Assembly: GCA_026874595.1 (NCBI GenBank)
Contig: CM049306.1
Coordinates: 11,677,019 to 11,741,018 of the forward strand
DNA: 64,000 nt
Origin: Sipunculus nudus
Lineage: Eukaryota; Annelida; Sipuncula; Golfingiida; Sipunculidae
Direction of reading: 5' to 3'
In this document: one piece after another, positions 1 through 64,000 of the stretch
How positions within the stretch are numbered: the first letter of the stretch is position 1
How the letters are laid out: every line of letters begins with the position of its first letter
Position numbers and translations under genes: made by a program
Notes under the pieces: model-generated
Seen by the model: the letters and a program-made list of their open reading frames with translations, nothing else
Database searches by the model: none
What the model was told of the DNA's origin: nothing

Positions 1-1625
1 TTGCTTGGCCGTGTCTTCCAGCAAAAGGCCTCATCTGATTGGAAGAAAATACAGTGCTCCCCTCTGGTGTAGCAATTCAGGATACGACGACATAACAAAC
101 AGCGCTTACGATATAGGGAGTAGGCCTATAGTTAAAGCGCTGTGTAAAGAGCGTAGTTGAAAACCGAATAGTGACAAACCTTTTCAATATTTTATTATAA
201 ATTTTTAGTTGAAATGGTCTCTTGCGTCAACAAAAGTAGTCAGAAGATAGTGAAAGGGAACATTTGCATTGTAAGAGGGTTAAATTCAATCAAATTAAAC
301 AAAATGTTTTTGCTTGACAATATATTACAGTTGTCCTATTGGACATTTGTATACCTGGTTCTGTGTTATGTTCACTGTTTGATTCTGGTCAGTGTTTCAT
401 CTCATGACTCGCTGCATGATCAGCTCTGCAGAACTTTTATACAATTATGACTTTACGGAAGCTAAAGTGTAAAGGTATACCTTATACAATTATGGAGCAT
501 TATAACAAAGACAAAAATTTGTGTTAATAGGTGCAAACTAATTGCTTATCATTTATGTTTTTGTTTGATGATGCTGTTTTTATTTTCTTAGTTTTACTTG
601 CCTTTTCTCATATTTTATCCCAGACAAAAAGTCACAGTTTCTGTTGTGTTAAAATAACATCAATATTTAAAGATAAATTGATTTTTTTATGATAAAATGG
701 TCTTTTTCATATACATCACTGTTATAATGAACTTCTTCAGAACCATTGCATATACACATGAACAATGTTGAGGGAGAGTAATACTTATTTTGAAATGTGG
801 TCTTGTTGACACACAATATTGACCAGGGGGAATTTCATAAATGCCTTCATATGCAGAGTAAACATTTGCACTTCCTGTTGTGTTTGCATATGTTTTGTGA
901 CATCATCTGATATTTCAGTGTAAGACACAGTCTGCAGTCTATTTGTTTTTGTCATCTCATGAATGCAGCCCTTGTAAATATCTTAAGCTAAGCATTTCTC
1001 TTGAATACTTATTTATACAGCATTAAATAGCACATTTACATGATTGAAATTCAGCAAACTTACAATGAGACAATTTTCAAAATTTGGAGCCCCAATATAC
1101 AGTTTGAAAAATTGTCACATGCATGTTCACCTCCTTGGCAAACACCTGTACTATTTCCTGTTCTTCATTTGACTCTGAGTCTCTTTCTCACAAAAGATGC
1201 AAATTTTAGTTCAGTTTGAACACTAGCTTTTCCACTTTTTTCCACATTTAAGTCACAGTGAGCATGAAGCAAAAACTATCTCTTCTTTCAGCTCCTCACT
1301 GCATGTTAAAAATGTAACCACCTAATGAATTACAGGGGTAATCTGTAACATCAGCGTTACAGCAAGAATATTAAGATGGTCTGTCAGGAAAACTTATGAC
1401 ATGATGCTTATTATACAAAGATGAAATGTAGTACAAGTTAGGAGTGTACCTTCGTTTCCAGAATTATTATTATCATCTACAATCAACCTCAGAAGGAAGT
1501 ATTTTGCCACCTTACATCAATAAGATTTTAGTCTGAAAGTCCTAGTTATCTAGACATCGCATTGCTGACATTTGACATCCTCCGTTCTCATTAAATAAGT
1601 TTGGCCATAAAATTTGTTTTACACT
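1..1625. other. AT-rich stretch, no gene recognised
   Basis: No exon with convincing splice sites, no RNA gene and no bounded repeat was found here. Short open frames read as low-complexity translations. It is probably intron or intergenic DNA upstream of the stabilin-like exons. Confidence 0.5.
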
Positions 1626-3318
1626 TTTTTTAGCAAACCTGTGAGCATATGCAATGGTGTGGTGTGGGCCGTTGTCTGTCCTCTGTATGTTAACCCATCC
1701 TTTGTAAAAAGTGGCAGGACCCTGACCTAGCATCACCAAATTTTATGAAAAAAAATCATCTAAAAAATTGTCGGATTTTGCTTTTTTTGCTATATGCGTT
1801 AACTTAGATTTTATAGGGAAAAAGTTAAAAAAAATGTAAAAGCCTTCTTCTCCTGAATCATTCAGCCATATTGTTCAATATTTAACATAATTTATCCAAG
1901 AGATGAGCTCTCTCACTTTTGTTCAAATGGTTTGAAATGTTTTGAATGGCGATGAAGTTTGGCCGAGTTACAAGAATTTGAACTTTGTCATTTTGCCAAG
2001 TAAGCATACTGACATAACAATCTCAGAAATGACAGGAACTAGCATCACCAAGTTTTGTGCAAATGTTGGTTTTTGTGGTGCCACCACCAACATCTGCCTG
2101 TTTATCGGAAATAATCTCATAATTTTACCCCTTTCAGCTTCTACATGAAAAATTTTTCATGATGAAACCTTCAAGCAGTAGGGTTTAAGTTTTTACATTA
2201 GAATTATCCTAGAGTTCTATCAATTGTATAAGAACAGGTCAAGTTCATTGATTTTTGGTAGAATCATAAAAAACTGATGTTGGTCTTGTGGCCATGTAAG
2301 CCTATATCAAACTGAGGGCTGCAATAGTCTTCTTCTGAAAAACTGTTTCAAATTCTGTAAAATTGCACACAAATTATTCTTAGGTTCAAGTTTCCTTAAA
2401 TAACTTTTTATGGCCGAATTATTTGACGTTTAGCAATGAAAGAACTGTGAGATACTTAGGTAGCTTCTAGATTTATTGTAGTAACAGACTGTGGGTATAT
2501 AAGCAGAGCTGTACAGGCAACATAAATATTTGTGCCCATTTCCAAATAGTGTGTAAGATAATTTCATGAAAAAAAAAACATATTTCTGGATTCTGATTTT
2601 GCTTTTAATAGGCATCTGCTATTATTCTTAAAATTTTTGATAAAAAATCATAAGAATATGTCACCATGATAAAGGATTTACCCAGTCTTTCATTATGTGT
2701 GAACAGATTTGGCAACAGGCAAAGATTTGTCTGTATCTATAAAAAGCTTGGCAGACTGCCGACTGTATCAGATTAGGCAACAGGTCAAGAGTTCACTCAG
2801 TGCAGTACCTGCACCTGCATATTAGTTTTGGTTCACTGGAGGTGCAACTGCCTGCCTGAGCTGAGCTTGGTCATCCAAGAGTACCTGACTGGGAGGTTTC
2901 ATGTATCAGCCTGAAATTGTGCATGTCAATTCATCTCAAAATTGTTTTGTTGCATACAAGACTTATGGCACCATATACTATCCTTTTGGGTTTCATGCAT
3001 CTGCAGACATATAACATCAGTGGTTTGAAGTATCTGCCTGAAATTTTGCATGCCGATACAATTTCGTTGGCTTTCTCGAACACAAGACTGGTGGTGCCAC
3101 CCACAATCATTTTGTGTTGTGTGTGTCCGTGTCAGTTTTTCAGGAGTGACGTTTGTGTTATATTGATGCTTATATTTGGGTTAAAATGTTTAGTACTCGC
3201 TTTGTACATGAACGTGTCACATGTGTACTTGAAAAGTATAAGCAAGTACTTTTTAAATAAGGGTCAAGCATGTTATCTATCCCATTGCACAGCTTCGCAT
3301 TAGGCCTGTAGGCCTTGT
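1626..3318 (+). mobile_element. R5 element (Helitron-like ends), copy 1
   Basis: The left end is TTTTTTTAGCAAACCTGTG. The right end has CACAGCTTCGCATTAGGCC followed by a self-complementary AGGCCT, GT, AGGCCT hairpin and TTGTG. The 5' motif AGCAAACCTGTG is the inverted form of the CACAG(G/C)TTCGC motif just inside the 3' hairpin. The inside contains GGTGGTGCCACC-type palindromes, a block reading GCAACAGGTCAAGAGTTCAC, and sequence shared with the second copy at 41007-43358. No transposase or helicase is visible. Open frames inside it (for example 2917-3303) are not conserved with that copy and are not called as genes. Confidence 0.7.
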
Positions 3319-3850
3319 GTTAACTTATATTCGGGTGCACCTTAATACCAGGGGCTCCTGGTTGCAGCCCACTCAGTCATCCCCTTAATTCCCAACTACA
3401 GGGTAACTGTTTATCAGGAAAAGAATATAAAATATTCTACTATGGGATATCGCCAATGCAGTTTCTCTTGTAAATGGAGGAGAAAAGCTACAGGCTGGCA
3501 GAGCCAGAAGCTCATTTATGCAGGCAAGCATGATTTCGCTAGATAGTCATAATCACTGTCTTATCCGGCCATCCCCACAATATTAGCTTTAAACACTAAA
3601 ACCTCTGTTTACTTATGTGATCCTTGAACAAATATGAGGCTACAATTAATTGTTATATATTTAAATGAAACTTCAAAACATGACGTTTATCCATAAATGA
3701 AAGACTATGTAGCTTTGCCCTGGATTATTATGTGAGTCTGTTGATACAAGATAAAAGTTTTTATACCATTTGTCATTTCTAGGCTATTTCATGTTCATGC
3801 GTCAGATTTCCTTTCAACTCAACAACAGACTTTGAGGACAAGAACACATT

Positions 3851-5623
3851 AAGGTAGCATTCCTGACAAAAAACCCTAAATTTAAAATCAAACATAAAAA
3901 TGTTTCAAATGCATATATGACCCCATAAATTATATATAATTATGAGCTTGGCACAGAGATTTATCAAATAGCATATGTGTTTATGAAATTCCCATTCATT
4001 TTCATAAGAAATTTTAACATTTTAAAATTTATAAAATTTTTGAATGGTACACAAGTTTAAGCAACCAGTAAGAGCAAACCACTTTTTAATAGGCTAACAT
4101 CAAGCTACATGACCCAGTCTAAAAACATTTTTGTTTTGTTTTTTCTTTATCAGATTTTTTAAAAAACTTAAAATCTAATTTTTAGCGAACCTGTGAGCTT
4201 ATGCAATGGCGCAGCGTCGTCCCTACATTCATGTTTACTCTGCAGACATCCAAGCTCATATCTCGGGAACCTTTTGACCGATTGGGCCAAAATTTTGCTT
4301 GTGTATAGATCTCACATAGCTCTTCATCATAAGCAAAACCAGTGGTGCCACCTGCAACCTCTTATGCACAGCGTCACTCTGTTCATCTGCCTTGGGATAA
4401 AATCACTCATATCTCAGAAGTGGTTTGACTTATCCACCTAAAATTTTGCAGGTTTATACATCCTGGACAGGTTTCTCGATTTTATGAAAAATGGCGCCAC
4501 CTACATTCATGTTTACTCTGCAGACATCCAAGCTCTTATCTCGGGAACCTTTTGACCAATTGGGCCAAAATTTTGCTTGTGTATAGATCTCACATAGCTC
4601 TTCATCATAAGCAAAACCAGTGGTGCCACCTGCAACCTCTTATGCACAGCGTCACTCTGTTCATCTGCCTTGGGATAAAATCACTCATATCTCAGAAGAG
4701 GTTTGACTTATTCACCTGAAATTTTGCAGGTTTATACATCCTGGACAGCCTTCTCGATTTTATGACGGGTGGTGCCACCTACATTCACGTTTACTCTGCA
4801 GACATCCAAGCTCATATCTCGGGAACTGTTTGAACGATTGGGCCAAAATTTTGCTTGTGTATAGATCTCACATAGCTTTTCATCATAAGTAAAACTGGTG
4901 GCGCCACCTGCAACCACTTATGAACACCATCCATCTGTTCATCTGCCTTGGGATAAAATCTCTCATATCTCAGCAGTGGTTTGACTTATCCACCTGAAAA
5001 TTTGCAAGTTTATACATCCTGGACAATTTTCTCGATTTTATGACAGGTGGCACCACCTACATTCACGTTTACGCTGCAGACATCCATGCTAATATGCAAC
5101 ACACCTCACTCTATTCCCCTTGCTACTTAATCCATGCCTCACTTAACCCGTCCCACTCTGATTCCTGCGGATACACATAGTCACTTGTTGACTACCCATA
5201 TTCTAGTTTTAAAAAATGTCCTAGTCTGAAACTTGCAGGTCCGAAATGTCCATTTGGCTGAAATCATAATGACTAAGGTAGATATGCAGGACTTAAAATA
5301 ATCAATATTAAATTTTAAAAATAAACCTCCATTCATACTCCCAAACTTTGCACAGGTTCGCATCAGGCCTGTAGGCCTTGTTTAAAAGTTTGCTTGTTTA
5401 AAAGGTTTGCTCTTACTGGTTGCTTAAAATTGTGTTCCATTTAAAAATTTTCAAAATGTTAAAATTTCATATGAAAATAAATATAAATTTCATAAATACA
5501 TATCCAATTAGAAAGATATCTGTACCAGGTTTAAAATTATACATACTATATGGGGTCTAATATGCAAATGAAATGGCCTTTGATTGATTTGAACTTTAAG
5601 GGATTTTGCCAGCGATGCTACTT
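3851..5623. repeat. Long imperfect inverted repeat with ~230-bp arms
   Basis: The left arm (3851-4080) reads AAGGTAGCAT...AGAGCAAACC. The right arm (5404-5623) is its reverse complement with substitutions and small gaps, reading GGTTTGCTCT...GATGCTACTT. The match runs through several landmark blocks such as CCAGTAAGAGCAAACC and TTTATGAAATT. The 1.3-kb spacer is mostly one inserted repeat element (4179-5383), so the original structure had a loop of only about 120 bases. This fits a large fold-back (MITE-like) element, or two oppositely oriented copies of one repeat. Confidence 0.75.
4179..5383 (+). mobile_element. Chimeric element: R5 ends around an R1-type core
   Basis: The ends are R5: TTTTTAGCGAACCTGTG at the left, and GCACAGGTTCGCATC followed by the AGGCCTGTAGGCCTTGTT hairpin at the right. 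The middle is R1 core, with tandem units carrying 'CTCATATCTC', 'GGTTTGACTTATCCACCTG' and the GGTGG(C/T)GCCACC palindrome. An R1-type 3' terminus (TAGTCACTTGTTGACTA, then CTAG at about 5209-5212) lies inside it. It was either an R1 copy captured by R5 or an insertion of R1 into R5. Confidence 0.6.
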
Positions 5624-6047
5624 AGAGATAATTTGTAATGAAGAGCATTATGCACAGTGCATGTGCAACTTTATTGCACAGCCTAGAAACCAAGGGCGCT
5701 AGTTGTTTGCCTGCAATTTTTCAATGAGGCAGGCATATTCTACCTCCACACATGAGTGTATCAACATTAGTGATATCCTATCTCAAAGAAAGTTGTGATG
5801 ATGCTGATGCTTTAAAAATCAAAATACAGGGTTCACTATATATTTTTATATGTATTTGTGCAGGGGTGCTGATCAGTCTTCACATATATACATGTTCAGT
5901 CCTTTCCTGTTGAATGATACTGTCACCTGAGGTATGGCCACGACAGGAGCCATAATATAGGGGTCATTTTGGTCAGATTATTTGAATGTCTAAAATATAC
6001 TGAAATTTGTGATTGACATGTAACAGGACTGTTTTATCTTGTTACAG
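5624..6047. other. Intron sequence before stabilin-like exon
   Basis: No repeat boundary or exon was recognised. The last bases (GTTTTATCTTGTTACAG) form a good polypyrimidine tract and AG acceptor for the exon starting at 6048. Confidence 0.5.
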
Positions 6048-6134
6048 GTCAAGAAGTGTTGTCCTGGATTCTTTGGAAGACAGTGTTATCCCTGTCCAGG
6101 GGGGTTCCAGAACCCTTGTTCAGGAAATGGAAGG
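6048..6134 (+). CDS. Stabilin-like EGF-repeat exon (partial gene)
   Basis: An 87-nt internal exon, phase 0 at both ends, flanked by TTATCTTGTTACAG and donor GTAAGC. It encodes 29 residues starting VKKCCPGFFGRQC and containing CPGGFQNPCSGNG. The CCPGFFGRxC...CPGG..NPC...G pattern is the signature that opens the EGF-like block after a fasciclin (FAS1) domain in stabilin-1/2. Stabilins are large membrane scavenger receptors for hyaluronan, modified lipoproteins and cell debris; the role here is inferred from that family. The exon joins in frame to the exon at 9297. Upstream FAS1 exons are not visible, so the gene extends beyond the window on the left or through long introns. Other FAS1/EGF multi-domain proteins remain possible. 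Confidence 0.82.
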
Positions 6135-7773
6135 GTAAGCAGTAATAATTGCACCCATAATCAGTTAACTTAAATATAATTAGATAAGTACAATTAAAAA
6201 AAAGAATGAGATGAATGGCATCATTGGTAATATGAGACAGATAATTAACTTAAGAGCATTAATGTTTGCATAAGTAATGGGACCACTGCACCAATTGACC
6301 TACATATCCCATATTAGCCCATTAAGAATACATGTTTGGTTATGATGTATTATTCAGATTGAAGTACAGAAACCTGGGATTGATAAGGATGTCTAAAATC
6401 AAGTTTTAATACCCAAAGTTTATCATGAATACCAAATGACTCCTTTTTGCTGTGCATAAAGCTACTATTTATATAAATTATTACCTCCATGCATTGCACA
6501 CAAGGAATCAATCATAGTTTTATCTGGAAAGATCATGGAAAAGAATGTTACTTAATCTAAGAGGTTAATATAATAGAGTCAAGTAAATATCAGTTTATAA
6601 GTTCAAGGCTTATTTGAAAGGCCAAATTTAATCAAAGTATATAAATGACCAACAATATTACTAGTAAAGAATTATATTGCTTATAAATTTATCAGGCATT
6701 TAATCACCTACGTGCAGAAGCACGTTCATGAACACAGTACAAATCTTGATTACATGTGACACCAGTTTAAACTTTGTGATATTTTAACTTTGCAGACTAT
6801 TCAAAGTTTAATTGAAAGTAAATATTCTGTTCAGTGGTGAGTCTTCAATATTTTGTATCCCTCCATCAGTCTGTCTTTCCTTCCATAAGATTATTATAAT
6901 CCCCAGTGGATATGGAAAATACTAATTAAACAAGACAGGTCATATATATGCAGGCCATAGATGTTCCTGTAAAATAATCTTGATTAGTAATAACGAATAA
7001 TTCACTGTTCTACATAATCTGTTGAAAATATGGTGCTTGCATATGAAATTTTTTTTTTTTTTTTCATTACCAGAGGAGACTTTATCAATATGGTCAAGCT
7101 AACTTTGTGTCATATCGGTTAATAGAAAATCCCCTTTATTGTCACATAAATGGGAAATTCCAAACCATTTTCTATATAAAAAATAGTAAATCTGACCGTT
7201 TAATATCATGGAATATTGTCATAATCCCAGTTATTGTCATGCTTTGAACCCTTGTAAGTTTTGAGAGGTTTTGAGAGCACTTGAAGCAATACCCAATCCA
7301 AAACCTCAATCGCTGTGAAACTTGACAATTGTTTGACTCTGCCCTCTGCCCTAACATGCAGTCCTATCATAAAGACCATCATGGAAATTTCCGTCATTGA
7401 TAAAACATCCTGAAAATTAGATTATTATCTAACTAAATTATCTACTAAAATAGTTTGCCTACGCATAACGAAAAAACTGTGCCGCATATTTCCAGACATT
7501 TGACCTTGTGACCCAGATGCTGAGTCACTTTCCGTCTGCAAATCGGAATTTAATTGTTCAGTTATTGTAACTTGCGGCACAAAAATTACAGGAAATAAAT
7601 TGTTAGCTGTGCATAAATGTAATTTGACATGCAATGATGCGCAGTAAAAACATTAATTAACGTTTGTTTCCTTTTTATTAACCATTTATTTAATATCATT
7701 TGAGACATAACACTTATTCTATGACTCAAAAAGACATAGATGTTGAAGCCCACAGGATATCACATCCCGGTTA
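6135..7773 (+). other. Intron of the stabilin-like gene, first part
   Basis: AT-rich sequence with a (T)17 run near 7050. No internal exon was found. Short minus-strand open frames around 7172-7634 show no conserved motif. Confidence 0.5.
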
Positions 7774-8674
7774 TTGTATCAGCCAAAACGAAGTTATGCG
7801 GATACTATGTTTTTTGACCGGGTTCCACTGCCGCCACCCCCGCGGCGTTCGTTTCCGGAGAACTCCTCTGAGACTACTGGACGGATTTTTCCAAAACTTA
7901 CACAAATTATTGGGTCACATGTGAACTGGTGCCTAACCAAGTGACCTTGACCTCTGACCTTTCTCTGCCCGGTGTCCGTTTGTGCGTGTTTCCATACATA
8001 AACCCACATATCTCGGGAACCGTTTGACCAATCAGGAAAAAAATTTTACACGAATGTAGCCCTGGGATAGCTTTATAACATACACAAAAAAAGGTGGCGC
8101 CACCTGCAGCCATGTTTGCACAGTGTCCATCTGTTCATCTGCCTTGGGTTAAAATCACTCATATCTCTGCAGTGGTTTGACTAATTCACCTAAAATTCGG
8201 CATGCGTATACATCCTAGATAGCTTTCTTGATTTTATGACAGGTGGCGCCACCTACCTACACGTTCATGCTGCAGACATCCAAGCTCATATCTCAGGACT
8301 CGTTTGACCAATCAGGAAAACTTTTTTTACTCAAATGTAGCCCTTGGATAGCTTTATAACATACACAAAAAAGGTGGCGCCACCTGCAGCCATTTTTGCA
8401 CAGCATCCATCTGTTTGTCTGCTGTGGGATAAAATCACTCATATCTCTGCAGTGGTTTGACTTTTCCACCTGAAATTTTGCATGTGTATACATCTTAGAT
8501 AGTTTCTTGTTCAAATAACAGGTGGCGCCACCTACAATCATGTTTATGTGGCAGAGATCCATTCTAATATGTAACACATGTAACTCTATTTCCCCTTGCC
8601 ACTCAATCCATGCCTCACTTCACCCGTCCTTCTCTGATTTTGGCGGATACACATAGTCGCTACCCGTATTCTAG
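7774..8674 (+). mobile_element. R1 Helitron-like element, copy 1 (intronic)
   Basis: It starts TTGTATCAGCCAAAACG after an A and ends TACCCGTATTCTAG before a T. The inside holds two tandem units, each with two GGTGGCGCCACC palindromes (starts 8093, 8242, 8373, 8521; spacing 149, 131, 148). Blocks such as CACTCATATCTCTGCAGTGG recur. The 3' subterminal motif TTTTGGCGGATACACATAG is the inverted form of the 5' end. The 3' hairpin arm is partly lost compared with the copy at 62336-63519. It lies in the stabilin-like intron. Confidence 0.75.
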
Positions 8675-9128
8675 TTATCATAATATAAACATGTTCCATC
8701 GACAAGACAATAAGCAGGCTCGACTGTACATGGAATTTCACCAGCCTTGCTTAAAATATATAAAAATATGCTTGATTTCTTTGAATGATGTATATGATCA
8801 ACACTAAATTAAGTCATTTTTCCAGACCATTAATAATATATTCAGGGAATTACCACAAGTTAGTAAGTTTACAAAGGACCTGGTCTTCATTTGCAAAATA
8901 AAAAAGATCTGGGAAAAGTAGAAGTAATTCCATAGAACAATAAATTTTTTTTGTGGCCTCAGAAATACAAGGCATGTAAATTTATATCAGAGGATCAGTG
9001 TCTCCTGAGTGTCTTGGCCCGTGGTTCACTTCTAAATATTGTCATTGTATTATTCATGTTAGTGCTCATACACAGGATTGAGACTTCCCTCCATTGAGGG
9101 ACCATATAAAGTGTTCAGTGTATCACAG

Positions 9129-9191
9129 TGCTCTGATGGTATGTATGACTGTGGAAATTATAGATGTATAACAGAGTGTTGTTGGCCCCAG
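9129..9191 (+). pseudogene. Exon-like duplicate of the stabilin EGF exon (decayed or alternative)
   Basis: After an AG at 9127-9128 there is an open block of 21 codons ending at CAG with a GTATTT donor, phase 0 at both ends. It begins CSDGMYDCGNYRC, against CSDGMYGTGRCRC at the start of the exon at 9297. The bases TCTGATGGTATGTATG are identical in both. After the first 13 residues it diverges and the rest of the EGF module is missing. It could be a relic of a tandem exon duplication or a rarely used alternative exon. It would keep the reading frame if spliced in. Confidence 0.5.
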
Positions 9192-9296
9192 GTATTTATA
9201 ATTTGTTGAAACAATATCAGTGTTAATCTGTAACCCATGTGGAATTTAAATTTAGGCTTTATGTATTTATCTTATGAAGTGTTTTGTGTTCTGTAG

Positions 9297-9408
9297 TGTT
9301 CTGATGGTATGTATGGCACTGGCAGATGTAGGTGTAAACCAGACTTCAATGGCACCATCTGTGAGTTCTGCTCGGATCCCAAAAAGTTTGGACCATCATG
9401 TGAACAAA
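9297..9408 (+). CDS. Stabilin-like EGF-repeat exon, following exon
   Basis: A 112-nt exon, phase 0 at the start and phase 1 at the end, between GTTTTGTGTTCTGTAG and GTAAGTGG. It reads CSDGMYGTGRCRC, then KPDFNGTICEFC, then KKFGPSCEQ. This continues the module begun at 6048: the join gives NGR followed by CSDG, matching the stabilin order C..G.C....G.C.C..GFNGT.CE.C....FGP.C. Six cysteines in EGF spacing and the NGT sequon are visible. The next exon should start with the last two bases of a codon. No sure continuation was found in the window, so the remaining exons are far downstream or outside. Confidence 0.82.
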
Positions 9409-9894
9409 GTAAGTGGTTTTATTACCATTGACACAGCCTGACATTGTGAATTGATCATTGAGAATCAAACACAATTTGAAAGGAATTATCCCAAATTCGC
9501 TAGCTGCTGCAAAGAGTATGTCAGATTCTTCATCCCAACTCAAACAACTTCATTGTGAATATTAGTTTCTCAAGGCTATAACCTTGTTAGGCTTATTGGA
9601 AGGTTCTGTTAGTAGATTATCAAACTTGTCTATGAGTGACAGTGTTGATTAATGACAGTTATTTTTCACAATATAAATATAACTGAATAATCTGAGTTGC
9701 AGGGCCTGGTTGTGTTTTGCATTGTTGAAGGCCAGTATATTTAACAACAGTATGAGGAAAACTGATCAACTGAAACCTGACACAAGGTTCTATATGATAT
9801 ATCAGTGATACTGTTTTGAATTCAGTATTTCATTTAGTGCTGTGCTTTTAATGTTCTAGCAGTGTTGATTACTACTGGACCAATTAACATACTC

Positions 9895-10020
9895 TAGGGG
9901 TAGAGCGAAGCTAGGGCTCAAAGCTGGGAGATCTTTAGTTGGAATCAAGCAGTGAGGTTTTTCACTGTTGGCTCCCACCCAGGGTGAGTGCTCTGCTGGC
10001 TAACTTGGAGACTGTACCCC
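9895..10020 (+). mobile_element. Possible tRNA-derived SINE
   Basis: The segment GGGGTAGAGCGAAGCTAGG resembles a tRNA A-box region, and about 35 bases later AGTTGGAATCAAGC resembles a degraded B box. It is followed by a non-tRNA body (CTCCCACCCAGGGTGAGTGC). No tail or target duplication could be fixed. Weak call. Confidence 0.35.
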
Positions 10021-10675
10021 ACAGTCCTGTTTCACTCACAAACAAATGTGCCTTTTGGGGGTTCTTCAGTGTAACACACCCAACACCTATGTACATGATT
10101 TCAGGATTATCACATGTTTCCCCCTGTCATGAGTTCTTAAACTGAAATGGAATTCTGCAGATGTACATAGTATTCAGGCTAAGACAGCATTAAAAATGGA
10201 GAAGGCTACCTTTACCCCAAAAAAATTTTTTATTAAAAATGAAAAAATTTTGTTTAATACTTTTCCACAAGATGTCAGCACTGGGGTCACATCATTAATC
10301 TGTAAAGTATGACACATCAGAGTTGATATTGGTATCACAAGTTAATTAAGTTTTGGACTTCCCATACAGCATGTTGATTGCTGGATGGCCCAAAACCTTG
10401 GAGGTGCTTCCCACTCATGCCTGAACACAGACACACTGCATGTGTACATTTATTTTGCAGTCAGTCACAATGTGACACTTCTCCACTGACTGCAGCTATC
10501 AGCCAGAGCACATCATCACGTGAATCATGAACCATACATAGTCTGCTTCATGCTGCCCTTACTAATCAGGTTTTCTGTTTGACATCCAAACTGATGCAAC
10601 AAATATCAAATTGGTTAAGGTGGCTTGTTGATTAAACAATTTAGAACATCTGTGATTATGTAATACATATACTGG

Positions 10676-12587
10676 TAGTGGTGGGAGTCGGTTCTTTTTT
10701 CATTATCGATCATCGGTCATGATTTTTGGCATACATATTGATCATGAGATGTTCCATCAGTTCCTGCAGACTGGTGGCGCCACCTGTAATTTTCGATTTT
10801 TACGAATTTTTTTCTCTATTTTTGAGACCTTTAAAAATGTGGACATCTATTAACAGGGCACAAATCGCAAAGACTGGACCTAGAATCTTCATTCTTGACA
10901 TTCTGAGAAACCTATAAAAAGTCTCCATGGAAACCTGAAATTAGGTCTCTGTTACCCATATCCTTTGAGCTATGGGGCCCCAAAGTACCCCCCAGAATAG
11001 TAAAAAATTTCATAAAAAAACTTCAATATCTGATTTAACTACATCACTGATAGTCATGATTTTTGGCATACATATTGATCACGAGATGTTTCATCAATTT
11101 CTGCAGATCGTTGGCGCCACCTGTATTTTTCAAAGTTTAACAGTTTTTTTTTCTATTTTTGAGACCTTTATGGATGTAGTTATCTGTCACCAGGGTTCAA
11201 ATTGGACCTAGAATCTTCATTTTTGACAGACAGGGAGATCTATGAAAAGTCTTCATGGAAACCTGAAATTAGGTCTCTGTTACCCATATCCTTTGAGCTA
11301 TTGCACTCTAAAGTACAGCTTAGAATAATGGAAAATTTGATACAAAAGCTGAAGTATCTGAACAAAATCAGTTTCTGCAGCCTGGTGGCACCACATATAT
11401 TTGTTGGGTTTTTTTTTCGAATTTTTTTTCTCTATTTTTGAGACCTTTAAAGATATGAACATCTGTTAACATGGCACAAATCATAACAACTGGACCTAGA
11501 ATCTTCATTCTTTACACACAGGGAGACCCATGAAAATCTCCATGGAAACCTGAAATTAGGTCTCTGTTACCCATATCCATTAAGCTGTATGGCTCCAAAA
11601 TACTCCCAAAGAAAATGAAAAATTTGATACAAAAACTCCAGTATCTCAATAACTACAACACTGATGCTCATGATTTTTGGCATACATATTGATCATGACA
11701 TGTTCCATCAGTTTTAGCAGACTGGGTGTGCCACCTCTATTTTTTTCAAATTTTTACCAATTATTTTCTCTTTTTTTGAGATCTTTAAAGATGTGGTTAT
11801 CTGTCAACAGGGTACAAATTGTAACAACTGGACCTAGAATCGTCATTCTTGTCATGCAAGGAGGCCCATGAAAAGTGTCTATGGAAACCTGAAATTAGGA
11901 CTCTGTTACCCATATCCTTCAAGCTATAGGACTCCAAAGTATCCCTCAGAATAATGGAAAATTTGATACAAAAACTGAAGTATCTGAACAACTAATCCAG
12001 AGACCACCATGCTTCTTTGCATGGATATTGACCATATAGTGTTTTTATTAGTTTTTCCATACTGGTGGAGCCACCTGTATTTTTTTTAGAGTTTACGCAT
12101 TTGTTCTCTATTTTTGAAATATAATAATACAGACACAATCTCAGCCTGTTGGTTAATCTCTTTGATGCTTCAGTTGAATGGTTATATACTACCATTCAGA
12201 TGATAAAATTTCCTTTTGCAAATCCCTTCCCAGTCGGCTGAGCGTCATGACCCATGGGTCACTTGTTTGCAATGTACATCTCATTACAAAACTCCCCGCT
12301 AATTCTGCAGCTCCCTGCCAGTTCAGAGGTTTATTAAGTCCTCCGTTTTTGCATCTACCGTGTTAAATTCAGTTCCATATGGAAGTTATTTTGTAATAAA
12401 GACTCAATTTTTAAAGCACAGAATGTTGTAAAAAATGGAAGAATAATTGAAGCCTATAACATAAAGGCATTCGTGAAAAAAAATCATGCTTATGATGTAA
12501 TCGATAGTTTCCATTGGTAATCAAGTGCTTGAAAGTGGCAGCAAACTGACTGACTTACGATTAAACTCGATGATCGGCCCACCACTA
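10676..12587. mobile_element. hAT-type non-autonomous element with 8-bp target duplication
   Basis: Perfect 10-bp terminal inverted repeats, TAGTGGTGGG at 10676 and CCCACCACTA ending at 12587, are flanked by identical 8-bp direct repeats TATACTGG (10668-10675 and 12588-12595). Just inside, ATCGATCATCGG and the complement of CGATGATCGG form a second inverted match. Eight-base duplications and short TIRs of this form are the hAT-superfamily hallmark. No transposase is present. Most of the interior (about 10722-12267) is an R4 array, so the element is a carrier with a later insertion. Confidence 0.85.
10722..12267 (+). mobile_element. R4 tandem-unit array inside the hAT element
   Basis: Five diverged units of about 270-340 bp. 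Each carries the block 'CTGAAATTAGGTCTCTGTTA', 'GGACCTAGAATCTTCATTC', 'CATGATTTTTGGCATACATA' and a GGTGGCGCCACC-like palindrome (exact at 10773, variant later). It ends with the class-2 3' terminus: CGGCTGAGCGTC, then hairpin TGACCCATGGGTCA, then CTTGTT. The 5' terminus is missing, so the array is truncated on the left. Open frames in it translate the repeat. Confidence 0.75.
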
Positions 12588-12595
12588 TATACTGG

Positions 12596-15046
12596 ACATC
12601 ACATATGACTCCATTGCTTGTTTACATATCCTCCTGTTCACCATTAAAATCTTTTTAGGAAATAAAAGTCATAGCCACAAACATCAGAGCAGGCAGGGGC
12701 AGTGTTTTGAGACTTTTTATATTTTTATTGGTTGCATCTGTACATGTACATTATATTTTAGTCTGTAAAGGAACCAGAATTTGACTGAAATTTGTGGAAT
12801 AAATTTTCAGAACTGTATAAAATATAATGTATCACTAACATCTTTTTGACTTTTTATCAATAATGGGAAAGAACTGCCTCACTGGTGTACACAGCTGAGA
12901 CTCAGATAAAGTTCAGATAATGCTACATTATCCTGCCATGGGAACATTTTATCAAGAAACTGAGTGAGAATATTTGATGAGATAAAAGATGACATTGTGT
13001 TGTAGCGGCGCCTTGGCTGCTGCATGTTTATACAACAAGGTCCACACAGCTGGCCTTGGCCCTCCGGAAATTCTCCCATGGCTCCCATTATTAGTCTCAA
13101 AAGACCACAAGATCACCCCTATCACCAACTACAAATGGTTTTGATGAATAACCACAGACAGCGGAAGAAATGAGTGTCATCTTTAATGAAATGAACTAGC
13201 TGTGGTATCAAGGTTAAATGTAGCTGCAGCCTGTATGACATCAACATTCAGACTTAATTGGCATACTAACTATTGTGACATGTCAGGGGTGGTGTTTTAT
13301 CGCTTAACCCTGTACATAGTTAAGCACATGGTTATTATTATTTTTTTCACTTGTCCCAATTGTGAAACTTTAAAAACAAAATATAATACTTATCAAAGAA
13401 ACGCATTCTGTATTCATTTCACACGTGCATGCTTACAAAATGTTACTGATTCCATGAAGTCCTAACCACAGAAACGTCTATGTGTTTGTCACTTGCTTTG
13501 TAACATTTTTTAACCCAACATATTTTAAGGGACAGTATTTCCCTCTTCACTACATTTATACCTATGCCGCTGGTTTATTTTGAAGCCCTGGTGCATGGTG
13601 GGCAGTAGATACTAAAGCCAACAAACCCTATCGAGCAGATTTTGCTCTTGTGAGTCTGGTTCTTTGCAGTGTGGCCCCATTTCAGGAAGTGAAGCACATT
13701 GATGTATCTTTTAATATTGTCAGTTGGAAAAAAACTTGCCTAAACTTGGAACACAAAGATTATGCCCTTTCCATCCATATTTTTCCCAAAAGTCAGAAGA
13801 ACATTTTTTGGTACAGTCTGATCAGCTCTGACAATATGAACTGGAACATCGGTCAGTCTGCTTGTGTATGTTTTTTTTTATCCGCCCGTCTATGATGGGC
13901 ATTAATTATTATGGTATAACCACGGTGCATCTCCACCTCTCTGCCCGTTAACTTTTTGTGTCGCCAATGGATTATCTCACCAAAGTTGTATTATAGGCAA
14001 AATCCACACGTTTAATAATGTCAGAGGTCAGTAGGCTTCTTTGTGGTGTCGCCACAATAAGTAACTAGGAATATGATGGATTATGATAAAACACAACAGA
14101 AATATTAATCAATATATATGCCTAAGTTTTATTCCAGCAATATTTTTTGCATATTTAATGAGGTCAGAGGTCACAAGACATTAGAAGGGTGTATAATGCA
14201 TGTTTGTAGTGCTCTTGTTTTCCCAGACTCAATAGAACAATAATTGGTACAGTCTTATCATGCAGCTCTGACAGAGAACTGGTTCAGGGGCCAGTCTTCC
14301 TGTGTATGTTTTCTTATACTGAGTAGTAGATCAAAAATCACATGTATGATGGTGAATTCTCATGATCTGTCAAAGAGAGAGAGAGAGTCTTGATGTGGAT
14401 CTTGATGGGAATGCAGGGTTGTCCTTCATCTGTCTCTACATCTGCCAGTGTACAAGATGTTATGGTGATTGGCCCATGATTGATTAAAATGAATGATTGG
14501 CTGGTTGGTGCAAAAATTACTGATCATTGATCTAGCAGAGCCATAATTAATTACACAGTTTTGTTCACAAGTGTTTTGTTATAAGGAAATATTTTCTTTC
14601 GTTTGATTCATGCAAGCAAACTGTTTTTTTGTGTTTCCAATACTTCATACCTAAGGATATTATCCACACTCTTAAAGGCTCTAGAATTCTAAAATCTATT
14701 AGCAAACATATTTTCCTATATATCAATTTAAAGGATATACAGGTCTGTTAACTCTAAGAAATTTTGTACTCCTATTAAAACAACCAATTAACTTCAATTA
14801 ACAGTTGTTTGAGGTAAACATATTTTACTGATGGTCAATCATGAAATTACAACCACTCCCAAAACTAAGATTAAATAATAATAAAAAATAGAAGGATTTA
14901 TTCAGTTTCACTGCATTTCTAAAGATTAAATTTCATTGGTCTTGATCAGTTACACTCTGAGGTTAATGATAATCATAATGTTTTGGCATTGTTGGAGGTA
15001 TGTGATTTTAATACTTACCTCTTTAATACTTACAAAATGCGTATTA
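12596..15046. other. Gene-free stretch with a local duplication
   Basis: No exon was recognised. Two related blocks (about 13782-13885 and 14212-14320) share GGTACAGTCT.ATCA, AGCTCTGACA, CAGTCT and TGTGTATGTTTT. They are separated by a repeat-like segment containing TCTGCCCGTTAACTTTTTGTG and GTGGTGTCGCCACA, resembling the R5 family. Confidence 0.45.
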
Positions 15047-15333
15047 GAGTGTTCGCACAGCAGTCAGAGCATTTTCAAATGGTTTTGACCAAAACGGTTT
15101 GAATCCAGCTCAGGAGGTGGTTTCAAACAATTTTAAATGCGAATCATTTTTTCCACTTTGCTCAAGTTATAGTGTCTTGTGAACACTTTGGAACAGTTTG
15201 GACCCAGTTTTCAAGCAACAACTCAGTCACAATGTAAGCACGAATGCTTAATTGTGTTAGCATAATGTTACATTGTTCCACATGTGAAATGTACACTGTG
15301 CATTGGTGCTTGATGCCAGTGTGAATGCACTAT
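15047..15333. mobile_element. MITE-like element M1, copy 1
   Basis: The left end GAGTGTTCGCACAGC and the right end GTGTGAATGCAC are approximate inverted repeats. Internal blocks such as 'AATCCAGCTCAGGAGGTGG' and TTTCAAACAATTT recur in the copy at 61190-61464. It is about 290 bp and non-coding. The superfamily is not settled. Confidence 0.5.
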
Positions 15334-15671
15334 ACCGATTTAGCCAAATCGGTTTGAAAACATTTTGTGTTTGAAAGGGGTATACAAGTTGTGGTTAGTG
15401 CAACAGTGTTTCAGTGTGACTGACAGGTCCTTGGACATGTTGGAGTTTCATATTTTCCACCTTCAAGTATAGAATGTATATACCTTTGATCATATATTAT
15501 ATCATCATCATATCTGTGAGTATATTGAGGAATCTAATGAGAGTGCAAAGTGGAGTTAATTTCTGATGTGACAGTACCAGGGACATATTAATTTGATTAT
15601 GATATTGGCCTGACCATATAATATTAAGATAGGGTACATGAAAAGCAGGTTCCATAAATTTGATTACACTG

Positions 15672-15831
15672 ACCCTCAGGGTATGCTAGTAGCTGCTACC
15701 AGTACAACAGTACATCTTCATTGTGGTATTAACTTAATATTTGATATGAGAACCCTCAGGGTATGCTAGTAGCTGCTACCAGTACAACAGTACATCTTCA
15801 TTGTGGTATTAACTTAATATTTGATATGAGA
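15672..15831. repeat. Exact 80-bp tandem duplication
   Basis: Two head-to-tail copies (15672-15751, 15752-15831) beginning ACCCTCAGGGTATGC and ending TTGATATGAGA, with no difference seen. The identity implies a very recent duplication or an assembly artefact. Confidence 0.95.
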
Positions 15832-16305
15832 ATTATGCGAGGTCGGGCATGGTCAAGGTACCCTCTTCATCTATTGCTCTAGCAAGAGTGTATACAGTTT
15901 TGGTCCATGAAAACTAAAGGTTTTCAGAACTAAAGGGGCCTTTAGCTATTACAGTAACACAGGATGATAAACCTAAATGGACCATGGACTAATATGAGAT
16001 GGAAAAACTCATGACAAGAAATGACATTTGTGTTTTTCAGCCTTCTGTGTTCTTTGTGGTGTTGTATAGCAAGGCCACTTGGTGTCTGCCATGGCCTGCC
16101 AACATCACTTTGCTAAAAAGCTATAAGAGGTATTTATATGGGTGATTTGTACATATGTAAAGTGACCTAATATGCTGTGAAATATACTTTTTTTACAGAT
16201 ATTGTGTGAATTGCCGTTTGAAAATTGTTTTTGTTACTGGGTATTGTTTAGGTTACATTCAAGTCAAAGAGGCATATCCCTTACTCAGGCTTATAAGATA
16301 AACAA

Positions 16306-18595
16306 AGAAGTGACCCATGGGTCATGACGTTCAGCTGCCAAGCATGACCTGCAACATCATGGGCTGAGATTCACTACTTCAAGCAAAATTTTTGAAGAAC
16401 ATATTTGCCAATTTTGTTGAAACTTTCTACGATGACAGAAATATATTTTACATATTTCTGGTTAAAACACAGTGACTTGATGGTCTGAGGCAAAATGTAT
16501 GGTTGTTTAGCTAACAGAATCCCATAGCTTGCTTGATAACTGCCAGTCTCAAAAGAAACATCACACAGGCCAAATATAAGATCAATATATATAGCAAAAA
16601 GGCAAGGAAATCCATGCAAGAATTATTGAGAAACGGGGCTTCTGTATGAATTTTTATCTAATACAAACCAACTGTACTAAACATTCATATATGATGATCA
16701 TACTTTTTAAGACATCTTTGACCCAATCCTTTACAAGATTTCATTAATATACTTCCCTATGCATTTTTATTAATAGTTCTTGAGATAATATGTTCAAAAG
16801 GAATTTTAAAGATGGCTACCTTGTGGCCATATTGGATTTCTGACAGGTCTGAAATCTGACGACACACATCCCCTAAAAGGGGCCAAAATTGTGGCAATTG
16901 TTCCAAAGAATGTTACAGTAATGAATGTCCAAAACTATTCAAAAGGCATGATCAGGTTGGAGAGCTCTCATACCAGATTTATGGACATGCAAATGTAAAA
17001 AGTGGATGTCCAATATTTTTTAATTATCACCTTGCTTTTTTAGTGGGGTCAGCAGGGTAGCTAAACTGCAAAAACCTGAAAGAAAAGAAATGCAGAAAGC
17101 ATCACTAAGAGTCTTGTAAAACTATCCTAAATCCAGGTACAGACCCACAAATTATCAGAACAAACACTTGCTGGTATATCATCTGATTTGCATAAAAATA
17201 TTTAGGTATCTAAGAAACAAAGTTTATTGCTATGATTCCATAAAATAAACTGCAAAATGTTCCCATAATCTTATAAATCAGTATCCTAAGCATTAAGTAA
17301 TACCTGGGCAACAGAGTGTTTTTGTTATGGACTAATGATGTTCTTATCATTCAGTGGGCTGATACAAAGGAGTCATATATCACAAGTGTCGCTCACAATA
17401 ATGGCCATACAGTAAGATGTACAAGTTTCAGTACAATGGTTAACACAAGAAAAATAGAGATGGTCTGCAAAGATTTTACTGTGAACATCCCGGACCTATG
17501 ACCTTGGCCTTGTGCCCACATATCAATCAGATTCTTTCTAGAGTGATTGGTAACTACTAACCTCTTCAACTATTATTAAGTCAAACTGGAGTAATCACTT
17601 GGCATCCAATGTGTGAATAACTTTGACCTTCAACTTTTAATCTCCTGACCAGCTGACCACACAATCAATAAGTTATTTCTTTAAGCAAAAAGACCAACAA
17701 ATTTGAAGTTTGAATCAAATTCAGTGATACATAGATTGAGCATATGTGAAAGACTGAAGGTTTGGGATGACCATTTTAGCTTGAAATATGTTCACAAGCA
17801 TTTGGAACAATTTAGTACTGTTACTTTGACCTCTGACCTTATGAACTCAACATCAAAAGGGTTCCTCCCCTATTGGTAGGTAAGCCATATATGACAGATG
17901 GAAGGTATAGGTTAACAAGTTTGCCTTAAAATGACTCCACCCAAGAAGTGGGTGCTGTGAACTTGACCTTTGACCTCACAATCAACAGGTCTTTTCCCCT
18001 GTTGGCAGAGAAGCGATATGTCAATGCTGGAAGGTTTGGAATGAAAAGTCTAGCTTGAAATGTGTCCACAACCTTTATAAAGAAATGGATCCTGTGATCT
18101 TGACCTTTGACCTTGTCACCTCAAAATCTATAGGATTCTTCTCCCACTTGGTAGGTAAGCCATATGTGAAAGATCAAAGGTTTAGAATGAAAGATTTGGC
18201 TTAAAATGCATTCACAAGCTTTTCAAAGAAGTGGGTCCTGTAACCTTGACATTTGACCGTGTGACCTCAAAATTATTATGGTCCTTTTTCTGTTTGTAGG
18301 TGAGCCATAAGTGAAAGATGGAAGGTTTGGGATGAAAATTTTGGTTGTATGAATTAATTTTTGGGGGTGCTAACACATCCCGTAATTCGGGGATAAAGGT
18401 CGCATTTACCTTCTTTAAGGTTTGCAAGGAGATCTTTTTAGAACCTCCAAAACTGCATAGAGTTCATGATCCTTGCCCTTATGGTTAGGATTTGAGCCCT
18501 GCTAACAGATGGCCAGCCGGGCGGACAGACAGAAGTACGATGGACAAAGACCCATCACTATAGCACAGCATGACTGAAAGTCAGCTGAACTAAAA
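16306..18595 (-). mobile_element. R3 Helitron-like element, copy 1 (2.3 kb)
   Basis: Read on the - strand it begins TTTTTTAGTTCAGCTGAC. It ends with the inverted form of that motif (GGCAGCTGAACGTC), the hairpin TGACCCATGGGTCA and CTTCTTTG. The interior (17500-18500) is a tandem of about 150-160-bp units with 'CTTGACCTTTGACCT', 'GTAGGTAAGCCATAT' and 'GAAAGATGGAAGGTTTGGG', and a GGACGGAC-type tract near 18515. The left third (16850-17560) is shared with the interrupted copy at 43959-48690. No helicase or replication-initiator ORF was seen. Confidence 0.75.
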
Positions 18596-18926
18596 AAGTG
18601 TATAGTTTGGTGCCATGGTTTAGTATTTTGATATCAGTGATGATGTTAGTCACTTAATCTTCCTAATCTTACAGGCTCTTCATAGCTTTTCTTAGCCTGA
18701 TAGTAAGCATACAACTAAAACAGACATGAAATATGCTTGAAAGTTTTTGTAGTTTATTTACATGCCATCGAGGACCAGAACCCATTCCCTCCTTGGGGAA
18801 GAGCTAACTACCTAACAAATAAATTCAAATTTGATTATTTTATCTTCTTGAAAGAAATGTCTGAATGGCTGAAGCTCAAAATTGGTAACTTTCTATTTAA
18901 AATATAAATAAATTTTTTTCTGATCA

Positions 18927-18937
18927 GGGGGGGGGGG
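18927..18937 (+). repeat. G11 homopolymer
   Basis: Eleven consecutive G bases. Simple repeat. Confidence 0.95.
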
Positions 18938-18996
18938 GTTAAAATTGGCGCACCCAGTGCCTGAGAACCATACCTTATTTTTGGCCTTACTATTCA

Positions 18997-20365
18997 TTTT
19001 TAGCTCAGCTGACTGTTAGTCATCTGAGCTATAGCGATCACTCTTTGTCCGTTGTCCATCGGGCCGTCCGGCCATCCGGCCGTCTGTCGGTTAACAAGGC
19101 ACAAGTCGTAACCACTGGACCTGGAATCTTCTCACTTTACATCTAGAGAGGTCCATGAAAAATCTCCTTGGAAACCTGGAATTAGGTGTCTGTAACCCAT
19201 ATCCTTTGAGCTATGGGGCCCCAAAATACCCCCCAGAATAGTCAAAAATTTCATAGAAAAACTTCAATATCTCATTAACTACATCACTGATGGTCATGAT
19301 TTTTGGCATACATATTGATCATGAGATGTTCCATCAGTTCCTGCAGACTGGTGACGCCACCTGTATTTTTTTATTTTTTTACGAATTTTTTTCTCTATTT
19401 TTGAGACCTTTAAAAATGTGGACATCTGTTAACAGGGCACAAATTGTAAAGACTGGACCTAGAATCTTCATTCTTGACATTCTGAGAGACCTATAAAAGT
19501 CTCCATGGAAACCAGAAATTAGGCCTCTGTTACCCATATTCTTTGAGCTATGGGGCCCCAAAGTACCCCCCCAGAATAGTCAGAAATTTCATACAAAAAC
19601 TTCAATAACTCATTAACTGCATCACTGATGGTCATGATTTTTGGCATACATATTGACCATGAGATGTTTCATCAGTTTCTGCAGACTGGTGGCACCACCT
19701 GTATTTTTCAATTTTTTTAGCTCAGCTGACTGAAAGTCATCTGAGCTATAGCGATCACTCTTTGTCCGTCATCCGTCTGTCCGTCCGTTGACCAGGCACA
19801 AATCGTAACCGCTGGACCTAGAACCTTGTAACTTGGGATTCTGAGAGGTGCATAAAAAATCTCCTTGGAAACCAGAAATTAGGTCTCTGTTACCCATATC
19901 CTTCGAGCTATGTGGCCCCAAAGTACCCCCCAGAAAAGTAAAAAATTTCATACAAAAACTTCAATATCTCATTAACTACTTGACTGATGGTCATGATTTT
20001 TGGCATACATATTGATCATGACATGTTCCATCAGTTTTAGCAGATTGGGTGTGCCACCTCTAATTTTTTCAAATTTTTACGAATTATTTTTTCTATTTTT
20101 GAGACCTTTAAAGATGTGGTTATCTGACAACAGGGTACAAATTGTAACAACTGGACCTAGAATCTTCACTCTTGTCATGCAAGGAGGCCCATGAAAAGTG
20201 TCTATGGAAGCCTGAAATTAGGTCTCTGTTACCCATATCCGTCAAGCTATAGGACTCCCAAAGTATCCCTCAGAATAATGGAAAATTTGATACAAAAGCT
20301 GAAGTATCTGAACAACTAATCCAGAGACCACCATGCTTCTTTGCATGGATATTGACCATTAAGTG
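18997..20365 (+). mobile_element. R4 elements in nested/tandem order
   Basis: A class-2 5' end, TTTTTAGCTCAGCTGAC with TCATCTGAGCTATAGCGATC, occurs at 18997 and again at 19714. A third at 20366 opens the next element. Between them are R4 units with 'CTGAAATTAGGTCTCTGTTA' and the GGTGG.GCCACC palindrome, but no matching 3' ends. The copies therefore look inserted in one another or truncated, each new 5' end cutting into a unit of the previous one. Confidence 0.7.
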
Positions 20366-22273
20366 TTTTTAGCTCAGCTGACTATAAGTCATCTGAGCTA
20401 TAGTCGTGGTCCATTGTCCGTCGTCCATCCGTCTGTCGAGCCGTCCGTCCGTCCGTCTGTCTGTCCGTAGATGTGGCACGTTTTGAAACCGTAAGACCTA
20501 GGAATCCAAAATTCAGCATAATGTTAGATGTCCCCAAAATCTCCTACCAAGCCGAAAACTGGGTCTTTGGGACTTTGTTCCTTTGAGAAATTAAGGAAAA
20601 ACCTCAATTTTTTTTTAAAATCCTATTTTCACACTTCAGGACTGCCTAATATCAAAACCACTCATCTTTTTTTCCTCATATTTACCATAAATATTCCTCT
20701 ATATAGTTCCTATGTACATGCAAGAAATTAAGTCTGTAAAGTATAAATTCTTCAAGTTATGGGCCCAAACATAATGGACTTTGTAAAAAATCAGGAAAAA
20801 TAATAACTCACTTAACATGAAAAATTTTGAAACTAGAGTCTATTTTCTGAAGTATATAACTATGTTTAATTAAGATTCAATTGTTTACCGAAAATTAGAT
20901 CTGAATTTTGTAAATTATTAGCATTAAAAAAAAATCAGTACCTTAAATTTTGCCCAACTTTGACCATGGCACGTTTTTATCCAGTAAGCACCATTGATTT
21001 TATTTTCACAGCATGTAAACATAAATATTTAGTTTGTCTAAATCTGAAATTTTAAAATAAAAGCTTGAAAATTAAGCTAGTTATTGATTTTTTTTTCTGT
21101 AGTCACTTGCTTTGATTACAGATGCAGGGTCCCACTCCAGGTCACTGGAAGTCAGCTATGCCAGGGTTTCTGATTTGTTACAGTCACTGGGGGATATCCC
21201 CTGCTGTGACAGGTGAACAGTTATTCTCATATCACCGCCCGAATCACCCCCCCCCACCCCCCCACCCCCCCCCCGCCAAACCCACCCCACCAATTGTTAT
21301 GCACTAATTGTTATTGTTTTCACTGTATCTCCTTAATTGTAATGCTGTTTCCACTCCGATATGCAAAAACTTTCCTTAAAAAAATAATTCAAGGTGTAAT
21401 CAAGAAGATGCAATGTTGTGTAATGTAGCATTTTTAAAGAAATCAATTTTCTTTTAAATGATTTTGACAAATATAATTGAACTCATCAGTATGCTTAAAT
21501 TATTATAAAATATGAAGCACATTATGGATAAATAAAGACACAATTAAAAATTGTGAAATCTAAATCAAGTATTATTTTAAGATATTTTTATTGTTTTGCA
21601 GATTTAAAAGATTTATTTTTGTGGTAAAAAATAAATAAACATTTGTATGCATGATGTGGTGTTGTCTGACAAGATTGAGATTTATGATGATGCAATTGAG
21701 AATTATGAATCAACCTTTATATTCAGATATATATGTTAAATTGGAAATGTATAGAAATATAAACTTAAATTAGAAAATAATTGATGTGATAAAAAAATGA
21801 GGATTTAATACAAACATTTGTTCATTATTTTCCTGCCTGAGCAGAATTTGAGATCAGGCTTTGTTTGCCCTGTTTCATGGTGTTTATTCGCTCTATTTCA
21901 ACTATATACATTTGATAAAAAAAAATACATATATTTAAATAAATATATTATACAAAAAAATAGATTCAATTGAACAAATGTGTAAACTACTGAAATGTCA
22001 ATAGTTAATAGAAAAACCAACTAATGATCATGGTAATAGTACAGATCATCTGTTCACAAACTGCTCACATGCTTTAGTTTCAACATTAGGAAACACATGG
22101 TCAGGCAAATATTTTTTGCAACAATTTCTTGCTCATCAATACAAACCAATCATATAAACCAACCATGGCCTTTATTACCTCTTCCTCTTACACTTCATCT
22201 CCATTTGATATTATTTTAGATTTTTACCTTCAAGGTTAACGTCAGCTGAGCACAGTGACCCATAGGTCCCTTG
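20366..22273 (+). mobile_element. Class-2 Helitron-like element with unrelated interior
   Basis: The 5' end is TTTTTAGCTCAGCTGACT, followed by a (GTCC)/(GTCT) tract at about 20433-20470. The 3' end has GTCAGCTGAGCACAG, then TGACCCATAGGTCCCTTGT. The interior is AT-rich, shares no core unit with R3 or R4, and includes a C-rich tract at 21246-21274. It looks complete at both ends, about 1.9 kb, with no coding region. Confidence 0.65.
21246..21274 (+). repeat. C-rich simple tract
   Basis: Runs of C interrupted by single A bases. The proline-rich translations across it are artefacts of the tract. Confidence 0.95.
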
Positions 22274-22303
22274 TGTGTACATTGATGTGAAATCAGTCCA
22301 AAA

Positions 22304-24040
22304 CTAGACATTTCTTGGCACCGCAGGTGCCAGAGTATCCCCTGACATAGTAAGCCCCCCCTTTAAAAATTGACCCCCATTTTTAGCAGCATATACTGAC
22401 ACTTGGCATATTTATTGTTTCTTCCATCTAACAATCCACAATCATGTTGAAGATGTTGGTCCTGTGACCTTGATTTTTTTAAAGATGTGTCCTGTGACCT
22501 TGACCTTTGACCTCATACCCCAAAATCAATTCGGGTCTTGCTTTTCCAATTGGACATATGCAAGTCAAGTTTGAAATCTGTACATCCATAAAGCAGGAAT
22601 TATCATCCAGAAACTAATTTTTGGACAGATGGCTCCTGTGACCTTCACCTTTGACCTTGTGACCTCAAAATTGATAGTGTTCTTCCTCTCTTGGCAGGAG
22701 AACTATATGTGCAAGATGAAAGATCTGAGATGAAATGTTTGGCTGAAAATGCATCCACATCTTTTTAAAGATGTGTCGTGTGACCTTGACCTTTGACCTC
22801 ATGACCCCAAAATCAATTTTGGTCTTGCTTTTCCAATGGGACATATACAAGTCAAGTTTTGGAATCCATACATCAATAAAAGCAGGAATTATCATCCAGA
22901 AACTAATTTTTGGACAGATGGCTCCTGTGACCTTCACCTTTGACCTTGTGACCTCAAAATTGATAGGGGTCTTCCACTCTTGGCAGGTGAACTATATGTC
23001 CAAGATGAAAGATCTGACATGAATTGTTTGGCTGAAAATGTATCCACAATCTTTTTAAAGAGGTTTCCTGTGACGACCTTTGACCTCATGATCCCAAAAT
23101 CAATTCGGGTATTGCTTTTCCAATGGGTCAATTACAAGTCAAGTTTGAAATCCATACATCAATAAAAGAAGGAATTATCATCCAGAAACTAATTTTTGGA
23201 CAGATGGCTCCTGTGACCTTCACCTTTGACCTTGTGCCCTCAAAATTGATATGGTTCTTCCTCTCTTGGCAGGTGAACTATATGTGCAAGATGGAAGACC
23301 TAGGATGAAAGTTTGGCTTAAAATGCATCCACAATATCTTTTAAAATGCTAGTCCATTGACCATGACCTTTGACCTCATGACCCTAGAACCTATAGGGTT
23401 CTTACTTTAGTGGTGGGCCATACATAAGTCATGTTTGAAATCCATATGGCTATCAAAACTGGAGATATCATAAGAGGAGTGTGATTTTCACCATATATGG
23501 CAATATTCAAGGTCAAGGCCACTATCATAGGAAAGGTCATGACCCCAATTTGAATAACCATCATCCCATAACCCATACCTATGTATATGCATAATATAAA
23601 AGAAATCTGTCCATTAGTTTTTGACTTATAATGCTCACAGTACTGTAAGGTGGCAATTTTGGGGGTATTAAACGGCACGAAAACAAGTAAAGAATAATAG
23701 GTGGCGCCACCAGTTCCTGGAACATGACAACCCTATCCATGATCTTCCATCAACTTGATTTTGGGATAAATCCATGCAAGATTATTGAGATATTAAAGAA
23801 TTTGTGTGATTTTCCCCAAAATTGGACCTATTCAAGGTCAAGGACACTCTCCTAGTTAAGGTCATGACCTCATTTTAAATAGGCGTCGTCCTCTTACCCA
23901 TATCTATACATATACCAAGTTTGGTAAAGTTCCGTGAAATATTTTTTGGGTTATCGCGCCAACAAGATTCATATGCGGCGGCGGCGGCGGCGGGATCGGT
24001 ATGAAAACATAGTATCCCCCGACTTTGTCTGGGGATACAA
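22304..24040 (-). mobile_element. R2 Helitron-like element with R3-type units, looks whole
   Basis: On the - strand it starts TTGTATCCCCAGACAAAG after an A, then GGATACTATG. It ends with an inverted copy of that motif, a hairpin of GGCACC, TGC, GGTGCC (22317-22331), then AAGAAATGTCTAG before a T. The part near the 5' end holds an R2 unit (GGTGGCGCCACC at 23700) and a GCG-repeat tract (about 23975-23992). The part near the 3' end holds about four R3-like units with TGACCTTGACCTTTGACCT (for example 22497, 22779) and 'ATCATCCAGAAACTAATTTT'. No protein is encoded. Confidence 0.75.
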
Positions 24041-24673
24041 TGAATATATTACATTTATTTTTTTAAATATAAATAAAAGCCATAAAACCAGGTACTTATG
24101 ATCATTATTTAAAGGTGTGAATTTTGTATATTCTGGATTCTCAACACCATTGTTTGGTGAAAACTGTTCAATTGTATTTAAATACGAATATGAATATGTA
24201 CTCCATCATAAAATTTCTTGCATAAAGAATGGGAATTCAGGTAAAAATGAAAGTATATGAATACCAGTGCAAATACTTTCAAAATGTATTCATGAATGCA
24301 TTCATGAATATATTCTTTAATATTATTTTAATAATCATTTCAGTTATATTTCATTTTAAAAAATTACGATTCTCTTATTATTTTTAATAAAAAATTATAT
24401 TTGGGACAATATTTGTAATTTTTTTTAAATAAATAGTTAAACTCTTATATTATATATTCTGTTTATAAGTTATATGGTCAAGTCAAAATCTGTGTGACAG
24501 TAGTACTCCATTTGTTAATAAATAAATGAAATCAATCCTCTTCCCTGTCTCCAAAGGTACTATCAAAATCATACATAAGCTAAACAACAACAACTCATAA
24601 TACAGCTTATATTTATTACCCAACAAAACCAGCATGTGCCTCATTTCTAAATCATATTTTTTTATCATATATA
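24041..24673. other. AT-rich spacer
   Basis: No gene, bounded repeat or RNA gene recognised. Confidence 0.5.
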
Positions 24674-24928
24674 ACAGCTGAGCGCCGTGACCCATAGGTC
24701 CCTTGTTATTAGTTTCTGCAGACTTGTGGAGCCACCTGTATTTTTTTTAAAGTTTACGCATTTTTTCTCTATTTTTGAGATATATTATTACAGACACAAT
24801 CTCAGCTTGTTGGTTAATCTCTTTGATGCTTCAGTTAAATGGTTATATACTACCATTCAGATGATAAAATTTCCTTTTGAAAATCTCTTCCAAGTCAGCT
24901 GAGCGTCATGACCTATGGGTCACTTGTT
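24674..24928 (+). mobile_element. R4 fragment with two 3' ends
   Basis: A class-2 3' end (CAGCTGAGCGCCGTGACCC...CCCTTGTT) at 24676-24708 is followed by an R4 half-unit. A second 3' end, GTCAGCTGAGCGTCATGACC then TATGGGTCACTTGTT, closes it by 24928. It matches the right end of the R4 array at 12060-12267. Confidence 0.65.
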
Positions 24929-25524
24929 ATGTAAAAAAGGCAGCCCTGTTTCCTGGTCCATGGACCTAGCATACATTAGCATACATAAGAAACAAATACA
25001 AAAACATTTTTTCTGTACATTTTATTTACATATCCCCTATTTCTTTAATATGTTGCAGTTTATGCCAGAAACTTGAAACTGTTATTACACATTAGCATGA
25101 TGCAATATTCATGCACTCCAATTTTGAGTTCAGTCTGTCACATAAATCATGCCACTTCATATACCATATATTAATTCAAATTTATGATGTCTTTAATGTA
25201 ATTAAAACATGCATTGATAATGCCCTAAAAAGATGACAAATTCTGAGTTTAAACATTTTGTATCCTATAGCTTAATTTGAAACACCACTGCTCATTATAA
25301 TTGTCATGTTCAAAATATATAAAATATATGTGTTCATAATGAAGGTATAGTTTAGATACAACTTTATATAATGTTAAGCTATCAGAATTCAACATTTATA
25401 TGGTATTACCAGTATCCATACTTAAAATAAGCTATACAGTATATAATATAATGCCATGCTGTATAGATTACATGATATATACACAGGATATTTTATTTTA
25501 TAATCTTAATATTGATAAGTATAC

Positions 25525-25531
<7 letters not shown>
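24929..25531. other. AT-rich single-copy stretch
   Basis: Nothing recognisable on either strand. Confidence 0.5.

Positions 25532-25532
<1 letters not shown>

Positions 25533-25571
<39 letters not shown>
25533..25571. repeat. (AT)n microsatellite
   Basis: Uninterrupted AT dinucleotides, about 39 bases. Confidence 0.95.
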
Positions 25572-25574
<3 letters not shown>

Positions 25575-25651
25575 CATAGTATATGTTATTTATTTATGTA
25601 TATATTACCAGATATAAACATAGTTTTAATAATAAATAATATATATATTAA

Positions 25652-25812
25652 AATATATATAGAGAGAGACAGACAGACAGAGAGAGAGAGAGACAGATAA
25701 AGAGAGAAGGAGAACATGAATAGTTGGCTTAAATATTCCATATGGGAATCAAACCCATGACCTTCTGATTGCCAGTCATTCTGCTATTCCATAAAGCTAA
25801 CAGACATTCCCA
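25652..25812 (-). mobile_element. tRNA-derived SINE, copy 1
   Basis: On the - strand TAGCTTTATGG (A-box-like, 25789-25799) is followed by GGTTTGATTCC (25744-25754), one base from the B-box consensus GGTTCGANTCC. Between them is GACTGGCAATCAGAAGGTC, typical of tRNA-headed SINEs. A short body and a (TC)n/(TCTG)n tail follow. A related copy lies at 30496-30600. Confidence 0.65.
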
Positions 25813-25939
25813 ACCTGTCAATGTATTAGCACACTTATATACTATTATAGGAACCAGTGAAGTAACATCTCATTATTGTTGTACTAAGTACTACATGTAC
25901 ACAGTGACTTTTCATGCAGCTATTCATTCATTTCTCTCT

Positions 25940-25940
<1 letters not shown>

Positions 25941-25989
<49 letters not shown>
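25941..25989. repeat. (AT)n microsatellite
   Basis: About 48 bases of AT dinucleotides. Confidence 0.95.
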
Positions 25990-25990
<1 letters not shown>

Positions 25991-26873
25991 CATATAACAT
26001 CAAATTAAATGCATTTAATTTGTTATCAGCAGTTTTAATATATCATATGAATCACAAGCAGATATTTTTTAAGACTTATTTATATGCAATAGTAACATGC
26101 AACACAACTTATTTTACAAAGATGCAAACTTCACAGAATGCTTTAATACACAGTTTGAAATATTTTTTTCCAGACCTGTTGATATTTTAAAATTGTGGTA
26201 TGTACAATCATTGTATTGGTTTACACTGATGTCAAATTGATATAATTACTCAATTCATTATATACAATATACAATGTATGAAAGATATCAAATATTACCA
26301 AAGATCCATTATTGGTTCAATTTATGTGTGTGTGAAATTTTTTTCAGTTGTGTATGAATTAGATTTAAGTCCATGTAAGCCAGGTCATACACTTGGCCAC
26401 TGCTAATGCAAGATGTATTTTTAATAAATCAGATTAAATTGCCAAGCCATATTCAGACAGGGTAGGATTAAATGGATTGGGCATGAGTTTTTTTCCATGA
26501 AAATAGAGATTAAAGTAGTTATCATTGTGAACCCATGCAGACATTTTCTTATAGACAAAATCAATTTACAAAATATAAACATACTTTGAAAAAGTGGGAA
26601 AAAATATAGCACTTAGCAGGAATAACTCTATAGTAAGTGCACATTCTAAAGTGTTCACCTGGTGAAAAGTAAATTGAATACAAATTGAAGTTTTGGGATT
26701 GGATGGTACATTAGCATTATGCAGAAACAATGAAGAAAGGAGTGGTGGAAAGGGGTGAGGAAACCTACTAGTTAATCACATTTATTTGATCATCCTGGCT
26801 GTATTTCCATGGGATTACTCTGAAGAGGTATGATACATTTAAATGTTACATGAATTTTACAATGTAAATTTTA

Positions 26874-26876
<3 letters not shown>

Positions 26877-26940
<64 letters not shown>
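26877..26940. repeat. (AT)n microsatellite
   Basis: About 64 bases of uninterrupted AT. Confidence 0.95.
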
Positions 26941-26943
<3 letters not shown>

Positions 26944-27117
26944 ATAAATATTTTCGTTAAAAACTTATAAATCCAGCCCAAATGTTTTAATAGATCAGCT
27001 CAGAATTTTAACAACAATGTATGTTTAAACATAGTTTTCAAGAAATTCAGGTTTTTGATATTGATAACTTAAATAATGAGTTGTACTGAAGGCTGAATAC
27101 ATGTTTACACATGCTCA

Positions 27118-27249
27118 CATTGTTCAGAAGGAAATATTTGTGATAGAGTTAAATGAAAATGGAATATTGTTGCACAAGTTTAAATCCATTGTTCAGAAGG
27201 AAATATTTGTGATAGAATTAAATGAAAATGGACTATCGTTGCACAAGTG
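27118..27249 (+). repeat. 69-bp tandem duplication
   Basis: The block starting ATTGTTCAGAAGGAAATATT is repeated once with period 69 and a few substitutions. The period is 23 codons and the frame stays open through both copies (27101-27394). Confidence 0.9.
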
Positions 27250-28639
27250 TATATTGGATTTTAAAGAGAACAACAGGAAAACAGCAATAAGATACAGAAA
27301 AATTAGTGTTCAAAACATCCTACAGGTGTCACCACATGCATCAAACCAAACCTTGGTAAGCCGTGCTAGTTACGAAACTATGAACTCTACATGACAATCC
27401 TGCCAAAAGAGGGTTTGACTGAATTAACTAAAGCCAGAGAGATCTGAATGTAGTTGTGGTCAAATAGTATAATCATAATATATCAGACCAAAATAACTGT
27501 GGAGAATAAAGATAATTCCATGGAGATGTAATGTATCAGATTCTTTCAGTTGAGTTGCTTCAATGAGCAGACAGTTACATTGACTCTGTTTTGTTCTTTC
27601 AACCAGTTGACAGTTACTGTTATTCGACAGATTTTTAAACATTCTTGACTCAAGTAGAATCTGTTTTCTGATTGTATCTTAAAAGTAACGATGAGTTGTA
27701 TGGGCTGGTGCCATTTTAGCCATGTTTAGTTTATTCTTGATTGGACTGTTTGTGCTAAGATTGGTCATTTTTTTCTAATGGTTTGATAAGCTAGCAGACC
27801 ATCAAAGAACAGCTACTTTTAGGAAAAATTAATATAACACCATAAAGTAATTTGGTGTCACAGCTGATCATGATCTTTTTTTCATTTTGATTATATTTGA
27901 CTTTTCTTTTAACTATTTTATGAAAACTCACTGGCTTTATTCTCTTTAACAACGTGTGAAATTTCACCAAGAATAATGTATATATGTATTTATAATCAAA
28001 TAGTGAGAGTGTGTGTGAATATTTACAAAAATAATGACAGTAGTAGCAAAAAAATAATTACTCATATCATCTGATAACATGATATCTGAAACATGAGAAT
28101 AATATATAATAATTACAAATAAATACAAAACCTGCTTAATTGGCCATATATTAGATCAGCTCAATTGGTACCTCAAAGAACATGGCCAACACGACATTAC
28201 ATGGTTGTCTCTTATAATGATTAAATATTTTTAATATAACATGATTTCAGCTTCAATGCTCAGAGCTGTGCTGGGATAAAGTTTCCACAGACTTATTTAC
28301 ATAGTTGTCAAAAGAAACAGGGACAACATGGGGAGAAAATATATTTGCTCATTATAAATTATCAGACCTCTGTGGTTTTGTCTTTATCCACTTACTGAAC
28401 AGAACCTATGGCAGGTATAAAAAGGGATGAAGCATAAATAACCTAGGATTCAAGCCCTCACAATGTTGTATATGTATGTGTACGTATATACCTGCATTTT
28501 TTTCCTGCGCTGTTTTATTGGTGGACATTTTTTCCCAGTTTGCCAAGTTCTCAGGGCTGTGTTGCCGGTGCTGGCAGCTGTAGCTAGTATTAGAGTTGTG
28601 TCGCTGGGACTGTCAGGCTTTGTTTATTCTGTGTTGTCA

Positions 28640-28830
28640 TGAACCTGGAGATCTTAACCATGGAGGTGATCCAGTTTGAGTCCACAGGACAGCACTAACT
28701 ACCTGCCCTGAGAGGGCTGTGGCTGGCCGTAACGCAGTTATATGAATGCTAGACGCCAACCTGGCAGGCTCGTCATCCTGCAAATCAAACTCACAGTACC
28801 ACATCATCAGGCCTCCGGGCCTATAAGTTA
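28640..28830 (+). mobile_element. Possible SINE-like repeat
   Basis: AGTTTGAGTCCAC resembles a B box and is followed by a body ending CAGGCCTCCGGGCCTATAAG. The layout resembles tRNA-headed SINEs with a conserved core, but there is no second copy in the window to compare. Confidence 0.3.
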
Positions 28831-30495
28831 CAAATTAAATGAGACTCGGTAATGTTGAGTTAGCAGAAGGGCCGATGGGTGGAAAGTCATCCTAGCTGAA
28901 ACCTGCTTGAATCAATAACAGGGGCTCCATTGGAGCCTTTTTGTCTGTTGTAATAAATGTGTGTTAAATTACAATTGATCAGCCACTGGTAGACAAAACT
29001 AAGAGCACGCCCTCAGGCTGGTAGCATTCTACAAGTTTGTGATCCTCTCTTTATCCAGAAATATAAAAAAAGGTCTTGATGGTAGCACCATGTCAATTAC
29101 CTTTATATGTTAGCAGGGAAGAAAATATTACATATGGCATCTGCCTTATGTTCCGGCAGCAGCCGTAAAAAGTCTATGGAATATTCTAAGGAGATGGTGC
29201 TTCAGAGGCTAGCTTTTTATGGAAGTTTCAACATGAATGGCTCCAGAAATACCACAAGAGGATTTCAGGATTTCCCAGCAATAAAAAAAACAGTAATCAG
29301 TCCACAGACCACCAAGTATATACATAGAGTTTGATACATTCAGTTTATTTTATCGCACAAATGCCATGACAGGCCGGAATCGGCTGTTCCAGAAAGTACA
29401 TCACCAACTGCATGCTGGTTCTCTGTTTCCTACCCTTGTGACTCCTACCTGTTTCCTTAAAGATAGGCGTAGTGTAACATTTGGTCTGAAACAGCTCTCA
29501 TCTGCTTGTATAATATTGTCCAAAGTTAAAAGCATCGGTCTTCAAGAATGAGCCAACGGTTCCGAGGAGGCACCTGAAATGGTGAGAGCAAATAAATCAT
29601 TGTGGATGTCACCATGCCCCACATACCATGACTAGAGGCTATGTGCTGTATAATTAATAAACCTGCAGTGGGAACACCATCCTCATTTAGCAATGTACAG
29701 GAAATGGGAACCACCTTTGTGTCCAGGCTACACTTCTATAATTGTCCTCTGTAACCTTTTCTTAAAACAGCCATAACTTACTCTCTTGTACTTTTCTTTG
29801 ATTTCACCAGAAAGTAGTACCTGTTTGTAACATTGGTAAAGTTTTGCCTTTGAGGAAGTCTAAATGGAATGATCCTGTGCCATGACACAGACTAGTAAAT
29901 TTAGTTCTGAATGTGCCTAAAGAAGCTGTCTTTCTACTGAAATCATCTGAGTGGGAGAGGAAAAAGTCTTAACACTGTAACAGATAAACTAGAAAAGAAG
30001 CTGTATTCCTTATAGATAAAAATAAAATTTAACAGTATCAATAACAATGATGAAGTCACCAAGTTTTAGTTGCCAAAGCTTAAATTGGTCCATTTTGCAC
30101 ACTTTAGTGACTAATTAGTAACACTGATTACACAGCAGGGAATTCATGTGCATTGAGGTGGTCATCAAATGAATTTTCAAGACTGAACTGGGCCAATAAG
30201 AATCTGCTCTTGAATTCGCTTTGCTAAATTAACGAATAGTAATCAGGCTGAAATCAAATTAGAACTGTGTTTGTGTAACCTCAAGGGCAACTTAAATTAC
30301 CAAGAGCTAGGAAATATCAGACAGTCAGCCAACAGAATTATGTAAATGATCTAATTAGTATGCATGGAATAGTCACCATTTGATCATGTCTTGTCGTGAA
30401 AACTGTAGAAAGAAAATCTCTCATGCTTACCTCCAGAAATTACTGGAATAAACAGAAATTTATTAATCACTGAAAATGTCCCGTAGAAAACAAGT

Positions 30496-30600
30496 GCAGA
30501 GAGAGACAGAAGGGGGGGGGGGGGGGGAGAGAGAAGTAAAACATGAATATGGAGAAAATCAGTTTATTTTGAATGGGAATCAAAGCCTTGGCTTTCCAAT
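30496..30600 (-). mobile_element. tRNA-derived SINE, copy 2 (degraded)
   Basis: It shares the order (GA)n, GAGAAG, AACATGAATA and GGGAATCAAA.CC with the copy at 25652-25812. The B box is weakened and the A-box half is not recognisable. A G16 run (30512-30527) interrupts the purine tail. Confidence 0.5.
30512..30527 (+). repeat. G16 homopolymer
   Basis: Sixteen consecutive G bases within the SINE tail. Confidence 0.95.
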
Positions 30601-30929
30601 TTCAAATTTTATTTAAAGTCTGGCAATATTATACACAATATCTTGTCAAACAAGATTTTGCGAGATTTTATTCATGATGCCCTGGAGGCCACAAGTTTGC
30701 AAGAATCTTTTTGAAACTGGTAAAACTGATGTCTAACATTAATATTTCGAATTTTTTTTTCATTATTTGAATATGGTCGCTTGGGGGCGCTACATTTAAA
30801 CCACTAAAACATATCATTTTGGCCTTACTCCAAAAGTATAAACCTTACCTACATAAACAATAGCTCATTTTGTTTCCCTATATCTTCCCTATACCTTAAA
30901 GTCATTTAATTTAAAGATAAACAACAATA

Positions 30930-33390
30930 TGTTCTGTCTGTCTGTCTGTCTTTTTTGCAGGCAGCCATTTTGCAGGAATCACTTTGTAACTTACACATAT
31001 TGTAAATTGGAACAATTTCTGAAAGTCCTATGTGTATCATTTAAATAAGTCAAAGTTCAAAGTCAAGGTCATCAAAACACTTCCAGTTATTATTTTCCTC
31101 ATAACTTTGTCAATTTTGGTCCCTTTTTTCACAAACAATGGCTCATTTTATTTCTCTTAATTTTTTTCATGACATGGTCTAGTCACCTGGTATCCACTTT
31201 GTGTCACTTTGTCAGTATGTCTGTCTGTTTGTCAGTTGTTCTCAATTTTCCCCTGCTTGCTTGTTCTTGCCCATGACATACTTCAGCCAGTTCTGCAGGA
31301 ATTAATTTGAAACTTAAACATATAGTATACCAGAAAGTTTCTGGAAGCCTTGTGTGAAATATTTCAATATGTCAAAGTTCAATGTCAATGTCATCATTAA
31401 AAACACCTCAAAATCTTATTGTATCCAACAAAACAGAGTTTTGTGGATACTATGTTTTCAGTCGGATGCTGCTGCCGCCATTTAGGATTCCGGAGAACTC
31501 TGTAACCTCTGGGCAGAATTTTTTTTAATTCAGGATTATGATTGGGTCACATGTGAACTGCTGCGCCCTGATTTTTGGTTGACCTCTGACCTTTCCTCTC
31601 TGCTCAGCGTCCATTTGTGCGTCTGTTTCCACATATAAATGCACATGTCTCAGGAACTGTTTGACCGATCAGGCTAAAATTTTTACACAAATGTAGCCCT
31701 TGGATAGCTTTATAATATACACTAAAAATAGTGGCACCACCTGAACATTTGCACAGCATCCATCTGCTCATCTGCCTTGGGATAAAATCACTCATATCTC
31801 AGCAGTGGTTTGACTTATCCACCTAAAATTTTGCAGGTTTATACATCCAGGACAGGTTTCTTGATTTTATGACAAACAGTGCCAGCTACATTCATGTTTA
31901 GGCTGCAGACATCCAAGCTCATATCTTGGAAAACATTTGACCGATTGGGCAAAAATTTTGCATGTGTATAGATCTCAAATAGCTCTTCATCATATGCAAA
32001 ACTGGTGGCGCCTCCTTCAACCATTTTTGCACAGCGTCCGTCTGTTTGTCTGCCATGGGATAATATCACTCATATCTCTGCAGCAGTTTGACATATCTGC
32101 CTAAAATTTTGCAGGTTTATACATCTTGGATAGCTTTCTGGATTTTGTGGCAGGCGGCACCACCTACATTTATGTTTATGCTGCAGACATCCAGGCATAT
32201 TTCTCAGGACTGGTTTGCTGTATCCTCCTGAATTTTTGCATGTGTATAGATCTCACATAGCCCTTTATCATAAGCTAAACTGGTGGCGCCACCTGCAAAC
32301 ATTTTTTGCACAGCGTCAGTCCGTCTGCCGTGGGCTAAAATCACTCATATCTCAGTAGTGGTTTGACTGATCTGGCTATAATTTTGTATGTTTATACATC
32401 TTGGATAGCTTTCTTGATTTTGTGGCAGGTGGCCCCACCTACATTTTTGTTTATGATGTAGACTTTAGGCTTATATCTCAAGACTGGTTTGACATAACCC
32501 CCTTGAAATTTTGCCTGTGTTTAGATCTCACATAGCTCTTAATCATACACAAGATTGGTGGCGCCACCTGCTACCATCTTGCACAGCATCCTTCTGTTTG
32601 TCTGCTGTCTGATAAAATCACTCATATACAAGTAGTGGTTTCACTAATCTGCCTAAAATTTTGCATATGTATACAACTTGGACAGCTTTCTGGATTTTGT
32701 GGTAGGTGGCGCAACCTACATACACATTTCAGCTGTAGACATCCATGCATATATGTAACACACCTCACTCTATTTCCCCTTGCCACTCAATCCATGCCTC
32801 ACTTCACCCAATCCACTCTGATTTCGTTGCTTGTCGACTACCTGTATTCTAGTTTTCCTTATAACTTTGTCAATATTTGTCCTATCTTCACAAACTATAG
32901 CTCTTTTTCTTCCTCTTTGTCTGTTTTATTAAATGATCTAATTACCTGTCTTTGTAACTATGTCACTTTGTCAGAATGTCTTTCTGTTTATGTCCTCAAT
33001 TTTGAGTGCTTGAAGTTTCTTGTTTGTGACATATAGCATATTCTACAGGCCTCAGTTTTGCAGGAATTACTTTGTAACTTACATATATTGTATTTTGGAA
33101 CTGTAAGTGTGTTTTAATAGATCAGATTTCAAGGTCAATATCATCAAAACATGTTAAAATCCTTCCCCCCCCCCATCACCTTGTTAATATTGGTCCTATC
33201 TTCACAAACTATGGCTCATTTTCTTCTTCTTTGTCATTGCTCATTCATTTGACTGTTTCCACGTCAGTCTTCAGGCCCTCAACCTCTGGTCGAATAGTTT
33301 AACTTTTGGTTTGATTATTGAAAGTATTGTTGTTAAAACCATGTTTCCCCACCATCATGACCCATGGGCCATGGAGCTCAGCTGTTAGAA
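30930..33390. mobile_element. R8 tandem-unit repeat interrupted by R1
   Basis: Units contain TTTTGCAGGAAT(C/T)A(C/A)TT, 'ATAACTTTGTCAAT', 'TTCACAAAC.ATGGCTC' and 'GTCTGTCTGT'. The array is split by an R1 copy (31429-32852) and resumes at TTTTCCTTATAACTTTG. Near 33355-33390 a degraded class-2 end (TCATGACCCATGGGCCATGG then GCTCAGCTG) may close it. Confidence 0.6.
31429..32852 (+). mobile_element. R1 Helitron-like element, copy 2
   Basis: It starts TTGTATCCAACAAAACAGAG after an A at 31428 and ends CTTGTCGACTACCTGTATTC then TAG, followed by T at 32853. About five core units carry GGTGGCGCCACC or near variants (exact at 32282 and 32557). The flanks, when joined, match a neighbouring uninterrupted R8 unit at about 31090-31115 with no extra bases. 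Confidence 0.8.
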
Positions 33391-36283
33391 AAGCCTACCA
33401 TATACAGACAAACTTGTAGTTCTATTGGGATGGACACATTCAGTCTGAGAATATATCTAGCATTTACTACTGATCCTCAGATCCATTTGTTTCATATATA
33501 GAGCCAAAATTGAGCCATTTTAAACTAGTCAAAAGGTTGATGTTGCATTAAAATAAAAAAGCTGAAGAGCTGTAAAGTAAATAAAGCATTTAAGGGAAAT
33601 CATTTGAAGATTTTCCCAAGTTAAAAATTTGATAAAATTGTATAAATTATGCTAGAAATATGTTGTTTCTTTGTGCGTGTAGATTAGGGACAGATGTTTA
33701 TTAACATTACTGGTTTGCAAAATACTTTAGTTTATGAAGATTAACCACAGTCACTGGGGAAAAAGAAGTAAAATGGACATAATAACTCATTAAAGATGTA
33801 TCTACAGGTGTGATAATAGAAGGGACTTATATTATAACTTTGTACAGTAACTTCTGTCTTCTTCTAACTGTCATGAGACAGTCATGGATCTCCAACCCCC
33901 AACCCTGTCCACTCCCCACCCCCTTCCTCCAAATCTCCCACATGTTTAATCCACCTGTAATAGTTTGAGAGGAACTACAGTACTGTAAAACAAACTAAAT
34001 TTTTGCTGACATCACATTTTGGTAATTTGCATCTTACTAAAAAACTATTAAAGTTATCATTACCAAACTTGCCACTTCACTCCTGCATTGTAAATTGCAC
34101 ATGCTTGTAAAGATTTCCACTTTCTAGGTCAAAATGATTTACCCAGAAAGTAGCCTAACTAAAAAGTGCTGAGTCACCTATCTCTTATAGTTGCATAAAT
34201 ACATTTGATGTGGAACCCCAGAAATGATGAAAATCAAATATTACTGGAGATTTTTTCCATTTCTCTGTACCCTTTATAGATAAGAAGAAAATCAACTTTG
34301 ACCCTGTGACCTTGAAAAATGGGTCAAGGTCACTGAAACTGGGTCAAATTATTTGGACCATAGTAGGGTATATCCTAAGTAAGTATGAATCAAATCAAAA
34401 GTGACAGAATAATAATAATTATAACATTGCGCCAAAAACAAAAATCTAAACCAATGGATAGGTGGAGATAATAATAATGCAAAGAAAAACAAATATCTCC
34501 ATAGGATCTAGGTAAGAGGAGATAACAAATAGGAAGTAGGAGGTAACAAATGTGTCCTGTGGAACATTCACAAAGCAAAAATGGGTCACAAAGAGTAAAT
34601 CTATACTTTTTCATACATATTACCTGAAGGCTGTATTTGGATATCTAGAGAAATTTGGTGTAAGGAATATTTAATATGTAAGTAATGGTCCACAGTGAAA
34701 GAAAAAAATAATGGTCCACTGCTCTGCAGGCGATTAGGCTATTTTTAAACCCATAACTGTAAACCATATAATTTCATGAGAACTTAGAGATAAGGAGAAC
34801 CTTTTTAGCTTATGACTCACAGCATCACACATCATGGGGGATGAAATTTAGATGGGGTCATGGGGTGAACCAGTTATAGGTCAGAGGACCAAGAGGCTAT
34901 AGAGGCAAGTACATCATTCACAATATAAATTTATTTGGGGGTTGATCTTCAGTGATATTGTCATCATCTATTAAACATAAACCCATTTTTTTATAAATAC
35001 TAAACATGTCTTTGTTTGGTAAATTGTTTTTGGCATATTTTGTGAAGCAAAATTGTATTTTTTATCCTGAATTTTATTATTTTAATATTATTTGCTCATT
35101 TGAAGAAGCATTCTCAAGTTGCATCAAAACCAGCTGTACCTATCATGTGTGTTGTTTTTTATCTTATTTAGTTTGTATCCTCTGGTAAACCTTGTATCTG
35201 AAATATTAGTCATGACAGTTTTACCTAAATGATATTCTCATAACCTGGTGTGGCAACAGGATAAATGGTTTCTGTATAATATGTAGTCATTTTCAACGAC
35301 TATTTCATTTTCAAATGCATTTGTGTGAGCTATGACTTGACCGATCCCAAGGTGCTGCTCTGTGTGTAAACAACAGATAACTTGCTTCTTATGTACAGAC
35401 ATACCACACATGTGCATTTATTGGCCAATTGAGTGCCAGGGGCCCAAAGAGGTTGGGCAAAGGGATTTTTCTTAGATCTCAAGCGTTTTGTGACAGCTTT
35501 GTATTCGTTAGTAATTTTTACCCAACTAGATTTATCTTTTTTAATTAGTGAAAATTGTTACCAAGATAATATATAAAGATAATCCATATAAAGAGTCATC
35601 ATTTAATTTAGCAGTCATCTGATCTTGCAATATATATATTTACACACACATACACATGTAAATTCACACAAACCTATACAGTCTGTATGGTGAAAAGGGC
35701 AAATTGCAGCTAGTTTTAGTGAGAGTTTAGTGTTCTTTAATGTTAGTAATCAAGCTACAAATAAAGATGTTTAGCTTTGACAAATAATATATACAAATCT
35801 ACTTTTAAACATGAAAGACAAACTGATAATTTAAAAACCTTATAATAAACTAGATTTCTGCAATTGCTTAGCAGTCACAAGGGCCGTCACCTGGAAACCT
35901 AGGTCATAGTCAATAATGAATATTGGTACACATGCAAATATTTCACTTGAGACTAACCCTGACCAAAGAACAATTTTCAAAATGAGCTGTGTTGGAGATC
36001 TAGTCAAAACATAGAAGAATAAAGAAAAAGAAAAAAGTGTTTGTCATGTTTTTGCACTTTAAGAAAGGTCTCCCACATACAAGAAAGTTTGACCCAAATA
36101 CCAGTATGAAAATAAGTTCATTAACTCGCCTCCCATCCCTATTGGGGTTAGCTTAATGATTATTATTTCATGCACAAATTTAAGCTCACACAAAAGCACA
36201 GACAAAGAAAATCACTAAGAACCACATGCAGCATGCATATTTGAATTGACACACACCTGGGACAACAGACGGGAACAAGCAGC
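33391..36283. other. Single-copy stretch downstream of the GPCR gene
   Basis: No coding exon recognised. It contains an inverted pair of TCAAGGTCAC half-sites (34306-34333). Part of 35400-36283 is probably the 3' UTR of the - strand GPCR gene; a - strand AATAAA occurs at 35417-35422, about 0.86 kb past the stop. Confidence 0.4.
34306..34333. promoter_or_regulatory. Inverted nuclear-receptor half-sites
   Basis: GTGACCTTGA (34306-34315) and TCAAGGTCAC (34324-34333) are a perfect 10-bp inverted repeat with an 8-base spacer. Each arm contains TCAAGGTCA, the extended half-site of ERR/NR5A-type nuclear receptors. Function is untested; it may equally be a fragment of a widespread repeat. Confidence 0.35.
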
Positions 36284-37387
36284 TCAAATACTGGTGTCCC
36301 TGGTATGACAGTTGGACATTCTCCGCAAATCGTTATACTGACCATTGGAGGATTTTCCATAACCAGAGCATTTGTGCACACAGAATGTCCTCTTGAAAGA
36401 GGCCCAGAATTTTTCACTGAACCAGCAGTACAATAAAAAGTTAATGGCGGACTTGAATGTCAACAGGAGTATGGCCACCTGGTGGAAAATCTGGTAACCA
36501 AGTCCATGCAACACATAGCTTCCTATACTCATCAATGCATTGCAGATGACATAGGGAGTTTGGCAGATGAAAAATACTACAACCACGCTGATCAACATAA
36601 TTGTAATCTGTACTTCCTCTCTTTGGATCGAATTGTTTGACTTGGAGCCAACAATCATGTTGCGCTGTACGTAACGTGTGGATTTTCGCACCTCCCAGAT
36701 TAACCTGGCATTCAGCAGCAAGAGTAGTACAAATGGTATAACTGACACCAAGAATACATCAACAATCCATGGATAGTATGTTTTGTAGTTTGAATTTTTG
36801 ACCAGGTCTGAATCATCAAAATAAGAAACTGTCTTATTATCTACAGTGGTAATAGTAATGAGATTATGTTCCCAAAAGTTTACAAGTCGGATTAGAATGG
36901 CCATTACAAATATCAACACAATTGCTATCCTAGCTCTCTGCACAGTGCACATCTTGGTTGCAAGAAATGGGCGGCATATAGCAACGTAGCGCTCCAAAGC
37001 CAGTGTCACTGTTATCCACACCGAAGCAAACAGAAAAATGTTCATAAATATTACACCATATGTAAAGACTGTTTCAAAGTTATTGGCTGTGTTTGCATCA
37101 TACTGAAAATGGTTTTCAAGTTGCTTACTAGCAAAAACAATTAAAAAGAGAAGATCTGCAATGGCCAGTGCCATGAGATAACAGTTTGTAGATGTACACA
37201 TGATTTTGCGACTTAAAACGATGACAGTGATGATAATTCCAAGAATTCCAAATGCACATATGATTGGTAGCACGACCCTCCCAATGGTCTGAATGACTGG
37301 ATGGATTGTCGGGAAGAACAAATGGCTGTCTTCATGGGAGAAGTTACCAGTCTCGTTAAAAAAATGGTCTTCACTCTGGTTCATCAT
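36284..37387 (-). CDS. Class A GPCR, FMRFamide/TRH-receptor-like
   Basis: An intact 367-codon coding exon for a seven-helix receptor in the plasma membrane, likely peptide-activated. The N-terminus has three N-glycosylation sequons (N3, N11, N15). Helices lie at about 36-59, 68-88, 104-135, 152-172, 206-230, 262-285 and 297-320. Visible class A marks are D78 in LAIAD, E132-R133-Y134 in LERYVAICRP, CTVQRAR in loop 2, P218, P278 in ICQTPY and N316-F-L-L-Y320. LERYVAICRP, CTVQRAR and NFLLY place it near the FMRFamide and TRH receptors. Cys336 and Cys340 may be palmitoylated. The last residues TSI fit a class I PDZ ligand. Odd points: residue 3.25 (F108) is not Cys and loop 2 has no Cys, so the usual disulphide is absent; position 1.50 is I51 and 6.48 is Q276. 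The ligand cannot be named from sequence. Confidence 0.92.
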   Translation of the reverse strand: MMNQSEDHFFNETGNFSHEDSHLFFPTIHPVIQTIGRVVLPIICAFGILGIIITVIVLSRKIMCTSTNCYLMALAIADLLFLIVFASKQLENHFQYDANTANNFETVFTYGVIFMNIFLFASVWITVTLALERYVAICRPFLATKMCTVQRARIAIVLIFVMAILIRLVNFWEHNLITITTVDNKTVSYFDDSDLVKNSNYKTYYPWIVDVFLVSVIPFVLLLLLNARLIWEVRKSTRYVQRNMIVGSKSNNSIQREEVQITIMLISVVVVFFICQTPYVICNALMSIGSYVLHGLGYQIFHQVAILLLTFKSAINFLLYCWFSEKFWASFKRTFCVHKCSGYGKSSNGQYNDLRRMSNCHTRDTSI

Positions 37388-37417
37388 GGTTGTGACAGTT
37401 CACCAGTTATCAACAGA

Positions 37418-37436
37418 TCTGAAGAAAATAAGAAAT
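37418..37436 (-). other. 3' splice site in the GPCR 5' UTR
   Basis: On the - strand, TTTCTTATTTTCTTCAG ends at 37419, 31 bases before the first ATG of the receptor. It is a strong polypyrimidine tract and AG. The coding region is therefore probably one exon preceded by at least one non-coding exon upstream (higher coordinates). The ATG context ACAACCATGA is acceptable. Confidence 0.65.
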
Positions 37437-39010
37437 CATTCATGAATTCAATTAAGCATGAAATAAGAAATCATAGTTAACATGTACAGATAACAAATTA
37501 TTGACCAAACTGTCATAATCATTTTAGAAGAAAATTTGTGAATACTGTGTGTGAGGTGTCAGAAATCAACAAAATACATTTGTCTATGACAAAAGTATAA
37601 CCTGCCTACAGAAACTTGCCTTAGCTTAATGAGTACATGACTGCTGTTACTTTAATATTATTTCCTACCTCAAAAACAAAACACTGAAGCATCATCCCTT
37701 GAATTATATGCTTATATATACACACATCTAAATGTACACATTCTCACACATTCTGATTTGGGATGTTTCATCAACCAGTATTGCTTACCATGTGTATTGA
37801 TTACTGTACATCTATGTTATGAAACATAAGATGTCCTTTCAGTTTCTAAAGTTCTGAGAGAATACCTGACATCTGGGTGTGGGAGTTTATAAGTATTCTG
37901 AATACAAGATCACAGACCAGAACATGGGTAAGTTAGTTAAAGGAGAAATGGTTTCTTTTGACAATGAAAGGCACAGCTCCAAAAAATCATTTATAATGAT
38001 TAGATTTCATTGAGTAATGAAACAGAGCTGACCAGAGAAAGCTGCATCAAGAATAAACCAATTACATTTTGGCTTTGGATCAACTACTCTGTTTATTCAT
38101 GTAGAAGGTCAGCTCTTTGCACATACCTCTTTATTGTGTAACATGAATTACATACATACAAAAATCATAAACTGCTGTTGCAGGGAACCAGTCGTTAAAA
38201 CCAACACATAGAATTGAGGTTTATGACTCAAATGAAATTGCCAGAGATGGAAAAACATCTCTTTTTTTCTCACTACAGCTGAAGGTAATACCATTGTGGA
38301 ACTAGAGTTTTAACTAAGCTGAACATGTTTAATGCTGATAACACTGAGACAGCTGACCTCCTGAGTGAAGCTTGACCTTGCGTAAGGACCTTTAAATATC
38401 ATCAGGAATGACCCTAATCTCCAGCTGGGGCTAAAGCCTTCTCAGTATAAATCTCTGGACAGCTCTGTTTGTAAGGCTGATGAGCCTGTTGTTTTGTGAT
38501 GGGGCACAGTAATAAGATTCCATTCTGGGGAAGTAATGTGCCATTCTTGATAAGTATTTAGAGTATGGGTCAATTTGGACTTTCTTATAAATGTTCTGTT
38601 CATTTTAGATGATCAGGTCATCTAAGATTGACCAAGTCTTATTCTCCATTTAGTATTTTCCGCAGAATTCTTGTTAATTATTGATAGACTGCAGGGAGGT
38701 AAAGAAACAGGATTTAATGAATACAACATGATAAAATAAATGTGCTGGTGCTTTGCTTACAAGGGAATTAATATTACTTCAGTGAAATTAAACAAAAGGT
38801 TTCTAATTAGAAAATACATGTCGCAGTGCTGGTTCTGTGATTCACTTAATTCTCAGCAAAATGGGCTGAAAGCATTCATCTGTGTCGTAATTAGAAATTA
38901 TTTCATCATTGCCTTAATGTTTAAAAGCAGCTACTTTTAGCTCAGCAAATCCACTTGAGAAATTAGTAAACTTAGGTAAAACTAGAAATTTCTGGCATTG
39001 GAGATGTATT
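37437..39010. other. Upstream region of the GPCR gene
   Basis: Single-copy AT-rich DNA with no repeat boundary recognised. It should hold the 5' UTR intron and perhaps the first exon and promoter of the receptor, but none could be fixed. Confidence 0.4.
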
Positions 39011-39011
39011 A

Positions 39012-39990
39012 ATTAGTATCCCCAGACAAAGCATTCCCCCTTCTAATATAGGCACCCTTCTTCTAAAGTATAAATTGACACATACAGGGCCAAGGTCACA
39101 AATGTTTGAACTTGTCCGACAGCCTGGTGTAGATTGTTGTGTCAAATTTAAAGGGAACAGATGCAGTACTTCAAATTATGCAGTTTACCAAAATCCTGTT
39201 TCCAAACTCCTGTCACATTGACCTTTTGACCCCAAAATTGTTAGGAATCTTCCCCCATTGGCAGGTGAACTATATTTGCAAGAAGGAAGGCTTGGGATGA
39301 AAAGTTTTGCTTAAAATGCATCTACAGTCTGTTTAAGATGTGGGTCTTGTGACCTTGACCTTTGACCTCGTGACCCCAAAATCAACAAGATTCCTTCTTT
39401 ATTAATGGGCAATATATATGTCAAGTTTTGAAACCCATATATGGAGCTATCATCAGGAAATGAATTTTTGGACAGGTGTGTCCTGTGACCTTCACCATTG
39501 ACCCTGTAACCCCATAATTGATATTGATCTTCCTGTATTGATAAGTGAGCTATATGTGCAAGGTGAAAGGTCTTGGTGAAAAGTCTTGCTAAAAATGCAT
39601 TCACAATCTTATTAAAGATGTCTGTCCTGTTTTACCTCATGACTTCCGAAATCAATAGAGGTCTTGCTTTATTAATGTCAAGTTTGAAATCCACATATTA
39701 ATCCAAGCTGGAATTTTCATCTTGGAAACTTGTTTTCGAACAGATGGCTCCTGTGACCTTCACCTTTGAACTTGTGACCTAAAACTTTGTAGGAATCTTC
39801 CCCTTTTTGTGAAATATATGTGCAAGGTGAAAGGTCTGAGCTTGAATGTTTGGCTGAAAATGCATCCACAATCTTTTAAAGATATGTCCTGTGATCTTGA
39901 TCTTAGTGACCCTAAAATCATTTTGGGGCTTGCTGTTTCAGTTAGACATATAAAAGTCAAGTTTAAAATCCATACTGTACATCAATAAAA
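39012..39990 (+). mobile_element. R3-type unit array behind an R2-like 5' end
   Basis: It opens with TTAGTATCCCCAGACAAAGC, an altered R2 5' terminus. About five units follow with 'CCTTGACCTTTGACCTC', 'CCCCATTGGCAGGTGAACTA' and 'AAAATGCATCCACAATCTT'. Its 3' end was not found; sequence passes into R4 near 40030. Confidence 0.6.
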
Positions 39991-40029
39991 GCTTGAATTA
40001 TTATCCATTAATTAATAATTAATTAATTA

Positions 40030-40373
40030 TTATCAGCTGACTGAGCTATAGCAATCACTCTTTGTCCGTCCGTCTGGCCGTCCGGCTGTCTGTCCGTTAA
40101 CAGGGCACAAATCATAACCCACTTGGCATCCTGGGAGGTCCATGAAAAATCTCCTTGGAAACCAGAAATTAGGATTCTGTTACCCATACACTCGGAGCTA
40201 TGGGTCTTGTAAGTACCCCCGAGAAAAAAAAATTTGATACAAAAGCTCAAGTATCTGAATAACTACTGCGTTGATCACCCTGATTCTTTGCATGAATATA
40301 GATCATTGAGTGTTTCATCAGTTCCTGCAAACTGGTGGCACCACCTGTATTATTTCTTGTTTTTATAAATTTT
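40030..40373 (+). mobile_element. R4 fragment
   Basis: CAGCTGACTGAGCTATAGC, GTCCGTCC tracts, one R4 unit and GGTGGCACCACCTG are present. It is cut by R6 at about 40374. Confidence 0.6.
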
Positions 40374-41006
40374 TATGACCCCGCAACAAAGTGGCCGGGG
40401 CTTATAGTTTTACCCATGTCAGTCATTCCGTCCTTCCGTCATTCCGAAATCAAACAGTTGTACGGACTTTTTTTGCAAGCAGATATTGGCCTGATTTTTG
40501 ATGTGTGGGCAGATAATGACCAGTTACAAATCGAGTTTGCATTTTGTACCAGTTGACCTACTTTTGACCTTTTTACGGCTCCTAAACTTAGAAAACTTTA
40601 TGTAAAATAGAAATTTTCATGACAAGTGCACATGTACAGACTTTTTTTCGCAATGCCTGCAGATACAGGCCTGATTTTTGGTGTGTGGGCAGATGATGAC
40701 CAGTTACAGATCGAGTTCTTGTTTTGTCCCAGTTGACCTACTTCTGACCGTTTGACTGCTCCTGAACATAGAAAGTTTCATATAAAATAGAAATTTTCAT
40801 AACAAATGCATATGAACAGACTTTTTTTCCGCAGTGCCTGCAGATACGGGCCTGATTTTTGGTGTGTGAGCAGCAAGATAATGACCAGTTACAGATCAAG
40901 TTTGTGTTTTGTCCTGGTTGACCTACTTTTTATTGTTTTTCGGCTTCTAAACATAGAAAATTTCATGAAAAATAGAAATTTTTATGACAAATGTACATGT
41001 ACAGCC
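40374..41006 (+). repeat. R6 tandem repeat, three units
   Basis: Three units of about 170-180 bp carry 'GCAGATA..GGCCTGATTTTT', 'AATGACCAGTTACA.ATC' and 'GTTGACCTACTT'. The segment begins ATGACCCCGCAACAAAGTGG. A second, shorter R6 copy lies at 48790-49140. Confidence 0.65.
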
Positions 41007-43358
41007 TTTTTTAGCCCTCAGCTCATAGGCTGGTGGGCTGTTGTCGTCACCAAAGCTGTCCGTCCGTCCGGCCTCCTTCCGTCCCTTGTCCGTTAACTTT
41101 TACCTTGTGAGTGAGATATCACCGTTGGAATATTATTTCATCAGTGAAGATGTATATCAATAAAATCTCAGTCAAGTTGAAGATGGGTGACCTTGACACA
41201 TTTTTTCTACATTTAAGAGCTGATTATAGAAAAACACTCAGAAGCTTATATCTCAGGAACTGTTGTGTGGATTTTCAGGAAACTTGATGGTCCATCAGAC
41301 CAAATTGTCCAATATTTCACAGAAATGATCCCTGGAACAATCTTTCTCAAGTTTGTTCGAATGGTTCCAGTTCGGAGATTTTTGGCTGAGTTACAGGAGG
41401 TTGAACTTTGTTAACTGTGCAAAAAAGCATATTAAAATTTAAATCTCAGAAACAGGTGGAGCTATCATCACCAAATTTTATGCCAATGTTGGTCACATAG
41501 GTCATATCTGAAATTGAGGAATTGGTGGCGCAACCTGCATCGGCTTTCTTTTATGGGGTCATCAGTGCCTGTATCACACTAAGGGCTACAAAAAACTTCT
41601 TCTCTGAAACCATATGGCCAAAATGTTTAATATCGCACACAAATGATTCTAGGGTAGTGCTTCCTGAAGTTTGTTCAAATAGTCTTTTTTCAGTGAATTT
41701 TGGCTAAGTTATGGGAAGCTGAATTCAGTCATATGCCATTACAGCCAGTTTGCTGTATCTTGCTATGTGAGTTATAAACCTGTGAAACATTTTTCGACTG
41801 ATGCCACTGAAGCCAGTTTGTTAAATATTTTAAAAGAATAATCCCTACAATAATTCTTATAATGATTGTCATTAATTGTTCCACATGAATGATTTTTGGC
41901 TGAATTATGGAGATTGAATTTAGTCATTTTACCATATATGTTAGCTGTGTTATGCTGTTACATCTAGCCTGGCACCAGTTTATCAGCATCTAGTACATCA
42001 TGCCACTAGACATTTAGATTTCAGGTTATCTTTGGTTAATATTGACAAGAAAGTTTTTTTAAAAGCTTTTCAAAAAAATTAGATTCATGATTAAAGTTAT
42101 TCATCATACCAGGCAATGTTACAATCATGGATGTTCAGCTCTCTGTGGCTATATAAAGACAACTGTACGTGGATTATAAATTATCGGTATCCCTACTCAA
42201 CTTAGTTCAAGAATTTGCCATCAATGAGATATATCTGTATTTTAATTTTGCATTCAGTATGCATCCGTAAACATTTTACATATATATTCCTGATTTTGTT
42301 TTTATAAAAATTCAGCTGAAAAGCATTTTGTATTGGGAAATAAATTTCAAAGTTATTTCAAGTAGGGACCACTTTTGTGTACAGATGGCAGCACTTGGTT
42401 TACCATTGGCAGATTGCCAGTGCCTTGATGTTGGCCATTAGCCAAGATGATGTCAGCTCTATAAATAGTTTTGGCACAGTGCCAGGATTGGAAGAAGTGC
42501 AGCCAGGTAAAGGTCAGGATTTCACTCAGTGCAGTAGGTGCATTCTATTTATAGCTTTTCTGTTTATAGCTATGATGCTCACTGCATCATATTTGGCACC
42601 AAAGTTCAGCCTGAATCTATTCATAGCTTTGGCAGACTGCCAACTGTGTCAGATTATGCAACAGGCCGAGTTCACTCAGTGCAGCCAGGTACAGGTCAAA
42701 AGTTCACTCAGTCTAGCCAGGTGCAGGTCAAGAGTTCACTCAGTGCAGTAGCTTGAGGCAGCAATTTGTCACAGGTCAATCGGGGGCAACTGCCTTACTC
42801 ACCTAAGCCTTGTCAGCCCAGTGCATCAAACTCTGGAGATGTTTGATGTATTGCACTGATATTTTGACCTGTCTGTGTCTTTGATGGTATTCTCATTTAC
42901 AAGACAGGTGGTGCCACCTACATTGACTTTTGCAGTGTATGGGCCTGCTTATTTCTACAGAGGAATTAGATACATAGCCTAAAATTGGGCATATTTATAC
43001 ATATCGAATAGCTTTGTCGTATACAAGACTGGTGGTGCCACCTACACTAATTTTTGCACAATGTGTGTCCCTGCTTATTTCTCAGGAGGGGTTTGATATA
43101 TCAGTCTGAAATTTGGCATATGTGGATATCTCTGATAGCTTTGAAGTATACAAGACTGGTGGTGCCAGCTACAATCGTTTTTGTGTTGTGTGCACCCATG
43201 CCAGAATTTCAGCAGTGATGTTTGTGTAATTGTTTCTTATTAAAAATGTTTAGTACTTGCATTGTTCATATACATAAAAAGAAATGTTCCAGGATTGAAG
43301 CATTATACCTGGTGTATTTCCCAATACACAGGTTGGCATTAGGCCTGTAGGCCTTGTT
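41007..43358 (+). mobile_element. R5 element, copy 2
   Basis: The 5' end is TTTTTTAGCCCTCAGCTC with a GTCCGTCCGTCCGGCC tract. The 3' end is CACAGGTTGGCATTAGGCC, then TGTAGGCCTTGTT. It shares with copy 1 'CATCACCAAATTTTATGCC'-like and 'GGTGGTGCCACC' blocks. At 42660-42755 there are about three 32-bp direct repeats (GTTCACTCAGTGCAGCCAGG...). Frames of up to 124 codons across that tract (42377-42751) are repeat translations. Confidence 0.65.
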
Positions 43359-43530
43359 AATGAATTTTTATCGGATTTTTCAATTTTGGCCTTTTGTGCA
43401 GGATATCTCTAAAGGTATTCAACACAGGAACTTCATTTCTTCAGTGCTATTGCATGATATTTACAAAATCTTGGTCAAGTTCAAAGATGGGTGATCTTTA
43501 CCTTCTTTTCAAGGTCACAGAGCTTAGTAT

Positions 43531-43958
43531 AGAAACAAGTGACCCATGGGTCATGACGCTCAGCTGACAAGCATGACCTGTATTTAAAGCCTGATGGTAT
43601 ACCATATGGTATCTGACCATACTTGGAAGATGGAAGGTTTGGGATGAAAAGTCTGACTTGAAATGCATCCACAACTTTTTTTCAAGAAGCTGGTTCTGTG
43701 ACATTGACCTTTGACCCTAAGACCTAAATATCAAAAGGTTTGTTCCTCTATTGACATGTAAGGTTTGGGATGATTATTTTGGCTATAAGAATTAATTCTG
43801 GGAGGCGCAAACACACCCTGTAACTCAGAGAATATAGGTCACAGTGACCTAATTTGTGCCCTGCTAACGGCCGGAAGGCTGGCCGGACAGATAGATGGAA
43901 GGACGACGGACAAAGACCCATCGCTATAGCACAGCATGACTAAAAGTCAGCTGAGCTA
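43531..43958 (-). mobile_element. Short R3 element (428 bp) with both ends
   Basis: On the - strand it reads TTTTAGCTCAGCTGAC at the start and GTCAGCTGAGCGTC, TGACCCATGGGTCA, CTTGTTT at the end, with only one to two internal units. It sits in R5-like sequence: the joined flanks (TAGTATAGAAA, AATCACTGAAAC) resemble the unbroken block at about 41221-41250. Confidence 0.7.
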
Positions 43959-44745
43959 AAAATCACTGAAACTGCACTGACAAAAGGATTTCTAAGGTGG
44001 CTAACTTGCAGACATAATGGATTTCTGACAAGTCTGACATTTGATATCACACATCCTCCAATAAGAGCCAAACTTGTAGCAAATTCTCCAAAGGATGTTA
44101 CAGTAATGAATGTCCAAAACAATTCAAAAGGCATTTTCAGGCCTTCATATTAGATTTATAGATATGCAAATGTAAAAAGTGTAAGTCCAATATTTTTTAT
44201 TATCACTCTACTTTTCAATGGGATCAGCAGGGTAGGTAAACTGCAAAACCTGAAAGAAAAGAAATGCAGAAAGCATGACTAAAGGTCTTTTAATAAAAAA
44301 AAGCCATCTTAAATCCAGGTACACATCCACATATTATTAGAACAAACATTTGGTTTATATCTGGTGATTTATATAAAAATATTCAGATATCTAGGACACT
44401 AAGTTTATTGCTATGATTCCATAAAATAAACTGCAAAATGTTCCCATCATCTTATAAATCAATAGCTAAACCTTAATACTACACTCTCACAGTCTTAATG
44501 CCTGGCTGAAGCATTCCGGCAAGTGTTTTTGTTATGCAATAACGAGGTATTTATCAATCAGCCTTATCACTTAACAGGCTGCTACAAAAGAGAGTCATAT
44601 GTCACCAGCATCACTCACAATTACAGCCACACAGTGAGATGTACCATAACCAATGGTTATATGTACAAGAAAAATAGAGATGGTCTACAAAATAAGTTTT
44701 TGTGAACATCCCTGACCTATGACCTAGTATATATATATTAGGTCA

Positions 44746-45361
44746 TTTAGTTCATAACATTTACATTACGGATGTTGATACCAGATGGAGATTGTGCACT
44801 TGTTCCACCTTGTTGAGACATGTACTTTTGCATACATATTGTGTGATACTTGGCTTCTACTGCTCGAATGTCACCAGCAAACAATATTCGTGATTTTAAG
44901 TTGACGGCTAGAGCATCCTGTCTTTTCTCACACTGACAGCAGGCTCTCCTGTATGAGACTTCTTTTCCTTGTTGATCACTTCAACACTACAGATCAGTGT
45001 TTGTGGACTTGGGTGAAGAAGATGGTTTCAAAATCAAGTTCTTCAGCGCATAATAAACAGTGTGAAGGATAATCATATGGTCTTTTTATTGGATCAAAGT
45101 GATTATGTGGTCAATGTCTGCTCTGATTTTGACCTTTGGGATTTCTGACTCATAAAGATGTTTTTGTGTGATGTGTACGTCTTGTAACAGCTATCATGAA
45201 CATAGTGCTTGTCAGAGGAAGAAATAAAGTTCATCACCACGTTTCTTGGAAGTTTCAATAAACGTTTGATAGCCTTTTGTTCTTAGGGTCCGAAACTGTT
45301 TACTACCACCATCACCTTCACCACACACTACACAGATGTCAATACTTGTATTAGAAGCCAT
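44746..45361 (-). pseudogene. Broken zinc-binding gene fossil
   Basis: The - strand opens with a methionine region containing CVVC, followed by VHDSCYKTYTSH and, near the far end, AGDIRAVEAKYHTIC. CxxC, VHxxCYxxY and EAKYHxxC motifs in this order are typical of a multi-copy family of uncharacterised, probably element-borne proteins in cnidarians and molluscs. The copy is incomplete and has several breaks, so it is a fossil. It sits in sequence inserted into R3 copy 2. Which element family carried it cannot be fixed here. Confidence 0.5.
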
Positions 45362-45725
45362 TTGTTACCTTAAAGGAGTAAAAGAGTATTAGATATTTGA
45401 ATGTATTTTTGAAGATATTTGAAGTATTCAATTGTTTGTCGCCAACAACTTTCCCTGTCGATCGAACAAAAATAATGAATGATTTTATTTTGCAACCCAT
45501 CTTCCTGTAAAGCAAAGAAACATTAATTAGGTATTCATAGGAAGAGAAAACATCAAGTGTAAATTAATACCATAACTTCTCATAACAGTAAATTGTTGGT
45601 GCTCATTTTGTAAAACAAAAATTGCAGCAATATTCCATCTAGACTTATGGTAAAATTAATTCTGTTTTATGACCAAATAGGGATCATTTTTTTTTAATTT
45701 AATGAAAATGAAGGGATATTGATTA

Positions 45726-47322
45726 TTGTATCACCAGACATAGTCTGGAGATACTATGGTTTAGGCACGGTCGCGCCGCCGCCGCAGAGAACTCAAAAAA
45801 TATTTCACGGATCTTTACCAAACTTGGTATATGTATAGATATGGGTGAGAGGACGACGCCTATTTAAAATGAGGTCATGACCTCAACTAGGAGAGTAACC
45901 TTGACCTTGAATAGGTTCAATTTTGGGGAAAATCACACAAATTCTTAAATATCTCAAGAAAACTTGCATGGATTGATCCCAAAATCAAGTTGATCGAAGA
46001 TCATGGATAGGGTTGTCATGTTCCAGAAACTGGTGGCGCCACCTATTATTCTTTACTTGTTTTCATGCCGTTTAATATCCCCAAAATTGCTACTTGACAG
46101 TACTGTGAGCATTATAAGTCAAAAACTAATGGACAGATTTCTTTCATATTATGCAAATACATAGATATGGGTTATGGGATGATGTTTATTTAAATTGGGG
46201 TCATGACCTTTCCTATGAGAGTGGCCTTGACCTTGAATATTGCCATATATGGTGAAAATCACACAAAATCATTAATTTCTCAATAAGGGATGCATGCATT
46301 GGTCCAAAAATCAACTTGACCGAAGATCTTGGATAGTAATGTCATGTACCGGAAACAGGTGGCACCACCTGTTATTCTTTTACTTGTTTTCGTGCCGTTT
46401 AATACCCCATCATTGCCACTTAACAGGACATTTATAACCTGTGAGCATTATAAGTTAAAAACTAATGGACAGATTTCTTTCATATTTTGCATATACATAG
46501 ACATGGGTTATGGGATGATGTATATATAAATTGGGGTCATGACCTTTCCTATTAGAGTGGCCTTGACCTTGAATATTGCCATATATGGTGAAAATCACAC
46601 AAAATCATTAATATCTCTATAAGGGATGCATGCATTGGTCCAAAAATCAACATGTTCGAAGATCTTAGAAAGTATTGTCATGTACCCGAAACAGGTGGCG
46701 CCACCTGTTATTCTTTTACTTGTTTTGTGCCGCTTAATACCCCATCATTGCCATTTATCAGTACTGTGAGCATTATAAGTCAAAAACTAATGGACAAATT
46801 TCTTTCATATTATGCATATACATGGATATGGGTTATAGGATAATGTTTATTTGAATAGGGGTCATGACCTTTCCAATGAGTGGCCTTGACCTTGAATATT
46901 GCCATATATGGTGAAAATCACACAAAATCATTAATTTCTCAATAAGGGATGCATTGATTGGTCCAAAAATCAACTTGAATGAAGATCTTGGATAGTGTTG
47001 TCATGTATGGGAAACAGGTGGTGCCACCTGTTATTCTTTTACTTGTTTTCGTGCCGTTTAATACCCCATCATTGCCACTTAACAGTATTGTGAGCATTAT
47101 AAGTCAAAAACTAATAGACAGATTTCTTGCATATACATAGACATGGGTTAGGGGATGATGTATATTGAAATTTGGATCATGACCTTTTCTATGAGAATGA
47201 CCTTTTCTATGAGTGTGGTCTGATATTAATTGTTGCTGAAGATGGGGGGCCTATTCTTAAAGGGGGGGGGGGATTAATTGTCTGGGGATACTATGGCACC
47301 TGCGTTGCCAAGAAATATCTAG
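45726..47322 (+). mobile_element. R2 Helitron-like element, looks whole (1.6 kb)
   Basis: It starts TTGTATCACCAGACATAG after an A, with GTCTGGAGATACTATGG closing the 5' hairpin. It ends GTCTGGGGATACTATGGC, the GGCACC/TTGCC hairpin, then AAGAAATATCTAG before a T. Four units of about 323-336 bp carry the palindrome (46032, 46358 variant, 46694, 47017 variant), 'AGCATTATAAGTCAAAAACT' and 'TTCCTATGAGAGTGGCCTTG'. No coding capacity. Confidence 0.78.
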
Positions 47323-48690
47323 TTTTTTATGATACTTTCAGTTTCCTAGCACCCTAAAACATGGGTGTAGACACCAAAATCATGTCTCTAGCTGTCTTTG
47401 CAATGAAGTTATGGTCAAAAATATACATTCTGTGATTTTGACGGCGGCCATTTTGTAAAACAGTGTCAAAATACTAATTCCCAATGGTTGATTTTGGTTG
47501 AATTTTTTTGGGAGTTATAAAACATCATTATAGAGAGCCTGGCACCAAAACTTGGTTGTTATGGTAAATGTCCGGGTCCTTCGCAATTTCTACTGGCCTA
47601 TTGGCCTTTTGCCCACATATCAACTGGATTCTTTCTAAATTATGGGTAACTACTAACCACTTACATCTGCTCGGGTGTAATTACTTGGCAATCAATGAGT
47701 GAATAACTTAGACCTGCAACCTGTAACCTCCTGACCAGCTGACCTCAAAATCAATTAGTTATTTCTTCATGCAAAAAGACCCATAAATATGAAGTTTGAA
47801 TCACATTCAGTGATGCATAGATGTTGCATATGTGAAAGACTGAAGGTTTGGGTTGAACAGTTTCACTTGAAATATGTTCACAAGCATTTAGAACAATATT
47901 GTGACCTTGACCTTTGACCTTTTGAACTCAACATCAATAGGCTTCTTCCCCTGTTGGTAGGTAAGCCATATATGACAGATGGAAAGTATAGATTGAAAAG
48001 TTTGCCTGAAAATAACCTTCACCCAAGATGAGGGTGCTGTGAACTTGACCTTTGACCTCAAAATCAACAGGTCTTTTCCTGTGTTGGCAGAGAAGCAATA
48101 TCAGTGCTGAAAGTTTTGGAATGAAAGGTCTAGCTTAAAATGTGTCCACAACCTTTTCAAAGAAGTGGATCCTGTGACCCTGACCTTTGACCTTGTGACC
48201 TCAACATCTATAGGATTCTTCTATCACTTAGTAGGTGAGCTATATGTGAAAGATCAAAGAATTGGGATGAAAGGTTTGGCTTAAAATGCATCCACAGGCT
48301 TTTCAAAGAAGTTGGTTCTGTGACCTTGACCTTTCACCTTGTGACCTCAAAATAATTATGGTTCTTCCCCTGTTGGTAGGTGAGCTGTATGTGAAAGATG
48401 GAAGGTTTGGGATGAAAATTTTGGCTAAAAGAATATTTCTGGGGGGTGCAAACACACCCCATAACTTCGAGAATATAGGTGAAGTGACCTAATTTCAGGT
48501 TTGCAAGGAGATCTTTTTAGAACCTCTAAGACTGCATAGGGTTCATGGCCCTAGCCCCTATGGTTACGATTTGTGCCCTGCTAACGGCAGGACGGCCGGC
48601 CGGACAGCCAGCCGGACGGACAGACGGAAGGACGACGGACAAAGACCCATAGCTATAGCCCAGCATGACTGAAAATCAGCTGAGCTAAAA

Positions 48691-49184
48691 AAACTTAGGA
48701 CCTTATTTCTTAGGAAGCATTTGGTGGATTGTTATGAAATATGGTACATACCTCTCCAATTCATATTTATAACTGATTATCAGCTTTTGCTAATATTCTA
48801 GTTTTGCAATGCAATGCTTACAGATACTGGCCTAATGTTTGGTCTGTGGGCACTTAATGACCACTTACAGATCGAGTTTGCGTTTCGTCCCAGTTGACCT
48901 ACTTTTGACCATATGACAGATCCTGAACATAGAAAATTTCATGAAAGACAGAAATTTTTATGAAAAATGCACATATATGGACTTTTTTAACACAGTGCCT
49001 GCAGATACTGGCCTGATTATTGGTGTGTTGCTTGATAATGACCTGTTACAGATAGAGTTTGCATTTTGCCCTTGTTGACCTACTTTTGACCATACAACAC
49101 CTCATGAACTTAAACAATTTTTACGAAATTTGACAAATATTTGTTATTTGCTCCAGGCGAGGGCATTCGTGTCGTCCCAACACT
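48691..49184 (+). repeat. R6 copy 2 (partial)
   Basis: Two R6 units with 'ACTGGCCT.AT...TGGTGTGT', 'AATGACC..TTACAGAT' and 'TTGACCTACTTTTGACCAT'. The preceding ~100 bases (48691-48790) are not assigned. Confidence 0.55.
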
Positions 49185-50989
49185 TCTAGATTTCTCTATT
49201 ATTGAGACCTTCAAAGAAGTTGTCAGTTGTTAACAAGGCACAAATTGTGAACGCTGGACTTGGAATCTTCTAACTTGACATTAAGGGAAGTCTATGAAAA
49301 GTCTCTGTGGAAATGTGAAATTAGGTGTCTGTTACCCAAATTCTTGGAGCTATTGGGCTTATAAGTACCCCTCAGAATAATTAATAATTTGATACAAACA
49401 CTCCTGTATCTGAATAACTAATGCATTGATCACCCTGATTTTTTGCATGCATACTGATCATGGACTGTTTCTTCAATTCCTGCAGAGTGGTGGCACCACC
49501 TGATTTTTTTTCAAATTTTCACGCATTTTTCTCTATTTTTGAGACCTTCAAATAAAGCCTCATCTGTTAACAAGGCACAAATCGTAACCGCTGGACCTAG
49601 AATCTACATACTTGACATCTAATGAGTACATTGAAAAATATCCTTCGAAACCTGAAATTAGGTCTCTGTTACCTACATCCTCCAAGCTATGGGGCTCAGA
49701 AGTACCCCATAAATAATTAAAATTTTGATACAAACACTCCAGTATCTGAATTACTAATGCATTGATCAACATGATTCTTTGCATGCTTACTGATCATGGA
49801 CTGTTTCTTCAGTTCCTGAAGACTGGTGGTGCCACCTGTATTTTCACAATTTTTTTCCCTATTTTTTGAGACCATTCAAATAAAGCATGATCTGTTAACA
49901 GGGCACAAATCATCACTGTTTACCTAGAATCTTCTAACTTGTCATCTAAAGAGGTCCATGAAAAGTCTCTATGGATACCTGAAATTACCGTAAAAACTGG
50001 TGTATAAGTCGAAAAATTTATACCTCAAATAACAATCGAGAAAAGCTACCCCGACTTATACACCAAAACTTATAAATGAAGCCCTGGATTGACCCTAAAC
50101 TAAGACTTAGCTGTGTCACGATTTAAAAAAATGGTGGACAATGGGAGATCGACGGTATTCTGTTATTGTATTGTCTTTTTTAAATCCTATTAACAATATT
50201 ATTATTAGCATTCAAATATTGATATCAACAACAACAAGAAACAAAACTGTTCAATCTTTTTATTTGTTCAAGTGACACTCAAGTCAAATTTAAACATTTC
50301 ACTTACCTTCACATTCTCAGTCGGAATGGTCTCAACCTGTCTCCTACATTTCTTGGCTAAAAATAATGTTTACCCCATTTTTGATGCAAAAAATCCACCT
50401 CGTCTTATACACTAGCTCGTCTAATACACCAGTTTTTAGGGTAGGTCTCTGTTTCCCATATCCTCCAAGCTATTGGGCTTGTAAGTACCCCTAAGAATAA
50501 TTAAAAATGTGATACAAAAGCTTCTGTATTTGAATAACTAATGCATTAATTGCTATGATTCTTTGCAGGCTTTTTGGTCATGGAGTGCTTCATGAGTTCC
50601 TGTAGACTGGTGGCACCACCTGTATTTTTTCAATTTTTCACGATTTTTTCCGTATTTTTTGAGACCTTCAAATAAAGCAGTCATCTGTTAACAAGGCACA
50701 AATTGTAACTGTTTGACCTTGAATCTTCTAACTTGACAACCAGGGAGGTCCATGAAAAGTCTTCTTGGAAACCTGAAATTAGGTCTCTGTTACCGGGCAC
50801 ATCCTCTGAGCAATGGGGCTCATAGGTACCCTGAGAATAAATAAAAATTGGAAACAAAAGCTTCTGTATTTGAATAACTAATGCATAGATTGCTATGATT
50901 CTTTGCTTGCTTTTTGATCATGGAGTGCTTCATCAGTTCCTGTAGACTGGTGGCCAACCCCTCCCCCCCATGAGGCCATGAGGCATGTT
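49185..50989 (+). mobile_element. R4 array, copy interrupted by a TA-type MITE
   Basis: Diverged R4 units with 'GAAATTAGGTCTCTGTTACC', 'TCTGTTAACAAGGCACAAAT' and GGTGG(C/T)(A/G)CCACC at intervals. The MITE at 49988-50441 splits one GAAATTAGGTCTC block. The array is cut on the right by R7. Confidence 0.7.
49988..50441. mobile_element. Tc1/mariner (pogo/Tigger-like) MITE with TA duplication
   Basis: 454 bp. The left TIR CCGTAAAAACTGGTGTATAA pairs with the right end (reverse complement CCCTAAAAACTGGTGTATTA), giving 21 of 24 matches over 24 bases. TA flanks both ends (49986-49987, 50442-50443), and removing the element and one TA restores the R4 block GAAATTAGGTCTCTGTT. Internal CGACTTATACACC repeats the TIR motif in inverse. 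The motif GTGTATAAGTCG is typical of pogo/Tigger-type MITEs. Non-coding. Confidence 0.88.
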
Positions 50990-51816
50990 GTTTTTAGTGC
51001 CATTGTCTGTCATCGTCGTCCTCATCTTGTGAAGGAGGGCTGCATATTTTCTGCCAAAATTTGAAACACTCAATTGTTCATACCAAAATCTCAGAGGAGT
51101 TTGAAACCAGTGACCTTGGTCTTCATCTTCAAGGTCAATTCTGCCAAATTTTTTAACCCCATAAATTTTTAAGTATTTTTTTAAGTACTTTTTTTTCATA
51201 AGTATTAAACATTTTGTCCTCAAATTTGGAAAAATCAAGGAAAAGTTAAAAAAAAGTGACCTTGACTTTCATCTTCAAGGTCAAAGCTGCAGAAATATGA
51301 CATTTTTGTGAACCCCATAACTTTTGAAGTATTCCACATTTTGTCCTCAAGTTGGTACACCAATTGTTCCTACCATATTCTCGGATAAGTTCAAAACCTT
51401 GTGACCTTGACCTTACTCTTTAAAATAAAATTGCCAAAAGTAACATTTTATGAATCTCATAACTTTTGTAGTATTTCCAATTTTGTCCTCAAATTTGGTA
51501 CATCAATTGCTACTACCAAGCTCTCAGACGAGTTTGAAACATGGTGACCTTGACCAGGATCTTCAAGGTCAAATCAGTGGAACTATAGTCATATCACTAT
51601 GACCCATTTTCTACAAGCTGTGTGAAAGAACTTGATTTTAACACTAAATTAGCCAGGAGAACATAAATGGTAGCAGCTGCATGAAGAATAAGGTCATTGT
51701 AACCTATATCTAAGGGCTATTGGCAAAATTCATGATCTTGACTCTGAGAGTCTTTTTGCCCATTGTTCAAGGCTCCTTGAATTCAACTGAGCGTCATGGT
51801 CCATTGGCCACTTGTT
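50990..51816 (+). mobile_element. R7 element (class-2 ends)
   Basis: It starts TTTTTAGTGCCATTG with GTCTGTCATCGTCGTCCTC and ends AACTGAGCGTCATGG, TCCATTGGCCACTTGTT. About four units carry 'AAATTTGG', 'CTCAGA.GAGTTTGAAAC', 'GTGACCTTGAC' and 'ATCTTCAAGGTCAA'. There is no GGTGGCGCCACC palindrome. Confidence 0.55.
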
Positions 51817-52631
51817 TTAAAGATGGCTTCTGTGGACGTGACCTTGTGACCCCACAATTGATATAGAACATCCAGTACTATTGGCAGGTTAGCTATATCT
51901 TCAAGATGGAAGATCTGGCATGAAAAGTTTGGCTTAAACTGCATCCACAGTATCTTTAAAGATGTGATTCCTGTGACCTTGACCTTTGACCTCTTGACCC
52001 TAGAACCTAAAGGGTTCTTATTTTAGTTGTGGGCCATACATAAGTCACATTTGATATCAATATGGCTATCAACACTAGAGATATCATAAAAGGTGTGTGA
52101 TTTTCACCAAATATGGAAATATTCAAGGTCAAGGCCACTCTCATGGTTAAGGTCACAACCCAAATTTAAATAGACCTCATCCCATGACCCATCCCTCTAC
52201 AGGTTCATAATATAAAAGAAATCTGTCCGCTCACAGTACTGTCAAGTGGCAATTATAGGAGTATTTAAAGGCATGAAAACAAGAAAAGGATAATAAGGGG
52301 CACCACCAGTTTCTGGCACATCATAAGGCTATCCAAGATCTTCGGTCACTTTGATTTTTAGACCAATAAATGCTAGCTTTCTTGAGATTATTAAGAATTT
52401 GTGTAATTTTCAGCAAAAATGGACCTATTCAAGGTCAATGTCACTATCCTTACAAAGGTCATGACTCCATTTTAAATAGGCCTAGTCCTCTTACCTATAT
52501 CTATACACATGTAAAGTTTGATAAAGATCCATGAAATATTTATTTAGTTATTATGCTCACAAGTTTTTCTGCAGAGGTGGTGGTGGGACCGTCATGAAAC
52601 CATAGTATCCTGACTTTGTCTGGGGAAACAA
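51817..52631 (-). mobile_element. R2/R3 element, 3'-truncated
   Basis: On the - strand it starts TTGTTTCCCCAGACAAAG then GGATACTATGG. It has one R2 unit (GGGGCACCACC variant near 52300) and one to two R3-like units (TGACCTTGACCTTTGACCT at about 51977). The hairpin-CTAG terminus is missing; it abuts the R7 3' end. Confidence 0.6.
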
Positions 52632-52639
52632 TAAATTAG

Positions 52640-54782
52640 CTAGGATTGTCACCATTTAAAAGGAGGACTTCTTATTCTAGACAGGACTCAATGTAAAGTT
52701 AAGGTCCATATTGTCACACTTGATATTATATTTGTTTTGTTTCAACTGTGGGAAGCACACACTTAAGAATACAGGCAAGGTCTTAAATTTATATTCAGTG
52801 AACACAGAATAAAAAAGTAAAAGCTGACATAGCCCAAGGTTCAAGAAACAATGATGTCCAAGTAGCATATATTAAACCTGTCTGTTGTTCAAAGAAGAAT
52901 TATTGCAAATTTGTGGACGAAAATGATGGTTTGGCTCCATCTTTCACTTAACAGCATAAATTAGTTTCAGTTGATAGTAAAGAACTTGTTCTAAAGCATG
53001 TTTCTTTTATGTGTTCTGTATCTGCAACTATTATAATTTTTGCATCAACAATGATTTTAATATTTAATTTGTAATGTCAGGAACAAGGCTGGCCTGTCAT
53101 CTATGTAAAAGATGTTCCAACCGAGGTATTATAATTATTATTGATGTACATTATAGTGCCACTTCATAGTGTTACACTGCTCAGATGCACATAAAAGAAC
53201 ATATTATAAAAAATATGGTAAAGAAAACCTATGTAAAATTACTTCACAGTAGTACCCATAATATAATTCAAGCTCAAAGTTTATATAAGAACATGGTAGC
53301 AGATGGAGACTTAGACCTTCAATTGATGAATGGATGGATATAAAAAGTAAAGTGTGATGGTGCAGCACCGATTCTCTGATCCTCCCTCCATGACTACTGT
53401 AATCTCTTGTGGTTATAAATTGGTCCAGTGTGTTCGTCAGATTAAGTGTGATAGCTATGACTGAGGTGATTTACAGTCAGCTGAGCTCAAAAGAAAGATT
53501 CAAAAATGTTGTTTCTTGTCACTGATAAAATATCATTTAGAATAAAACAACTCTGGAACAATGTTATGTACCCAGTTATAATGATATTATTCACAAGTCC
53601 AATAAGAAAATTCTTTGTCCTGAAACTTTAAGATAGGAAGATCAAAGATACATTGATCAATATAAAAATTGTTCAGATGGAAAAGTATTGTATAAAAATG
53701 GCTGGACTCATGACATAATATTTTATTGCAAAGTTATTTTTAGTGTCTGTGGTATTTTATGGCTTTGAGAAGTCCCAATTGGGCAATTGAGGGAGAATTC
53801 TAGATCTCTGATATGAAAAGATCTAGTGTCTTTGTGCATTGATTTTGTAAAGGGAGAAGGGAGTCATTTAGGAATTGTCCACAAATTTATATGATAGTAA
53901 AGCTTGCCTTTGTTCTCTTAAGATTACCATCAACTTAATGTTGATCTTGTATACATTTATAGAAGACAACAAAATCTTGTGAATGTTTATGAGGAACATG
54001 GATACTGATAAGATCCAGTACGTGATTTTTGTAATTTGGCTTCAGCTGTTGTCCATTTATGATACTTTATGTCACTTGTAGACAATAAATATTTATACTA
54101 CCGCTGCAAATGTAATTGCCTAAGCTGATAAGCTTGAGTCACTGTTTGTATACTTTGCCAGACAACCTTGAATGCCATCATTTGGGTGTTTGCAGCCTGC
54201 ATGCTTCATTTTGCCAGGGGTTGATAGTTTAGTCTGGCAGTCACACAGTTTTTCTCTTAAATCAGGGATGTTATTGTGTGTGATAAATAGCAATAGATAA
54301 CCAGGGCACCTATTTCTACTTTTAAGCACCAGAAATAGTCTTTCCTTAAATCAAGCTTTCTTGTGAAAAGTACAAGTGTTTAATACAGGTTTGAGCATGT
54401 AAATATTGTCTCCTGCTCATTAATGACCTTTAGAGCAAAAATACAATTATAATCCAGATAAAGGGAGCTGTATGTCTTGCCTACCATGATTTGATGATAT
54501 CACAGCAACTTTAGAGTAAATATGGAAAGAGATGTAAATCAGGAAAAAGTGACAGAAATGGATGAAAATGACCAATAAACCATTCCAATCCTGCTTTATG
54601 ACCACATGCAGTTCAAACACTATTATTTCAGAACAAAAATTTAAACATATTATGTAACAAAGGTGGATTTATTAATTTTGCTGACTGAACCAGGGATATA
54701 TTACTTGGCTTTTTTGTATATTTTACTTTGAAATGAAACTCTGAAATTAGTAACTGTCTTTTTAAAGGTTATTTCATATACC
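52640..54782. other. Single-copy stretch; one exon-like block
   Basis: Apart from the candidate at 53081-53125, nothing could be assigned. No repeat boundary was found. Confidence 0.4.
53081..53125 (+). other. Candidate 45-nt exon, weak
   Basis: It is flanked by TTTAATTTGTAATGTCAG and a GTATTATAA donor. Phase 1-1 gives TRLACHLCKRCSNR, EGF-like, and would join in phase to the exon ending at 9408. Phase 0-0 gives EQGWPVIYVKDVPTE, also open. A 44-kb intron containing the GPCR gene would be implied. No homology is sure in either frame. Confidence 0.25.
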
Positions 54783-57700
54783 TTGTTTACAAGAAATATC
54801 AATTCCTTTCTGTCAGAGTACTTTGGTTACCAGAATTATCTAATCCTTCCTGTCAGAGTACTTTGGTTACCAGAATTATCAAATCCTTCCTGTCAGAGTA
54901 CTTTGGTTACCAGAATTATCTAATCCTTCCTGTCAGAGTACTTTGGTTACCAGAATTATCTAATCCTTTTTTTGGTGACTAGAATTATCAAATCCTTCCT
55001 GTGAGTGTACTTTGGATAACAGAAAAAAAAAACAAATCCATCTCATCACAGTACTTAGTCTACAAGAAATATCAAATCCTTTCTGTCAGAGTACTTTGGT
55101 TACCAGAAATATCAAATCCTTCCTGTCACAGTACTTTGATTACCAGAATTATCAAATCCTTCCTGTCAGAGTACTTTGGTTACCAGAAATAACGAATCCT
55201 TCCTGTCAGAGTACTTTGGTTACCAGAAATAACAAATCCTTCCTCCAGACTTCTTTGGTTATCAGAAATATAAAATCCTTCCTGTCAGAGTACTTTGGTT
55301 ATCAGAAATATCAAATCCTTCCTGTCAGACTACTTTGGTTACCAGAAATAACAAATCCTTCCTGTCAGAGTACTTTGGTTACCAGAAATAACGAATCCTT
55401 CCTCCAGACTTCTTTGGTTATCAGAAATATCAAATCCTTCCTGTCAGACTACTTTGGTTACCAGAAATAACAAATCCTTCCTGTCAGAGTACTTTGGTTA
55501 CCAGAAATAACGAATCCTTCCTCCAGACTTCTTTGGTTATCAGAAATATCAAATCCTTCCTGTCAGACTACTTTGGTTACCAGAAATAACAAATCCTTCC
55601 TGTCAGAGTACTTTGGTTACCAGAAATAACAAATCCTTCCTGTCAGAGTACTTTGGTTACCAGAAATAACAAATCCTTCCTGTCAGAGTACTTTGGTTAC
55701 CAGAAATAACAAATCCTTCCTGTCAGAGTACTTTGGTTACCAGAAATATCAAATCCTTCCTGTCAGACTACTTTGGTTACCAGAAATAACAAATCCTTCC
55801 TGTCAGAGTACTTTGGTTACCAGAAATATCAAATCCTTCCTGTCAGAGTACTTTGGTTACCAGAAATAACAAATCCTTCCTGTCAGAGTACTTTGGTTAC
55901 CAGAAATAACAAATCCTTCCTGTCAGAGTACTTTGGTTACCAGAAATATCAAATCCTTCCTGTCAGAGTACTTTGGTTACCAGAAATATCAAATCCTTCC
56001 TGTCAGAGTACTTTGGTTACCAGAAATAACAAATCCTTCCTGTCAGAGTACTTTGGTTACCAGAAATAACAAATCCTTCCTGTCAGAGTACTTTGGTTAC
56101 CAGAAATAACAAATCCTTCCTGTCAGAGTACTTTGGTTACCAGAAATAACAAATCCTTCCTGTCAGAGTACTTTGGTTACCAGAAATATCAAATCCTTCC
56201 TGTCAGAGTACTTTGGTTACCAGAAATAACAAATCCTTCCTGTCAGAGTACTTTGATTACCAGAAATAACAAATCCTTCCTGTCAGAGTACTTTGGTTAC
56301 CAGAAATAACAAATCCTTCCTGTCAGAGTACTTTGGTTACCAGAAATAACAAAACCTTCCTGTCAGAGTACTTTGGTTACCAGAAATATCAAATCCTTCC
56401 TGTCAGAGTACTTTGGTTACCAGAAATAACAAATCCTTCCTGTCACAGTACTTTGGTTACCAGAAATAACAAATCCTTCCTGTCAGACTACTTTGGTTAC
56501 CAGAAATAACAAATCCTTCCTGTCAGACTACTTTGGTTATCAGAAATATCAAATCCTTCCTGTCAGAGTACTTTGGTTATCAGAAATATCAAATCCTTCC
56601 TGTCAGACTACTTTGGTTATCAGAAATATCAAATCCTTCCTGTCAGAGTACTTTGGTTACCAGAGTTATCAAATCCTTCCTGTCACAGTACTTTGGTTAC
56701 CAGAAATAACAAATCCTTCCTCCAGACTTCTTTGGTTATCAGAAATATCAAATCCTTCCTGTCAGACTACTTTGGTTACCAGAATTATCAAATCCTTCCT
56801 GTCACAGTACTTTGGTTACCAGAAATAACAAATCCTTCCTCCAGACTACTTTGGTTATCAGAAATATCAAATCCTTCCTGTCAGAGTACTTTGGTTACCA
56901 GAAATAACAAATCCTTCCTGTCAGAGTACTTTGATTACCAGAAATAACAAATCCTTCCTGTCAGAGTACTTTGGTTACCAGAAATAACAAATCCTTCCTG
57001 TCAGAGTACTTTGGTTACCAGAAATAACAAATCCTTCCTGTCAGAGTACTTTGGTTACAAGAAATATCAAATCCTTCCTGTCAGAGTACTTTGGTTACCA
57101 GAAATAACAAATCCTTCCTGTCACAGTACTTTGGTTACCAGAAATAACAAATCCTTCCTGTCAGACTACTTTGGTTACCAGAAATAACAAATCCTTCCTG
57201 TCAGACTACTTTGGTTATCAGAAATATCAAATCCTTCCTCCAGACTTCTTTGGTTATCAGAAATATCAAATCCTTCCTGTCAGAGTACTTTGGTTACCAG
57301 AGTTATCAAATCCTTCCTGTCACAGTACTTTGGTTACCAGAAATAACAAATCCTTCCTCAAGACTTCTTTGGTTATCAGAAATATCAAATCCTTCCTGTC
57401 AGACTACTTTGGTTACCAGAATTATCAAATCCTTCCTGTCACAGTACTTTGGTTACCAGAAATAACAAATCCTTCCTCCAGACTACTTTGGTTATCAGAA
57501 ATATCAAATCCTTCCTGTCAGAGTACTTTGGTTACCAGAAATAACAAATCCTTCCTGTCAGAGTACTTTGATTACCAGAAATAACAAATCCTTCCTGTCA
57601 GAGTACTTTGGTTACCAGAAATAACAAATCCTTCCTGTCAGAGTACTTTGGTTACCAGAAATAACAAATCCTTCCTGTCAGAGTACTTTGGTTACAAGAA

Positions 57701-58996
57701 ATATCAAATCCTTCCTGTCAGAGTACTTTGGTTACCAGAAATAACAAATCCTTCCTGTCACAGTACTTTGGTTACCAGAAATAACAAATCCTTCCTGTCA
57801 GACTACTTTGGTTACCAGAAATAACAAATCCTTCCTGTCAGACTACTTTGGTTATCAGAAATATCAAATCCTTCCTCCAGACTTCTTTGGTTATCAGAAA
57901 TATCAAATCCTTCCTGTCAGAGTACTTTGGTTACCAGAGTTATCAAATCCTTCCTGTCACAGTACTTTGGTTACCAGAAATAACAAATCCTTCCTCTAGA
58001 CTTCTTTGGTTATCAGAAATATCAAATCCTTCCTGTCAGACTACTTTGGTTACCAGAATTATCAAATCCTTCCTGTCACAGTACTTTAGTTACCAGAAAT
58101 AACAAATCCTTCCTCCAGACTACTTTGGTTATCAGAAATATCAAATCCTTCCTCCAGACTTCTTTGGTTATCAGAAATATCAAATCCTTCCTGTCAGAGT
58201 ACTTTGGTTACCAGAGTTATCAAATCCTTCCTGTCACAGTACTTTGATTACCAGAAATATCAAATCCTTCCTGTCAGAGTACTTTGGTTACCAGAGTTAT
58301 CAAATCCTTCCTGTCACAGTACTTTGATTACCAGAAATAACAAATCCTTCCTCCAGACTTCTTTGGTTATCAGAAATATCAAATCCTTCCTGTCAGAGTA
58401 CTTTGGTTACCAGAAATAACAAATCCTTCCTGTCAGACTACTTTGGTTACCAGAAATAACAAATCCTTCCTGTCAGACTACTTTGGTTATCAGAAATATC
58501 AAATCCTTCCTCCAGACTTCTTTGGTTATCAGAAATATCAAATCCTTCCTGTCAGAGTACTTTGGTTACCAGAGTTATCAAATCCTTCCTGTCACAGTAC
58601 TTTGGTTACCAGAAATAACAAATCCTTCCTCCAGACTTCTTTGGTTACCAGAAATATCAAATCCTTCCTGTCAGACTACTTTGGTTACCAGAAATATCAA
58701 ATCCTTCCTGTCAGAGTACTTTGGTTACCAGAGTTATCAAATCCTTCCTGTCACAGTACTTTGATTACCAGAATTATCAAATCCTTCCTGTCACAGTACT
58801 TTGATTACCAGAAATATCAAATCCTTTCTGTCAGAGTACTTTGATTACCAGAAATATCAAATCCTTCCTGTCAGAGTACTTTGATTACCAGAATTATCAA
58901 ATCCTTCCTGTCACAGTACTTTGATTACCAGAATTATCAAATCCTTCCTGTCAGAGTACTTTGGTTACCAGAAATATTAAAGTCTTCCTGTCAGAT
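54783..58996 (+). repeat. 40-bp minisatellite, ~105 units, with higher-order structure
   Basis: The consensus unit is GTACTTTGGTTACCAGAAAT followed by AACAAATCCTTCCTGTCAGA. Variants are AT(A/C)-type (AAATATC, AATTATC), GATTACC for GGTTACC, GGTTATC, and a 39-base form (CCTCCAGACTTCTTTGG). Outer units are more diverged. From about 56534 the variants recur in the same order with a 637-base period (frames at 57171, 57808 and 58443 start alike), about 16 units per period. Most units contain the interrupted palindrome TGGT, T, ACCA. Confidence 0.97.
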
Positions 58997-61189
58997 CATT
59001 TATTTGCATATACCCCAGATGCTTCCATAGACATACTAAGCTCACTAAGCACACTCAAAATTGGTTGCTTAATTATTTTTTTAAAATATTAATTACCATT
59101 AAGTTTAAACCTCTGAGAAAATTTGGTAAAAATAAAATGAAAGCTAAACAAGATATTGCCTGTAATGTAAATGGAAAGAGTGTCAGAATATATAAATTGG
59201 ATAACCAATTAAAAAATCAGATTAACTGGCAACATGAACTTTAGTTTGTTACAGTTTTTTACAGTACTTCACAGCTCTATAGTTCAGCTGTATTTATGGT
59301 TGGAATATACAGAATTGCAAGTATTTATTGTTATTTTATTAAACATTTATTTCTCCTTTAATAAACATGTATAGTAAGAATCTATTTGTTATCTTTATGG
59401 AGCATTACATGTTTGTAGTTGGATCTGGGGTCCATAAGGCCTTTTTCTGTAATAATTTCTAAATATATATATATCTTTCTTTTATCTTTCTTTTTCTGCC
59501 TATACTGGCTCATACACTTGACAGACCACCCTTCCACCCAGACAGACTCATTATGATGCATGCCTGCATTGTCCAGTCAGTTCATGTAACATGAACGCCT
59601 GCACACCTGATCAATTCTAGGGAACGCCTGACATCAGAAGGCCTAACTCAACAATTGTTGGAAGCCTCTCATCTGGAAGCCTTTATATGTTAAGACTTCC
59701 CATCATCAGATACCACTCCACAGGACAAAACCAGTGAACCAATTAAATAGATCCGCATGGTAACCACTGGGATAGAAGGTATAGTGGACAGAATAGAGTG
59801 AACCCTTGCTCTAAGTTTTCATTTTTTTTCCCTACTCTGTATCACACATACATTTTGTAGCAGAGCTTGCCTGGAGCTTTCTTATATTAATTCAGACCTA
59901 CTCTTGAATACAGAGAGCCTGGGAATACGTTTTTTCAGTTAGAATATATAAGCTTATTCCTGGATTTGTACACAACCTTTACCTTCATGATCTGTAAATG
60001 TGTCAAGAAATCAGCATCTATATCTGATTTTTAAGGAATTTATAACATGAATAACAAAATTTCCCTGACAAAACTTGCTGAAGATAAGATAAGAGGCTGG
60101 CAAGCTGACACACCAGATTAGAAACCAGTCTCATTAAGTTGTTTTGGAAGCTGTTGAACGAATATTAAGGGGGAAATGCTTGGGAAAGTTTTGCAGGCAT
60201 TGGTGTTTATCAGCCAATTTAGACCTGATGGATTGTTGATGGGCGTCTCACCCATGTAAAGATTGAGTGCTTGGTGTACTTACAACAGGTAATTGGTGAA
60301 TAATGGGATGTTTTAAGGAAGGAAAAGTAGCACAGAAAGCTAGGGCAGATACATGACAGAGAGAATTGAATGGCGAATGCGATGATCAGTAGTTTTGGAA
60401 AGTTTCTCAGGCAGATTTTTGGATGAAGTAATTATTTTGTAGCTGTTCTGCCGTGGATTATTAGAAGTATGAGAGAGAAAGAATGGAGAATTTATCTCAT
60501 GAGTGCTGAAACCCAGGAGCTTGAGTAGGAAGTAAAAAAACCCCCAGACACGGACTTGACAAGCTGATTTCTTCCATTGATTATTAAGGCGTTGAAGCTA
60601 CGTAGGTTTAGCATTTATCTCTTTCAGTGTATTTGAAGGTAATCCAGCATTGTTTTTTTGTGCGGTGATAAAGTATACTGCAGAGTGAGGAAGAGAAAAA
60701 CATCCAAAGGAAAATGGGTTTGCCTAACCTAAATGGAACTTTATTTTTAAACTTTTTGGTTGACATTTGGGTACAGACCATTTTGTACTCTTGAACTTAC
60801 AATCTGCAGGAATTCTGAGGAATTCCCAGAAATTATTCATTTTTAGGGATATAATAATTGGATGGGAACCAGGTGAAGTGCCTGTCTTTTTCCTCTTGTA
60901 AGCACTTTAAACTCAGTCCATTTAATTTTTGGTCACTATAATCATAAAATTATTCAGTTTGCTAAAATATCTTCTTTACACCTGGTTATTATCCTTATGT
61001 TTTCTGCATTTACTCTCTTCTTTTCCCTTTATTTCCACTAAATTTGTGTTATGTGTTAATCTTTTCACCTGGCCTTTTTCCTCTGTAAAATGTTTGAAGC
61101 ATTATATTAATTTTTTACTGAATATTGTAAATTTCTAGTTTCTCACTTTCAAAGAGTTTATTTAGAGTTTCAAACCATTTTGAAGGCTA
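58997..61189. other. Single-copy stretch without recognised gene
   Basis: No exon, RNA gene or bounded repeat recognised on either strand. Confidence 0.45.
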
Positions 61190-61464
61190 ATGGAGCATTC
61201 ACATGGCAATCAAAGTATTTTTATCTGTATTTGGCAAAAAATTTTGTATCCAGCTCAGAAGGTGGTTTCAAACCATTTCCAATGTGTATAAAATTATCTG
61301 CACAGCTGAAGTGCTGTAAGAACATTATAGAACTCTTTGTAATCCAGTCATTTTGCATATCGATGACTATAAATTCTCTACTTTCAGTGTTTACCCTCCA
61401 GAGACAGGCTGTCAATCACAACCTCTTAGTACATTTGGCCTTATGTCCATGTGAATGCACTTTA
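61190..61464. mobile_element. MITE-like element M1, copy 2
   Basis: The left end GGAGCATTCACATGGC and the right end CCATGTGAATGCAC are inverted repeats. The inside shares 'ATCCAGCTCAGAAGGTGG' and TTTCAAACCATTT with the copy at 15047-15333. The frame at 61180-61512 crosses it and is not a gene. Confidence 0.5.
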
Positions 61465-62175
61465 TGGACTGAAATGGATTTGATCAGTCTTCATTACCCA
61501 ACCGTTTTTTAACCATTTTTGGGTATTTTTCGTTTTGTGATTTGCAGAAATGTTGGTGCAAAAGCATTAATACTCAGATCAGTGTGTTGCTTTACCCAAG
61601 GAATGTTTTTGCATGCCAGTATGTCAAGGCCCAGATCCCGATCTGGACCCATTGCTGATTGGTCCAGACCAAGCCTGATCAGGATTTGGTCCAGCCTTGG
61701 TCCTTACCAGATCCTGATTGGGATTCAGTCAGCCTAAAACCAGATATAGTGATCTGGTCTGGACCAGTTCCTGATTGAGATTCTATGGCAGACTAGAGCA
61801 GGCTTTTGGTGTAAACATTATATTATATTCCATAAGGTTAAGACATGAATAAAATACACTTATGTTGTGTGAAAAATTTTAATTAATATATTAATATATG
61901 TAATATTATAAAAGTATAAATATGCATATATACGTCAGAAATGTCGGAAAAGGTAAGTAGTAAATTGTTGGTTTTCATCAAATCAGAATTTTTCACTTGA
62001 ATGAATGTTGTTAATTATTAAAATACTTTATCTATCTGAAAAGTTTAAATTAAACATAAAATTTATTGATGTTGCATATCTGACACTGACACATGTAGCT
62101 GGGTTTAAAAACAATTTTTTGATTATTGACAATGACCATGATAATGAAATAATTGTTGCAAAAAACAATTAAAAA
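61465..62175. other. Spacer with GATCTGG/CTGGACC motifs
   Basis: At 61626-61790 short imperfect repeats of GATCTGG, TCTGGACC and CTGATTGG occur. Similar motifs appear at 63640-63720 beyond the R1 copies. The rest is AT-rich and unassigned. Confidence 0.45.
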
Positions 62176-62278
62176 CTAGAATACGGGTAGTCGACAAGCG
62201 AATACGTGTATCCGCCGAATCAGAGTAGGACAGGTGAAGTGAGGTATGGATCGAGGAAACGAAGTTTTGCGGATACAA
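62176..62278 (-). mobile_element. R1 mini-element, 103 bp, both ends kept
   Basis: On the - strand it runs from TTGTATCCGCAAAACTTCG directly to the 3' region (CTCACTTCACCTG, GGCGGATACACG, CGCTTGTCGACTACCCG, TATTCTAG). It is flanked by A and T as in longer copies. It lies 57 bases from, and opposite to, the full copy at 62336. Confidence 0.75.
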
Positions 62279-62335
62279 TTACCAATAAGCTACATTAATA
62301 TTTAGTTAATTATTTAACTTTTAAAAAGGATATCA

Positions 62336-63519
62336 TTGTATCCGCCAAAACGACGTTTTGGGGATACTATGTTTTGGACCGGGTTCCGCTGCCGCTGCCA
62401 CCACGTTTGTTTCCGGAGAACTCCTCTGAGACTACCGGACAAATTTTTCTGAAACTTACACAAATTATCAGGTCACAAGTGAACTGGTGCCTAACCAAGT
62501 GACTTTACCTCTGACCTTTCCTCTATGCCCAGCGTCCGTTTGTGCGTCTGTTTCCACACATAAACCCACATATCTCAGGAACCGTTTGACCGATCAGAAA
62601 AATTTTTTTTACACAAATGTAGCCGTGGGATAGCTTTATAACATACACAAAAAAGGTGGCGCCACCTGCAACCATTTTTGCAGTGTCCATCTGTTTGTTT
62701 GCCTTAGGTCAAAAACACTCATATCTCTGCAGTGGTTTGACTAATTCACCTAAAATTCGGCATGCGTATACATCCTAGATAGCTTTCTTGATTTTTTGAC
62801 AGGTGGCGCCACATACCTTCACGTTCACACTGCAGACATCCAAGCTCATATCTCAGGAACCATTTGACCAATCAGGAAAAAAAATTTACACAAATGTAGC
62901 CCTTGGATAGCTTTATAACATACACAAAAATGGTGGCGCCACCTGCAGCTATTTTTGCACTGCGTCCATCTGTTTTTCTGCCTTGGGTTAAAATCACTCA
63001 TATCTCTGCAGTGGTTTGACTTTTCCATCTGAAATTTTGCATGCGTATACATCTTGGATAGTTTCTTGTTCAATTAACAGGTGGCGCCACCTACATTCAT
63101 GTTCACGCTGCAGACATTAATGCTTATATCTCCGGACTCTTTTGACCAATCAGAAAAAATAATTTACAAAAATGTAGCCCTTGGATATCTTTATAACATA
63201 CACAAAAATGGTAGCGCCACCTGCAGCAATTTTTGCACAGCATCCATCTGTTTGTCTGTTGGGGGATAAAATCACTCATATCTCTGCAGTGGTTTGACTT
63301 TTCCACATGAAATTTAGCATGTGTATACATCTTGAATAGTTTCTCATTCAATTAACCGGTGGCGCCACCTACAATCATGTTTATGTGGCAGAGATCAATT
63401 CATATATGTAACACATGTAACTCTGTTTCCCCTTGCCACTCAATCCATGCCTCACTTCACCCGTCCTTCTCTGATTTTGGTGGATACATGTAGTCGCTTG
63501 TCGACTACCCGTATTCTAG
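62336..63519 (+). mobile_element. R1 Helitron-like element, copy 3, best preserved
   Basis: Preceded by A and followed by T. The 5' end TTGTATCCGCCAAAACGACG continues to TTTTGGGGATAC, forming a stem. The 3' end has TTTTGGTGGATACATG (inverted 5' motif), the hairpin GTAGTCG, CTTGT, CGACTAC, then CCGTATTCTAG. Palindromes start at 62655, 62802, 62932, 63080, 63210 and 63358 (spacing 147, 130, 148, 130, 148), giving a 278-bp unit. Short open frames on the - strand (62846-63073, 63124-63351) are similar to each other because they translate the unit. Confidence 0.82.
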
Positions 63520-63605
63520 TATACAATATTATTGACAATATTTACACCAGCAGTGATGCTCATATATGTTGCAGTAATCAAATACACATTTCAAATAGTT
63601 ATTTA

Positions 63606-64000
63606 AACAAGGGACCTGTGGATCACAGCACTCGGCTGAAATTGACCAGACCAAATGCTTATCTTGATTCACACCAGTCCAAACAATGATTATGATCTGG
63701 TTCAGCCCAAATATTGATTCAGACTGTGATTCAACATTATCTTAATATCGCCTTCCACCCGGTGGCCTTGACCTTTGACCTCATGACCCCAAAATCAAAA
63801 GGGTTCTTAAATCATTGGTGGTCCATATATAAGTCAAGTATGAAATCAATATCTCAATCCAAACTGGAGTTATATATACTTTGGAATCAAATATGCAGAC
63901 AGATGGCCTTTGTGACCTAGACCTTTGACCTTGTGACCCCAGTATGGATCAGGTTCTTCCCCTATTGGCAGGTCAGGTATTTCTGCAGGATGGAAGGTTT
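63606..64000 (-). mobile_element. R3-type element running off the window
   Basis: It opens with ACAAGGGACCTGTGGATCAC and CAGCACTCGGCTG, a degraded class-2 3' end on the - strand. From 63760 it has R3 units (CCTTGACCTTTGACCTCATG, ATTGGCAGGTCAGGTAT). The other end is outside. Confidence 0.55.

Follow-up and report, generated by a model that had tools for sequence, protein, structure and literature searches.

The 64,000-nt window is rich in short mobile DNAs that encode no protein, carry tandem repeats and show the end layout of rolling-circle transposons. It is very probable that four families found there, R1, R2, R3 and R5, are non-autonomous rolling-circle transposons from the Helitron2/Helentron side and that they form two lineages, R3 and R5 being HINEs and R1 and R2 an intermediate type between Helitron and Helentron. 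The pattern is not new in kind, satellite-carrying non-autonomous Helentrons having been published for oyster; the window adds evidence of insertion at single-base resolution for both end types within one stretch. Elements, isolated ends and empty sites are listed in Table 1. R2 denotes here the family with a 336-bp core and CTAG ends, which may differ from the R2 of the first-pass annotation.

Table 1. Positions of elements, isolated ends and empty sites in the window
Feature	Positions	Strand	Remarks
R1a	7774-8674	+	TTGTATC...CTAG, tandem core; 8-nt deletion damages 3' hairpin
R1b	62336-63519	+	Best-preserved R1 copy
R1c	31419-32852	+	Flanked by A and T of a dispersed repeat; has lost its 3' inverted copy
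Miniature R1	62176-62278	-	103 bp, nothing but ends
R2a	22304-24040	-	Nested inside R3 insert 20366-24707
R2b	45726-47322	+	Tandem core 336 bp, end CTAG
R2-type 5' end	52601-52631	-	
R2-type 3' end	38982-39021	-	
R3 insert	20366-24707	+	In T-run of another R3 element; contains R2a
R3 host element of insert 20366-24707	19714-24928	+	
Compact R3 element	43534-43962	-	429 bp
R3 5' end and core, without own 3' end	18997-19713	+	Probable 3'-truncated tandem copy
R3 5' and 3' ends	16305-18596	-	Putative pair
R3 5' end	48647-48691	-	
R3 5' end	53448-53492	-	Diverged
R3 3' end	12233-12267	+	
R3 3' end	22241-22275	+	Within insert 20366-24707
R3 3' end	51782-51816	+	Diverged
R3 3' end	63606-63640	-	Diverged
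R3-like 3' site	9000-9034	+	Weaker
R3-like 3' site	33352-33386	-	Weaker
R5a	1627-3319	+	5' end 1627, 3' end 3319
R5b	4179-5382	+	Composite: R5 ends around R1-type core (4222-5095) and R1 3' end (CTAG at 5206)
R5c 3' end	43327-43358	+	
Paralogous empty site for R3 insert 20366-24707	11923-12166	+	
Paralogous empty site for R1c	30976-31189	+	

In all four end families, the element's own 5' motif recurs in inverted orientation, its distance from the 3' end being about 21-31 nt; a palindrome and then a short tail follow it. The motifs named in the first-pass annotation are present in the window and additional ends were found, the catalogue comprising seven 5' and eight 3' ends for R1/R2, and nine 5' and eleven 3' ends for R3/R5. 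An R5-like 5' end was searched for in R5c and none was recognised. Candidates rejected on the R1/R2 side include the TATTCTAG sites at 48794 (followed by T) and 52673 (followed by A), not accepted as 3' ends for want of a preceding GGATAC motif, and the reverse-strand matches of the 5' search at 20259 and 11935 (preceded by T), dropped because they fall within R3 core sequence.

The annotation's central observation, a 5' motif reappearing inverted upstream of a 3' hairpin and tail, is borne out: the match between the 5' motif and its inverted 3' copy is family-specific and beats shuffled sequence in 10 of 12 paired elements (p <= 0.01, 300 shuffles each). R1c falls short because the true 3' inverted copy has been lost (p = 0.057), and R5a because of two mismatches (p = 0.41; the test used a 3' end at 3320, and 3319 agrees better with the other R5 ends). 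Mean inverted-match scores within R1, R2, R3 and R5 are 8.9, 12.3, 9.0 and 8.5, as against 4.2-6.2 between families. Random window pairs average 5.3 (95%, 7.5; maximum, 9.0), and comparing family with family without reverse complementation yields scores of 4.3-6.9. Spacing is regular: the inverted copy lies 24 nt from the 3' end in all four R3 pairs, 21 and 22 nt in R5, and 31 nt in four of six R1/R2 pairs, the 23 nt of R1a being due to its 8-nt deletion and R1c, with its inverted copy lost, giving no distance.

Taken alone, the 3' stem is weak evidence, reaching p < 0.02 in R1b and R2a and in none of the other ten elements; support comes from the same palindrome recurring at the same place in 3' ends. 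At the 5' side, hairpins fold in eight ends, five of R3 and three of R1 (with no shuffle control), that of R2 was read from the sequence only, and the single R5 5' end folded lacks a comparable structure. Asymmetric inverted ends and a 3' palindrome define the Helitron2/Helentron/HINE design as described in PMC3627910, PMC4067079 and PMC7492417. This design, proposed in the first-pass annotation, is recovered here, tandem cores included; the Helitron2 layout is found in all four families, with ATIRs in 10 of 12 elements and 5' hairpins in R3 and R1.

Usable empty sites exist for two of the 12 elements. The flanks of the R3 insert at 20366-24707 match its empty site at 92% over 245 nt, the target being a T-run (GTG-TTTTT-ATTAG); those of R1c match theirs at 76% over 218 nt, and no gap interrupts the alignment at the joint between A and T. 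No target duplication is visible at either site. A TT duplication is possible at the T-run, an ambiguity that arises because the element tail itself ends in TT. Insertion without visible duplication at the two sites fits rolling-circle transposition and not cut-and-paste. On the R3/R5 side, a T-rich target without visible duplication is seen at this one R3 site and at none for R5, the flanks of R5b having matched only as an inverted repeat.

The same data bear on the proposition that the elements are MITEs mobilised in cut-and-paste fashion by a DDE transposase. They are short, encode no protein and have inverted repeats close to each end, and some DINE-1-like elements were formerly so classed (PMC4067079). 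However, the two empty sites show no duplication beyond the TT ambiguity, and the outer ends are not symmetric, since 21-31 nt separate the inverted copy from the 3' end. Symmetric terminal inverted repeats with a fixed target duplication, which the first-pass annotation had named as refuting its reading, were not found, and we regard MITEs as extremely improbable.

Both empty sites lie within repeats, and repeats can imitate empty sites. The R1c target is a repeat of three copies (30962-33235), outside the list of tandem arrays used in the random-join control; in its third copy (33064-33235), poly-C occupies the joint and the A and T are not seen. In that control, matches spanned the joint in 105 of 2000 random joins and were gap-free at the joint in 13 of 2000, 11 of these 13 inside one listed tandem array; a smaller control gave 24 spanning matches in 500. 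Random joins within arrays can thus mimic empty sites, as would suit a model in which the ends are mere edges of satellite arrays that spread by recombination and do not themselves transpose; so would the tandem cores that the families carry and the movement of cores between ends (R5b). Yet both empty-site joins fall exactly at ends that other copies had defined, the miniature R1 has ends and nothing else, the compact R3 measures only 429 bp, and family-specific inverted ends require joint change of both ends of one element. On these grounds the array-edge model is highly improbable. Among other spanning matches, R3_427 was a trivial self-match and was dropped, and R3_43534_48691 (71.5%, 130 nt), which joins mispaired ends, was left unused.

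R1 and R2 choose a different target. The base preceding their 5' end is A in 7/7 cases and the base following CTAG is T in 8/8, in agreement with the R1c empty site; neither a T-rich nor a TT target was found for them. All seven 5' ends start with TTGTATC or TTGTTTC. The 5' ends are alike within R1-R2 (6.9) and within R3-R5 (7.5), against 3.3-3.9 across pairs, so the first-pass description of the families as unrelated goes too far for this end; at 3' ends, likeness within pairs (6.0 and 6.0) does not exceed the highest values across pairs (4.4-6.1). One could still consider all four families a single Helentron/HINE lineage in which the CTAG and the A and T flanks of R1/R2 are incidental, given that layout and tandem cores are common to the four and that a core palindrome spans them. 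The invariant flanks, the gap-free empty site between A and T and the division of the 5' ends speak against it and make it quite unlikely. The single "Helentron-like" label first applied to the whole set therefore suits R3/R5, which have HINE features, and not R1/R2, with their A-T target and CTAG end.

R3/R5 (TTTTTAGC...CTTGTT, T-rich target) fit the HINEs published for oyster, with subTIRs at p <= 0.01 in all four R3 pairs and R5b, and not in R5a (0.41). As described in PMC7492417, Cg_HINE elements of Crassostrea gigas comprise several families of unrelated sequence and one layout: a subTIR of ~11-12 bp with an adjoining complementary 5' IR, a satellite-like core, in several of these HINEs a GTCC-type microsatellite, a palindrome following the 3' subTIR, and a T-rich target without duplication. 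A GTCC run of 13.5 copies follows the R3 5' end at 20366. The likeness is one of layout, and R1/R2 depart from it in their A-T target and CTAG end. Mite HINEs have their subTIRs 38-60 bp from the 3' end (PMC4067079), as compared to 21-24 in R3/R5. A spacing like the present one is given for Helitron2 in PMC3627910, with a 5' ATIR within the 5' hairpin and a 3' ATIR ~20-30 bp from the 3' end, directly upstream of a hairpin; its Helitron-1N1_CRe inserts between TTTT and T/C, whereas R1/R2 have an A-T target and a 3'-terminal CTAG.

R1/R2 (TTGTATCC...CTAG) join Helitron2-style ends, with an ATIR in five of six pairs, to a tail and target in the manner of Helitron: PMC4067079 gives both the CTAG terminus and insertion between A and T as Helitron features. 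They agree with Helitron1 at the 3' end (hairpin ~11 bp before CTRR, A-T target), the stem being significant in R1b and R2a only, and not at the 5' end (5' TC, no 5' hairpin, no ATIR). They resemble the proto-Helentron of Phytophthora and the possible intermediates of C. gigas. Proto-Helentron-Pi of P. infestans has a 5' TT, a 3' CTAG and insertion between A and T without duplication (PMC4067079), an end type that R1/R2 share; it is coding and ~14 kb long, whereas R1/R2 are non-coding, and R1/R2 have subTIRs where the relevant passage of PMC4067079 gives none. For the C. gigas Helitron/Helentron intermediates, PMC7992393 reports a CTAG end, a hairpin, a preference for A-T (86%) and subTIRs in 257/751 elements, some with a 5' IR; these begin with TC, unlike R1/R2 with TTGTATC. 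The proto-Helentron described in PMC4067079 is from an oomycete and the possible oyster intermediates of PMC7992393 are described by structure, and a group that combines A-T insertion, CTAG and subTIRs bears on the origin of Helentrons from Helitrons.

Consistent with the first-pass annotation, no RepHel was found among the 136 of 168 window ORFs scanned for protein families; the other 32 were set aside manually, 31 of them because they lie in or beside tandem arrays and the last a receptor ORF that was scanned separately. Rfam gave no matches at gathering thresholds. Neither did sequence patterns run against viral and prokaryote collections, which says little because such collections hold viral and prokaryote sequence. 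Searching the literature by exact string returned no transposon paper by title (supplements lay outside the search). A RepHel made elsewhere in the genome and acting in trans would presumably nick the 5' end of the element; one strand would then be peeled off, the 3' palindrome and tail serving as the stop, and the displaced strand would be joined into a new site, leaving the target unduplicated. The expected partner of R3/R5 would be a RepHel with an endonuclease, and that of R1/R2 a Helentron-clade RepHel lacking one. Circles with joined ends are reported for one FoHeli subgroup (PMC5148889).

The core units of the R1, R2, R3 and R5 families have the palindrome GGTGGCGCCACC in common. In R5b, a composite that crosses the two lineages, the single joint between R5 and core sequence lies at the edge of this palindrome. 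It is conserved above average in each of four core sets, 5-37% of 12-column windows scoring equal or better in what is a weak test. The two lineages might swap satellite cores, with GGTGGCGCCACC as a working site, fork-stalling or strand-switching, for unit amplification and core transfer. We consider this unlikely; if general, core exchange between lineages would help to explain how satellites spread through genomes. Descent from a shared ancestral core unit is the simpler reading of the common palindrome, since its flanks are weakly alike between core sets: over the left 60 nt, R1A and R2 score 0.53 (shift control mean 0.28, maximum 0.44), and other pairs of core sets give 0.25-0.68.

The first-pass annotation held that several repeat families of differing sequence share one end layout, in which the 5' motif recurs inverted near the 3' end (subTIR or ATIR). 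Lists of ends, shuffle tests and family-versus-family scores confirm this, the layout and insertion tests being based on copies within the window and on published papers. Motif scans of the window identified seven 5' and eight 3' ends for R1/R2 (families ending in CTAG), and nine 5' and eleven 3' ends for R3/R5 (families with a CTTGTT-type tail). Scoring matrices for R3 were trained on seven ends of each kind, 5' and 3'; the training sites score, by construction, as high as 48-55 (5') and 44-57 (3'), whereas the highest scores in 20 resampled windows were 14.1 and 16.8. Three 3' sites from outside the training set exceed the resampled maximum: 63606 (34.7), 9000 (28.3) and 33352 (27.9).

Positions of the elements, their target copies and other features in the window
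Feature	Position	Strand	Remark
R1a	7774-8674	+	
R1b	62336-63519	+	
R1c	31419-32852	+	
Miniature R1	62176-62278	-	103 bp
R2a	22304-24040	-	
R2b	45726-47322	+	
R5a	1627-3319	+	
R5b	4179-5382	+	
Fold-back arms bracketing R5b	3854-4098 / 5388-5621		77% over 245 nt
R3 5' ends, head to tail	18997-20365		two 5' ends
R3 host element	19714-24928	+	
R3 insert	20366-24707	+	
Empty site of R3 insert	11923-12166		
Match to joined R1c flanks	30976-31189		
Third copy of R1c target	33064-33235		
~320-bp repeat	30962-33235		three copies, one interrupted by R1c
40-bp tandem array	54779-58995		~106 copies, unlike short cores elsewhere
80-bp tandem pair	15672-15832		two perfect copies
Receptor ORF	36287-37399	-	371 aa

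The inverted copy of the 5' motif reached p <= 0.01 in 10 of the 12 paired elements (300 shuffles each) and was not significant in R1c (0.057) and R5a (0.41). When 5' ends were matched to the 3' ends of their own family, scores were 8.9 (R1), 12.3 (R2), 9.0 (R3) and 8.5 (R5); against other families' 3' ends they ranged between 4.2 and 6.2, random pairs having a mean of 5.3 and a maximum of 9.0. An inverted match confined to the own family shows that the two ends changed together, family by family. The gap from the inverted copy to the 3' end is 24 nt in all four R3 pairs, 21 and 22 nt in R5, 31 nt in R1b, the miniature R1, R2a and R2b, and 23 nt in R1a. Folding without shuffle control gave 5' hairpins of -7.8 to -10.6 kcal/mol at five R3 ends and of -3.6 to -10.1 kcal/mol at three R1 ends, and none at the one R5 end folded; the 3' stem on its own was significant in 2 of 12 copies.

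The families very probably fall into two lineages. R1/R2 5' ends start with TTGTATC (6/7) or TTGTTTC (1/7), six of the seven carry GATACTATG past the 5' hairpin, and CTAG, itself part of the search criterion, is present at all eight 3' ends. R3/R5 start with TTTTTAGC in 7 of 9 cases and have CTTGT in 10 of 11 3' ends. Likeness of 5' ends is 6.9 (R1-R2) and 7.5 (R3-R5) versus 3.3-3.9 across pairs; 3' ends are not more alike within pairs (6.0 and 6.0) than across them (4.4-6.1).

Published descriptions assign a TT target and subTIRs to Helentrons, TC, CTRR and A|T to canonical Helitrons, and a 5' TT, 3' CTAG and A|T to proto-Helentron-Pi (PMC4067079), while Helitron2 is defined by ATIRs and two hairpins (PMC3627910). 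Eleven oyster HINEs (non-autonomous Helentrons) are reported with the same layout and satellite cores (PMC7492417); other elements from oyster have TC and CTAG, an A|T site in 86% and, in 257 of 751, subTIRs, and are termed possible intermediates (PMC7992393). Set beside these definitions, R3/R5 are like HINEs in the features tested. R1/R2, unlike HINEs, lack a T-rich target and fit the Helitron/Helentron intermediate type. The Helentron-like design originally proposed for all families is partly supported. The elements belong to an already known kind. By analogy with the known biology of these families, RepHel (the Rep/helicase protein) would act in trans, nicking the 5' end and displacing a strand as far as the 3' palindrome, after which the single strand would be inserted. 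Pairing of the two ATIRs has been suggested to open the 5' hairpin and set the replication end point (PMC3627910), a proposal with which the family-specific ends are compatible, short of proof.

The joined flanks of the R3 insert are 92% identical over 245 nt to its uninterrupted empty site, which reads GTG-TTTTT-ATTAG, and on the right the match continues through the 3' end of the host element itself. No target duplication is visible against this site; a TT duplication is possible because the tail ends in TT. Eleven other matches spanning the join fall in tandem repeats of one and the same core, which makes them non-independent. Joined R1c flanks match at 76% over 218 nt with a gap-free joint (TTA|TTTTCC); the third target copy has poly-C at the joint and not this site. 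In a random-join control, 13 of 2000 joins had no gap at the joint, and all but 2 of these fell within one listed array, a caveat that applies to R1c because it lies in a three-copy repeat; its ends are nonetheless set by other copies. Within the window, the remaining 10 of 12 elements have no usable empty site. A precedes the R1/R2 5' end in 7/7 cases and T follows CTAG in 8/8; one 3'-end search required this T, and a repeat search without the requirement found it in 7/7, the eighth end (R1c) being taken from the TATTCTAG list.

The R3 insert entered R3 copy 19714, and R2a lies within the insert on the opposite strand. Two R3-type 3' ends occur in the insert, at 22275 and 24707; read-through beyond the first, possibly with capture, may account for them. 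R3 copies 18997 and 19714, which follow each other head to tail and have 24928 as their only matching 3' end, resemble the 3'-truncated tandem Helitron copies described in PMC8268682. R5b has a composite structure: between its R5 ends lie a tandem core of R1 type and a 3' end of R1, with CTAG at 5206. Its core units agree at 92%, a closer likeness than in R1b (86%) or R1c (79%). Insertion then deletion, or strand switching, would explain this structure. The fold-back arms on either side of R5b make it look as though it inserted into an inverted-repeat element, within the loop.

Allowing up to two mismatches, the palindrome GGTGGCGCCACC occurs 48 times in the window, whereas 30 resampled windows average 0.3. 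Most of the sites lie within R1, R2, R3 and R5 core units, with a few elsewhere (e.g. 14045). The sequences flanking it show a weak likeness from one core set to another; shared descent is therefore likely, and a special constraint on the palindrome is weakly indicated. The 80-bp tandem pair may have arisen by recent duplication or come from the assembly.

The ORF set comprised 168 stop-to-stop frames of at least 62 aa, those wholly within the 40-bp array having been excluded beforehand. Of these, 32 were set aside manually (31 located in or at tandem arrays, plus one receptor ORF searched separately); the other 136 gave a single weak Pfam match at E <= 0.01 (C2orf69, E 0.003). A separate search of ten ORFs (E <= 0.1) returned 7tm_1 in the receptor ORF and weak matches to unrelated families. 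Among the window ORFs searched, there was no match to a Rep, helicase or transposase family. The receptor ORF encodes a rhodopsin-family receptor whose best solved-structure match is neuromedin-U receptor 2 (E 1.5e-17).
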